The translations under genes were made by a program, and so were the position numbers. A stretch of DNA of 64,000 nt from Halichondria panicea (taxonomy: Eukaryota; Porifera; Demospongiae; Suberitida; Halichondriidae). This document shows, one piece after another, positions 1-64,000 of this stretch; position 1 is the first letter of the stretch; every line of letters starts with the position of its first letter. The notes beneath the pieces were generated by a model. The model was not told where the DNA came from, did not search any database, and worked only from the letters and a program-made list of their open reading frames with translations. Location: NCBI RefSeq assembly GCF_963675165.1, contig NC_087380.1:7001571-7065570 (forward strand), written 5' to 3'.

Positions 1-143
1 GTACGATCAGCGAAATTAAAACAGGTGATGATGAGGGAACATAGTATCAGAGCATAATTTATACTATTATCGGCACGACCAGCTCTAATTGTATACCAAC
101 ACCATTATGCATGCACTGTGATGAGACAAAATGAATGAATCAC

Positions 144-2458
144 CTCCTCCAGTGACTCTCCCTCTTTGTTCTTTAAAGAGAGTGGTGGGGATTGGTATCT
201 GCCATTTCTGAGAAGACCAAGAGAGATATCCAATGTACCGATAAACCTGTAGACACATAAAAATTGTAGTCTAGACTCATACTACATACTACCAGAAATA
301 TCAAAAAATCTCACTTCAATCTAGCTCACTTGTTGCCTCTCTTTTGTCGGTACACGTCAAGCTTGAGTGATTGAGTACCGCTGGTCTGCAAGGGTTCCTT
401 CAGTGGGAACACTAACTCCTGTATTTAAAGAGAACAGTGACAATATCAAATGCAGTACGTAATCTGTTTGACTACAGTAAACCTAAACATGTACACACAT
501 TATAGTCACACGTAGTACTACGCTATTAAATGCCATTACATCAGTTTTGAGGTTATAAGCTATAGACAATATTCATACATAATTCACACAACTGCTCACC
601 TCATCCCAGTTCACAGCATGGCCCACTAGCGGTATCTCTGTTCTCACTCGGGATGGTCTCACTGTGGTCGTCTGTCTCTCTTTCCCTATATGGAAACACA
701 AGCATTAGCAGGCCATTTTAATTGTTCAACTAAAATGTCGGCCTGGGAAGAGGCAATTTCATCTTAATCTCAGAGATTTGTGATTGTCATACCATAAATA
801 GCCCCCCATGGATCGACTATATGCGGCAGAAATACATAACTCCCCCAGTACAGGAAACAGCCCACCTATACCCTAACTAACCCGGTGTCATAAAATGTTA
901 GGCCCCCCCGGGCCTAGAATTTTAATATTCTAGGCCCCCTCTTAAAAGTTTAGGCCCCCCATTAACAGCGCAAAATTATTAGCATTGAATGTGTATTCTC
1001 AAAAGTACAACAACATAAAACCAGCTATAATAAAGTATTTACAGTCTATGCAGTGCCAGTTGCTGAATGAAGCTCTCCTCACACGCACACATTCATGCAA
1101 CTGGTCGACCGGCTGGTCACAGCCATCACAGCACCATTCCATGAATCAGGTCTCATGCAGCACGAAGCACATAGAATTGGTCAGCCAGATTACAAAGGAA
1201 ACTGCTATATATTCACCTCATAATTATATCCCGGTTGCTGCTTCTGAGCAGCTGGGTTACTCCAAAAAGCTTATCAAGCCTGGACTACTAGAATCTTCAA
1301 ACAATGAGCTTTACACGGCAAGAGAAACTAGCTGATCAGTCTAACAAATGGGCAGGGCTCACTTGCTTGTGCACTTATTACATGCATGTACTGTGATTCC
1401 ACCATGCATAGATAAAAGAGTTTCTTCTCTCTATGATTCCATATTGAGAGCTGAGATAGTGATGCTATATATACTCCACAACAATTTACATCGATCTAGG
1501 AAAACATATGGAAGAAGATATGAATTGTTGTCTTTGCACTGAAAATCGTATGCTTTATAATTATGAATTCAAACTTCGCCTTCTTTGGCAGCCAGCCGTT
1601 CGGGGGATATAGCGCTATCATGTTTTGTCCTACTGGGAAAGTTGGAATGGCAAAGCTAGCACGAAGTTGCAAATAATTTTATGGCGATAGCTATGCACAA
1701 CATCGATTATCTTACAGACAGATCCAACATTGCAGAGCTGCATCAACGCATTTAACTCTTATAATTATATATAGGTATAAGCATGAGTAACTTGAAGGTA
1801 AATCTTCCTTCACTTTGAATTCCGTGATAGCTAACATTTTTGCTAGTACTTTTATACAGAGTCTTGGCATGTATGTCTCTTTGATGCTTTGTCAACTAAT
1901 AGAGCTAACCTTTACCATAATATTATATCTCTTTGACTTTGTTCTATCGTGCAGAAAAGGATAGCAGGGGGCCTAATCTCACAGTTGGGGGCCTAGAATT
2001 TTAACAGAATGGACCCCCTGGGGGGCCTAATCTGTTAACATTCTAGGCCCGGGGGGGGGCCCAAAATATTAAAATTCTAGGCCCTGGGGGGGTGTAAACA
2101 TGGGGGGCCCAACATTTTATGACACCGGCCCTGCCACGGGGGGACAGTGTACAGAAAACAGCCCACCCACCCTTACTAACCGGCCATGGCAGCTTGAGTC
2201 AGTGGAGGGGGGGCTGCCTACAGCAGGGAATTCTGCCATAGATAGTTCGAGGGACTCATTATTTTATGGGGGACCTTCAGTATAATATGGCATGGCAGGA
2301 ACACTGGATTGGATTCATCATTACTAGATTTAGATCTATACCTCTAGCTATAGTTAATTGTAGATACCTTCAAAGGAAACAACCACATAGAAACGGTCAA
2401 GGGGACTTCTTTCCCAACCAATGTCTGCACTTATTTCTTTTACTCTCAGAGCCATCAT
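144..2458 (-). CDS. C2-death-domain-GTPase family gene 1, 5' part only (runs off left edge)
   Basis: Four coding exons on the minus strand are visible: 2368-2458 (start, Met-Met-Ala-Leu-Arg-Val), 600-685, 330-418 and 144-246. All have GT donors and AG acceptors, and the phases 1, 0, 2, 0 match genes 2 and 3 exactly. Together they encode most of a C2-like beta sandwich: a first strand beginning MALRVKEIS, the LDRFYVVVSFEG strand, the VNWDEELVFPL segment that C2 domains carry as NPxWNE, and a FIGTLDISLGLL strand. The usual aspartate cluster of calcium-binding C2 domains is not evident, so calcium-independent binding is more likely (inference). Exon 5 should lie just left of base 1, because the sister gene carries it about 30 bp beyond the matching point. 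The first intron is interrupted by a 1.24 kb transposon (886-2124). The rest of the protein (death domains, GTPase, Ig) is expected from the sister genes but not seen. Confidence 0.72.
886..2124. mobile_element. Non-autonomous DNA transposon, copy 1, with terminal inverted repeats
   Basis: The ends are inverted repeats beginning TGTCATAAAATGTTAGGCCC on the left, with one mismatch over about 23 bp to the right end. Both ends are flanked by CCGG (882-885 and 2125-2128). The subterminal parts are built from repeated GGGGGCCTA / TAGGCCCCC blocks. The interior (about 1 kb) has no convincing protein gene; the open frame at 985-1335 is not conserved as protein in copy 2 (29208-30255). The element lies in the first intron of gene 1. 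The matching site in gene 3 (near 36050) is empty and has a single CCGG, which supports CCGG as the duplicated target. The superfamily is unresolved. Confidence 0.8.
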
Positions 2459-2800
2459 CTTGTCCAGAAGTAGGGCTGTGGGCTAGGGTTGGGCGTAACT
2501 TGTCAACTATACTGTATGGCCTCTGCTTGTCCTCATTGCATATTGAGCACCACTGGCTGCTGTAATGTTGGGTCTGAGTGAGTTCACATAGCCTGAGCAA
2601 ATAGCCATTGCTGTGTGCAACTGGTAATTGTCTTACCTTACACATCAACTAGCAAGAACTACTGAAAATCTACATCAGATATCCTCTTCCATCGCTAGAT
2701 CTACTAGAATAAAAACTATAAATAATACTATAAATGTAAAATGTCCTACTGCATGTGATCACTAAGGAATTACATTTAATTATACAGACTCCTACTCGGG

Positions 2801-4924
2801 AATCATGGTTTTACATGGGTGACCTTCAACCAGACCTCACAAGTGCAGCGTGGTATCCCTATATAGCGACAAGACGGACCTGTCCAGACAGTGACGAGAG
2901 ATGCTACAAAGTTTGTAGTGGGAGACGTGACTCGCTTCATTCACAGGACCACTCTCAGCAATCTGGTTCCACTAGCATGCAAAGTACGGTGAGTGTTGCA
3001 CTATTGTTCATTTGGTCCCTCCAAAGACATCACCTCTAGTGATGTACCAATCATTCTATTATGACAGAGATCACTCAACAACGTTCCTACAGGATAACTC
3101 TGTTATAAGTTAGACCTCCCTTAATTTATAACTGTCCTTATATAAATTATATCACATTTATTTATCAAGGTATATACACATTATAATCCCTTCCCTGTGG
3201 TAACGTAGCCACGAGGCATAATTTGGTAATTGTCCTTACAATGCAGTATATTGATGTTGACACATCCAATCACTATTAACCGAGCCCCCTACAGACTTAC
3301 AGATGTGGCTCCCCTGCCAATTGGAGTCAGGTGCTCACTCTGAGAACCCTGGGAGACCAAACCTCGTCCCCTACGCTGGCTGGTATTCTATGGTGACTTT
3401 GGACTGGAGAATGCTCGCTTTCTTCCCTGGCTCATTACTAAGGACGGTTTGATGCTGTACTGCATGCAGGGGACATGGTATTCAATGTGAGGATTTTTGA
3501 GTACATGAATCATTTCTGAGAAGCTAAACTTGATGGTGAAATGTTTGATGGAACTAAATTACTGCCTACCTCGAGATTGCATTCACTATTGACCTTTCTA
3601 GAATTACTACAGAAATTCAATTGCCACAGACATTCAGTTTCACTATAGCATGTACTTTTTTTAAGTGACATGTTCTTAATTAGCTAGTACTAGCAGATTG
3701 ATTGTCTACATGTGAGAGTTGGTGAGCCAACGGTGCACAAGTTTGGACTGGTTCTACAAATAAATATGCTGTGTTCCAAGCCTGAGCTTGTGTGTGTGTG
3801 TTCCAAGTTTGTGTTCCAAGCCTGAGCTTGTGTGTGTGTGTTCCAAGTTTGTGTTCCAAGCCTGAGCTTGTGTGTGTGTTCCGAGCGTGAGCTTGTGTGT
3901 GTGTGTCACTGTGTGTGTGTGTGTTCCAAGCCTGAGCGTGTGTGTGCTTGATTCTACTTGTGAATCGTGTCTCTTCTTTCTCTGCAGGAGTGGCCATTGA
4001 GTTGTGGAGTTATGAGCACATCTATGAACGGTACTGGCCTCTCTACGACTTCACGGTGAGCTCCCTCTGACCTGTCAGTGCTAGTAGCTTCATATAACAT
4101 TATAACATGTGCACTTAGCACCAAAACAGTGCACACACTAATATATACAGTACGTAATAGCGCAGTACCTCCCCCACTCACACGAGGACACTAGTAATTG
4201 GCATAAGTTATAATTGGCCTGGCATGCAAAGTTGAGCTCTATAATTGTACAATAGACTGTTGACTAGCTGACTCAGGTTAGGCACAAGTAAAAACGTTTG
4301 GCCCTGCTGGTAATAATGTTATTATTGCTGTCAAATGTTATATTCTCCCACTCAGGGTTGCCGTAAGAGACACTCTGGGTTCCAAAAGCGAGGGCTACGG
4401 CTACAGTAGGATGACAGTGTCATGCACAGTGGAGCAGATCAGTGCCGATCAGGTGAGTGGGTGGGTGGAGCTAACATGTACTGAGGGTACGTAGCTGCAT
4501 CAGGTGATAATGTCAATGAGCCTTTCAGCCAGACACTGAGTTAGTGGGTACAGGGGACAATAATTAACATCATGTACTAGCCGTTGTAGCGTTGTAGCAT
4601 TATAGAACCTGCATGTACCAATGTGCATTCCTTATCACTATAATCAGCTCTGCACCTTTAGAGTTAGTGCACTGTACAATGTGGAGCAGCATTTATTGTA
4701 TGTGCTACTGACACACACTAGCCTGGCTGGCAGCAACGTAGACTGATACAACTGGCCTATAATAAGCATGTGTATTTTGCCTAAACACAGCTTTAAACGT
4801 TTCCTTTCTCATTTCTACAGCCTGCTAGGATGGCACTGTTATTGACATGTACAATTCAAGTCCCTGGCCATCATCAAACACTATACCATGGACCCTACAA
4901 TTGTTGACTGTCTACATGCACTGA
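2801..4924 (+). pseudogene. ACP7-type purple acid phosphatase remnant, copy 1
   Basis: Exon-like pieces match animal acid phosphatase type 7 in order: 2801-2988 (fibronectin-like part with FIHRTTLSNLVPLA), about 3300-3488 (YRCGS, then FYGDFGLENAR for the GDxG metal motif, then HAGD), 3987-4055 (ELWSYEHIYERYWPLYDF), 4356-4452 (EGYGYSRMTV...ISADQ) and 4821-4924 (DGTVIDMY, then a stop). It is broken. A two-base insertion follows ATGG in the first piece relative to copy 2, and the second piece has a frame break before the GDFG motif and another before HAGD. The exons with the GNHE motif are missing, and the first histidine of the HxH ligand pair is tyrosine. It lies head-to-head with gene 1. Active enzyme is very unlikely; the family assignment is confident. 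Confidence 0.8.
3769..3950. repeat. Minisatellite of GTTCCAAG / (TG)n units
   Basis: About three and a half imperfect units combine TGTTCCAAGCCTGAGCTTG with a run of TG dinucleotides, inside an intron position of the phosphatase remnant. The long minus-strand open frame here is only the translated repeat. Confidence 0.85.
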
Positions 4925-5360
4925 ATTCTTTAATCGTGAAAATAATTATGATTGTGTCAAGAAATTAACAGTAAACAAATTATTCGTTCTCTGTTGATCA
5001 AACTTAAAAAAGTTGTCTTTGATCTTACAACAATTTACATAAAATGATTAAGTATATAATGATGACACTGATGTATATATATCTCACATCTATATACAAG
5101 TCACTAGCTATAGATGCAACAGCCACCGTTGTGTGGGAGGCTGGTCCCCTAATACTTCTCCAAAAACTCTTTTTATCTATGGTTTCACTATACACTGCAC
5201 ACACACCCACCTACATATAATTATCATGCAATGCATGCTGTCAATATAAATTATTGATGTGGTTCGTAAAAAATTCTTTGGATATATATAGCTACATGTA
5301 AAAAGGATACAAAAACGTGAGCTAAATAACAACACTTTTTACGCTGCTAAACTAATTTAG
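4925..5360. other. Spacer between phosphatase remnant 1 and the 3' end of gene 2
   Basis: This is AT-rich sequence between a dead plus-strand gene and the convergent stop codon of gene 2. It should contain the 3' untranslated region of gene 2 on the minus strand. I see no clear coding segment and no TIR element. Confidence 0.5.
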
Positions 5361-8300
5361 TTAGGGGTGTTTATTCTCTATCTTATAAATTAGGTCTTCC
5401 CTCTCCATACTGGGGGCTCTCAAAGCCTCCACCATGACCGACCAGCTCGGAGATCCCTTCCTGAACCACGCTTCCAGCATTGCAACAAAACACTTCTCCG
5501 TGTTATTGTAGTTAGTCTCTCTGATGCTCTGCATAAAGAACGAGGTATAGAAGATTAGGGTTGATACTAATATAGAGTGATTAGCTAATTAATGATACTG
5601 CATGTAGGTTACAGAACACCCCCCCCCCCGATATCACAGTCGATAATAAAATTAATACAGTTGAACGATCGTTGTGAGACACTCGTATACTCTGCACATT
5701 AAAAACAAATCAAGTAAATAAATGAGATAACGCAGTTAGTAGCTCATGCAGTATAGATACATACAGTGCATCCAGCTTAGAGATTACCCACTATAACAAT
5801 TTGCTGTTGTTCTATTAATCACCACAGACCCACCACCTTATGTTTCCATGGAAACATTTTTGAGTATGTTGTAGCTTGGTCATTCACCTACACCAATATT
5901 GGTATCAACACCATTTCTTAGAAATGTTCCAATCGAAAGATATTTACATTTAAGTACAGCTACTCACAAATTTGTGGTAATCTACTCTCTAAGCTGTATG
6001 CACTGTAGCATGCATGAAGTCTCCCCATTGTACTATACTGATATACACACTTTTATGAGTGAACTTTCCCCTGCAAATGGACGACTTTGTGCTCATGCAA
6101 TAATAGATCTACATAAGTCAATTTGGGCAACACTTACATCAATAGTTCCATTGTCCACACCCAAGTTAGAGGCCAGGAAATCCCACTTTGCACGAGCATC
6201 CCAAGTAGCATCTTTGACAGTCTTGAGAGTTATGTCACCACCTGTAGCTGTGGCCTCACCTGGACAAAGGGAGAACGTGGTGGTTTGGTAATGAAAAACA
6301 AGTAGCAAGAACATGTATATACTTTTGTCGAAACAGACGTGCATGGCTATATAATTATAGGTATGACGTACGTATCTGAGGTAAATTAAATACATTGTTT
6401 CTAGAAAAATAATTATTTTTTACTGGTTCTATAATTAGAACGATAACGTTTTTGTATCCTTTCTAAGAATTTTTTACGAGCCACGTCAATATATTGCATT
6501 ACATCATACCATACCTTTAGAATCATGACAGCCATAATCAATAATATATCTACTTACTGATATATCTCAAGCAGTGGTGCACTTTGAAGCAGAGCTGCTT
6601 GTTCTTGGATACTTCACAAGTGTAGAACCCATCGCAATGATCCCTCGTCACTTTGTCCACAGTGAGCACTGATTTATCTCCAACCATCTTGCTATTCTTG
6701 GTCCACTTAAAGGAGCTTGTGACACCAGGATTAGTAAAGGGCAGGGCATCAAGAGCAGCTTCCTCATTCAACTTAACTTCCTGGGAAATGATCTGATTCA
6801 ACACATTGAACATATAACCCACATGACATAAAAGACATTCTTTCATGCTCAGTATACATTTGCTAATACATAATACCAAGGGCTGAAGAGAAGAGGTGAT
6901 TCACAACACATTGAACATGTATACCGTATAGCAGGTAATTTTCGTGGGGTAAAAAATTTGTTATTTTCGTGGGCAAGCTGACCTCCACGAAATGTTAATG
7001 TAGGCGTGGCTTACCGGAACGTATGAATGCAGTGCAGCCACGAGACTAAACGAAATTTTTACTCACGAAACCACCGTTTTCCAGATAAACGAAATTTTTA
7101 CTCCACGAAAATTACCAGCTATACGGTATAACCCACATGACATAAAAGGCAATCTTCTCATGCTCTGTATACATTTGCTAATACATAATACCAAGGGGGG
7201 CTGAAGAGAAGAGGTACGTCCTTGATAATACTAAGCTAAAAATAATGTTCGTATCGTAATTGTATCATACCTTTCCAAACCAACATTCCTGATGTGGTGG
7301 CAGAGAAACACGATCACCCCCACACTGAAAGAAAGGACTGTGACCCTCCATCAACTGGCACAAACTCATTTCTTCAGCGTTTTGATGCTTTGGGCACTGA
7401 CAATCGAATGCAATAATCGGCTCGATCTTCTTGCTAATTCCGCTCATCACATACAGGACGGTAGTCAGCACATAGGAGCAGAGATCATGCATGTCACAAT
7501 CATATTTTCTGGTGATTCGAATCTCGTAACAGTCGGCGTGGGCTACCAGCGTGATGTGGTGTTCGGCACTATTGACATTGAAAGAAACTAGATTTCTCTT
7601 GACACGAGATTCTCGCATATTCCATTTCAGCCCCAAAATTATTTTTTGTCCCTCGGAAACCAACTTGCTGATCATGGCACAGAAGACACCAATGGGCACA
7701 TAGCCAGACTCGAAGGTGATCTTGATTGGAGAGGGTGTGTTGGAGTCGATGGCAGGAGCATTTGAAAGCTCTTCTTTTGAGGCACACTCGAGGATAGCTG
7801 GCATGAAGTAGACTGGCTGGGGACCTTTACCAACTATGGGTGCAAGGAGACTGACATGCTCAAGCAACTTCACAAGCTTGTCGACCGGGATCAAATCACC
7901 TTCCTTCACTTTTGCCTTGTTCAAACTAGAACAGCAGCGTTTAATCGTAGCAATCGAGAATTCCCCCAGTTCTTGCCACCTCTTGATCTCGGCAGCAGTG
8001 AAACGACACTTCCTATCAGTCGAGTGTAGAGATAGAAGAGATTCGACAATCAGGAGACTGATGCTGTTGAAGACAACATTGGGGCTGCAGATGACACGGT
8101 TTTTGAAGTAAGACTCCTTGTCCTCGATATCAGGGTAATAGAGAAGGGCCCCCACACACTGGTGCAAATACCAAATGGTGAACTTCACCTCCTCTTCATC
8201 CATCTGCAATGCTTTGCCAATCTGAATACACTCTTCCATCGTCGCAATTTCAAATTCTTTTCTCAGAATAACCCCAAAAAGGAGCTGTACAGGGCGAATC

Positions 8301-11300
8301 CGGAGATTGGCATCTTCAAAAAAAGTGTCAAATACTGTTTGAAGGTGTTCACGAATCGGATCAATGTCAGCATCTGTGCCATTGAAGTTGTCCACAGAGA
8401 AGAAGTGACTGTCATCTGGGTGGCTGATGACATCACCAAAATGTGAAGTAATGGTGGATAAGGCTTCGTGCTTCTCTTGGAGTTTTTCCTGCAAACGCTT
8501 TTCAGTTTCGGCTTGAATGGTAGAATCTGTGCTCAACTGATCAACTGCACTTGCTAGCTTGGAGAGGGTTTCGTTACATTGCTTCATCTGGAGCAGAAGT
8601 TGAATATTGGTTGTGAATCTGTTTTTGATTTCAGGAGGTAGAGCTTTCTCGAGAACTTCCACTTTGCTTTGCAATTCGGTATCCTCTTGTGGTGTGGGTG
8701 GTTTCTGTTGTTTTTCAGTGGTAGCCTTCGCCTTTGCTTTTTGCTCCACATGTTCCACTAGGTTTTTTGAAAATGAATCCAATTCTAGCTGCTTGCCAAC
8801 CTCTGCCTCTAATTCGGAAAATATCTCCTCCACCTTCTGCTCAGATTCAACTTCTTGCTGCACCTCCAGAATCAGCTGTATTGCGGCTCCCAGGGTGCTT
8901 TCGTCAAGACCCGGGTAATTCCCCTTGAGTTTTGCCTGAACGACTTCTGTCTTGGCTTGAATTTCTAACTTGTCTTGGTAAGTGCCCACTAGACTCACGA
9001 CAGCCTGAAGATTTCGGAAATGTTCAACTTTATCGGCAATCTCGGAATCAAGATCCGAATCAACTGTGACGTCATGGCTGATGGCTGAAAGAATTTGGGA
9101 GAGGGTCTCTCGAATCGTATACTTTGCTTGGTAGGGGGTGATTTTGTCTTGGTCACGTTCGTAAGAAACTTCATAAAGCTCGTCGAGATCTTTATCGAGA
9201 GGGAAGAAAGCGAGAAACATCCCCGGGCCCTTGCTCAAAAATGGAAGCATCTCTAAAAAGGCAGGCTGTCCACCTATGTCGATGATGTTGAGCAAAGCTT
9301 TGCCCAACAACTGTTCCATGTAATTGCCTCGCTTGACAATATTTCGAAGGTTTTCAATGATCTTGTGGACCTTGGTTTCTGGAGCCTTTGGTTTGGCTGG
9401 CTTGCTTGCTTCTTCCTGGGGAACTTGCTTTGTACTTGCCTCTGTGGGCTGAGCTTCGTTTGTGTCAACATTGGTTTCTAGAGTCTGTGATTTGGGTTGT
9501 TTGCTTCCATGCTTTTTGCTTGAATCCACTTTATCTGTGGGATGAATATCTTCTTTTAGCTTTAAATCATCAATGGGATCATTTGTTGGATCAGCAGATT
9601 CGACTGCTTTGGAAATGGCAGCATTTAGAACTTGCTGAAGGCCAATCAAGTAAGCGAAAATCAGTTGTGTTTCATTGTCAATATCTGTGGAGGCTTTGAG
9701 AATCAATTTGGAGTCACTTGACACAGCCAGGACTTGATTACACTCGGCAAGAAGAGTGCTACAGCGTTCTCTGTCTTGTGGTGGGATTGATGCCAGGTTA
9801 AGTATATGACCTAGCAGACGTTTTCGGAAAGTTGTTTTGCCGAGCCCTGAAAGGCCGATTAGGTACAGTTTAAGGTAGCGAAGGTTGATGGTGTTCTTCT
9901 TATCTGTCAGCAACTCGTTCAGCTTGTGTTCGTATTTCAACTGCTCTTCAACAGAGGCTGAAAGTGAAAGGTATACATATTATAAGTTTACAAGTGATTT
10001 ATTAATGAAAGCACCGCGGGTGCTGATGCCTCGGTGGAGGCGCCAAAGCTTTATGGTAATGAAGCTACAGTAGTATAGTTAAATAATAGCGGATAATTTC
10101 AGGGGGGGAGGGGGCAAAATATTTGTGGTTAAGCAATATTTAGTCACTTCATGGATAATACTTTTGTGTTTGCTGTTTGCACTGCAGGTAAAGGTAGGCA
10201 AGGTCGCTTCATAAAATATTTGTGGTCAGAGGTTAAACCACGAAAACCATAAATATTTTGCGCCATGAAAATTGCCTGCTATACAGTACACACATGTACA
10301 GTTCATTACATGCAGGGAAGAGCAAAAAAAGAGTGGAAATCATGTTGAAAAGGATGCCGAAAGTTCAAAGTCCATAATTATTAATGAAAACCTAAAATTA
10401 ATGGAAACAGTGTGACTTTGTAGCTCTTTTCTCATTCTTGCAGCTACCAATAGCTATAGCGTTTTAGTGCAGACCTATAACTACTAAGTAGAATAGGCAA
10501 CATATTTTGCTACGCAAGAGTGTGAATAGTTTCCAACAGCCTTCAAAGTAGCCATAACTCGAGAACGCAGCTTTATTTTGCATTGTAATCCAAGAACCTA
10601 ACTACTAAGTAGAATAGGCAACATATTTTGCTACGCAAGAGTGTGAATAGTTTCCAACAGCCTTCAAAGTAGCCATAACTCGAGAACGCAGCTTTATTTT
10701 GCATTGTAATCCAAGAAATCGTGACTAGAGAAGCCTCAGAGGAGGTACGACATAGGTTGACCTTTTTGCTAATGAGTTACTCCCGTATTGCATTCCTGCA
10801 GCATGACAGGATGTAACACCCTATAAGAGGTGTGGCCTCGCGTCATAATTTATCATCAAGTTTCACGGAGGAATTGTGAGTGTACGGAGAAAGAAGAGAA
10901 TATACGGAAGCACAACACCAAAAATTGCTTTCCTAGCTAGCTAAAAGACTACAAACGATCATAGTACTCCACAGAAGTTATAAATAATGCCTAGCTATAC
11001 ATAAGAAAATGAATAGCATACTCATAGTTGAAGAAATGAGCTATGAACTTACAGTGTAAGAGTTTGTTGCGCTTTCTATGGCTCCTGTCTTAATGTAACA
11101 CTTATAGTAGATACTAAGATTGATAAACTAGTAGAAAATGCCTCTTGGAGAGACTCCAGAAGAGATAAACACAAAGAAAAGTAAAATAGCGCTGACGGTG
11201 CATAAAATACCTGCCTGAGTCAACAATATCATGTGGGCGTGACATCCTGTCATGCTGCAGGAATGCAATATGGGAGTAACTCGTTAGCAAAAGGTCAACC

Positions 11301-14300
11301 TATGTCGTACCTCCTCTGGAGAAGCCTGTATTAAGGTATATACATGTATGTTCGCAGTACATGCTTAGTCAGCGAAAAACAATAAAGTGTATACCCTTGA
11401 AATATACCCGCTATACGGTATGTGATCAACTAGGTAAGTACTGAGTGATCAGAGGTCTCTCCAAAAATTGCATGCATCTTATAGGGCAGCCAAACCTCGA
11501 CAAGTCATAACACTCTATGAGTGTACCAGTTTTACTACCACATTAAACATTACCACTATAATTATAGTCACTGCCATTAGTCACGCTACTCACCTGCTGT
11601 GTCCTTGCTTTCCTGCACTGAGGAGTCATCATTCTTGATGTACTTGTCCTCAATCTCATCAGCAATGTCAGGACGGTTAAAACTTGGTGACCTCAGGGCT
11701 TTAACCAGCTCAGACCAGGTGGGGTTGGGTGAGGACTGGAGCCATTTTCCAAGCATTGCAGTGAAGCAATCTTCTGAGGCACGGTGGTCCTTATCAATAG
11801 CCTGTATAGAGTGAACATTAACGTTAACATGTTAAGCGGTTGGAAGTTTTAAAAAAATTAATGAAGGAAATCTTTAAATATGCGACGCTTGGACATTTCA
11901 TCTTTATACTTTAGCACCATTATTATTGTTTTGTACATAATTATATAGTCATTCTAGCTGGAAAATTACACGGTCACCTTATTTACAATTTACACGGTAC
12001 AGAGAGTCTTACAACACCGGTATCTGAATACCGGTGTTGTAAGACTCTCTGTACTGTGTAAATTGTAAATAAAGTGACTAATTGTTCATGAAACCATAGA
12101 GAGTGCTAGGAAACTGCATGCCCTTCAATCACCTGTAGTGTTCTGTGTGGTAGACCCAGCGCAAGCCCCAGGTTGAACCAATTAACACGAACGTCCCACA
12201 AGACAGCTCTCGCTTCTCCTAGTGTGAGGGACCCTGCATAGAAACACATGACAACCATTGACATCCACATTTATACAGTAGGTAACCGATCGAACCATGA
12301 CACAATACAATGTACATTACATGTATATAATGAAAGCACCGCGGGTGCTGGTGCCTCGGTGGAGGTGTCAAAGCTACATAACATAAAGCTACTAGTTATT
12401 AGCAATAGTTTTATACTGACACACATTATAATTATGAACAATTTTGCAATTTTGCTGCATGCATTAATTGTAAGGCAGAATCCAGAATCACAGAGAAACT
12501 CAAAGAGTGGGTAATGATCGACCATAATTGTTGTTAAAAAGGATAGATGCCAAAAATCCAAGTTTAAAATGGCTGCATTAGCAGAGTCTTGCCAGCTCTG
12601 GCTGAGTTCTCACTCTTGCAGCTACCAATAGCTAGCGTTCTAGTGCAGGGTAAGAGTGAAAATAGCTGCAAACTGCACTTAGCTGTTTCATGCAGCCATT
12701 AATTTTATGGACTTCGAACTTTTGGTATCGATCAACGATCATGGTCAGTCATTTCCCATTTTTTGCTTTATGTTTGGTGCCACCACCGAGGCATCAGCAC
12801 CCGTGGTGCTTTCTAGTGTTGTAAAATTCCTATAGCCTGACGCATCGCCGACTTAGGCTTAGCTACAGAATGATGTCACTTCTGAGTATCCAGCCTCAAG
12901 GTTTGAGATTGGATACCGCAGCGGGCTTAAATCACACCATGGAATTAAGGTATAATCCACCAATCGATGCATCATGTAGTGTAGAACTTACTATTAAGAG
13001 GTTGAACTCGACCCTGTTGCGGCTGCTCTCTTTCTGCAGAAAACAATGCATGATTAATAAAACTTTACACATAATAACGTATATCGTATAGCGGGGAAGT
13101 TTTGTTTGGTGTACATTTTTGTATAAACTGCCCAATTTCGTATTTTAAGTATTCGTACAGCTCAGGATAGTGACGTTGAACGTATCGTGGTAGAATAATT
13201 AATTTTCGTATGATGCTCTATCAGTGGTGTGCCTAACGAGGGGCTTTGGAGGCTTGAGCACCCCCTGGCCTTCCTGACAACCATGAGAGTAATCTAGCTA
13301 TCAGTAATGGTCTAGCTAACTGAGCAGTTGTCTCGAATTCTCTTATGCAAATGAAAGTACAGTAGAACCTCGCTAATCCGGACCCCTTTAGTCCGAAACC
13401 TCGCAAATCCGGACAAAATGGAAAACTGAAAAGAGGAGGGGCTGTCAGTAGAATAGACTTCTGCGCATGCGCAATCTAGCTTATGAGTGTACCAGTTTTA
13501 CTACCGCATTAAACATTACCACTATAATTATAGTCACTGCCATTAGTCACGCTACTCACCTGCTGTGTCCTTGCTTTCCTGCACTGAGGAGTCATCACTC
13601 TTGATGTACTTGTCCTCAATCTCAGCAGCAATGTCAGGATGGTTAACTAGCGGTGACCTCAGGGCTTCAACCAGCTCAAACCAGGTGGAGTGGGGTGAGG
13701 ACTGGAGCCATTCTCTAAGCATTGTAGTGAAGTAATCTTCCCTGGCATTGTCCCTCCCAATAGCCTGTATAGAGTGAAATTCATGTTAATTAAGTAACAA
13801 TAATTTTTCGTTGATAGTTCAAAAAAATTAATTTAGGCAATCCTCTAATTATGTGACGCTCAGACATATTTCCTTTAGCATCATTATTATTGTTTTTACG
13901 TACATAATTATAGTCATAGTCAAGCTGGAAATTAGTCACGATCACCTTATATACAATTTACGCGGTACATGCAGGGATTATAAAAACACTGGTATCTGAA
14001 TATTCTAACACATGTATTATGTTTATACTGGTATCAGAGTTTATATCGTGTAAAATGCATGGTGACCGTGACTAATTGTTCATGAAACCATAGAGTGCTA
14101 GGAAACTGCATGCCCTTCAATCACATGTAATGTTCCTAGTGGTAGACCCAACACACGCCCCAGCCAGTACCATTCAGCACGAACACCCAACAAGGCAGCT
14201 CTCGCCTCTCCTAGTGTGAGGGACCCTGGAAACACATGACAAGCAATGACATCCACACAACATTAATTGATTGAGATTGAACTATGACACAATACAATAT

Positions 14301-17160
14301 GTATTAATATCACCGTACCCTCGCGAAAATACGCCCACTCTTTTCTGCAAGAAGTTTAGGCTTATTAGGGGACTGGGGGTTTAATCTCGACCTGCGAGTT
14401 TTCATTCAAATATACGCCCACCCGCGGCCTCAAATCGAGGTTTACACTTTGCTCTATGACAATTCTTTATTAATTTATTGTATTTACACAGTATGAACAT
14501 TTCATTGACAACAACAATGTTATAAACTAATGCACGAGTATATGATTAAAGCATGAGAAGAGAATGAACATAAAGAAGTGGACTCTGACTCTATTCGTTA
14601 CTTGTGTCGATTCAGATGTAGCAGAAACTTCCCGAAGGATGGTAGGTCATACTCCTACAGAGCAGCTATGAGCTATCAGGTATTCTGTTTCAGAACACCA
14701 AGGCAAGGTAGCCTGCAAAATTGGCCTAACTTTCTTGGACTTTGTGTTTTCCTTTCTCTGCATATTTAATAGGACTACTTGTTCCCTGCATATACATCTT
14801 CAAGGGCAAACAGATCCATACAGAGTTATGTGTCTGATCTTGGTCCAGCAAGCTAGTATAGTCTAATACCGTATAGCGTGTAATTTTCGTGGGGCAAAAT
14901 ATTCGTGGTTTTCGTGGTTGGAGGTCTGACCACAAATATTTTACCCACGAATGAAGCGACCTTGCCTACCTTTACCTGCAGTGCAAGCTCCAACCAAGAA
15001 AATATTACCCACGAAATATCTCAATATTGCTGAACCACGAATATTTTGTCCCCCGAAAAGTACCCGCTATACGGTAGTAAGCTATACCTAAAACTTCCTT
15101 TCTTCAATAGTGAACATGTGGCATTTAGCTACTGCGCATGCTCAACTCTTCACTCTGGGTGAGCTTATAATCGAGTGAAAATACCCTCGTGCAAGAACTT
15201 CGAAGCAAAAGAGGGGATGGGCGTTTATTCAAGATGGGCTTATTTTCGCGAGGGTACGGTACATGTATATAATTATGTCTACTCTGAAGAAAGTTACTGA
15301 TAAAGTGAAACATTGCTTATTATAAGTGCAGACAACTCCACACTACAACATAGTACATACGTAATATTGGTCATACTCAAAGTAATAGCCAGGGTGTCAT
15401 ACAGGAGGGAACCCCCCCTCTGGTATTGAAATAACGGTTGACCTTTTTTTAGCAAACATTTTCTGGTTACTTATCAAAAGCATGCCCCCTCTACTTCAAA
15501 TCCTGTATGACACCCTGATAGCGCTTATTTTACTTGCATGTGCAGTCTGTGCATGTGTATACAGTACCATCATGTATCTCCTCGGCAGGACTGCTAGTGG
15601 GATCGTACTCCACTGTCACACTGACTGTACTCTGGAGGGGGGTAATACACAAGTGTCTGAGATCATGTGACTACAACAGAATTGCATTATCATGTACGTA
15701 CGATCAGCGAAATTAAATGATTGCGTAGTGTTTGACTATTACAACAGAATGATACCTTGTCATAATGTTCACAGGTAGATATTTGTCTGCGAATTCACTG
15801 TTTAGCTCATTATTTTTATTCTGCTCAAGTTATAAAATTAATGTTATTCATAGCGTTTCTAATTTCCGAGTACACATTTTTGCGATTTTACTCTCATTCG
15901 CAGAAATCGCAGAAATTAAATTAATACCCGCATCAAATATGTCACCTTAAGGTATAATCAGCATATTAATTTTGATGATGGAACAGCTACTCAGGAGTAT
16001 CAGAGCATGCTATTATCGGCACGGCCAGCTCCAAATTGTATACCAACACCAGTATGCATGCACTGTGAGACATAATGAATGAATCACCTCCAGTGACTCT
16101 CTCTCCTTGTTCTTTAAAGAGAGTGTTGGGGATTGGTATCTGCCATTTATGAGAAGACCGAGAGAGATATCCAATGTACCCGTACCAACAAACCTGTAGA
16201 CACATAAAAATTGTGGTCAAATGTAAACTGGATAATTAATACGACTAATACATGTATACGTACTAGTTACCAAGCAATATCAAACATTCTCATTTCGTAT
16301 TTAATCTCACTCCTTTCTCCCTGTTAATCGATGGCAGTACAAGTCAAGCTTGAGTGATTGGGTACCGCTGAGTTCCTTCAGTGGAAACACTAACTCCTCC
16401 TGTATTTAAAGAGAAGAGTGACAATATCAAATGCAGTACTTAATCCTTTTGACTACAGTAAACCTAAACATGTACACACATTATAGTCACACGTAGTACT
16501 ACGCTATTAAATGCCATTACATCAGTTTTGAGGTTATAAGCTATAGACAATATTCATACATAATTCACACAACTGCTCACCTCATCCCAGTTCATAGTAT
16601 AGACAGTAGGGCTAGTAAGGTCAGGTGGTAGTAGCGGTCTCTCTGTGGTCGTCTGTCTCGTCTGTCTCTCCTCCCCTATATGGAAACACAAGTCAATGCA
16701 AGCATTAGCAGGCCATTTTAATTATTCAACTAAAATGTCGGCCTGGGAAGAGGCAATTTCATCTTAATCTCAGAGATTTGTGATTTGTCACGCCGTAAAT
16801 AGCTCCCCATAAATCGACTATATGCGGCAGCAATAAATAGCTCCCCCAGTACAGGAAACAGCCCACCCACCCTTACTAACCGGCCATGGCAGCTTGAGTC
16901 AGTGGAGGGGGGGCTGCCTATAGCAGGGCATTCTGCCATAGATAGTTCGAGGGACTCATTTATGGGGGACCTTCAGTATATTAATAATATGGCATGGCAG
17001 GAACACTAGATTCATCATTGCTAGATTTAGATCTATACCTCTAGCTATAGATGTAGATACCTTCAAAGGAAACAACCATATTATAGAGACAGCCAAAGAC
17101 TAGGGAACTTCTGTCCTGATCAATGCTTGCACTTATTTCTTTTACTCTCAAGGCCATCAT
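5361..17160 (-). CDS. C2 - 2x death domain - Roc-like GTPase/COR - Ig - death domain protein (gene 2)
   Basis: Thirteen exons: 17061-17160, 16581-16675, 16311-16399, 16088-16193, 15568-15670 (C2-like); 14125-14225 + 13560-13764 and 12133-12233 + 11594-11801 (two death domains); 7271-9957 (GTPase); 6558-6780 (Ig-like); 6138-6259 + 5361-5528 (last death domain, stop). They sum to 4308 nt, 1435 residues, in one frame. The GTPase exon shows P-loop GLSGLGKTT (about residues 404-412), IIDIGGQ (G3-like, about 594-600) and GTYQDK (G4-like, about 694-699). It continues with a charged coiled coil (about 705-875), a COR-like winged helix with FGVILRKEFE and WYLHQCVGALLYYP (about 895-1065), and a tail ending in a CQCPKH...CQL...LPPHQECWF cysteine/histidine pattern. 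The Ig part has the tryptophan and YTCEV but lacks the usual first cysteine. No signal peptide or membrane helix is seen, so a cytosolic signalling role is inferred. The closest general relatives are Roco and death-domain GTPase proteins; no named orthologue is recognised. Confidence 0.82.
6797..7214. repeat. Direct duplication of about 90 bp flanking a MITE
   Basis: The segment with ACCCACATGACATAAAA ... CTGAAGAGAAGAGG occurs at about 6815-6895 and again at about 7131-7214, in the intron between the GTPase and Ig exons. The left copy keeps the uninterrupted sequence GAACATATAACCCAC; the right copy has the MITE 6920-7130 at that place. Confidence 0.75.
6920..7130. mobile_element. CCGTATAGC-family MITE
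   Basis: It has inverted ends TATACCGTATAGC and GCTATACGGTATA. The arms carry GGTAATTTTCGTGGGGTAAA-like sequence, and there is no coding capacity. It lies in an intron of gene 2. The uninterrupted neighbouring duplicate suggests insertion at a TA or TATA site. Confidence 0.85.
10006..10080. mobile_element. Single end of a GAAAGCACCGCGGGTGCT element
   Basis: It begins GAAAGCACCGCGGGTGCTG and matches one end of the complete element at 12332-12813. No partner end is seen nearby, so this is a truncated copy in the intron upstream of the GTPase exon. Confidence 0.6.
10083..10290. mobile_element. Decayed CCGTATAGC-family MITE
   Basis: It starts near ATAGCGGATAATTTC and ends near CCTGCTATACAGTA, with internal CAAAATATTTGTGG and its reverse. 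This is the same design as 14867-15076, more diverged. Confidence 0.6.
10479..10717. repeat. Two near-identical tandem copies, about 121 bp each
   Basis: The unit beginning ACTACTAAGTAGAATAGGC and ending TTGCATTGTAATCCAAG is present twice head-to-tail (from 10479 and from 10600) with virtually no differences, so it is a recent duplication. It directly precedes the long-TIR element at 10738. Confidence 0.9.
10738..11317. mobile_element. 580 bp foldback element with about 80 bp inverted ends
   Basis: The left end begins AGAGGAGGTACGACATAGG and runs through ATTCCTGCAGCATGACAGG; the right end repeats this in reverse with few differences. The interior is AT-rich with no coding frame. It lies in a gene 2 intron. 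The terminal AGAGGAGGT also ends the 98 bp element at 56490-56587. Confidence 0.85.
11973..12078. repeat. Near-perfect hairpin, 51 bp arms and 4 bp loop
   Basis: The arms 11973-12023 and 12028-12078 match at 49 of 51 positions around the loop CTGA; the centre reads ACACCGGTAT-CTGA-ATACCGGTGT. It lies in the intron that splits the second death-domain module of gene 2. A decayed version lies in the equivalent intron near 13935-14070, and a half near 33020-33050. Confidence 0.9.
12332..12813. mobile_element. GAAAGCACC-ended MITE, complete
   Basis: The left end is GAAAGCACCGCGGGTGCTGG. The right end is the reverse form, ending AGCACCCGTGGTGCTTTC. The interior of about 480 bp has no gene. It sits in the intron between the two N-terminal death-domain modules of gene 2. 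A solo end occurs at 10006. Confidence 0.8.
13361..13440. mobile_element. Partial CAGTAGAACCTC element (pogo/Tc1-like end)
   Basis: CAGTAGAACCTCGCTAATCC followed by a second CCTCGCAAATCCGGAC block resembles the terminal repeats of pogo-like elements. No matching right end is visible, so it is a fragment. Confidence 0.45.
14312..15260. mobile_element. 949 bp element with ACCGTACCCTCGCG ends, carrying a nested MITE
   Basis: The inverted ends ACCGTACCCTCGCGAAAATA match at about 25 of 26 positions. It interrupts the C2-to-death-domain intron of gene 2. The same intron in gene 3 (around 34855-34870) runs straight through, so this copy inserted after the genes separated. A CCGTATAGC MITE lies inside at 14867-15076. 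Confidence 0.85.
14867..15076. mobile_element. CCGTATAGC-family MITE nested in another element
   Basis: It has ends TACCGTATAGC and GCTATACGGTA, with inner TTTCGTGGGGCAAAATATTC and its reverse. It is nested inside 14312-15260, so it is the younger insertion. Confidence 0.85.
15390..15517. mobile_element. 128 bp MITE with ATAGC target duplication
   Basis: The ends CAGGGTGTCATACAGGA and TCCTGTATGACACCCTG are exact inverses. ATAGC flanks both sides (15385-15389, 15518-15522). The homologous intron of gene 3 (near 35000) has a single ATAGC and no element, which confirms a 5 bp duplication. Confidence 0.9.
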
Positions 17161-17560
17161 GCAGCTCCTGTCGATGTCATGTATGTAGGTCCACTGACCA
17201 CTGCGGAAGTAGGGCTGTGGGCTAGGTTGGGCGTAGCTAGCTCTTATACTAACATTGTATGGCCTCTTAGGAGCGTCCTTCTAGTGTCCTTCTTGCCATC
17301 ATTGCCAGTGTTGCATATTGCACCATGTGTAACGGTACCACTGCTCTAAGGCTGGGTATGAGTGAGTTCACATAGCCTGAGCAAATAGCCATTGCTGCAA
17401 CTTGTAAGTGTCTCATCTTATGTGATCAACTAGCAAGAGCTGAGTCTACATCATGCTTTAGGTTCATGCTTCCAATCATCGCTATTAAATGTAAAAACAG
17501 GATGTTGTTGTTAGAGACATAATTATTAATTTGCTAAGAAATACATAAATTCGTATTCAG

Positions 17561-18631
17561 GAATCGTGGTTACATGGGTGACCTTCAACCAGACCTCACA
17601 AGTGCAGTATGGTATCCATAGCGACAAGACGGACCTGTCCAAGACTGTGACGGGAGATACCACAAAGTTTGTAGTGGGAGACGTGACTCACTTCATTCAC
17701 AGGACCACTCTCAGCAATCTGGTTCCACTAGCAAAGTACGGTGAGTGTTGCACTATTGTTCATTTGGTCCCTCCAAAGACATCACCTCTAGTGATGTACC
17801 AATCATTCTATTATGACAAAGACCACTCAACAACGTTCCTACAGGAAATACGCTTTCAACACTCTGTTATAAGTTAGACCTCCCTTAATTATTATCACAC
17901 ACTAATAATTTATAACTGTCCTTATATAGCACGTTGTCAAAGTACATACTTTTATGTGTCTATAGCAACTCACTGTACCCACTGCGCTCTTTACCACAGG
18001 TGTACAATGGCTCCACGTACAGTATTAACCGAGCCCCCTAAAGACTACAGATGTGGCTCCCCTGCCAACTTGAGTCAGGTGCTCACTCTGAGAACCCTGG
18101 GAGACCAAACCTCTCCCCCTACGCTGGCCGACATTCTATGGTAACTTTGGACTGGAGAATGCTCGCTCACTCCCCTGGCTCATTGACAATGTTGCTAAAG
18201 AACGGTTTGATGCTGTACTGCATGCAGGGGACAACTGCAATGTGAGGATTTTTGAGTCATGTATCATTTCTAAGAAGTTAAAATCGATGGTGAAATGTTT
18301 GATGGAAACTAAATTACTGCCTACCTCGAGATAGAATCCACTTTTGACCTTTTTAGACTCAATGGCCACAGACATTCAGTTTCACCATAGCATGTACTCT
18401 TCTTAAGTGACATGTTCTTAGCTATATAGTACTGGCAGATTAAATGTCAACAATTACCTTCAATTTATAACTCTCTTGTCAATAACTTGTGCAGGAGGAT
18501 AGTATGTGCAGGAGGATGGTAGAGTGGAAGAGATGCTTTAACTCGTTACCCCGCCCCCTCACCTCTGCAGTAACTCCACTCACTACACTCATCGGTTCAG
18601 TATGCCCGGGAACAAGGAGGGACTCATGTGC
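17561..18631 (+). pseudogene. ACP7-type purple acid phosphatase remnant, copy 2
   Basis: The piece 17561-17740 is open: VTWVTFNQTSQVQYGIHSDK and onward to SNLVPLAKY. The second piece (about 18048-18245) has YRCGS...LRTLGDQTSP, then a frame break, then FYGNFGLENARSLPWLIDN and HAGDN. The metal-binding aspartate of GDxG is asparagine here. A third remnant (about 18495-18631) keeps DGRVEEML and RFSMPGNKEGL, aligning with the region around and after GNHE, with stops between. Later exons, including the HxH motif, are absent. It lies head-to-head with gene 2. The frame break before the GDFG/GNFG motif is shared with copy 1, so decay started before the duplication. Confidence 0.78.
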
Positions 18632-18687
18632 AGGTGGGCGTGGCTAATAGCATTGACATAATTAGCGATGGAGATAATTATGTTATA

Positions 18688-19051
18688 CAGTAGACTCTCA
18701 CTATTCCGGCTCTCTGAAGTACAGCCATCTCGATAAATGGTTTGGCACGGATTGCTAGCTTGATGTTTGCTGCACAAAACTCGCCCTAAAATGCGGCCAC
18801 TCGCTATTTCGTATACTGGCAGGTACTAAAGCTAGAATTATGACGTTTGGTGTGGTTTGGTAAATAAAATTGGATTACACTTAAATAGAGGATCTAACAA
18901 AATCCTCTATATATATAGACAGAACCGCAAAATTAGTTATATTCGAGGTAGGGTTGTTTTTATAAGCTGCAGCTATTTTCTGAAATTAATGCGACCAACT
19001 CGCTATTCCAGCCAAACTGCACTGTACGTCCGAATTAACGAGAGTCTACTG
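18688..19051. mobile_element. 364 bp CAGTAGACTCTC element with TA flanks
   Basis: The inverted ends are CAGTAGACTCTC and GAGAGTCTACTG, each bordered by TA (18686-18687, 19052-19053), as in Tc1/mariner and pogo-type elements. There is no transposase frame, so it is a non-autonomous copy. Confidence 0.8.
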
Positions 19052-19053
19052 TA

Positions 19054-20804
19054 AGTTAGAAAAAATTTGCATATTCAAGCTTTGAAGTGGCTACTGCTAA
19101 TGAGGTGTCTATCCAACTAAGAAACCTGCTAGCAGGGCTCTAACTAGTACCCACAAAAATGCATTTTCTAAGTGAGATAGACCATGTGCCTCGGTCAATT
19201 AGTGACTTGCCTCAGCCACTACACTCCCTCAGGTTTACTATCCAGCTGGTCTAACTAATACTTAAGCAATGTGGTATGATAATTTATGTATAATAATTAT
19301 GTTTGCTATTATTATTATGATGCACATTTTTGTCCATGGCTTGCAATATCACAAGAGCTGAGCTCCTCCTAAGCTATGTAGAAAGTGTAAACTTTCCCTC
19401 CTTAACATCGTATCAGGTGACCACGTGGGGGCTCATACAAGCGACTATGTCTGTGGGATGTGGTTGAGGAGATGCTATACTGACTACTTTTTCTGGTCAC
19501 TATAGGGAAGCGTTAGTATGTGGCTTATGATTGTTTTGAACATGTATTTATTTATTATCCCCATTGAGAAATACAATTACACATTAATTAGATTGTGTTC
19601 CACCATTCCAATTATTCACTCACTCTATCCTACAGGTGGTGACATGTTTTGTGATGCCACCTGTTTCTATGGCGAGTGATCACGATGAAGAGTGGGCAGT
19701 GGCCGTGTCAGGAAAAGAGAATAATGTTTGTGTACTGTAGAACCTCATGCTTATTAACTTGAGTTTGGATTAGTTCCTAGACCTATAATTATAGAGAGCT
19801 CTCTATCCCATGCATCCTTTTGAGGGAGAACTGGGTGTGTCAACAGCTCAACAGCTAACTTTGGATACCCTTACTTTGCGTACTTGCAAATATTTGTCAG
19901 AATTCACATGCACCTCTATTCACACAGAGCATCTGAAAGCTTAATGAATTCTGAAGATGTACAGACAAGCACAATCATCCACTTCCCCTAAGAATCACAC
20001 CCGGAGCCTCCCATCACTCAAAGCCTATGGAATCCTAAAATCGAACTCAATACACTGTAAAGGCCTCCCTCCACCACACATAATGGTGGGAATCAATGTG
20101 CTAAGGATCTTTGTTGCCCCTCTCCATCACAAGTCACAAAGTCAACCGTACCCCCACAATGACCCCTACAACTAATTCCGAAGTAACCCCCAAACAAGAA
20201 GACTGAGAAAAAAAAACATCGCTACCCCTAAACCAGCAAAAAAATCCTTCTAAAACCATTGTGAAATACCTTCCCCACGTGCACCTCAGCAGACTCTGCC
20301 CACTATGTCTCTGCCGTCCGTAGTCGTAAGAGGAAGCTTATACAGCCAACCAGAGCACAAAGAAAGCGAGAAAGATAAAGAGCTACTCAACCACCAGCTG
20401 ATCTGTTTGCCAAGAGAACTACACTACCTTGCAATTGTAGCAAATGTATGCCTTCTGCTTATAAGTTAATTATTTCAAACCACAATAGAACACTTAATAT
20501 AATTGTTGTTCAAACTGTTTGTTTCATCTTTGAAAATCTAATTGAGATGGAACATGATCAATACTGAGGTACTCTACAATGTTATACAAGCGCATAAATT
20601 ACAATAGCTGCAAAAATTGAGGACATAAAATTGATCTGTATTAAATATTAACAGAAGAGACAAACAATACAAAGTCACTGTAGAGTTCACAGACTTGACA
20701 GCGCCTGTGCATGGAGGCAATAAAGAATGAGTAGGTGGTTATAATCAGTAAGCTAAGACTGCATGGTGGGTGTGGGACATGAAATTGCTTAGTTACCAGT
20801 TACC
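19054..20804. other. Intergenic stretch with no assigned gene
   Basis: It lies between phosphatase remnant 2 and the long inverted repeat. A short plus-strand run at about 20270-20367 could encode a basic RKRKLIQPTRAQRKRER-like tail, which may be a decayed transposon coding end, but no start or domain is visible. A CTGTAGAACCTCAT fragment at 19735 resembles the pogo-like end at 13361. Confidence 0.4.
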
Positions 20805-21124
20805 AAGAGTATATGATAGAGAAGAGAGTATCGAACGTAGGCATACTGTACATCAGATGTATGCGGAGAGTAACGTGACTTCCCGTATCTGTCACAAGCT
20901 TGGAATTTGCACACTGACCAATCCAAGTGTGGGTGATGTAATCTATCAAGAAAGTAGATTACATCACCCACACTTGGATCGGTTGATAGATTACATCACC
21001 CACGCTTGGATTGGTCAGTGTGCAAATTCCAAGCCCATGACAGATACAGGAAGTCACGTTACTCTCCGCATACATCTGATGTACAGTATGCCTACGTTCG
21101 ATACTCTCTCTATATCATACTCTT
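20805..21124. repeat. 320 bp long inverted repeat with an internal tandem unit
   Basis: The left arm begins AAGAGTATATGATAGAG and the right arm mirrors it to 21124. I estimate above 95% identity over about 145 bp per arm. The centre carries three copies, in mixed orientation, of a unit with AGATTACATCACCCAC. Transcription would give a long double-stranded hairpin. It lies downstream of gene 3. Confidence 0.9.
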
Positions 21125-21137
21125 GCTGTTAGCCATT

Positions 21138-21166
21138 AGGGGCTAGACACACTATGTCTAGCCCCT
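21138..21166. repeat. Short perfect hairpin
   Basis: AGGGGCTAGACA is followed after a few bases by TGTCTAGCCCCT. It directly follows the long inverted repeat. Its role is unknown. Confidence 0.7.
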
Positions 21167-21297
21167 ATGACACACAAAGTGTACATGCACACCGAATGAT
21201 TAAAGACTAATAATTATATGGGCATAACTATAAAACACAAAGTAAAATTGATATTGCTCAACCATGCACGAATGTTTTGACCCCCAGATATTACCCG

Positions 21298-24200
21298 CTA
21301 TACGGTAGCTTGACACACACAAATTAAAGGGCACACACAAACACTCACCTTCATGCATTGACATACTTCAGCAGCAATCTCCTCTTTTTTTAGCATTACT
21401 AACATCTCCAAAAGAGCTCTGAATGTCGCTTGTGAGGGCTTCTTTCTTTTCCAGATGGTTAAACACTCGGTCATAGCTAGGTGGTTACTTTCAGTTCTTT
21501 TCAACCTTACATCACTTTGCTCGCCAGGGGTTAGCTCTAGTAGATAAATATAGAACTCCACATTGTCAAAGTGGACCGCCAAATATGGTATGTTTTTCTG
21601 TTGGATTTCACGGTTGATTTGTAAAGTAGTGAGCTGATATTTGTCCATCAGCTGTTGAAGAGCTGTACTCACTGGTTGAGCACATGATCCTACAGTATTA
21701 ATGAAAAGTCAGATAACACACTTTAATGCATTGATATATTGAATATGAACACTACCAACAAAACCATCAACGTATGCATATACACTACTGTAGAAACGAT
21801 TATTAGCGTTGCCTTAATGGGTCAATAACAGAGCTCGATCTATATGCGCTTATATTAATTTGAGGATGCGCTTATACTAAATGCAGTCATTTTTGAGCCC
21901 CACCTAGTAACCAGATGTCTCTATTACGAGAGATGACTCGTAAGCTAGCCGTAGAAAGAGAATTATGTGTGGAGGTGTGGGACTGGCTCTAATGACAGGA
22001 GGGGTGCAAGTAATTACATGTTTGTGTAAGAATTGTCTTGGGAACAAAAAGCATATACTGAGAAATGTAATGGGAAACATATTTTAGTCTTTTGTTAAGC
22101 AATTAGTGAACACATGCATAATTTGCAAATACCTATATAATCATATACGTATTTCACATGCACAGCCGTGACTGTCATGACTTACCATCTACTAGGTAAG
22201 TATATACCGAGTGATCTTATAATGACTTGACGAGTCATAACAACCTATGAGTGTATATACCAGTTGTTTTACTACCGCATTAAAAAGTGTGTACATGCAT
22301 GTCAGTGTAATCATGCAGTCATGCAATACTCACCTGCTGTGTCCTTGCTTTCTTGTAATGATGAGTCATCACTCTTGATGTACACGTCCTCAATCTCATC
22401 AGCAATGTCAGAACGGTCAATGTCTGGTGACCTCAGGGCTTCAACCAGATTAGACCAGGTGGGGTTGGGTGAGGACTGGAGCCATTCTCTAAGCATTGCA
22501 GTGAAGCAATCTCCCGGGGTATTGTAATGCTTCTTAATACTCTGTAGAGTGAAAATTCATTATATCAATAACTTTTTCCGGTTGGTACAATGTACTTGGT
22601 ATAAATAATTAACCATTGTCTTTATAGCCTCTAATTACCGTATAGTGAGAACTTTTTGAGGCACTTAAGTTTTGTAAATGGCCTCTAAAAGCATTTTCAA
22701 ATTTCGTCGGTTGACTGCTTATAATATACCGGAAGCATTCCCAGGTCTTGCCTTTAATCTATGCACCATTACATTATAGCAGATAATTCTAATGCAAGAA
22801 AAATGTTCGTGTAGGATTGGAAACACGAAAACAGTGAATATTAAGCCCCTGAAATATTTCACGCTATACGGTAGACGTGCACTTAGGTAAAACTTGCACC
22901 GATGCAGGCTAATCTTAGTATGTACGTAACACAGTCCAATACTCACTTTAATAGTTCCCTCGTCCACATCCAAGTTAATGGCCAGGTGGTCCCACTTTGC
23001 ACGAGCATCCCAAGTAGCATCTTTGACAGTCTTGAGAGTTATGTCACCACCTGTAGCTGTGGCCTCACCTGGACAAAGGGGGAACTTGGTTTGTTATATG
23101 CAAAACAAGTAGCAACAGCAAGAGCATGGATACTCACTGTAGTCAAAACAAATGTAACTTATCTTCTATATTGAGGTAAATTAAGCAATTATAGGCACAC
23201 ATAATTATACCGTATACATCTAGAATCATAACAGCCATTGTCAATATACTTACTGATACATCTCAAGCAGTGGTGCACTTTAAAAGAGAGCTGCTTGTTC
23301 GATACTTCACAAGTGTAGAACCCATCGCAATGATCCCCCCTCGTCACTTTGTCCACAGTGAGCTCGTTATCTGATCCACCCGCCATCTTCTTGCCTTTCC
23401 TGGTCCACTTGAAGGAGAGGTCATCAGGGTCAGCAAATGGCAGGGCTTCAAGAACAGCTTTCTCATCCAGCTTAACTTCCTAGAAAAAGAAAATAACATG
23501 TATGTACATGTACTATACAATACTGTTACAATACTGACATGAGCCTGACAAATAATTAAATATACAGTCGAATGTTCCTACCACATGCCTTCGCTGGACT
23601 AGCGTTAAACTAGCATACAACAAATTAATTATGTAATTCACAAATACTAAAAAGGTATATACATGTATTATACCTTCGCAAACCAGCACTCCTGATGGGG
23701 TGGTAGACTGTCAACACGGCCGTGCTCACATCGAAACAAGTCTTCCAGCTTGCATAGACATATGTCTTCCACTTGTTGATGCTTTAGGCACTGACAATCT
23801 AATGCAATAATCGGCTCATTCTTCTTGCTAATTCCGCTCATCACATACAGGACGGTAGTCAGCACATAGGAGCAGAGATCATGCATGTTGCAATCTTCAC
23901 GTCTTATGAGTCGAATCTCGTAACAGTCGGCATGGGCTACAAGCGTGATGTGGTGTTTGGCACTACCAACTTCGAAAGAGACCAGATTTCTCATAACACG
24001 AGATTCTCGCAGATTCCATTTCAGCCCCAAAATTCCTTTTTGTCCCTCGGAAACTAACTTGCTGATCATGGCACAGAAGACACCAATGGGCACATAGCCA
24101 GACTCGAAGGTGATCTTGATTGGAGAGGGTGTGTTGGAGTCGATGGCTGGAGCATTTGAAAGCTCTTCCTTTGAGGCACACTCAAGGATAGCTGGCATGA

Positions 24201-27200
24201 AGTAGACTGGCTGGGGACCTTTACCAACTATGGGTGCAAGGAGACTGACATGCTCAAGCAACTTCACAAGCTTGTCGACCGGGATCAATTCACCTTCCCT
24301 CACTTTTGCCTTGTTTGACTTGGAACAGCAGCGTTTAATCGTAGCAATCGAGAATTGCCCCAGTTCTTGCCACTTCTTGATCTCGGCGGCAGTGAATTGA
24401 GACGTCCAATCACATGAGTGTAGAGATAGAAGAGATTCGACAATCAGGAGACTGATGCTGTTGAAGACAACATTGGGGCTGCAGATAACACGGTTTTTGA
24501 AGTAAGACTCCTTGTCCTCGATGCCAGGGTAGTAGAGAAGGGCCCCCACACACTGGTGCAAATACCAAATGGTGAACTTCACCTCTTCTTCATCCATCTC
24601 CAATGCTTTGCCAATCTGAATACACTCTTCCATCGTCGCAATTTCAAACTCTTTTCTCAGAATAACCCCAAAAAGGAGCTGTACAGGGCGAATCCGGAGA
24701 TTGGCATCTTCGAAAAACGAGTCAAACACTGTTTGAAGGTGTTCGCGAATCGGATCAATGTCAGCATCTGTGCCATTGAAGTTGTCCACAGAGAAGAAGT
24801 GATTATCATCTGGGTGGTTGATGACGTAACCAAAATTTGAGGTAATGGTGGATAAGGCTTCGTGCTTCTCTTGGAGTTTTGCCTGCAAACGCTTTTCAGT
24901 TTCAGCTTGAATGGTAGAATCTGTGCTCAACTGTTGAACAACTGCACTTGCTAGCTTGGAGAGGGTTTCGTTATATTGCTTCATCTGGAGCAAAAGTTGA
25001 ATAGCTTTGGGTGTGCTCTGTTTCAATCTGTGTTTGATTTCAAGAGGTAGAGTTCTCTCAAGAACTTCCAATTTCCTTTGCAATTCGGTATCCTCTTGTG
25101 GTGTGGTTGGTTTCTGCTGTTTTTCAGTGGTAGCCTTCGCTTTTGGTTTTTGCTCCACATGTTCCACAAGGTCTTTTGAAAAGGAATCCAATTCTAGCTG
25201 CTTGCCAACCTCTGCCTCTAATTCGAAAAAGATCTCCTCCACCTTCTGCTCAGATTCGACTTCTTGCTGCACCTCCAGAATCAGCTGTATTGTGGCTACC
25301 AGAGTGTTTTCGTCAAGACCCGGGTAATCCCCCTTGAGCTTTGCCTGAACAACTTCTGCCTTGGCTTGAATTTCCAACTTGTCTTGGTAAGTGCCCACTA
25401 GACTCACGACAGCTTGAAGATCTCGGAAATGTTCAACTTTATCAGCAATCTCGGAATCAAGATCTGAATCAACCGTGACGTGATGGCTGATGGCTGAAAG
25501 AATTTGAGAGAGAGTTTCTCGAATCGTATACTTTGCTTGGTAGGGGGTGATTTTGTTTTGGTCACGTTCGTAGGAAACTTCGTAGAGCTCGTCAAGATCT
25601 TTGTCGAGAGGGAAGAAGGCGAGAAACATCCCTGGGCCTTTGCTCAAAAATGGAAGCATCTCCATGAAGCCGGGCTGTCCACCTATGTCGATGATGTTGA
25701 GCAAAACTTTGCCCACCAACTGTTCCATGTAATTGCCGCGCTTGACAATATCTCGAAGGTTTTCAATAATCTTGTCGACCTTGGTTTCTGGAGTTTTTGG
25801 TTTGGCTGGCTGGCTTGATCCTTCCTGGGGAACTTGATTTGTTTCAGAATCTTCTTTTGTCTCAATGGGATCATAATTAGTTGAATCAGCAGACTCGACT
25901 ATTTTGGAAATGGCAGTATTTAGAACTTGCTGAAAGCCAATCAAGTAAGCAAAAATCAGTTGTGCTTCCTTGTCAATATCTGTGGAGGCTTTGAGAATCA
26001 ATTTGGAGTCACTTGACACAGCCAGGACTTGATTACACTCGGCAAGAAGAGTGCTGCAGCGTTTTCTGTCTTGTGGTGGGATTGATGCCAGGTTAAGTAC
26101 GTGACCCAGCAGACGTTTTCGGAAGGTTGTTTTACCAAGCCCTGAAAGTCCGATTAGGTACAGTTTGAGATAGCGGAGGTTGATGGTGTTCTTTTTATCT
26201 CTCAGTAACTCGTTCAGCTTGTGTACGTACTTCAACTGATCTTGAACAGAGGCTGAAAGTGAAAGGTACATATTATAGGTTTACAAGTAAGTGATTTACT
26301 AACCACCTAGCAGAGTCTCCAAGTATAAACTTTTTTTCAGTAAGATAAGTTTTTCCGTAATGATTTTCAGTATAATTATAAGCTCTATACTACGTAAAAG
26401 GAGTACAAAAACATGGAAATGAGATGAAATGCTGTTTAGATAATAAATAGTCTCCAAGACTAGACTTTATAGCGTGTGCATGTCAGATGTTGGAACTTGA
26501 TAGAATAATAAAAATTATAGTAGAACAACTACTGTATACTGGCAGCTAGTGTTTTATAAGGTGTACATGCACTTGTTATATATAGACAGCTATTTTTTAT
26601 TTATAGTTTGTGCTATATATAAGCTCCTATAGAACTGCAACTTAGTCAGTCTCATTATTCATTCTTTTTGTAGACTACAAACTATGCTGATACTGACTGA
26701 AACCTGAAACAGCATAGGGCATATAGAGTTACCGACGCTTCACTGTCCATTTCTCAAAACTAAAGCCAGTTTATATTTTGTAAGCTGACAAAAGCTCCTA
26801 TAGAACTGCAACTTAGTCAGTCTCATTATTCATTCTTTTTGTAGACTACAAACTGTGCTGATACTGACTGAAACCTTACTTTGCTAATCTAGCTGTATCT
26901 CTGATACTTTGCAACATCATGCAACAGCATAGGGCATATAGAGTTACCGACGCTTCACTGTCCATTTCAAAACTAAAGCCAGTTTATATTTTGTAAGCTG
27001 ACAAAAGCTCCTATAGAACTGCAACTTAGTCAGTCTCATTATTCTTTGTAGACTACAAACTGTGCTGATACTGACTGAAACCTTACTTTGCTAATCCAAC
27101 ATCTAGCTGTATCTCTGATACTTTGCAACATCATGCAACAGCATAGGGCATATAGAGTTACCGATGCTTCACTGTCCATTTCTCAAAACTAAAGCCAGTT

Positions 27201-30200
27201 CATATTTTGTAAGCTGACAAAAGGACAAGTACATGTACGTACAGTGCATGCAGCTGTGTCTATATATATCCATCTGTTTGTAATTAATTATGTATTAAAA
27301 GAGAGAAATCTGTATAAATACGAAAAAACTGTATACTTGGAGGCTCTGATCTAGGAGATAAAAGACAGATAAGTATATATATAGCTTATAGAGTGTGTTG
27401 TCATCATACCCTTATTTTCGCGGATGAGTAAAATCGTGTACTCCCATAATTGGAAATGCAATGAAACCAATAATTATATGCGAGTATAGAAACACTATGG
27501 ATAATTAGCAGAATTACCAGATACTTCGAAATCGTAGCAAAATACACCTGTGAAAATAATTATGTGACCATAAAGTATAGTTTATTCAAATACTATTGGA
27601 TTCCTTGTTAAAAAGAGCTTCTAGAAATCCCTGGCATACACTTGTCAATCACATAAAGCCTGGCCATAATTGACTACAGAACAAACTCAACTCAATAGAC
27701 TTTAGTGTATTGCAGCATAATTATATGTAGATAGAATAGTATAGGAAATGGAAGCAATTCACGTAAAGTCAGAGTATAGTATATAGCTCAGGGACCACCC
27801 GTGCATATATCTCTTCTACAACTCTTGGGAAACTTATTGTGTCCTCATTATAATGAATCATGCCAGGCCCCTGATGTTCAGTATCAATTTGAAATAATTA
27901 TAATCGTGAAGTAGTTATAGAGGTACACAGAGCGTTTCTTCATGCTTGTGTTCTACATGCATTGTATGATATAATTATAGCTAAGGTGTGTAACTAAGTA
28001 CCGTATAGCGGGTAATTTCCGTGGGGTAAAAAATCGTTCAACTTGAAAACGGTGATTTTCGTGAGTTTTGACAACATTGCATGCATTCTTGTAAGCCACG
28101 CCTACTGGGGAAAATGTTCGTTGAGATTAGCTTGCCCATGAAAATAGCGAATATTTTACCCCACAAAAATTACAAGCAAAGTAGTGTGCTAGCTGAAATG
28201 GCGTCAAATTTATGATGAAAAGTGATGTCTAGTATGCACAGCAGAACTGCTCGTGAACTTTTTAAAGACGGCATACTTTGTTAGCCTTCCATGTTAAAAG
28301 TAAGCCTCGACTAAAACCACTGAGATACACAGATGATATATATACTTCGAGGGTATACTTCTGTTTTCATCCCTCTACTATTCTATCCAGGCTATTATAT
28401 GGGCTATAACTGCAGACTGTCAAATACTAGATGACACATGTGACTTTATGGGATGCTTTTGCGATGATGATATGCATGCATTGGTAGTGAGAAAGAATTA
28501 GTCTGCCAACTATCGTACCAAGGGATCGACACATACGATATTAAACCATAGATTGAGTAGAGAGGATTGGAAATGAGGTACCCTTGAAGTACCACCCGTG
28601 TTTCCCCGCGGTTTTAATCGAGGCTTAATTCCACCGTGGGATCTAAACATGAATAATTCATGAGAATTGTTTTTGCTGTCTGTAAAAAGTCCACGAGCAG
28701 TTCTGCTGCTAAACATCAACTTCATCAAATACTTGTGCCATTTGGGACACAGCATACTACTTAGTGACACAACCTTAGCTACGTATATCATAGTAGCTAA
28801 ACTAACACAAGCATGAAAAATCGCTCTGTGTTAGACTAGCTACTTCATGACAATCAAGATTGTATTTTCTTCGTTTCCAAATGATACTCACCATCAGGGG
28901 GCATTTGTTTAAGTGTTATAGGGGTCTTTGAGACGCATGCATTAGCCATTATAGACTCAATAAGTTTCCCGGTAAACTTACCCTGGGTAGAAAGCGAAAC
29001 ACGGATTGTTTCTGAGCTCTATACATAGACTTCATTGTAAAACATCACGTGAACCACTTCCGTTGCCAATCCCCTTCTACTCTATCTATGATTAAACATG
29101 TGGGCCATGGTACATGCTTATATAGTCAGCGAAAAACGATATAAAGTTTATATCCTCAAAACATACCCGGCCGCTATACGGTATACGGTCAACTAGGTAA
29201 GTACCGGTGTCATAAAATATTAGGCCCCCCATGAGATTGGGCCTCCCCGGGCCTAGAATTTTAACATTTTAGGCCCCCTCTTAAAATTTTAGGGCCCCCA
29301 TTAACAGCGCAACAGCGGTAACATTATGTGACAGTGCATTCTCAAAATACACCAATACAGTCTTCTATGGTCTTCACAGTCTATGCAGTGCCAGTTACTG
29401 AATGCAGCTCTCCTCACACACACACATTTCATGCATGTACAGTAGTATACCACTGGTCTCACAGCCATCACACTGCACCATGTCATTCTATGAATCAGGC
29501 CTCATGCAGCACGAAGCACATAGGTGCCAACTGTCCCGAATTGGTCAGGACTGTCCAAGATTACCCTGTCCTGAAAGGAAACTGCTATTGTGATTCCACC
29601 ATGATACAACAGTTTCTCTCTTGACTTCTATTTATGATTCCACATTACTTGAGAGCTGAGCCAGTGATGCTATTGGAGCATCCCTACAACAATTTACATC
29701 TTCTATGTATAGGAAAACATGGAGGAAGATATGAATTGTTGTCTTTGCACTGAAATTGTGTGCTTTATACTTTTTTGTCCTGAAATTTGGCTGAGAAAGT
29801 AAGCACGAAGTTGTAAATATGGCGATAGCTATGCAACAACATCGATTGTCTTACAGGCAGATCCAACATTGCAGAGCTGCATCAAAGCATTTAACTCTTA
29901 TAGGTATAAGCATGAGTAACTCGAGGCTAGAGTAACTTGAAAGGTAAATCTTCCTTCACTTTGAATTCCATGATAGAATAATAATGCAAACATTTTTGCT
30001 ACTTTGATACAGAGTCTTTGCATGCATGCAGTCTCTTTGATGCTTTGTCAACTAATAGAGCTAACCTTACCTATATCTCTTTGACTTCGTTCTATCGTGC
30101 AGAAAAGGATAGCAGAAGAGGGGGGCCTAGAATGTTAACAGTTTGGACCCCCTGGGGGGCCTAAACTGTTAACATTCTAGGCCTGGGGGGCCCAAAATTT

Positions 30201-33200
30201 TTAAATTCTAGGCCCGGGGGGGCCTAAACATGGGGGGGCCCAAAATTTTATGACACCGGGTGATTATGTATTTCAGAGGTATCTCCAAAATTGCATGCAT
30301 CTTATTGGGCAGCCAAACCTCGACAAGTCATAACACTCTATGAGTGTACCAGTTTTACAACCACATTAAACATTACCACTATAATTATAGTCACTGCCAT
30401 TAGTCACGCTACTCACCTGCTGTGTCCTTGCTTTCCTGCACTGAGGAGTCATCACTCTTGATGTACTTGACCTCAATCTCAGCAGCAATGTCAGGACGGT
30501 TAATGTCTGGTGACCTCAGGGCTTCCACCAGATCAGACCAGGTGGGGTTGGGTGAGGACTTGAGCCATTCTCCAAGCATCGTAGCGAACCGATCTCCTGG
30601 AGTATGGTGGTCCTTCTGAATATCCTGCATAGAGTGAAAATTCATTTAACATGTTAAGTAACATAATTGTGTACAACATTTCCAGTTGGTTCGTTTGTCT
30701 TTTGAGTAAGGCGACCTTCTAATTATGCGACGCTTGGACATTTCACCCTTATACTCTAGCACCGTAATATAGTCGTAGACTATAGCTGGCAAAAAATATT
30801 TGTTAGTCGTAATCACCTTATTTACACGGTGCATAATTATTAGCCTTGTTTCCAGGCCGATTTGTCTCTACGTAGGTCGACAACTATAGGCATCCAATAG
30901 CATACATAGACAAGACAAGAGTATTGATTTTCGTTGTGATATAAACTTTTTATCTTATGTTTTAAAATTCAGTTTCCAGTCACACCCATCGAATTCCAAC
31001 TACGCCCAGATACAATCAATACCATGCAGGCCTAGTTGTCGACCTAGCGTTATTTTAGAGACAACGAGGCTGGGAACGAGGCTACATAATTATTAGAATC
31101 TTCAGTTATTTTATTGGTGATTTCATAGTACTTACGATAATTATTATCATTTAACTTCTACAGTTTGAACAGTACTCTATACTGAGATTACGCCCACGTC
31201 CGAAATTACGCTCACCCCCCACTTGTGAGTAATTTGTCTCGAGAATACACCCATGTACCAGGAAGTGATGCATTTGTCAGTGAGCAGTTGACAAAAGGTT
31301 TAGCAGTTTATTGTGTAAGCTGGTTAGCTCTGACATAATTATAGCCGGCTAGATACATGTATATATATATGCTTGATCAGAGGCCGCTCTCAAATAGTAG
31401 CCTCTTTTGCCAGCATTTAGTAGCCGCTCTCAAAAAGTAGCCTCAGTAAACTTGACTCTAGCATTTCTGCACGTGGAAGCCATATTATACTAGCAGCTAG
31501 CCGTATACATGTAGCTATAGGTAGGAGCTTGTTAGTGCTTCACAAAGACTTTATCATGGCAGAGTTTATGCAGGTGAAAATAACTTTTAATGACAAAGTA
31601 AAGATTGTTGAATTAGCTGGCGCTCTCGAATTGTAGCCTCCTCTGCCATAAATTTAGTAACCGCGGCTTCTGATCGAGCATATACGGTGCTCCTATTTTG
31701 CAAGTATAAAAGACAAGGACAATGTTTTTGAATCTCTGTTGTAGACTCTGACAGTGACAAGGAACAACCTAACTTCTTTATACCTAGCTACTTTACCCAT
31801 GCATTACTATGCATTGTTATATATTGATGTATTCATTGTATATTTGTATATTTCAAGAGCTGGCAAGCCTCACACTAGACGCAGACAGAAAATACAAATG
31901 AGTGGGAGTAATTGCGAGCAAAGCTACTGTTTTTAAAATTAGGCCCATCCCACCTGTAGCTGCCTTGTAGCATGCAATTAGGGTGGGCGCAATCTCGGTA
32001 TAGAATACGATATACAATTATGCAGTCATAAAGAGTTATAGGAAACTGTATGCCTTTCAATCACCTTTACTGTTTTGGGTGGTAGACCTAACACAAGCCC
32101 CAGGGTGTAGTACCATTCACCACGAACATCCAACAAGGCAGTTCTCACCTCTCCTAGTGTGAGGGACCCTGGAAACACATGTAAGTAGAGCACAATGTTA
32201 AAAGGTGTGGTTGGCTATAGCCATGCACATCTAAACATGCATGCATTGCAGTGGCGTAGGAAGGGGGGGCTCCAGGGGCTGGAGCCCCCCCCCATCTTTC
32301 TAGGCTAGAGATGACATATAGATAGTCGTACTTTTTACCATTCAAAACACTAGAGCCCCCCTCATTGAGAAATTGCTTCCTATATACGCCACTGCATTGT
32401 AGGCATGCTGGTATACATGTACCAGCATGTATGTAATAAATCCGGGCTCTGCAGATCATGCTAAATGCTGCTGGCATATTCCTTTCATTGCTTGACTATC
32501 TATTGGCCCTATTTGACTGATCTATTCACAATGGAAATACTTATGTTGATAAATTTAGGATGTCTGACAACCTATAAACCTTGCCTTTCCCTCCAAGAAC
32601 GTATAATACACAGTCTGCTTGGCCCCACGAGAGACATGGAATATAATCACTCACCTGCTGTGTCCTTTCTTTCCTGCATTGAGGAGTCATCACCCTTGAT
32701 GTACTTGACCTCAATCTCAGCAGCAATGTCAGGACGATTAATGATTGCTGACCTCCTCAGGGCTGCAACCAACTCAGACCAGGTGGAGTTGTGTGAGGAC
32801 TTGAGCCATTCTCTAAGCATTGCAGTTAAGCGACCTTCTGAGGTACGGAGATCCTTTTCAATAGCCTGTAGAATGGAAAATTTATCATGAACAATAATTT
32901 TGTACAACTTATCCAGTTGGCAAAAATGCGATTGTCTTTAAGATATTTCATTTTTATGCTTTAGCACCATTATTATTGCAGCTAGACTATGACTATATTT
33001 ATTGTAAAAAAACTATAGCCGTAGAGAGTCTTACAACACAGGTATCTAGAGCACTTTATTGGTGAATTCACAGTGTAAGAAATGTACATCATAATTTTAC
33101 ATATACAACCATAGAAGACAGTGCTAGGAAAATGCATGCCCTTCAATCACCTCTAGTGTTTCCATTGGTAGACCCAACTCAAACCCCATACTCTTCCATC

Positions 33201-36200
33201 TAGCACGAGCACTCCACAAGGCAGATCTTGCCTCTCCTAGTGTGAGAGACCCTGGAAACACGTGTATACAGAACAATTTTAAAATGGAATAAAGGTTAGC
33301 GATAATCTAAACATTGGAGGCGTGCTGCATGGTATATATACCACGACATAGGCATCATCTCTGCAGATCCTGCAAGCTAAATGCTGGTTTTCCTTTTATA
33401 GCTTGACTGGAACTATTTGACTACCATAGAAACTGGATTATTAGCGCATGCGCTTTTAGGGTCAATATAGCAGAGCTCTATATATACACTTATATTCGAG
33501 AATGCGCCTATAATGCAGTCATTTCGAGCCCCACCCAGCAACCGGATGTCTCTGTGATGAGAGCTGACTCGCAAGCTGGCTAGAAAGTGAGCAAGCAAGG
33601 CAAGCAGGCAACCCTAACTGGATCTATATCATAATAACAGTTCATCAAAAACATTCATATTGACCAGGAACTTGGAATAAAAGGACCTCATCCATGTCTC
33701 ACATTCTCTCAGCATGATCAGACAAGGTAGCCCAGAGAGTCCTTACAGACGGATATCACCAGCTATATAGCTATCATGGCACTGTACAAGCTAACTAGCT
33801 CATAGATAGACAATGAATCAATTCTACTAATAACCTTAAGTTTGCATAATTGGAAAAGCGCTTCAATTCGAGTATAAAAAGCCTGCAGTTGAGCATGCGC
33901 TTTAAAATAAAGATACGCTTATAGTCGAGTAAGCGCTAATAATCCAGTTTCTACGGTATTGTGAGCGTCCAGGGTGGGCCACGCCCAACTATGATAATAC
34001 ACAGTCCGATTAGCTCCACAGGAGAATAGTATATCACTCACCTGCTGTGTCCTTGCTTTCCTGCACTGAGGAGTCATCACTCTTGATGTACATGACCTCA
34101 ATCTCATCAGCAATGAAAGGGCGGTTAACTAGTGGTAACCTCAGGGCTCCAACCAGATCAGACCAGGTGGGGTTAGGCGAGGACTGTAGCCATTCTCCAA
34201 GCATTGTAATAAAGCGATTATTTGAGGTATGGTGGTCTTTCATAGCCTGTAAAATGGGACATAAAGTTTCCTGTCGTCTTCAGCTACAGGATTACAACAA
34301 TGCATGGCATCAAAACAACTGCACACAATTTTGCATTGTAGAATCATATTTATTATATCACAGTAGTATATATAGTATACTCGACACCATCAAGTTATGT
34401 TTAAGGTTGGAGGGGTCCTTGAGAAGCACATATTCTGGGTAAATTGAAGCATATGTGCACTATAGCTATCACTCATGCAATAGGTACCAGGCCGTATTTT
34501 AATTGGCCTGGAATTGAGGCTAGCACATCCCAGCATGCAGTCAATCTCTATGGCTTCATGCACTATTGGAAATAATTATGATCTTGATTGTCGTTGCTGC
34601 GTTCAAGTGGGAAACCTTACAGCTCATTGCCACTTCGAAAATTCTGGGCAAATCACTGATTTGAGGGTATTGGGAAACTGCATGCCCTTTAATCACCTCT
34701 AGTGTTTCCATTGGTAGTCCCAACGCAAGCCCTAGGTTGTACCATTCAGCACGAGCACCCCACATGGCAGTTCTCACCTCTCTTAGTGTGAGGGACCCTG
34801 GAAACACATGACAAGCAATGACATACACATCACATGTAAACATGCCACAATAATACAATGTGTATAATTATTATGTCTGCTCAGAAGAAAGTTTTTGATA
34901 GCAAAAAAGAAATATTGCCTATTGTATAATAATAGTGGGACAACTCCACACTATGACATAATTATTGTAACACTGGCCATGCTCAGTAAATATAGCGCTT
35001 GTTTTACTTGCATGCAGTCTGTGCATGTGTATACAGTACCATCATGTATCTCCTTGGAAGGACTGCTAGTGGGATCATACTCCACTGTCACACTGACTGT
35101 AGACTGGAGGGGGGTAATACATGAGTGCTTGAGGTCATGTGACTACAACAGAATTGCATTAACATATACGTATGTTATCAGCGGGTGATGATGAGGGAAC
35201 AGCTGCTCAGGAGTATAAGAGTATATATATGCTATTATCGGCACGGCCAGCTCCAAATTGTATACCAATACCATTATGCAAACAAAATAAATGAATCACC
35301 TGCAGTGACTCCCCCTCTTTGTTCTTTAAAGAGAGTGGTGGGGATTGGTATCTGCCATTTGCGAGAAGACCAAGTGGGATATCCAATGTACCAACAAACC
35401 TGTATAAACATAACGTATAGTTAAACTCATAATATGTACTATAGGTCAAGCAATATGAAACATTTTCGTTTCGTTTAATCTCTCACTTTTTTCTCATTGT
35501 AATGTTATTTCGGTACAAGTCAAGCTTGAGGGATTGGGTACCGCTGGTCTGCAAGGGTTCCTTCAGTGGAAACACTAACTCCTGCATTTAAAGAGCAGAG
35601 TGAAAATATGAAATGCAGTATACGTAATCTGTTTGACCACAGTAAACCTAAACATGTACACATATTATAGTCGCATGTAGTACTACGCTATTAAATGCCA
35701 TTACATCAGTTTTGCAGTTATAAACTGACAAAGACAATTTCCTGAATCCACACAATTGCTCATGCACCTCATTCCAGTCCACAGTACACATCGGTAGGCC
35801 CCGGCTCCAATGTATCAGTCTCTCTGTGGTTGTCCGTCTCTCCTTTCCTACTTGGAAGCATCAAGTCAATGCAAGCATTATAGCGAGCCTTTACTAAAAG
35901 CAATATATCGGCATGGGAAGAGGCAATTTTACTCAATCCAACAGACTACTCGGTGGGTAATTGGATTGTCACACCGCAAATGATCCCCCTGGACCATAAT
36001 TATGTGGCAGAAATAAACTTTAATGGTTCCCCCAGTACAGAAAACAGTCCACCTAACCCGGCCCTGGTGAATAGTCCATGGCAACTTGATGGTCAGTGGG
36101 AGGGGGGCTGCCTCAGTACATACGGCAGGGCATTCTGACATAGACAGTTCGAGGGACTCATTTATGGGGGACCAGTTAGACTATATCAGTATATGGCATG

Positions 36201-36369
36201 ACAGGATCGCTGGCTTCCATTATCTACTGTGCTTCTGATTCAATGCTAGATTTATATAGCTATAAGTCTGGTAGTTTGTACCTTCAAAGGAAACAACCAC
36301 ATAGAGACGGTCAAGGGGACCTCCTTCCCAGCCAAATTTTGCACTTATTTCTTTTATTTTCAGAGCCAT
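21298..36369 (-). CDS. C2 - 3x death domain - Roc-like GTPase/COR - Ig - 2x death domain protein (gene 3)
   Basis: Sixteen exons: 36282-36369 (start), 35768-35847, 35487-35581, 35300-35399, 35040-35142 (C2-like); 34697-34797 + 34042-34246, 33151-33251 + 32655-32865, 32065-32168 + 30417-30624 (three death domains); 23674-26252 (GTPase); 23254-23479 (Ig-like); 22947-23068 + 22334-22541 (death domain); 21349-21689 (second C-terminal death-like domain). The exons total 4872 nt, an intact frame. If the last exon reads on without splicing, a stop falls at 21298 inside a MITE end, giving about 1640 residues; alternatively a lost or undetected exon follows, because a GTGAGT donor ends 21349. The P-loop, DIGGQ and GTYQDK match gene 2. 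The GTPase exon is 36 codons shorter than in gene 2, from deletion of a low-complexity stretch before VPQEGSS. Introns carry several transposons and a satellite. Function is unknown; cytosolic signalling is inferred. Confidence 0.8.
22636..22873. mobile_element. CCGTATAGC-family MITE, diverged
   Basis: It has ends TACCGTATAGTGAG and CACGCTATACGGTA and lies in the intron splitting the C-terminal death domain of gene 3. Confidence 0.75.
26306..27355. mobile_element. Inverted-repeat element enclosing a three-unit satellite
   Basis: The left end CTAGCAGAGTCTCCAAGTAT and the right end TACTTGGAGGCTCTGATCTAG are imperfect inverses. Inside are three head-to-tail units of roughly 170-215 bp starting AAGCTCCTATAGAACTGC at about 26620, 26792 and 27005. 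It occupies the large intron upstream of the gene 3 GTPase exon; gene 2 lacks it. Confidence 0.7.
27999..28178. mobile_element. CCGTATAGC-family MITE with a decayed right end
   Basis: The left end is TACCGTATAGCGGGTAATTT. The right side has TTACCCCACAAAAATTAC, but the final GCTATACGG is lost. It lies in the gene 3 intron. Confidence 0.7.
28180..28766. repeat. Diverged inverted repeat with about 95 bp arms
   Basis: The arm at about 28180-28275 (with GCAGAACTGCTCGTG) is mirrored at about 28672-28766 (CACGAGCAGTTCTGC). The arms differ at perhaps a quarter of positions. It is an old foldback element in the gene 3 intron. Confidence 0.6.
29208..30255. mobile_element. Non-autonomous DNA transposon, copy 2 of the CCGG-flanked family
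   Basis: The ends TGTCATAAAATATTAGGCC and GGCCCAAAATTTTATGACA are flanked by CCGG at 29204-29207 and 30256-30259. The interior aligns with copy 1 (886-2124), including ATTAACAGCGCAA and the GGCCTA-rich subterminal blocks. It lies in a gene 3 intron. The matching gene 2 intron near 11430 is empty and reads AAGTACTGAGTGATC. Confidence 0.85.
30841..31084. mobile_element. MITE with AGCC(T/C)CGTT-type ends
   Basis: The left end contains TTGTTTCCAGGCCGA...GGTCGACAACTATAGG; the right end mirrors it as CCTAGTTGTCGACC...GGCTGGGAACGAGGCT. The length is about 244 bp, in the gene 3 intron. The small hairpin at 62133-62183 has related ends. Confidence 0.7.
31367..31684. mobile_element. MITE with ATATGCTTGATCAG ends
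   Basis: Left ATATGCTTGATCAGAGGCC and right GGCTTCTGATCGAGCATAT are inverses with few mismatches. The inside repeats CCGCTCTCAAA(T/A)AGTAGCCTC. It lies in the gene 3 intron. Confidence 0.75.
32249..32394. mobile_element. 146 bp CAGTGGCGTA MITE with CATTG flanks
   Basis: The inverted ends CAGTGGCGTAGGAAG and CTTCCTATATACGCCACTG are flanked by CATTG on both sides (32244-32248, 32395-32399). It lies in a gene 3 intron. Confidence 0.75.
33423..33958. mobile_element. 536 bp element with TAGAAACTGGATTATTAGCGC ends
   Basis: The left end reads ACCATAGAAACTGGATTATT and the right end is its inverse with one or two changes. A diverged left part recurs at about 21786-21960. It lies in the intron between death-domain modules 1 and 2 of gene 3. 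Confidence 0.8.
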
Positions 36370-36633
36370 CTCCTGTCATGTCATGTCCACGAAGTCAAAG
36401 TATATAAGGGCTAGGGGCCTGGCTCTGGCTCGGCTCTGGGGAACTCTTGCAATGCCTACGGGAACGCCCCTCTACTAGGCCAAGGCCTAGGCCGAGTTTT
36501 AACTTTTATATCGAAAGCTGGACACGCGTCATCCCTTAGTCATTACTAGTCATCAATAATCTCATGAATACGCTTAAAAAATGTTGACCATAAAAATAAT
36601 GGTCAACATTTTACCCATTCTTGCTTGTCTATA
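36370..36633. other. Upstream flank of gene 3
   Basis: In genes 1 and 2 the phosphatase remnant begins a few hundred bases upstream of the start. No phosphatase piece is seen here. A small hairpin, AATGTTGACCAT...ATGGTCAACATT, lies at about 36579-36611. Confidence 0.5.
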
Positions 36634-37770
36634 AGGCCACTCCAAGTGATACTCTGGTTTCTGGTCCACCGCCCGCATCAGATTTTATTCTTGGATTTCT
36701 ATCTCATTATTAGATCCCACTTGTGTGTGTTTAGCAGGGAATTATGAGCCATAATCTCATAGTTTCCCAGGGAATTATAAGCTTGAGGGTATAAAGTACA
36801 AGTATAATTTTTTTAATGCACAGAAATGATAATAAAGCTGTAGCTAGCTGCATGATAATTAGCTATGGCTGTTCAGTTTTTTCACTACCAGTTTCTATAG
36901 CGTTTGCTGGGTTGATGGTAGGGTTCACCAGTATCTTTTCTTGTCTCTACGAGGAACACTAAGAGCCAATGATTATAACAGTTCTGGGTCCATTGTCACA
37001 AGCATGAAAGCATGTCTTCAACTTGTAGTATTTGTCAACTTCGTCCTCCTGACTTCTGTTTCTATCCTGCAGCCATGTTTCAAACAGTAGACTCTTGTGT
37101 CTTTTTGGGAATGATAGTGCACTGTAGCATTGCTGCAAGCTGTTCCTTGCTAGCTAGCCGTACATATCAGAACAGTTTACTGAGAAGCTTGAGCTGGGGG
37201 TGGGGCTTGAGTGCAGAGAAAAGAGGAGGCTGGGCTCATTTGTTGCAGAGTGCTTCCTGCACAAGGTGGAGTCACTAGTTGTCCATTCCAATGTTGAAGC
37301 AAGGCCAATGCAAAGGTTTTTTAGCAGAGAAGCAGAAATCATCTAGCTTGTCAAAACAGGACATTTTCAAAAATAAAGCTGTTGCTAAGGCTTGCTGCTT
37401 TTATAGATACACTTCTTGCCTGAGGCAGCCAATGAAAAGTGGGATCTAAATCAGTTAGCACATGTGCATTCGGTATCTATGGTTATAGTGTCCCTCATCC
37501 CTCGGGCAAAGCCCTCGTGATTGGGACACTATAACACATAGATACCTCATGCCCATGTACTATCTATAACTTGGATTTCTATCTCATTATTTCTACTACG
37601 CATGCGCAGAATGGTCATGTGGTACAAAATAGTGTGATAATGATATTCATTTGCAAAATAATGAGATTCATAAGGTGAAATTGATAATGACATAATGAGA
37701 AAAGCCGCCCGCCCGCATGCAATTAGAAAAACTTCAGGACCAGAAACCAGAGTGTCACTTGGAGTGGCCT
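36634..37770. mobile_element. 1.14 kb element with AGGCCACTCCAAGTG ends
   Basis: The inverted ends match at 33 of 34 positions (AGGCCACTCCAAGTGA(T/C)AC...). It contains a palindromic stretch at about 37471-37541 around GTTATAGTGTCCC / GGGACACTATAAC. No transposase is seen, and the short open frame 37012-37278 has no recognised domain. Confidence 0.8.
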
Positions 37771-39605
37771 AATATAGTCTAGTCTCGATTTCCAGCCTCT
37801 TTGCAAGTATGGGAGGGCGTGGCCAGACTATGTCTAGTCTATCTCTCTTGTATTATATCTCCTGTTAGTTAATGAGTCGTAGTAGTTTAACAATATGATT
37901 GCTATACCTGCTACATCAAGACAGGAGTAAAAAAAACAAAGGCAAGTGCAGCAACAACTCGATGTTTGTGACTAATCTAAGTTTCTGGCTCATTGCTTCT
38001 AGTAGCGATGTCAGACCGATTTTCATTTTTGCTATTTCTAACTCCTATGTATTACTATCTCTTTTGAACACTCTAGGCAAACCAGAAAAACTTTACTGCA
38101 CTGGATTTGGTCAAGCGAATGCAGAGATACAGCGTTTTGAAGAACACTAGTCAGGGAAAAATTCGTACAAAAATTTACCGCATTTTAATGTACTTGGGCG
38201 GGACTTATGAAATTTGTTGTTAATACCGGAAATGATCTTAAAGTTAGCATATCTGATAAACCGCTTGGTCTATTCTCTTTTAAAAAAGTATAAAATGGAC
38301 ACTCAGGACTCAGGAGTTAACATTGTAACCATTTGATATCTATTATGAAGTTTATAATGTTTCTGTAATGTATATCTTTATGATGTCCCTATAATAGTAT
38401 GATGTCTCCTGCTTCAGAGAGTTCTTTTGGATTTAAAGTAACCATGCTATCTTTTCAGTATATTGTATCATGTTTCAGAACTCTCATCAATGTCCACCTT
38501 ACGCTTGTATCTGTTTCTTGATCTTTATAAGCAACTTTTCTGTCAATTTCATTTGGTCTAAATAATTCGTTTTTAGTGTGATGTAGATTTAAGGCCATAC
38601 AACTATAAATCTATGATACAACTCTGTTGACAGCTTCTAATTAATACAGTAGATTACTCTTGTCTTTTTTGTGTGCAAATTGAATCAGTTCTTGCAATTT
38701 AATAGTTTTGGTAGATTACATTGTTGTCCCTGGAATTCTCTCCAATCTTTCTTGGTTCTTTTCAACAGAGGCTTTCAGATTGCTTCAATGATTACTTTCA
38801 GTAACTTCTAAGAACTTCTAAGAAATAAATACAGCTATTGGTACACTTGGCTTGATTTTACTGCATTTCTATTCCAGCTCCACCCATCTATCCATGCAAT
38901 ATTGTGATTCCGCAAGAAATAAAAGCTTATTTTAGCAACTTTTTGCATAATCTGGAGAGAGTTAGAGATGAAAGACATGCTCACTTGTGTTTTTGTTCAT
39001 TTTCATGTTTGGTTGCCAAAATGATGATCACCTTTGAGAAAAAATCACACACAAAACAAGCATCAAATGCTAAAATCATAAAAAACTGTTATAAAAATCA
39101 AATTCTACGCTATTTTTTACCCCTGGGAACAGGTGTTGTTTGCTAGACTCTTCCAGGGCTTGCGGAAAGCCCTTCTTGTTCACTCACTTTCAGGTCCCGT
39201 TTTTTTACCATTGAATTACTGTACGAAAATACGCCCACGCACTACTTCCGGTCTGACATCTCTACTTCTAGTATGACTATGCTACTCAGTTTCTAGTTTC
39301 ACTGGGTATTTTTAGCATCATTTACTACTAGTATGGAGTGCTAAAATCGCTTGCAGGCTGTTGACTTGGAATTGCGGTTCTCTGCAAGTGTCCGTATATC
39401 TCTCCATGCACACTTTCCTCCGTAAAACATTATGACGCGTGTCCAACCTCCTCTGCTATAGACGACCTTTCCCCTAGCCTAGATCTTGGTCTGTGGGCGT
39501 GGCTCAAACACATCCAAACAGACGTACATACCAGTTTCATCAGGCTGGTCTAAATACTGTACCATAGATTCTATGGTTTTACTTGGTCTATGGTCTAGTC
39601 TAGCT
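37771..39605. other. AT-rich intergenic stretch upstream of ISCA1
   Basis: Short open frames occur but none has a recognisable domain, splice context or duplicate in the window. A fragment CGAAAATACGCCCACGC at 39225 resembles the ends of the 14312-15260 element. The last roughly 150 bases should contain the ISCA1 promoter. Confidence 0.4.
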
Positions 39606-40171
39606 ATGGCCCAGGCTGTGAGGGCTACTGTCAGAGCCGTTAAAACCAGCCGAAAGTTTGTCCCCAGGAAGGCTGCTATTGTCTTGGTGAGTGAGTACGA
39701 GTGAACATACAAAAACCTTTCATTTGAATATTATCTCTACTTGTACTTGTAGACACCAGCGGCATCTAATAAAGTGAAAGAAATGCTCTCAGAAAACAGT
39801 GATGCTGTAAGTGTAGATACCTTAGTTATAGTAATTAGGCTTATAGAATCAATATTTTTGTATGAAACATTCCGTTTATGTCCCCCCCCCCCCCCCACCT
39901 GTACCCGCCTCTACAGCTGGCTCTAAGAGTGGGCGTTCGTACCAGAGGCTGCAACGGACTCTCCTACACGCTAGAGTACACCAAACAAAAGGAAAAGTTT
40001 GACGAAGAAGTGAATCAAGATGGAGCCCGGCTGTTCGTCGATGCTAAGGCTCAGTTGACTCTGCTAGGCACAGAAATGGACTATGTACAGTCCAAACTAG
40101 CTAGCGAGTTTATTTTCAACAATCCTAACGTGACTGGTACATGCGGCTGTGGGGAAAGCTTCAATGTATGA
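39606..40171 (+). CDS. ISCA1: Iron-sulfur cluster assembly protein ISCA1, mitochondrial
   Basis: Three exons, 39606-39686, 39753-39806 and 39917-40171, join in phase 0 to encode 129 residues, the same length as human ISCA1. The start MAQAVRATVRAVKTSRKFVP matches the basic mitochondrial leader of the family. The A-type core is complete: VGVRTRGCNGLSYTLEYTK, AQLTLLGTEMDY, FIFNNPNVTGTCGCGESFNV. The three conserved cysteines (57, 121, 123) are present. The protein takes part in maturing mitochondrial 4Fe-4S proteins together with ISCA2 and IBA57 (family knowledge). A poly(A) signal AATAAA lies about 135 bp after the stop. The gene converges with the LRRK-type gene, whose stop is 272 bp away. A pure C run precedes exon 3 and forms part of the acceptor tract. 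Confidence 0.97.
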
Positions 40172-40442
40172 TCATTATTATGTACGTATGTCATTAATTT
40201 GCTTCCGCTTATATTTATGATCATCAATTTGTTCATTTTTAGTCTTGCAATCAAGCTGTTGCATCATGCAGCCGCTACATGTACATGTATTAATTTGTGA
40301 TCAAATAAAAATGTGTGTTCGACATATACATAATTATCATATCTAATATTATACAACATAATAAATAAATGCAAGTGAAAAATAATCTCGAAAGAAAACC
40401 ATATGAAAATGAGTGATAAAAACAATAATTCAAGAAACTCAA
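40172..40442. other. Convergent 3' spacer between ISCA1 and the LRRK-type gene
   Basis: AT-rich sequence holding the ISCA1 3' untranslated region, with AATAAA near 40305, and presumably that of the opposing gene. No coding segment. Confidence 0.7.
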
Positions 40443-43400
40443 TCAATTAACATCAGCGTCTATATAGTCTGTCCATACAGTGAAGAGGCCGGATATCTCA
40501 TCGTCCTCCTCCGTAGCCAGGCCTATAGTACCCTTGGCAAATGTCACCACCTGTTTCCCGTACAGACAGAGGGCGTGTGTGATGTGTTGCTCCCGGCGAT
40601 GGACGAGGATAACGTCGGCAGTGAGGGGATCGAATGAGAGCAGGTGGCCACCATTAGTGCTCACCCACACTACGTTGTGACCACGCACTATGTCTGTGAC
40701 ACAAGCCTTCGAGGCTGACACTCCAGAGCGACCTAAGATGGCACTGCAGAGGAGAGGGAGGGGGGGAAGGATAAGTTACAATATAGCACTTGTGGGGGGG
40801 GTGTATGGTGAATAATTCATATGCTGTAATAGATTAGTTACTGGAGTTTGTGTCCAGTTGTGTATACGACCAGGCCTTTAAAAAAAGAGCTACAAAATAC
40901 GTGTACATGCATTTTTCAATTTTAAGTGCTAAAAGTTAGCTGCTCATTTTTGAAAAATCATCAAATTATATACATGTAGCTGAAACATCTTTTCTTGACC
41001 GAAAGGCAAATCTGTATTCTAAACGAATCCTTAGATGTACAAACACTGAGTGCATTTTAAGGGTTGGAACTCATAAAAATGCACGTCAACACTGCCAAAC
41101 CACTCAAAGACAGCATGTGCAATGTGTGCAAACATTGGTCAGTACAGACTAGCACACACACACACACACACACATACACACACCCCACACACCACCCACC
41201 CCCCCACACACACACACACACACCCCACACACCACTCAACCCCCCCCCCACACACACACACACACTCACTGAACATCGAGGGTCTCCTGGGACTGAGCTT
41301 TGAATGCATCGCAGATCACAATCTGACTGCGTTCCTGAAGCCCTACCCATAGGTAGTCGAGGCAACCTGTCACTACGGCAATCCTTGTATTCTCGTCTTG
41401 GGTGACTGGTTTGTAGAACTTCATTAAATACTCTTTGTGGTCTAGTCCGATGAGGTAACGACCACACCCACACCACACACTGTTCTTGTGATGCGTACCG
41501 CAGTAGATGGCCGTTTTTAAGGGGTCAGGGTTCGTCATGACCTGTAGGAGCGTATTTAATTTATTTACGGTCTACAACAACATTACTAATGAATGTACAT
41601 GGTAATACAATCCAGGGTCATGACAAGCTGACATAATTGCCACAGTACTGCAAGCAGCTCTTTCCTGGCAGGATAATATTGATTTAAACATGTACTGCAT
41701 GCACATAATTCACACGTAAATAAAACTATGGTTGTCTTGAAGCAAGTACAAGAAGCTAAGTACTCAAAATAATGAGAGCTAGACTGATGGACACAGTTTT
41801 GTGAGCTGGCCCAGGTTACTCTTTAATCATTTTTTTCAATTCAGTTCCGAGTCTGAGCTTTTCATTGTGAAAAAGTCACAAATCATCAGGACTAATAAAA
41901 AATAACCCTGCAAACAAGATGTATAATTATCGTAAAAACTAAGGCTGTGTAGTTAGCTGACTGGGCAGCCCTAGTTTTTATATAATATACATGTAATTTC
42001 CATCACCTGTGTAACGAATGGCTCTGACTCCAGGATGTGTCCCACCCTCTCCGCTATCTGTGGGGGGTCTCTAAACACGGCAACACGCCCACCACTCATG
42101 CCCACAATGAGTCGAAACCCCTCCCCCTTTGGGCTCTTTTGCGGGAACATACACAGTGCCTGTCCGTGTAGGGGTTTTGGTGAAATGTGTCCTGCTTGCA
42201 ATTGGGGTAATTGGAGGGAAAAGACGAGATTACTGACCGACGAAGCGAAAAATACCTCTTTCCCGACTACCGTCATACAACTAATAAGTTCCTCCGTGTA
42301 GGGTGTGGCCATACGTTCAATCTCCCACGACTCTGTTGGCAAAATCATGACCTTACTCGAGTCTTCTTGTACAGCCACGATGGTGTTTGTCTGGGCACTG
42401 TAGCCAGCGTGTAGCACCGGGCTCATTATGTAGAAGTTAGCCTGAGGCTTCCCCCCTGGGCAGACTAGGAGGCGACTACACACACCTTGTGCAGAGGGCC
42501 TCTCCTGCGGGTTGATTGAGAGACAGTCGACCATCAGCTGTTGCATACAGACAGAGTGACAAGAGTTGATGAGGTCAGTACGAGCTGCGGGGTGGTGGCC
42601 GTCTTTTAGAAGGTGCTTGAATTTCGACGTGGAGGTTGGAGGGCTGTTTTCCGTCATGGCCTCGGCAAGTGCAGCACTGATCTGTGGTATGTGGAGGTTG
42701 CTAAGACGATGAAGTTGCTCTCTCTTGTTGGCCAGGCCGGCAAATAACTTGCGTCCAGTCACGACACAATGGAGTACCAGAGCAAAGGAGAATATGTCCA
42801 CCTGGAGGGAGGCGGGGATCATGGGATATTGCGGGGGGAATGGCAAGCAGCATAGTGTTGTCAATGTGGCTATGTTTGTTTTAGGGGTGAGTGGGAGGTA
42901 CTACTTAATATTGTTAAAATCTGTAGCTGCTCTTAAAGAGAGGATTTAGGTATCACATGTTACAGTTGTATTTAGATCAAAGTACATGACTATACGTACG
43001 TACGCTAACTATAGTTGTATGTATTATAATGCCTGGTCACCTTTTCATCGTAGCTTCCTGTGTTGTGACTGCGGAAGAGCTCAGGTGCCATGTACTCCTC
43101 CGTCCCCTTGTGTCTCCGGAGACCACCTGTACGTACCAACCATGCAGATGACACACAACTCGCTACGTATTTTGTCAGAGACTGCAATAATCATTATAGA
43201 TGTCTTAAAAAGCTATCACACATGCTCACAGTAACACATAGTTACTGTACACCTAGTAGATGTACACCTACATACTTTCAAAATGAAGGGGACCTACGTT
43301 TACCGGATTAATTGGTATTCATTAGAAAGCTCTCAACAAAGTAAATCCAATGGTACTATTATTAAACCTGAATTGTCTTCACCCCCCCCCCCCCCCACAA

Positions 43401-46400
43401 CCCCCCATTACCTGGAGTGTAGAACTGTGAGACCCCATAGTCTGCTAGTTTAGCATCCACTCTCTCTGGTCCCAGACTCCAGATGAGAACGTTGCCAGGC
43501 TTGATGTCTCTGTGAACCACATACACTGAGTGAAGGTAGCGGATTCCATCAGCAACCTACATGGATGGTAACAGCAGAGACTTCAATTAGTACATGTACA
43601 TAGGAACAATCATAAAGTGGCAAAATGAATATGTAAATAGTGATGAAAATGTGGATGTTGTAATTCCAATTCTGGTCCAATTGTCAATACACAAGGATTG
43701 ATGAAGAGCGCATGTATACACACATACTAGGATTAGATTACATGTATCTACAGTGTACATATACGTATTAACTTGAAATGCATTACTCAACAAGGTAATT
43801 ACTGTAACAGCATAGAACAAAGCCGCCCACACACACACATGAGCTTAAATTGTCCCACTAAATCCTTTCCCGGCTCAACTTTCCTCTATTTTAACGCATT
43901 TTTCTCTTTCTTTTAAGTTATTAAAAATCTGCCTGGGAACAAGACTAGTCCTACCACAGCACACTGCACCTGAAAGAGTAGTCTGTGAGCCACACCACTG
44001 TCCATTCCCTGAGGGCACAAGGTCAGGTGGTCCTTGAGGGAGCCCTGAGGGGCCAACTTGAGGACCATACACAGTGGCCTCAGACACACTCCCACTAGTG
44101 AGACCACTCGTGGGTGGTTGAGATTGCTCATGATCGTCAGCTCTTCACGAAGGTCTTTGTAGCGATGTAAGAGCACTTGGTTGTTGTAGCGTTTGCGGAA
44201 TACTTTGATAGCCACGTCCTCACCTTTGTAGGAGCCTTGGAACACCTGCAGTGAAGATCAGCAGCGTGTGTGTGTGTGGGGGTGGGTGGGGTGGGTGTGT
44301 GCAAATGTTGTAACTCCTAGATTGCAATGCACACAACTTTGCTGCTACATTGTATAATACCGCATGTTATTTCCTAATTAAGCTTCAGAAAACCACAAAA
44401 TCAGCAATCATCGTAATACTATGTACATGTAAATGAAACTCTAATTTCTATGCAGTCTCTGACATTTAGAATACACACGCAGTTGTACACGCATAGTGAT
44501 ACTAGACTAAGTACACAAACCATTGTACCTAAACAAAGGGGCTGACAAATTGTTTACTCGCTGCAATTACTTACTATACGTACATGTACACGATGCAACA
44601 GTAGTTACATATTAGGCAAACATTGACTCACTTTCCCAAAGCCTCCACCTCCCAACTTGCTAGAGTCAGCCTCAGAAAAATCCAACTTTCTGGCATTCAG
44701 TAGAAATTTGTCCTTGAAATCCACGAGCAGCACATGTGGTGAGAGCATTTGTAGAGATATTCGTTCCTGGCACTTTGGACAGAGAACGGTGGACGCGAGT
44801 ATCGACTGCTGTACGGTAGTCTCCAGTGGAAACAGAGCCACTCGGTTGTCCAATATCGCTATAAAGGGGAGGTCTTCATTGTGGGGGGTATCTTGAGGGG
44901 GCGGGGAGTTAGTTAGCGAGAAATCAGAGCCTCCGAACGTTCGAGGCTGGCCAGTCGTGACACTAGCTCGTCTCGTGTACTCGGCTTTCTCGGAAAACTC
45001 GTTTAGCGTGAGTGTCTGCGATACTTCGAGTACTGAAGTGGCAAATCGGGGCCCAGTTTGGAAGTTTGGCCAGAAATCCTTCAAGCACGACGGGCACGGG
45101 CTATAGGACACAAAATGGAGGCCAGCATAGCTCTCCTCCACAAGGGCTCCAACACACGAGCTCAAGAAAGACAAAGTTTTCACCCTCGGTACTAGGTCGC
45201 CCTCGATCACTATGGAGATGGCACTATCACACAGTTCCAACCAAAACCTTGTACCACAAGGAAACTCAGTGTAGAGCCCGTTCTGCCAAAACGTGTAGTT
45301 GGAGAAGTTGTCTGAATGACTTAAACAGCTGCTAGAGCCCGCAACACTCGGACTCCTGGCTCGATTTTGAAGTAGGGGTTGAGAAAGGTTGACTAATTTT
45401 GCCGTTAGTGATCGGTGTCTTGAGTTTGGACGAGGGGTGCCGGCTACGTTGGTTGCCGATAGCGACCAAAGTTGCGATCTCAGAGTGCTCTCGTTGCTAA
45501 CGGAGTCATCTTGTGTCATGTAACCATGGTGATCGACGTGATAGGCATGACTAAGCCGGAGCATGCTCGACGACCCAGATTGCATCGAAGCGAAACGTGG
45601 TGACAAAGATCCGGCCATTGATTCAATCTCTTCTTGAAAGTGACCCGCTGCAACTGACAAAAGTTGACCCGACAATTGCCGAATGTAGAGCAAAATCCGT
45701 GACAAAAGTTGCGGGAACAAAGCGGGAGGAATGTAGTCCAACTGTATGTATTGGCAGACTTGATTGTCATGACAACTGAAATTATACTCAGGGTACTCCT
45801 CGGAGGGTGTAGATGGTAACAGGGTCGGAAAGAGATACGTTTTTTTCTCGAAATCGAGGCTGACAATAATGTCCAAAGATTCCATCATGGAGAGAAAACT
45901 CGAGTATAGATGACCTGGTACTTTAGCACGTTTAAAGATGGATGGGAGCTCTTCACTGGAGATGGTTGGCTGTATGGAGCCTCCATTCCTTCGAGTCACG
46001 GCTTGTACGACTGAGGCGAGCGTATCAAACAGCCACTGAGGGTCGAGACAGTATAGATCACTAATACCCGGAGTTGAGGACTTGTAGTGAACAATTACAC
46101 CGGCCTCGTGGAGAAAATGGCAAGCAAGTGAAAATTCTTCGTCGTCCTGCTCGATATCATTCGGACTGTGGAGTGTGAGTGAACGCACGTAACTGACAAA
46201 TTCTTCGTGGCGTAGCACAGGTGTTTGACCCCCCTCGCGACGTAGGGAGCGGACTTTGACCTCTATCAGACTCTGTAGCTCTTGGTACGAGCGAGGTAGC
46301 ATCTCCTCTAGCATAGGGACCTATATAGAGAGGGTAGCCATGGTAATGGTATTGATTGATTGTGTTATACTCTCACAATAATAATTATAGGCTTTGTCAC

Positions 46401-49400
46401 AAAACTTGTATTTAAGCACACGACAAAAAGATATTTTGGAGAGCTATTGCATCAATTAGCGGAATTGGGCAATCTAAATAGGCTCTCAAAGATAGCTACC
46501 CAAACGGTGGAAAATATATTTCGCAAAAAGCTACAGACCTTGTTAAAATGTAGTGTCTAACTCACTCTTGCATGTCTTAGCTTCATGTTGAGGGAGATGT
46601 TGTACACGTCGCCCATGAGGAGGTCTACATCATCCTTGTTCCTACAGTCCATAACCACAGACTGCATGATGGGAGGGAGGCCAAGTCGAGAGGTGTGGGA
46701 GGTGTGGGACAGCCGAGAGATCTCTCCAAACAACTCCTGTGTGGGTGGGGTGGGGGTGGGGGGAGGGACATACATGTACATGTAAGTAACGCTTTTTATA
46801 TTATAATTATACTAATGACCTAGCTATAACATAAAACAACTCCTGTGTGGGTACGTACATGGAAGTATCACTGTTTACACTAAAACACTATATAACAAAC
46901 GTGGTCTGTACACCTCTATTATCGACGGCCAACAATTATCAATAAAAATTCCATGTTTCTGACTAAGAAGCCCTAGACTCTAGCCCCTCCCCCTCACCTC
47001 CTCCCACTTCAGGATGGTGTTGGCGCTGATCCCGGGACGTCGGTCAATGTGAGTGGCCACCAGCACCACTGGGGAGTCAGGGGCACACGCCTGGATTGTC
47101 CGTAGCCATGGAAACACCTGGAGGCAACAATAGACAGCAAGAAGAATCACACACAATTCTTTTAGTCCATCTTGTAGCTCTATGTGCTGCACACTATCCT
47201 AACTCATGGGCCGTCAAAGTTACCTCTCAAAAACACAAAGGCTATAAATAAATCTTTCTTTCAAAAATGGAAGATTTGGGTCCGAAAGCAATCATTAGTC
47301 TAAACACGTACACCTGATATGAGGATGCATAATAAGTAAGTCCAATTGTACAGTATGTTCATGCACAGTATTTACAACATCAACAATAAAAAGCGTATCT
47401 GAGGGTGTTGAGTGTTCCTTATGCACCACTGGTTTCCATATACATGTAAGGAACGCTCAACCCTCAACGCTTTTTGTAAAGATTCTGCAAAACCCTGTAC
47501 AGAACATGTAATTGGGGCCAACTTGCCCTTCACTTCAGCCACTTCTGATTCTACAACATTTCAAAACCTAAAAAGGGCAAGTTGGGTCGTCGCCCGGTTT
47601 CCGTGAAACTTCGTTTCACGGAAACCAGGCGACGCCCCAACTTGATTATGTACTTGAGAAGGAGTATAATGTATTCAAAATTTAGGGAAATTACTAACTG
47701 ATTTGTAAAGAAATAAAGAAAAGTCCCCCAAGAGGGAATCGAACCCACACCTTATCTTATCATGTGATCTACTAAGCCACCGCTCTAACCACTAAGCCAC
47801 ACCTATATATCAATGTTTGTAACGATTTGATACATACATTCGGTTTATTTACAATGTAGGTTTTTTTTTAGGGGGGGGGGCAAGCTCATGCCTGTTCTGT
47901 TGAAAAATGGTTCTGTTGGCCCTATTCTTTCTACACGTACATACCTGTGAGTACAAATACTCTTGCCTGGTGCAAGTTTAGGGTTTAGGCTAAAAAACTA
48001 ACAATCTGGTTTTGCTGTATGGCGTAAGTGCACTTTGCATGTACATACCTGTTTCAATGAGTCCTTGCCCTCTGTGACATTCCATAGACACAAATATACA
48101 GTTCGAAACGTCATGAAGCATTTGTGCACTGATCGATAAATCTCATCGCCAGCAAAATCGACGACGTGAAAGGTAACTTTAGGTTGCTCTCTGCGAGTCT
48201 TCGTCTTTGGTGGATAGTCAAAGGTAGTCTCTTTCATTCTAGCATCAGTCAATTCTCCTTTCGAACTGCCCTTCAAGAATTGCTTGAATAGACTTGTCTT
48301 GCCCGATTCTGGTACGCCCACAAGAACTAGTCGTATATGCCGATAAGGGGTGGAGCCTCGAAGCCGGCAGCGTAGGTAGGCCATGATGACATGCGTTCCC
48401 CTCTGCGCCTCGGAGTGTGGAGGGGAGACCAGCTGATCTGTGTCGAGGTGTAGGACACAGAGGGAGCGACAGTGAGCTAGGTACGGAGTAAGGGTGGTCA
48501 CTCGAGGGAGAGCCTTCATCTCGAGGAGGGTCAGGTTGGGCAGGACACACACCCACTCTGGGATCTAGGGGGATTTGGAATGAATTAAATGCATGTACAG
48601 TTGTTGTAGAGCTAATTACATGAGTGGGCGTGTTAGCAGTTACATGTACTCGTACTCTATGAATGCTGGCAGCACATTACAACATGTACCATAAATATAC
48701 TGATCGTGATCGTGCACAAAATTCCACCAATACAATACTGTACGTACGTATGCAGTACAACTTTTGTGTCAGAATAACTCCAAGACAATGTATTATGTAA
48801 ATTTGTCTATCTCGATCATAGCCAAGCACAATATTCATAATTAGAAGTACATGTACATGTATAATTATATTAGTATAATTTAGTCTTAGTCTATGTATCT
48901 ATAACATAGCTGGCTAACCTGACTGAGTGTGGGGTTGTGACTGATGCTGACTCTACTCAGCGAGCAGGTGCAGGGGTACAGATTGTAGCCGGTCAGGCGC
49001 AGCGTACGCTGGGCAGCTGTTATCAGACTGTGCTGCTCAACTTTCTTTGGAGGATTCTTGTCAATCGTAAAATTCCGATCTTTCTTTCCCTCGAATATCG
49101 AAAACGATTCGTCTGTTAGTCGATTGTATGAAACGTCAATCTCTCTAAGTTTTGGACAATTCCATTTGAGAATGCTCGGGAGCTTCTCCAAGCAATTGTG
49201 AGAAATGTTTAAACTGCAAAGAGTTGGTTCTTGAAACAATTCAACTGGAAGTGAAAGAAGGAGATTGTTTGATAAATTGATGTGAGTGATGCGTTTGTTC
49301 TCGATCCATCCCTTAGGCAACGAAACCAAGGCAACTCCGGACATGACAAAATGTTCATCTTTGGGGCTTTGGTGACAAAATAGTTTGAGTAGATATAAAG

Positions 49401-51434
49401 ATGCATTGGGGTACTTGTCCGCCATTCTGACTATAGTGGACATGGCCATAGTTGTGTCGAGGGTGTAGGCGAAGTTGGCCACCTCTGCCAGTGCACTGAG
49501 TTTTGACGATGGTTTCGATGTGATGAGCTCCATACTAAACATAGAGCGAAGTAGCCATGATACAAGGTTGCTCTCCTTCATCGTGCTAATGAGCAGTTTG
49601 ACCACTTTAAGATGTCCGTCCTGACAAGCCAGCTCAATAAGCTGTGTGTGTGTGGGGGGTGTGGGTGTGTGGGTGGGGGTGGGTGTGTTACAGAATGTAC
49701 ATACGTAGGAGTACATGTACATCACTTTGGAACGGTTATGATTTGTGATAATTATTATTTTCAAAAGTTACTTCTTAACTATAGTCTACACACCACCTCC
49801 TCTCTCACCTTTGACCTCTCTCTATCGCCCAGTGAGCTCAGAATGGGTGTGACAATGATAGTGTCAAACACAGTACCCATGAGCACACCGTCCGTCACTC
49901 TCACTCTCCACAGCTTGGGAGAGAGGCGACCATGCACCAGTCCATTCACCTGATCAGGGCTCCATGGAAACTGTATGTACGGAGGGGAGGAGGAGGAGTG
50001 ATAATTAGACATTGTTTGGAAGTGTCTATGGGATTTAGAAGCCCAAAGGCACTGCCAAGCGTAGCAAAGGTACGGCTTCTGTTAATAATAACTTAGTGTC
50101 TAAACATAATTATGGTGGTATACCTATTGTCGAGAGTAAATGAATCTACTCCTGATATTACAGTATAGCGGGTAATTTCGTGGGCAAGCTGACCTCAGCA
50201 AAAATTGTCCCCAAAAGCGTAGCCGTAACACATGCAATGAAGCAAATCACGAAAATCACCGCTGTTCAAGTTCAACAACAAATTTTTTCCCCACAAAAAT
50301 TACGCGCTATACAATGTATATATTTATATGTAACTACACCACATAGCAACCACAGATAATCTAATCAGAAATCTCTTGTTGTTAGAAACGACAAATTGGG
50401 ACAGCAATGCATTTATTCGGAAGCAACTAAGTCGGTGATGATTCAACAGATGACATTGACATCTACAGTACGTGTACATACATGTTATACATGTACGTAC
50501 GTCTGCTGGTTTATCGGAGTGTGGCTTGAAGGCGTCTTCAAAATGGTTCTCAATGACAGAGATGGTGGGTAGAGGCTCAGTGGAGTAGGCTTCGTGAATT
50601 ATGTCCACACAAGACTGAGCCAGTACAATGCTCTCCTGCCGTGGGAACAGGTAAGGTATATAGTAAACACTGCATCAAACAATACCTTTACACGTGGGCA
50701 TTGCTTGGAATGCTGTTTAGGGTAACTAGACCTTCTTGACAGTCATACTAATTATTCTGAATGCACAGGTGTACAAGTGTGGGCGTATACCGAATCTTTT
50801 AAAATCCTATAATATTATTATTATTGCCGATAATAATTATGAACTTACAGTGAAAGCATATTTGGACATATTTACCAACAGTGGAATTACTGAGCATAGC
50901 TTTGCAGTCATTAACTGAAGCTGGTATACAAAGCGAACTATTCAAAGCTCTCAAAACTATGCATTCAATAAGAGGGCCATTGCATAAACACGGCTTTGTT
51001 CATTTAAGATAGTAAAATAACAAATAGCTCTAGGTAACTAGGGGTACCTGGGTGTCAGGGCGATACATGACCACAAATGAGGTATGCCGATAGACATCTG
51101 GTTTGGAGTTACGTATGGACGCCAGCACACTATTAGAGCACTCTTGCTGTGTGTGTGTGGTGTGGGTGTGTGTGTGAGGGGGAGTGGGTGGGTAAGCAAG
51201 TGTGGGTGTGGCTGAGCAGGAGAGGGTATGCGTTAGGCCTTGGGCTGACATGACATAACAGATCACACAGTGCAGGCAGGAGGAGCTCACCTGTATTCTC
51301 ACATGAACATCAGCAATCTCAGAAAGAACTCTAGAATGGGACGATTCAAACCATTGCTTCTTGAGGGTCGTCTTTCCTGACCTCTCACTACCAAACAGGT
51401 GAACTGTGAGGAATGGACGAGGAGGAGCTTCCAT
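40443..51434 (-). CDS. LRRK: LRRK-type Roco protein kinase (ANK-LRR-Roc-COR-kinase-WD-like)
   Basis: Fifteen exons: 51291-51434, 51048-51146, 50501-50635, 49809-49970, 48919-49641, 48049-48564, 46998-47117, 46566-46736, 44632-46320, 43970-44245, 43412-43556, 43041-43126, 42007-42801, 41270-41541, 40443-40743. They sum to 5634 nt, 1877 residues, in frame. Order: a P-loop GSERSGKTT at 15-23; an ankyrin-like stretch around LIELACQDGHLKVVKLL; leucine-rich repeats; Roc GTPase with VGVPESGKTS (504-512), DFAGDE and THID; a COR domain over exon 9; then the kinase with glycine loop LGGGGFGK, AIK lysine (about 1267), HRDIKPGN, DYG instead of DFG (as in LRRK proteins) and YMAPEL. The C-terminal 450 residues form the WD-like region. 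The ankyrin repeats and total length favour LRRK1 over LRRK2. Membrane and endolysosomal trafficking roles are family knowledge. An upstream acceptor-like site leaves a further 5' exon possible. Confidence 0.92.
47588..47634. repeat. 22 bp hairpin with 3 bp loop
   Basis: CGTCGCC(C/T)GGTTTCCGTGAAAC is mirrored around TTC, with one mismatch. It lies in an LRRK-gene intron, next to AAGGGCAAGTTGG and its reverse at 47519. Confidence 0.8.
47700..47812 (-). mobile_element. tRNA-derived SINE head (pol III A and B boxes)
   Basis: On the minus strand TGGCTTAGTGGTTAGAGC resembles an A box and GGGTTCGATTCCC is a B box at normal spacing. The acceptor ends do not pair and no CCA site follows, so this is tRNA-like rather than a working tRNA. 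It lies in an LRRK-gene intron, with a T-rich tail after CTTGGGGGAC. Confidence 0.55.
50162..50314. mobile_element. CCGTATAGC-family MITE, diverged
   Basis: CAGTATAGCGGGTAATTTCG at the left and AAAAATTACGCGCTATAC at the right, in the intron between exons 3 and 4 of the LRRK-type gene. Confidence 0.75.
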
Positions 51435-51730
51435 GACTGACCAATCTAGATCTGTGGGATGTGGTAATAACAAGCTGTACTATACTAGAGCTAGCTAGCT
51501 AGCTGTAGTTGCTATCTTCCTTGCTTGGTATGTCTTGTTATCTCAATGCTTGGGAGTGGGTGTGTCTGCTAAGAAAGTATACATAGTAGACAAGGCCGAT
51601 GTTTGCTAATGCAAACTGGAGACCACGCCCTTTCTTCCCACAATGCAGCTAGCAGGAAACAGATAGCTAGCGTGTGAAAGCTAGCTAGCTGAAGCTTAAC
51701 CGCGCTTAGAGAGGATTCATAGAGCTCGAG
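51435..51730. promoter_or_regulatory. Shared upstream region of LRRK-type gene and TMEM104 copy 1
   Basis: The two start codons face away from each other with 296 bp between, so both promoters must overlap here unless an upstream LRRK exon exists. It contains several AGCTAGCT runs, with no clear TATA box. Bidirectional promoter activity is inferred. Confidence 0.5.
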
Positions 51731-53682
51731 ATGGGGCTCGAGAAGATTAAGGAGCTCTGGAGCAACTATAACAAGCCAACTGGCCCCAAGACAATCCACA
51801 TCTTCTGTGGATTCTTCTTCATTGTCAACTTCTGTCTGGGCACTGGATTTCTGGGCATTCCTTATTCTTTCTACTACAGTGGCTATGTGGCTGCCATCCC
51901 CACACTGCTGGTCATCTCATGTGTCAGCTGGATCAATGCCACCTACATTGTCGAGTGCATGTCAAGAGCTCAGGTATGTTAGTACATGGCTAGTCTATGT
52001 ACGTGCATGTAGGGGAGTCAGATCATGAGGCTTATACAGCACCGGATGTGGAATTTTTGTTACTTTTCCTTTGCTAATCCGAATCCCTCCCTTCCATAAT
52101 GACATCCGGTGCTGTATATGCCACTTGTCTGGGGAGTCTACTGTACGTACGTGTACTGTACTTGTATGTAGGGGGGTGGTCTAATGTACGTGTATGTAGG
52201 GGGGTGGTCTACTGTACGTGTATCTAGAGGGTCGGGTGGGTTGATGGATGGTATGCATTTAGTTTCGTTCCGTAACCATGTCCTCACACTAATACACTAA
52301 CTTCTCTTGTTGTCTGGGCATTGTCCTATTGTCCAGTGTGTGTGTGCATGTGTTGGTGAGCATAAGGTTGGCATCTGTTATAAACAAATCAATACTGTTG
52401 TTTCAACCATCTCACCATGTACGCACACACACAGGCTTTGGAAACTCACCAAAAGTTTTCATCAAACACGAGTGATTCTGAGAGTGAACTAGACGATAAA
52501 AGCTCATCAAAAGCTCCTCTTTGCCAAACAACAACCACTCACCCCAACTTTGAAATCACGGTAAAACGAAAGTTTGAACAGACGGAGATGTGTGATATTT
52601 TCTTCAACAAATGGGTCAAGTACTTCTACCTGGCTGTATTAGCCGTCTATACTTTCCTAGCGATGTGGACTTTCTGCACTGTGGCCGGATCTGCCTGGGC
52701 TATTAATATCCCGTTCAACACGAGCACAATCAAACAATGTGTCGAGGATGACTTCCTACACACTGTGATTCCAGCAGCCCCCTGTCTCAATGCCTACTAC
52801 GTGAGTCTAGCTATATTCGGCCTTCTTGCTACTCTTTTGTCTCTACTGGATCTGAGCGAGCAGGCTCTTGTGCAAATGTTTCTTGGTCTGTTGCGCTTCA
52901 TCACGGTCGGTGCAATTGTCATTTACTGCATCGTCAAGTTGGCTGAAGGTGGTAGCAAATGTTTGGAGGCGAGTGCTGTCAATCAGAGTGACTTTTTACA
53001 TCACAGAAATGTAACACTGGCTCCCTCTATGAGCCAATTTGTGTTGAAATTTGATGCTTTTGGGTGGTTGACTGCCATCCCTGTGTTTACCTATGCGTTC
53101 ATTCTGCACTCTGGAATACCTTCGCTCACACACCCTATTCGACAAAAGAAATATCTTCGTTGGTTGCTACTGGCAATGTTTGTGACAGCTGGTATCTCCT
53201 ATTTTAGTCTGGGGATTGTAGTCCCTCTGTGGTTCAAGTCTGACATTCAGGAGACCTGCACTCTTAACTGGGTGAGTGAGTGTGCGTGTGTGTGTATCAG
53301 CATTATACTGTGTAGCTATCCATAGCAACCCTCTAAAGGTGGGAAATAAGTGTTAGCTGTAATTTAAGCAATTGTGGCTTGCATATTATGGTCATATTTT
53401 TCTTGGAACATAATGATCTTGTATAAATTCTTGTACTAATGGAACTACAAGTGTTTAATAGGCCGCTTCAAAAAATTATAAAAATGTAGCACTCTCTTGA
53501 CTACGTGCTACATGTGAATACACTACATGTACATGTGTGTCATTAGCGCATTGTTTCCTAGTGTTCTTTGTTGCCTATTACGATGCTTCCTTGTTTGTGG
53601 TGCACACATGCTGAACATAAATTGTCTTTTAATGGACTTCGCTTCCTATAGCTTCCCTATACTTTTGCGAAGACTCGATCAC

Positions 53683-53728
<46 letters not shown>

Positions 53729-54408
53729 GTGAGCTGACCAAACCTCCTGCCTCAATCCAGCTACGATTTCTCTCCTATTACATCATTCTGTTCCCTTCTT
53801 TGGATGTCTTGTCAGCATTCCCTCTCTGTGTCCACACTGTTGTCAACAACCTCTATATCATCATCACTGGCAAGGACACCTCCAAAAGACCAACCCATCG
53901 TTTCGCTAAACACGATTGGCTACTTCGCCTCATCATGAGACTGATTGCAGCTGTTCTTCCAGTACTGGCAGCTTTTGGCGTAGCCAATTTGATCTATGTG
54001 CTGAAATACGCTGGATTGTTTGGTTTTATTGTCTGCTTTGGATTTCCAACTGCTCTACAGCTGCGCTCCATTTATGTGTGCAAGAAGAGGTTTGCTCACA
54101 TTCTTGTCAGTGTTGGTGGCGGCGAGGATAAAGCCAGTCAAGAGAAAGGTGGAGAATTGAGCGGAGTTCTCTCGAGTAATGAAAAGGCTCCCCTGATGTC
54201 TATTCTGGAGCTGGACGGGAAGGACGAGCGTGCATTGTACATGACTCCCTATTCAAGCAAACTGTTTAGTCATCCCATTACTGTTGTGATCGTGGGGCTG
54301 CTAGGAGCGCTGATCTTTGTGCTCACATTTGTTAGCTTATTTGTTCACCCCAAGACTGAGGTGTGTTATAGCGATATTTCTGATCCCAGGCTTTTCGATG
54401 AATTGTAA
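51731..54408 (+). CDS. TMEM104: TMEM104-like amino acid transporter family protein, copy 1
   Basis: Three exons, 51731-51973, 52435-53271 and 53728-54408, all joined in phase 0, give 586 residues. It matches the TMEM104 branch of the amino acid/auxin permease superfamily. The first helices are FFFIVNFCLGTGFLGIPYSF and VAAIPTLLVISCVSW; a cytosolic loop ends FEITVKRKFEQTEMCDIFF; later landmarks are GIPSLTHPIRQK, ETCTLNW and LFPSLDVLSAFP. About eleven membrane helices are expected. Possible N-glycosylation sites lie in the NTSTIKQC segment between helices. Human TMEM104 has no settled substrate, so transport of amino acids is inferred from the superfamily. Both acceptors are preceded by CA repeats. 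This is the first of four tandem paralogues and is divergent from the LRRK-type gene. Confidence 0.9.
52033..52118. mobile_element. 86 bp palindromic MITE
   Basis: TATACAGCACCGGATGT at the left is mirrored by ACATCCGGTGCTGTATA at the right. It lies in intron 1 of TMEM104 copy 1. Confidence 0.8.
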
Positions 54409-54726
54409 TTATTCAGTCATTCCATCAATTCAGTGTGTTTATTTTGTGCATTCAATTTTATAAAGTATCATTGTTTTTGTCTGATATACATTTTAGAGAA
54501 CGTAATTGTTCGATTCACATACAATACTTACATGGAACAAATTGCACAGAAGAAATTTAATGGCCGAGTGCATTTATATTGGACACTTGGTTGGCCTCAT
54601 GTTTGACCGCGGCTAATTCGCGTCCAATTAGTTACCTGTATTATGGTGGGTGTGTCTACAGTTCAAGGGGGCGTGGCCAGTACATCGATAGAAGTGTGCT
54701 AGCTGAATAATTAACTAGACTGTAAG
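54409..54726. other. Spacer between TMEM104 copies 1 and 2
   Basis: It holds the 3' end of copy 1 and the promoter of copy 2. GTGCTAGCTG lies about 30 bp before the start codon. No further element is seen. Confidence 0.5.
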
Positions 54727-56602
54727 ATGGGATCTGGACAAGGGAAGAGTCGAGACGAAGAACCAGATGCCCCCAAGACTGTGCATATAGGCTTGGGATT
54801 TTTTTTCATTGTCAACTTCTGTCTAGGCACTGGATTTCTGGGCATTCCTTATTCTTTCTACTACAGTGGCTATGTAGCTGCCATCCCCTCACTGCTGGTC
54901 ATCTCATTTGTCAGCTGGGTCAATGCCACCTACATTGTGGAGTGCATGGCAAGAGCTCAGGTATGTTAGTACACGGGTAGTTAGTCTACTGTACGTGTAC
55001 GTATTAATAGGCACAGCGCAGGCGTTTAATAGGTGGGTGGATTGTAGTTGGGCGGAGCCCGACCGTCCCTGACGGGAGGTCGGGTTTCAAGCCTATGTCA
55101 GGATGTCTTGCTGGATGTGATAGCTATGAATAAGCTATGAATATTATTATTCTGAAGTGGGTGTTAACCAATTTTACTATGATTTTACCTTGCTTGCGGT
55201 TGCAACCCGACGTGACACTGACCACATTAGAAATGCTGCAATCTGATTGGGCTGCAACTTTAGTTGCAGCAAAGACAAATCCCAGATAAGCTTGAAACCC
55301 TACCTCCCGACAGGGACGGTCCAACTAGGTGGATTGGTGATTGTATTTATACTAAAAGCTATACTGTAAGGTCGTGGTACACTCCTGAATAGGATAATTA
55401 TGATAAGTAAGTAAATTGTGTGCTGGTCTCGATCAATGAACGTATTGAACTAATCTCCCACCCACCCCCCCCACACACACACACCCACACACACACACAC
55501 ATACACGCAGGCACTGGAAACCCTCGAAGTATCGAATCAAATTAATTATGATTCCAAAATTGTATCAGAAGGAAAAAGTTTATCTTCACCTCCGAGAGAC
55601 ATTGACAATTCTATCAAGCACCCAAAGTTTGAGATTACAATTTACAGAAAATTCGAGCAAGTTGAAATGTGTGAGATGTTTTACGGCAAATGGATGAAAT
55701 ACGTCTATCTTGTTATTTTCACGATCTATTCGTTCCTTGCACTGTGGTCTTTCTCGACCGTGGGTGGGTCAGCCTGGGCTAGTAACATCCCCTTCAATAC
55801 TAGCACCATACAGCAGTGTGGAGAGACCGACTTCCAACATGATGCCCTACCCTCAAAGTTTGAGTGTCAAAATGCTTATCATCTCTCACTGTCTATATTT
55901 GGTGTGATTGTTATTCTACTCTCGCTCTTGGATCTCAAGGAGCAAGCTATCGTGCAGATGATTTTGGGTCTACTTAGATTCGTCACTGTGGGTGCAATCA
56001 TACTTTACTGTCTGGTTAATCTTATCCAATATAAATTCAGCAACAAGTGTCTGGTGGATGCTATACCGAGTGTCAATGAGACCCCTTTGTTAACGAATGC
56101 CTCGCATATATCTTCGGTTAGAATCTTTGATGGTTTTGGCTGGTTGTCTGCTATACCTGTGTTCACCTACGCCTTCATTCTTCATCAAGGGATACCATCT
56201 CTGACTCATCCCATTCGACAAAAGCAGTACATGCGTTGGTTGATAATTGCCATGTTTCTGACAGCTGGTGTCTGCTACTTTAGTCTGGGCATCATTGTGT
56301 CTCTGTGGTTTAATGCAGATGTCCAGGAAACCTGTACTCTTAACTGGGTGAGTTATGTGTCCATTGTCTGTTTTTAGCATTTGTGGTCATACTGTACACA
56401 CATGCATTGTAATACTTCACTCTTAATCTTGGCGTTAATCTTTATGATGCAATAAACACCTGTGATACAATCACCTTATATCCACTACTAGAGGAGGTCC
56501 AACACAAGTACCTCGATTAGGCTAAAATTGAGTCACATGATTTTGCACGTGACCAAATCTAATCGAGGTACTCGTTGTACCTCCTCTGATCCACCACACA
56601 CA

Positions 56603-56635
<33 letters not shown>

Positions 56636-57308
56636 ACAGGGAGAGTTTACGGGGCCATCTTCATCGATCCAGCTACGAATCCTCTCCTATTACATCGTTC
56701 TCTTTCCCTCTCTGGATGTCCTGTCAGCATATCCTCTGCTCGTACATACAATTGTGGTCAACGTCTACATGATTATTACCGGGAGTGACACATCCAAAAA
56801 ACCAGCTCACAGATTTGCTAAATACGATCGACTACTTCGTCTCAGTTTGCGATTCTTTGCTGCTTTAATTCCAATTTTGGTAGCTTTTGGTGTTGCTAAC
56901 TTAATCATTGTACTTAAATTCGCTGGACTGTTTGGTTTCGCTATTTGCTTTGGATTTCCGACTGCTCTACAGCTTCGCTCCATCTATGTATGCAAAAATA
57001 GGTTTGCAGCTTCCCTTGTAGATATGATTGGCAATGAAAGCCCTGCTGCTATGAGAAAGAAGCAGTCTCATGAGGAGACCACTCCGTTGCTATCGATTCA
57101 ACAGCATCAGCTGCAGGACCCCAGGGCACTGTACATGACTCCATATTCTAGCAAACTGTTTAGTCATCCCATAGCTGTGTGTGTGATCGGTGTGTTGGGA
57201 GTCGTGGTATTTATTCTTACTTTTATCAGTCTATTTGTGCCTCAGCATACCGAAGTCTGTTATGCAGGACTAGAAGAAAGACTGTTCGACGATCGATTAT
57301 TGACATAA
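54727..57308 (+). CDS. TMEM104: TMEM104-like transporter, copy 2
   Basis: Exons 54727-54960, 55511-56347 and 56640-57308 join in phase 0 to 579 residues. The first-helix block is nearly identical to copy 1 (FFFIVNFCLGTGFLGIPYSF). The central exon keeps FEITIYRKFEQVEMCEMFYGKW, PSLTHPIRQKQYMRW and ETCTLNW; the last exon keeps LQLRSIYVCKNRF and ALYMTPYSSKLFSHP. The N-terminus GSGQGKSRDEEPDAPKTV differs from the other copies; a second-position glycine could allow myristoylation (speculative). Intron 1 carries a 259 bp MITE and intron 2 a 98 bp palindromic MITE plus a CA run at the acceptor. Confidence 0.9.
55062..55320. mobile_element. 259 bp MITE with ACCGTCCCTG ends
   Basis: The left end ACCGTCCCTGACGGGAGGTC and the right end are inverted repeats of about 30 bp with two mismatches, both reaching GGGTTTCAAGC. 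It lies in intron 1 of TMEM104 copy 2. Confidence 0.8.
56490..56587. mobile_element. 98 bp palindromic MITE with AGAGGAGGT ends
   Basis: AGAGGAGGTCCAACAC...GTACCTCGATTAG is mirrored by CTAATCGAGGTAC...GTACCTCCTCT. It lies in intron 2 of TMEM104 copy 2. It shares its terminal nine bases with the foldback element 10738-11317. Confidence 0.8.
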
Positions 57309-57539
57309 ATTATTGTGACATAATTTTGTGACTGAAATTATAATTATATTCATGAACCTATGTTTGTCCAACTTTTTTCTATTGTAACGCTAGAAAAAAA
57401 GGGGGAGGGGTGAATGTGAATATAAACATCCTAGCAAAAATTCAGTAATTAATGCAGTCTAAGCTAGCTAGCCATATATGTATATTTAAAAAGAGCTACA
57501 AACTTTCTCTATGATATAGCTAGCTAGCTGTACACAAGA

Positions 57540-59548
57540 ATGGCTCTCCCCTGGAACAGAAACAAGTCTGAAGGCCCCAAGACAATGCACATAGTTTTGG
57601 GTTTCTTCTATGTTGTCAACTTTTGCCTTGGAGTTGGATTTCTGGGCATTCCTTATTCTTTCTACTACAGTGGCTATGTAGCTGCCATTCCCACACTGCT
57701 GATCATTATGGTGGTCAGCTGGATCAATGCAAACTACATTGTCGAGTGCATGGCAAGAGCTCAGGTGTTATTTTATTGCAGTAGACTATAGCTATTAATT
57801 AAGCATGAAATATTTATATCAATATTATTAATTATAACGGTATACACATGCACACACACGTACACATGCACACAGGCATTGGAAACTCATAGAATATCCG
57901 AAACAGTCAATAAATATTCTGAGAGTCAGTTGCTAAAGGACCACAGTGACATGCACCCGAAATTTGAGATTTCTCACAGAAAATTTGAGCAAGTCGAAAT
58001 GTGTGAAATATTCTACGGCAAATGGGCTAAGTACTTGTACCTCATAATCGTAACAGTCTACTCGTTCCTTGCACTATGGCCTGCCAGCACTGTTGCAGGA
58101 TCAGCCTGGGCCAGTAACTTACCGTTCAACTTCAGTACCATAATGCAGTGCGAAGAGAACGATTTCCAACATAATATCCTACCACCTGAACCTTGTCTCA
58201 ACTCGTATTATGTCAGCCTTACGATATTTGGCTTTATTGTTATTCTACTCTCACTCTTAGATCTCAAGGAGCAAGCTATTGTGCAGATGACTCTTGGTCT
58301 ACTTAGATTCATCACAATCGCTGCAATTGTCATTTACTGTATTGTCAATATCGCTGAAATTGGGAACAAATGTCTGGTGGAGGACAGACTTCCAAGTTTC
58401 AATGAGACCTACTTCATAGCAAACGCCACTCATCCCCCTCCTCTTAGACTGTTTGATTTCTTTGGTTGGATGACTTCCATTCCCGTGTTCACGTACGCTA
58501 TCATTCTCCACTCTGGAATACCCTCCCTAACCCACCCTATTCGACAAAAGCAGTACATTCACTGGTTGGTAATGGCCATGTTTTCAACCGTTGGATTCTG
58601 CTACTTTGTGCTGGGCATTATTGTATCTCTATGGTTCAGTGCAGATATTCAAGAAACCTGTACTCTCAACTGGGTGAGTCATGTTGAGTCATACCAGGAG
58701 TGCATGAATTCATGCTGATTTCTGATTGTATGGGGTGCAAAATCGGATCTGATACATTGTAGTTCTGCCTCTTTATAAGGCCACTAAACAATCTTCCGTC
58801 TAGTGCTTCCGTCTAGTGCTTACTTCACTTACTTAGGAATCTTTGTGGTTTACGTGGCTTCACTTGCACAATTTATACTGCCTCCCCCCCACACACATGC
58901 ACACAGGGTGAGCTGACCAAACCTCCTGCCTCTCTGCCGCTACAAATCCTCTCCTATTACATCATTCTCTTCCCCTCTCTGGATGTGGTCTCGGCTTACC
59001 CTCTTGGTGTGCACGTGATCGTGAACAATGTCTACGTCATCATAACTGGTCAAGATACATCAGAGAAACCAAATCATCGATTTGCAAAATACGATCTCCT
59101 ACTCCGTCTTTCTCTGAGATTGGTTGGAGCTACTGTTCCTGTGCTCACAGCTTTTGGCATCGCTAACTTGATCACTGTGCTCAATTTTGCTGGACTTTTT
59201 GGTTTCACTATTTGCTTTGGATTCCCGACTGCTCTGCAGCTTCGCTCCATCTATGTGTGCAAGAAGAGGTTTGCTCACACACTGAACAAGAGTCCAGTTG
59301 CTGCCATCAAGGGACTGCAATCTGTCCAAGAGACTACTCCATTGATACCAGCTCAAGAGGTTCGAGGGAATGATCAATCTCTGTACATGACTCCCTACTC
59401 TAACAGACTCTTCAGTCACCCAATAGCAGCTTGGATGGTCGGAGCTGTGGGATTCGTGTTGTTCTCCCTGACATTTGCCAGTTTGTTCCTTCATCCAAAA
59501 AATGAAGTTTGTGACCCTGATAGACTGTTTGATAAATATGAATTTTAG
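57540..59548 (+). CDS. TMEM104: TMEM104-like transporter, copy 3
   Basis: Exons 57540-57764, 57876-58673 and 58907-59548 join in phase 0 to 554 residues, the shortest of the four because the loop after the first exon and the C-terminal cytosolic loop are shorter. Landmarks: FFYVVNFCLGVGFLGIPYSF, FEISHRKFEQVEMCEIFYGKW, GIPSLTHPIRQKQYIHW, ETCTLNW, GELTKPPASLPLQ, SLYMTPYSNRLFSHP. The start MALPWNRNKSEGPKT resembles copy 4. The spacer upstream (57309-57539) holds a GCTAGCTAGCTG run some 10 bp before the start. Substrate unknown. Confidence 0.9.
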
Positions 59549-59869
59549 TTTACTTCCAAGTTTTAACCATGCAAAAGAATGCTAATTTTTTTTTTACCTC
59601 AATGCTGTATTTACCGTATGTATGCTGCTATTACATCATCGTTTTATGGTTCCTATTCTTCACGATTATTACCGATTATTACTGTAGGGGATTATGGGCT
59701 ATGGGGGGGGGGCGTGACCACCTGAGCAATCAAAGACAAAAGCAATTAGGTAGATAGCTAGCTAAGCTAAGCTAGCTTGCTTTACTATAATATAGTTATA
59801 CTGTACGTTCCTGCGGTGCCCTAAATAATTATATAGACAGACCAGCTAGCTAACTGCTAAAAATCAAAG
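59549..59869. other. Spacer between TMEM104 copies 3 and 4
   Basis: It contains a G run near 59704 and several AGCTAGCT runs before the copy 4 start. No coding segment or TIR element is seen. Confidence 0.5.
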
Positions 59870-61361
59870 ATGGCTCTCCCCTGGGGGAAGAGTAAATCAG
59901 ATGGCCCCAAGACTGTGCACATAGCCCTGGGATTCTTCTACATTATCAATTTTGTTGTTGGAACTGGATTTCTGGGCATTCCTTATTCTTTCTACTACAG
60001 TGGCTATGTAGCTGCCATCCCCACACTGCTGGTCATTATGGTAGCAACTGGGATCAATGCAAACTATCTACTGGAGTGTATGGCAAGAGCTCAGGTCCGT
60101 TATATAGCTAGTACCCGTAGCTATCGTAAATATAGGAGGCTGTTTTCGTTTAGCGATTTATTGAGCTGCAATTGCCTGTGCCTTTGGTATCCACATCCAC
60201 ACATACATCCACACGCACACACACACAGGCAGTGGAAGCACACAAAGAATCTATAAAAGCCAGTATAAATTCTGAGAATCCTCAAGACAAGGAGAACTAT
60301 GTTCAAAATGATGATATCAAGCACCCAAAGTTTGAGATTACAATACATCGAAAGTTTGAGCAAGTCGAAATGTGTGAAATATTCTACAGCAAATGGGTAA
60401 AGTACTTATACCTCATTGTCCTAACCATCTACTCGTTCCTCGCACTGTGGTCATCCTGCACTGTTGCAGGATCAGCCTGGGCCATTAACTTGCCGTTTAA
60501 TTTCAGCACTATACAGAAGTGTAATGAGAGCGATTTCCAACGTACTCTCCTACCCCCAGAGCCTTGTCTCAACTCATACTTTGTCAGTCTCTCTATATTT
60601 GGTGTGATTGTTATTCTACTCTCGCTCTTGGATCTCAAAGAGCAAGCTATCGTGCAAGTGGTTTTGGGTCTACTTCGATTCGTCACTGTAGGTGCAATTG
60701 TCATCTATAGCATAGTGAAGATATCTGAATCCGGTAACAAGTGTCTGTTGGAAGGATTGCCTAACTTCAACGAGACTCCGTATCCAGCGTACGTAACAAA
60801 TGCGACTCACTCACCTCTGATTGAAAAATTCAACTTTCTTGGCTGGATTTCGGCTATTCCTGTCCTGACGTATGCATTCATTTTTCATGGAGGCCTACCT
60901 TCAATGACTCATCCCATCAAGCAAAAGAAATACCTGCACTGGTTGTTGCTGGCAATATTTGCGGCTACTGGGGTTTGCTATTTCAGCATTGGCATCTTTC
61001 TACCCCTCTGGTTCAGAGTCGAGATACAAGAGACATGCACTCTAAATTGGGCAAGTGAGCAGCCATTTAATAGTTAATGGGATGGCCTTTCATTCCTCAA
61101 ATTTGATTATGTTTTCTCTCCCACAACACACACAAACATACTTTCGAAATATCTTGTATGAATTCTTGTACTAATGTAAGCTAAGTGTTTAATAGGCCAC
61201 TTCTAACACACACTTAACTTATTAACTCATTGTTTCCTAGTGTTGCTTTGCCTATTAGAATGCTTGCTTGTTTGCAGTGTACACACAAAATTGGTTGAAC
61301 ATGTGCAAATTGTCTGTTAATGGACTTTGGTTCTGCAACTGAATACCACGTCTATGATCAC

Positions 61362-61419
<58 letters not shown>

Positions 61420-62069
61420 GTGAGCTGACCCAACCTCCTGCCTCTCTGCCGCTACGAATCCTCTCCTATTACATCATTCTCTTCCCCTCTCTGGATGTGG
61501 TCTCGGCTTACCCTCTTGGTGTGCACGTGATCGTGAACAATGTCTACGTTATCATAACTGGTCAAGATACATCAGAAAAACCAAATCATCGATTTTCAAA
61601 ATACGATCTCTTACTTCGTCTTGCTCTGAGATTTTTTTCAGCGCTCCTCCCAGTTTTAATTGCCTCTGGCGTGGCCAATCTAATATACGTTCTTAACTAT
61701 GCTGGACTGTTTGGTTTCGCTATTTGCTTTGGATTTCCAACTGCTCTGCAGCTTCGCTCCATCTATGTGTGCAAAAAGAGATTTGCTCATACACTGAAAA
61801 AGCATGACAAGAGTCAAGTTGCTGCCATCAAGGGATTGCACTCTGTCCAAGAGACTACTCCATTGATACCAGCTCAAGAGGTTCGAGGGAGTGATCAATC
61901 GCTGTACATGACTCCCTACTCCAACAGACTCTTCAGTCACCCAATAGCAGCTTGGATGGTCGGAGCTATGGGATTCGTGTTGTTCTGCCTGACATTTGCC
62001 AGTTTGTTCACTAGTGTGTTTTACCCCCAGAGGGTAGAATCTTGTTATTCAGGACTTGATGAATTTTAG
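59870..62069 (+). CDS. TMEM104: TMEM104-like transporter, copy 4
   Basis: Exons 59870-60094, 60229-61050 and 61419-62069 join in phase 0 to 565 residues. The donor of intron 2 is GC rather than GT: the conserved ACNCTNAA(C/T)TGG junction is followed by GCAAGT, and only this junction keeps the reading frame shared with the other copies. Landmarks: FFYIINFVVGTGFLGIPYSF, FEITIHRKFEQVEMCEIFYS, GLPSMTHPIKQKKY, ETCTLNW, LYMTPYSNRLFSHP. The last exon is nearly identical to that of copy 3 over its first third (PLGVHVIVNNVYVIITGQDT), pointing to recent duplication or conversion. A CA run of more than 50 bases abuts the final acceptor. Confidence 0.9.
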
Positions 62070-62132
62070 TAGGTTTTTATTGATTTTTTATTTTTTATTT
62101 TTTATTGTATGTATTTGCAACATAATTATGGT

Positions 62133-62183
62133 AACCTCGATTACAGGCCGCTTTCAATTGAGAGAGGGGCTGGGATCGAGGCT
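62133..62183. mobile_element. 50 bp palindrome with CCTCGAT ends
   Basis: AACCTCGATTACAGGCCGCT is loosely mirrored by AGAGGGGCTGGGATCGAGGCT. It lies between TMEM104 copy 4 and the 360-residue gene, and its ends resemble those of 30841-31084. Confidence 0.5.
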
Positions 62184-62328
62184 GAATAGAAGACGACTGA
62201 AGGTTCTTACTGACACACCCTCAATACAGGATGTCAACAAACAATTACTTTTACCCACAATCATGTGAAAGGAATTTAGCACCTTGAGCCTCCTAAAATA
62301 GACCGCTATAATATAAACAGAGCTAGAG

Positions 62329-63411
62329 ATGGATTTATGGAGGCTATTCCTCGGTTTGTCTGGAGCTGTGCTAGTTTACCTGTCCCTTTACAAGATACGA
62401 TCACTGTACAGGTTCTTCAGAGAGTACTATGTCCTGTGGAATATAGCCATTGGGGCTAGAGGAGATCGGAGAAATATAAATACACCAGCAAGGCTGCATG
62501 CCTATTTCTGTGACACGAAACTACTTGATGAAGTATCCGTGAACCAGATCTACTCATTTCTCAAAGAGATGATTGACTCGGACGTGAGCGTGGAACAATT
62601 TCACAAAGTGTTGCTGTCCTACAACTACGTAGTTCTTTGTCGAGAGCGTATCGACGGCTCACTCAGAGGAGCTGAGTTGCTAGGAGTCGATCGGAAAGAG
62701 CAAGAAGGGAGAAAGTTCACTCTGATTCGTTGCGGATTAGCGTTTCTTCAGCGTGACTACCAGGGAGGTTCGTTACTCTACTTTGCTATGGTGTACCTTG
62801 TCCTTAAAGAAATGCTCCTTCATCCGCGCACTCCCTTGTATCTTATATTAAAGGCCTTCAGCTACAAGAGCTACCTTGTCATGAACAGCGTCGTAAAGGA
62901 TTTTTACCCTAGATACGATAAGAAAACACCTGAATTCGAGCAGCAATTGATTGATAATTTTGCAAAGGAAGTTTCCATGAAAGGGGACGTGTATGATCCT
63001 GAACGATGTGTTATCGAAAGAACTCTCTCAAATATAAAAGATTTTGTTGCCCCCATGACAGAAAGACAGCTTGAAAATCCTCACATCAAGTTTTTCCAAG
63101 AAACAAACCCGGGATGGCCGCAAGGACATCAATTGATCACACTGGGTAAAGTAACTTGGAAGGATTTGCTCACTTTTATCTTTATCAAGGCCCCAGCTAA
63201 AGCAAATTTTCGTCACCCTAAAAGAAATGCAAAAACAATGAGACGCCGTTTACAAAGAGGATTGTCATTTCAATCTGAGGATGCACAGAGATACGTTTTA
63301 CACAATTCCGAAAGTTTATTGAAAATAGCCGAGGCTGTAAAGAAGGACACAGAAGACAGGAGACCTGATTACTCGAGACAAGCTTCTTTTAAAATACACA
63401 TGCCATTGTGA
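62329..63411 (+). CDS. Intronless gene for 360-residue membrane-anchored protein of unknown function
   Basis: A single open frame from ATG at 62329. Residues about 5-19 (RLFLGLSGAVLVYLSLY) form a hydrophobic helix followed by basic residues, fitting an N-terminal membrane anchor with the rest in the cytosol. Residues about 100-230 include RGAELLGVDRKEQEGRKFTLIRCGLAFLQ cut by a YQGGSLLYFAMVYLVLKE segment; the strand-then-helix order recalls a GNAT acetyltransferase fold, but the signature R/QxxGxG/A loop is not clear, so this is only a suggestion. The C-terminus is strongly basic (RHPKRNAKTMRRRLQRG). It is unusual here for lacking introns, while its neighbours have two or more. I do not recognise the family. 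Confidence 0.75.
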   Translation: MDLWRLFLGLSGAVLVYLSLYKIRSLYRFFREYYVLWNIAIGARGDRRNINTPARLHAYFCDTKLLDEVSVNQIYSFLKEMIDSDVSVEQFHKVLLSYNYVVLCRERIDGSLRGAELLGVDRKEQEGRKFTLIRCGLAFLQRDYQGGSLLYFAMVYLVLKEMLLHPRTPLYLILKAFSYKSYLVMNSVVKDFYPRYDKKTPEFEQQLIDNFAKEVSMKGDVYDPERCVIERTLSNIKDFVAPMTERQLENPHIKFFQETNPGWPQGHQLITLGKVTWKDLLTFIFIKAPAKANFRHPKRNAKTMRRRLQRGLSFQSEDAQRYVLHNSESLLKIAEAVKKDTEDRRPDYSRQASFKIHMPL

Positions 63412-63752
63412 TGCATGCATGTGTACTTATAACTGTGTTTTAGGTTTCTGAATGCTTATTATGTTTCCTCAGTCAGTCACATGTGCTGCATTTTTAGAGG
63501 CAATCTCTATAGCTGTACTTCTATAGCTGTACTATAGAACATGTTAGTAACCGTGTCATTAAAAATTTAACCAATAATAATAATGTTGTGGATGAAAAGT
63601 GCTCACAAATAATGAAACAAAAGAACTGTCAAAACAAAACATCAGACAATTTCAAGCCACAAATGTGGTTTAATGAAACATCTTCATGGAAAGCAGTCCA
63701 TTGATCAAAAATAATAAAGCACAAAGTTAGTACCTGTGTAAAGAGTGAAGAT
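63412..63752. other. Convergent 3' spacer before glutathione peroxidase
   Basis: AT-rich sequence between two stop codons in opposite orientation. It presumably holds both 3' untranslated regions. No gene is seen. Confidence 0.6.
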
Positions 63753-64000
63753 CTAGCTAGCTATAGTGCTGGACAGTGCCATTATATCAGATACTAGGTC
63801 CAGAGGAGACGTACTGGGCAAGTACCGCTTCACCGGCACTCCATTCACGTCACAGAGAAATTTCTCATAGTTCCACTTAATAAACGATCCCAAACTTCCC
63901 TTCACACGAGATTTTAGAAACTTGTACAGAGGATGTGCCCCACTCCCATTGACATCGATTTTCCCAAAGATGTCGAACTCCACCCCGTAGCCAGCTGCAT
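63753..64000 (-). CDS. GPX: Glutathione peroxidase, C-terminal part (runs off right edge)
   Basis: The minus-strand frame, open to the window edge, reads AAGYGVEFDIFGKIDVNG, then AHPLYKFLK, then SFIKWNYEKFLCDVNGVPVKRYLP. This is the C-terminal half of the glutathione peroxidase fold with the conserved WN of the catalytic tetrad (IKWNYEKFL). The loop length and the missing subunit-interface insert favour the monomeric phospholipid hydroperoxide (GPX4-like) group. The active-site Cys or selenocysteine exon lies beyond the window, so its nature is unknown. The stop is TAG at 63753-63755. Confidence 0.92.
   Translation of the reverse strand, partial: AAGYGVEFDIFGKIDVNGSGAHPLYKFLKSRVKGSLGSFIKWNYEKFLCDVNGVPVKRYLPSTSPLDLVSDIMALSSTIAS

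Follow-up and report, generated by a model that had tools for sequence, protein, structure and literature searches.

A tandem array of predicted sponge genes in which C2, death and Ig-like domains accompany a putative Roc-COR GTPase

The window analysed here is a stretch of 64,000 nt from Halichondria panicea (GCF_963675165.1, NC_087380.1, 7,001,571-7,065,570). It contains two complete members of one gene family (genes 2 and 3) and the start of a third (gene 1), all on the minus strand; gene starts, gene ends and the joining of exons are predictions. From the N-terminus, the full products would consist of a C2 domain, zero to three death domains, a Roc GTPase, COR, an Ig-like domain, and one or two C-terminal death domains. 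Gene 3 is predicted to comprise 16 exons, from 36369 to 21349, with an in-frame TGA 9 bases 5' of its ATG. Exons 1-5 (36369-36282, 35847-35768, 35581-35487, 35399-35300, and 35103-35040; 35040..36369 in all) encode the C2 domain, with GT-AG introns and closed phase. Three N-terminal death domain cassettes follow: cassette 1 at 34042..34797, whose two exons run from phase 1 to phase 1, and cassettes 2 (32655..33251) and 3 (30417..32168), each of which is supported by the closed exon chain and by Pfam Death. A single large exon (23674..26252) would then carry the Roc GTPase, a helical insert, COR, and a Cys/His tail, with a model of the paralog L020 as the basis for its fold. Downstream are an Ig-like exon with borderline Pfam Ig scores (23254..23479), a C-terminal death domain in two exons (22334..23068; closed chain, Pfam Death), and a last death domain in one exon whose end is uncertain (21349..21689). 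The product has 1611 residues up to the last donor-like site and would gain about 16 more if exon 16 continues to its own stop.

Gene 2 is predicted to have 13 exons, from 17160 to 5361, encoding 1422 residues plus the stop. Its C2 domain occupies exons 1-5 (15568..17160; closed chain, Pfam C2 below cut-off). Two N-terminal death domain cassettes (13560..14225 and 11594..12233; closed chain and Pfam Death for both) are followed by the Roc-COR exon (7271..9957, also designated L010; closed chain and paralog alignment), an Ig-like exon (6558..6780; closed chain, Pfam Ig models below cut-off), and a C-terminal death domain of two exons with the stop (5361..6259). Gene 2 and another locus, L011, are a recent copy pair (dS 0.02). 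Gene 1 enters the window with C2 exons 1-4 (2458-2368, 685-600, 418-330, and 246-144; 144..2458 in all), and its exons 5-9 lie beyond the window (G000:C4:7001505-6994655). The whole predicted gene 1 has 9 exons and 1180 residues in a chain that closes, and an N-terminal death domain is absent from this assembled nine-exon model.

In genes 2 and 3, every intron is of the GT-AG type and every phase closes, and the frames run without an internal stop over 1422 and 1611 codons, respectively. Because the exon borders of both genes were chosen by hand with homology as a guide, the phase closure is partly guided; the stop-free reading is not. An earlier note on this DNA had described three minus-strand genes with closed phases in genes 2 and 3. 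Both of these genes are indeed complete and closed, although gene 1 contributes only its four C2 exons to the window. The exon counts given there (13 and 16) hold, but the lengths of 1435 and about 1640 residues give way to those of the assembled models. The variable number of death domains that it had reported is also seen, since the N-terminal cassettes, each of two exons (a and b), number from 0 to 3 per gene, with zero in gene 1.

In Pfam scans, only Death and C2 exceed their cut-offs in the N-terminal parts of genes 2 and 3, C2 doing so in gene 3 only (PF00168, 25.4 bits against a cut-off of 22; gene 2 scores 14.8). With a cut-off of 22.6 bits, Death scores 62.1 over three stretches in the N-terminal part of gene 3 and 43.6 over two in that of gene 2; the corresponding C-terminal values are 54 bits over two stretches and 28.8 over one. 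The last death exon of gene 3 by itself falls under the cut-off (20.7 bits); the joined C-terminal part has two Death stretches. Death hits are listed in 148 rows. The Ig-like exon of gene 3 scores 22.3 bits to PF00047 when taken alone (cut-off 21.8), 19.4 bits in context, and 2.5e-5 to Ig_3, which is under the cut-off; for the gene 2 exon all Pfam Ig models are under their cut-offs. For genes 2 and 3, the assembled N- and C-terminal parts and the GTPase exons have no match to LRR, kinase, ankyrin, or NACHT models, and no sensor domain of the LRR kind was found in these pieces.

Taken alone, the GTPase exons of the window score 13.9 and 13.6 bits to Pfam Roc, under the cut-off of 27, and neither exon has a match to Pfam COR-A; a PDB sequence search with the window GTPase exon likewise gives no match. 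Their Roc-COR identity is drawn from a chain of profiles leading to Roc and COR-A together with the fold of paralog L020. The family profile of the window matches divergent single-exon paralogs, which had been chosen beforehand as COR-A hits, over 713 columns (E 2e-108), and 9 of 9 divergent single-exon paralogs match COR-A at an E of 0.01 or better. Three compact paralogs, also chosen as COR-A hits, score 38.6 to 41.1 bits to Pfam Roc, over the cut-off. When a profile of 20 paralogs is compared with the PDB, the matches are weak and mostly to P-loop GTPases, including CtRoco and LRRK2. The G1 motif GxxGxGKTT is present in all 14 rows that cover it in a 15-row alignment, and the G3 motif DIGGQ and the G4 motif GTxxD are present in 15 of 15. 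Across 40 rows, GGQ and TxxD are invariant, whereas G1 is not covered by all 40.

The model of L020, which is 43% identical to the window GTPase, has a pLDDT of 75 and a pTM of 0.79. Foldseek returns 23 matches with E <=0.001 for this model, all of them Roco proteins (best 6hlu, 1.3e-12). Structural comparison gives Z 24.8 with LRRK2 (457 residues, 4.1 A), Z 20.4 with CtRoco (3dpu), and Z 21.9 with MbRoco2 (4wnr). AlphaFold performs poorly on the window's own GTPase exon (15 sequences, pLDDT 49), and this model was therefore left out of the fold search; within it, the helical stretch inserted after G4 and before the COR part has a pLDDT of mostly 67 to 86, with a dip at residues 361-390. The insert is long and is helical or low-complexity. 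Together, the profiles and the modelled fold support a Roc-COR (Roco) tandem in which Roc is directly followed by COR; what had been called a Roc-like GTPase is a real Roco switch. The window also contains an LRRK-like gene with a COR exon, which the family profile matches weakly (37.6% probability).

Elsewhere in the genome, the exons keep the same company. An Ig exon lies downstream of the GTPase, on the same strand and at a distance of 50 to 1359 bases, in 51 of 51 listed copies, so the linkage is more than chance. These 51 copies come from 97 rows merged by hand, with 52 scored among 371 candidates, and all 71 Ig rows were taken in. Twenty Ig hits have no listed GTPase. The DNA upstream of 11 of them holds a frame of >250 residues of the family kind in 8 cases, some broken, a COR fragment only in 1, and nothing in 2. 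Death-domain exons stand behind Ig in 6 of the 8 divergent copies read. C2 exon sets are present upstream of 12 of 14 close copies on contig C4, as judged from 13 of 38 C2 rows (one per exon set, two for gene 3). All 12 sets are upstream of a GTPase copy and on its strand, and in two copies the C2 exons are >20 kb upstream. In two divergent copies, neither a C2 nor a death-domain exon could be recognised convincingly within the 8 kb upstream, so the C4 branch may be the only one to possess the N-terminal part. Gene assembly, Pfam scans, and exon linkage thus bear out the tandem array and the domain architecture first proposed for it.

Candidate Roc-COR loci number 107, made up of the 51 GTPase copies and 56 COR-A loci that do not overlap them; the latter derive from 60 COR-A hits after merging, 35 of which are below the Pfam cut-off. 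This count may over- or underestimate the real one, because sub-cut-off hits and broken copies are included and 52 of 371 candidates were scored. Broken copies occur in the close branch (L009, C4:6968372) and elsewhere (L055, L057, L060). Relatives are absent from the 14 stretches searched in a viral contig collection, and are found in 1 of 86 stretches of a genome contig collection, on a contig that looks chimeric.

Selection differs between parts of the gene. The Roc-COR switch is under purifying selection: dN/dS is 0.28 to 0.49 over 55 pairs of GTPases, and the codon model is also purifying. Of the 16 N-terminal cassettes, which come from seven genes and include none from gene 1, 15 entered the comparison. 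The one left out is the middle cassette of L005, on account of the unusual form in which its exon b ends; the first cassette of L005 was kept despite an unusual exon b end. In the codon model, exon a of the cassettes has an omega of 2.76 (lnL -755.46 versus -766.45 at omega 1), a value above 1 that is derived from 33 codons. Omega ranges from 2.6 to 2.9 across codon models, and GY and MG on a fixed tree agree in direction. Exon b alone gives no significant difference (lnL -1231.02 versus -1232.66), nor does exon a of the C-terminal death domain (omega 1.37). By pairwise counting, the ratios are 1.68 for exon a (0.94 to 3.09) and 1.03 for exon b (0.73 to 1.51), with both ranges spanning 1, and the three cassettes of gene 3 compared with each other have dN/dS of 0.66 to 1.00. 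Gene conversion between paralogs could mimic the signal of omega >1 in the cassettes. The earlier note had taken phase closure to argue for selection on the full product; the dN/dS check finds purifying selection on the GTPase, but an omega >1 for the N-terminal death domains in the codon model. Because the cassettes vary in number and have an omega >1, the death-fold surface is suggested to be the part that diversifies between paralogs. This agrees with a role in conflict without proving it.

The array apparently belongs to an undescribed animal gene family that combines C2 and death domains, a Roco GTPase, Ig, and a further death domain; this order was not found described in the titles and abstract openings of the literature. 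Most likely, the proteins, whose expression is predicted, are a GTP-switched death-fold scaffold whose function, we infer, is in cell death or immunity, as had been proposed from the sequence. Stated more fully, and with a probability of roughly 0.6, they are large, probably cytosolic Roco proteins in which a Roc-COR switch and clustered death domains, with diversifying cassettes, lead to a death-fold assembly. Roc-COR would be a nucleotide-driven switch which, by analogy with known Roco proteins, may cycle between GTP and GDP with a change between monomer and dimer. The C2 part may dock the protein on a membrane or a partner, and the death domains could recruit other death-fold proteins through their surfaces. 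When the switch has been set, the clustered death domains would seed a death-fold assembly, with a caspase- or NF-kB-like output. A diversifying death-fold surface would fit either a repertoire in conflict with microbes or the separation of parallel signalling channels. Only tentatively can the family be regarded as a class of its own among the intracellular receptors or hubs of animals, one that is built on a Roco GTPase rather than a NACHT ATPase, and in which cassettes vary in number and have surface residues under selection. In such a class an individual death-fold "address" would mark each paralog, against the background of an unchanging switch and Ig part.

Known Roco groups contain LRRs or a kinase, groups 1 and 2 being LRR-Roc-COR and LRR-Roc-COR-kinase, and DAPK1 carries ankyrin repeats. 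Neither the LRR that precedes Roc in groups 1 and 2 nor the kinase that follows COR in group 2 was found in the scanned parts of genes 2 and 3. Through paralog L020, the family shares the Roc and COR fold with LRRK1/LRRK2, CtRoco, and MbRoco2. Unlike LRRK1/LRRK2 and the LRR-Roc-COR proteins, it has death domains and Ig as well as a long insert that separates G4 from COR, and neither LRR nor kinase was found. The DAPK1 group, in the portion of the text available, combines Roc-COR with a C-terminal death domain, lacks an LRR, and has its kinase before Roc-COR (PMC6337361). Similarly, the sponge proteins have a death domain C-terminal to Roc-COR (54 bits in gene 3, 28.8 in gene 2) and no LRR was found; in contrast to DAPK1, kinase and ankyrin were not found in the pieces of genes 2 and 3, and C2, N-terminal death domains, and an Ig-like domain are present.

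Other lineages have parallel expansions, as far as the partial texts of the reports describe them. Brown algae have an expanded family of ROCO genes, proposed to encode immune receptors, of which a species possesses 9 to 47; shuffling takes place at the level of exons, and the N-terminal LRR exons are under diversifying selection (PMC11378527). There the LRR exons diversify, whereas the Halichondria family has two-exon death-domain cassettes and 107 candidate loci, a number that includes broken copies and sub-cut-off hits and is more than twice the maximum of 47 in that part of the survey (PMC11378527). In placozoans and sea anemones, Roco proteins occur that carry CARD, death, or TIR domains, and an oyster TIR_2-GTPase protein with an added C2 domain is also mentioned (PMC11378527, PMC5094078). 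Early-branching animals couple Roc-COR to death-fold or TIR domains in these cases too, but the available passages describe no protein in which a C2 domain, a death domain, Roc-COR, Ig, and a further death domain follow one another. An expansion in the sponge Amphimedon has one to three N-terminal Death-like domains followed by TRADD-N (PMC8195603, in part); the Halichondria proteins also represent a sponge expansion with N-terminal death domains, but Roc-COR rather than TRADD-N lies behind them. The expanded NLRs of the sponge Dysidea avara have an N-terminal death domain, NACHT, and LRR (PMC12909245, in part). Nucleotide binding and a death domain are features in common, whereas a Ras-like GTPase and COR take the place of NACHT in the Halichondria family, for which no LRR was found. 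An NLR identity (STAND ATPase plus LRR) for the family was considered and rejected, since the centre of L020 has a Roc-COR fold and the scanned pieces of genes 2 and 3 have no NACHT or LRR matches.

A role outside immunity, in developmental or housekeeping cell death or in the cytoskeleton as for DAPK1 or LRRK2, with the expansion serving dosage or tissue partition, seems unlikely. The conservation of the Roc-COR switch would fit such a role, as would the position of the DAPK1 group as the closest known animal Roco with a death domain in the accessible part of PMC6337361. However, 51 listed GTPase-Ig copies are unlike a housekeeping family, and the recent gene 2/L011 pair, the presence of broken copies, and the omega >1 in the N-terminal death domains also speak against it. 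It is quite unlikely that the death domains are private pairing surfaces that keep paralogous complexes apart, or that match self with non-self, instead of sensing microbes. Diversification that falls on the death domains and on their number, rather than on a repeat-type sensor, next to a constrained switch, is what private pairing would give; yet escape from microbial death-domain mimics would leave the same pattern, and the cassettes within gene 3 differ from one another with dN/dS of just 0.66 to 1.00. An array that is mostly decaying, in which relaxed constraint lets the N-terminal death domains drift and Roc-COR alone matters, is improbable: gene 1 without an N-terminal death domain, the five broken copies listed above, the 2 of 3 cassettes in L005 without the usual exon b end, and counting ratios close to 1 would be expected from decay, but relaxed constraint predicts an omega of about 1 instead of 2.6 to 2.9 for exon a, and 14 of 16 cassettes retain the usual splice sites (flanks read by eye). 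Finally, that the chain is a reading artefact joining C2, death-domain, and GTPase exons of separate neighbouring genes is very improbable, since, although the joining is predicted and C2 exons lie >20 kb away in two copies, every one of the 12 C2 sets is upstream on the strand of its GTPase copy, three chains close in phase without stops, and the Ig exon follows in every listed copy.

Roco proteins have been studied mainly owing to the role of LRRK2 in Parkinson's disease, and death domains are conserved adaptors. Diversifying selection on death domains, if true, would thus be unexpected. If the reading of the family as a class of diversified Roco-based receptors or hubs is true, at least one animal lineage has built a large repertoire of Roco-based death-fold switches, in parallel to NLRs. 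With Roc-COR joined directly to death domains, an origin of animal Roco signalling in cell death or immunity would become testable.

For the minus-strand gene array of Halichondria panicea, the analysis establishes the gene structure and domain order, the Roco homology and fold of the GTPase, the array itself and the linkage of its parts, the number of cassettes (two-exon, a + b, death-domain units before the GTPase exon), and a contrast in selection. Gene 3 (36369 to 21349) has 16 exons and 1611 codons, gene 2 (17160 to 5361) has 13 exons and 1422 codons, and gene 1 enters the window (contig C4, 7001571-7065570) with its first four exons (2458 to 144); all three lie on the minus strand. Completed with DNA beyond the window, gene 1 has nine exons encoding 1180 residues plus a stop, and its chain closes. 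In predicted genes 2 and 3 the introns are GT-AG throughout, the exon phases close, as an earlier note had it, and internal stops are absent. Since the exon borders were hand-picked from homology, this closure is partly guided; the stop-free reading over 1180, 1422, and 1611 codons (genes 1, 2, and 3) is independent of border choice. Directly downstream of gene 3, a 0.32 kb foldback (20804-21125, an inverted repeat with itself at 88% identity) resembles a small mobile element.

The domain set described by the earlier note is broadly supported. Pfam Death matches are well above cut-off, with three stretches before the GTPase and two after it in gene 3, and two before and one after in gene 2. 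The C2 domain passes the cut-off of 22 in gene 3 (25.4) and falls below it in gene 2 (14.8). Ig scores lie around the threshold, with one model that barely passes on the isolated gene 3 exon and fails in context. Pfam reported neither LRR nor kinase, ankyrin, or NACHT families in the parts of genes 2 and 3 that were scanned. Calcium-binding aspartates usually mark one characteristic place of C2 domains; in the three genes this place reads LYRNN, LYCHR, and VYRQKR, a hint of a calcium-independent C2. The predicted protein opens with its C2 domain, so a cytosolic location is probable for the Ig part.

The central domain is a Roco (Roc-COR) tandem, on the basis of a profile chain and the fold of a paralog. 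Taken alone, the large GTPase exons in the window reach 13.9 and 13.6 bits with Pfam Roc, short of its cut-off of 27, and a sequence search of the PDB with the gene 3 exon gave no match. A profile of 15 close and medium paralogs matches nine divergent single-exon paralogs over 713 columns (E 2e-108). These nine were fetched as COR-A hits, so their COR-A match in 9/9 (E 0.01 or better; Roc in 2/9) is by selection, and the informative step is the match of the family to the divergent paralogs. Three compact paralogs (L034, L036, L039), likewise chosen as COR-A hits and aligned together with the gene family, exceed the Roc cut-off (41.1, 38.6, and 40.3 bits vs 27) and approach that of COR-A. None of five further sequences in that scan has a Roc match over cut-off, and two Ig-branch members, L020 and L019, show neither Roc nor COR-A in it.

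The fold evidence is an AlphaFold model of L020, a paralog that shares 43% identity with the gene 3 exon and has the Ig exon downstream (40 input sequences; pLDDT 75, pTM 0.79); the window's own exon yielded no usable model. All 23 PDB chains found by Foldseek at E <= 0.001 are Roco proteins, with a high rmsd (~10 A over 700 residues) expectable for flexibly joined domains. By VIA-align, the model matches LRRK2 at Z 24.8 (457 residues, 4.1 A), an archaeal Roco at 21.9, and a bacterial Roco at 20.4; Rag and G-alpha chains reach ~15 to 16.5 with only the GTPase part aligned. Structure prediction on this paralog thus agrees with the earlier proposal of a Roc-like GTPase with a COR-like part. At the COR end (23683-23796, minus strand, end of the gene 3 GTPase exon), C822, C824, H827, C836, and C844, then W859, are present in all 15 aligned paralogs; the gene 1 copy, outside this alignment, is missing the first Cys. 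This cluster may be a zinc site; none such is known to us in other Roco proteins. A divergent branch (L013, L014, L015, L017, and L019) has a coding minisatellite of SDSTTASK/ADK-like repeats as its post-G4 insert, which runs to hundreds of residues in L014 (1-4770) and may differ in length between individuals.

A protein search of the genome (131 Mb, 39 contigs) gave 97 matches (52 of 371 candidates scored), merged by hand into 51 listed GTPase copies. Close copies, 83 to 89% identical in the main segment (gene 3 itself 100%), number 14 on contig C4 and one on C14, and the proposed tandem array is confirmed; the other 36 listed copies, one of them on C4, are ~42 to 57% identical by segment. 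All 51 are followed by the Ig exon on their own strand, at a distance of 50 to 1359 bases. The 12 C2 exon sets found are all on C4, on the same strand and 3.3 to 28.8 kb upstream of a GTPase copy, which gives a C2 set to 12 of the 14 close copies on that contig. Death-domain exons follow the Ig in six of eight divergent copies searched (in L016 the first half only, within the DNA examined); for the remaining two, L018 and L019, just ~0.7 and 1.2 kb behind the Ig were examined. Upstream of two divergent copies, the 8 kb searched for each gave no convincing C2 or death-domain exon, diverged short exons being easily missed. Together with 56 non-overlapping COR-A loci, the 51 copies make 107 candidate Roc-COR loci, a count that takes in broken copies and 35 hits below the Pfam cut-off. 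Stops interrupt the GTPase exon of L009 and C4:6968372 within the close C4 branch, and outside it the reading of L055, L057, and L060 is split across frames. Gene 2 and L011, ~76 kb apart with a dS of only 0.02, are a recent duplication; L008 and L009 (G000:C4:6919954 and 6982918), ~63 kb apart, have a common unusual upstream frame and look like a second such pair.

Three frames on contig C10 (4289778-4292201, 4392395-4394818, and 4436983-4439409), each of 1269 residues with two COR-A matches ~2 kb apart, are perhaps double Roc-COR proteins. In a bacterial metagenome bin, contig L067 (JAKSCP010000286.1) carries ATP synthase genes linked to a Roco exon ~33% identical to L024/L042; it is probably chimeric, including DNA from the host animal, and suggests relatives in another animal. 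Adjoining the array in the same orientation is an LRRK-like Roco gene (41057-51479, minus strand) with Roc (48055-48333), COR-A (45817-46209, 62.7 bits), and what we take to be LRR-like repeats and a kinase-like start (~44.6 kb). On the plus strand (51781-62069), a multi-pass membrane protein that resembles amino acid transporters is present in four tandem copies.

Roco proteins are grouped, in a section of PMC6337361, as LRR-Roc-COR, LRR-Roc-COR-kinase, and DAPK1. The window family carries the tandem that defines Roco proteins. It has a C-terminal death domain and no LRR in common with the DAPK1 group but not its kinase feature, and so falls outside all three groups. For brown algae, passages of PMC11378527 put the Roco gene count of a species at 9 to 47, above that of other organisms reported until then. 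Excerpts of PMC11378527 and PMC5094078 describe, for placozoans and sea anemones, Roc-COR with CARD, death, or TIR domains, and for an oyster a TIR-GTPase protein with a C2; thus, the theme is not new. The order C2, death domain, Roc-COR, Ig, death domain was not found described in the literature searched, and the earlier note knew of no named family with such an architecture. Unusually, a conserved switch stands here beside death domains that change fast.

Across 55 pairs from 11 close copies, dN/dS of the GTPase exon is 0.28 to 0.49 (median 0.36), with a pooled 0.18 between G3 and G4. The codon model, which gives higher values than counting (0.52 vs 0.36 here), puts omega at 0.52, significantly below 1 (lnL -9096.06 vs -9145.34). 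For the Ig exon, counting gives 0.48 (0.29 to 0.80, 11 copies) and the codon model 0.59 (lnL -743.80 vs -746.28). Gene conversion between copies may bias all of these tests and those that follow. Comparing gene 2 with gene 3 gives ratios of 0.77 for C2, 0.68 for Ig, and 0.38 for the C-terminal death domain; over three comparisons, N-terminal death domains range from 1.22 to 1.30.

Death-domain number does vary as claimed, from 0 to 3 N-terminal cassettes among eight genes: three in gene 3, L005, and L006, two in gene 2, L009, and L011, one in C4:6622880, and none in gene 1. With 15 of 16 cassettes used, pooled counting gives 1.68 for exon a (codon bootstrap 0.94 to 3.09) and 1.03 for exon b (0.73 to 1.51). 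In the codon model, exon a (33 codons) has omega 2.76 (lnL -755.46 vs -766.45 when omega is 1; likelihood-ratio statistic 22.0, ~3e-6 by chi-square with 1 degree of freedom), exon b 1.38 (not significant), and the two jointly 1.71 (lnL -2089.21 vs -2097.45). On a fixed tree, GY and MG models give 2.6 to 2.9, 1.4 (not significant), and 1.7, respectively; the control, exon a of the C-terminal death domain, has 1.37 (not significant). The three cassettes inside gene 3, compared mutually, have ratios of 0.86, 0.66, and 1.00.

The family may tentatively be read as a distinct Roco-based receptor or hub class, whose tandem death-domain cassettes diversify under selection as a paralog "address"; we give this roughly one chance in four (0.27, cut from 0.30 because the low ratios within gene 3 argue against it). 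On the favoured, less far-reaching reading, the Roc-COR part would be a nucleotide-driven switch with a dimer change, as outlined for Roco proteins in part of PMC6337361, and the C2 domain would dock the protein to a membrane or a partner. The output would be a clustering of death domains, and the family may be used in immunity or cell death.
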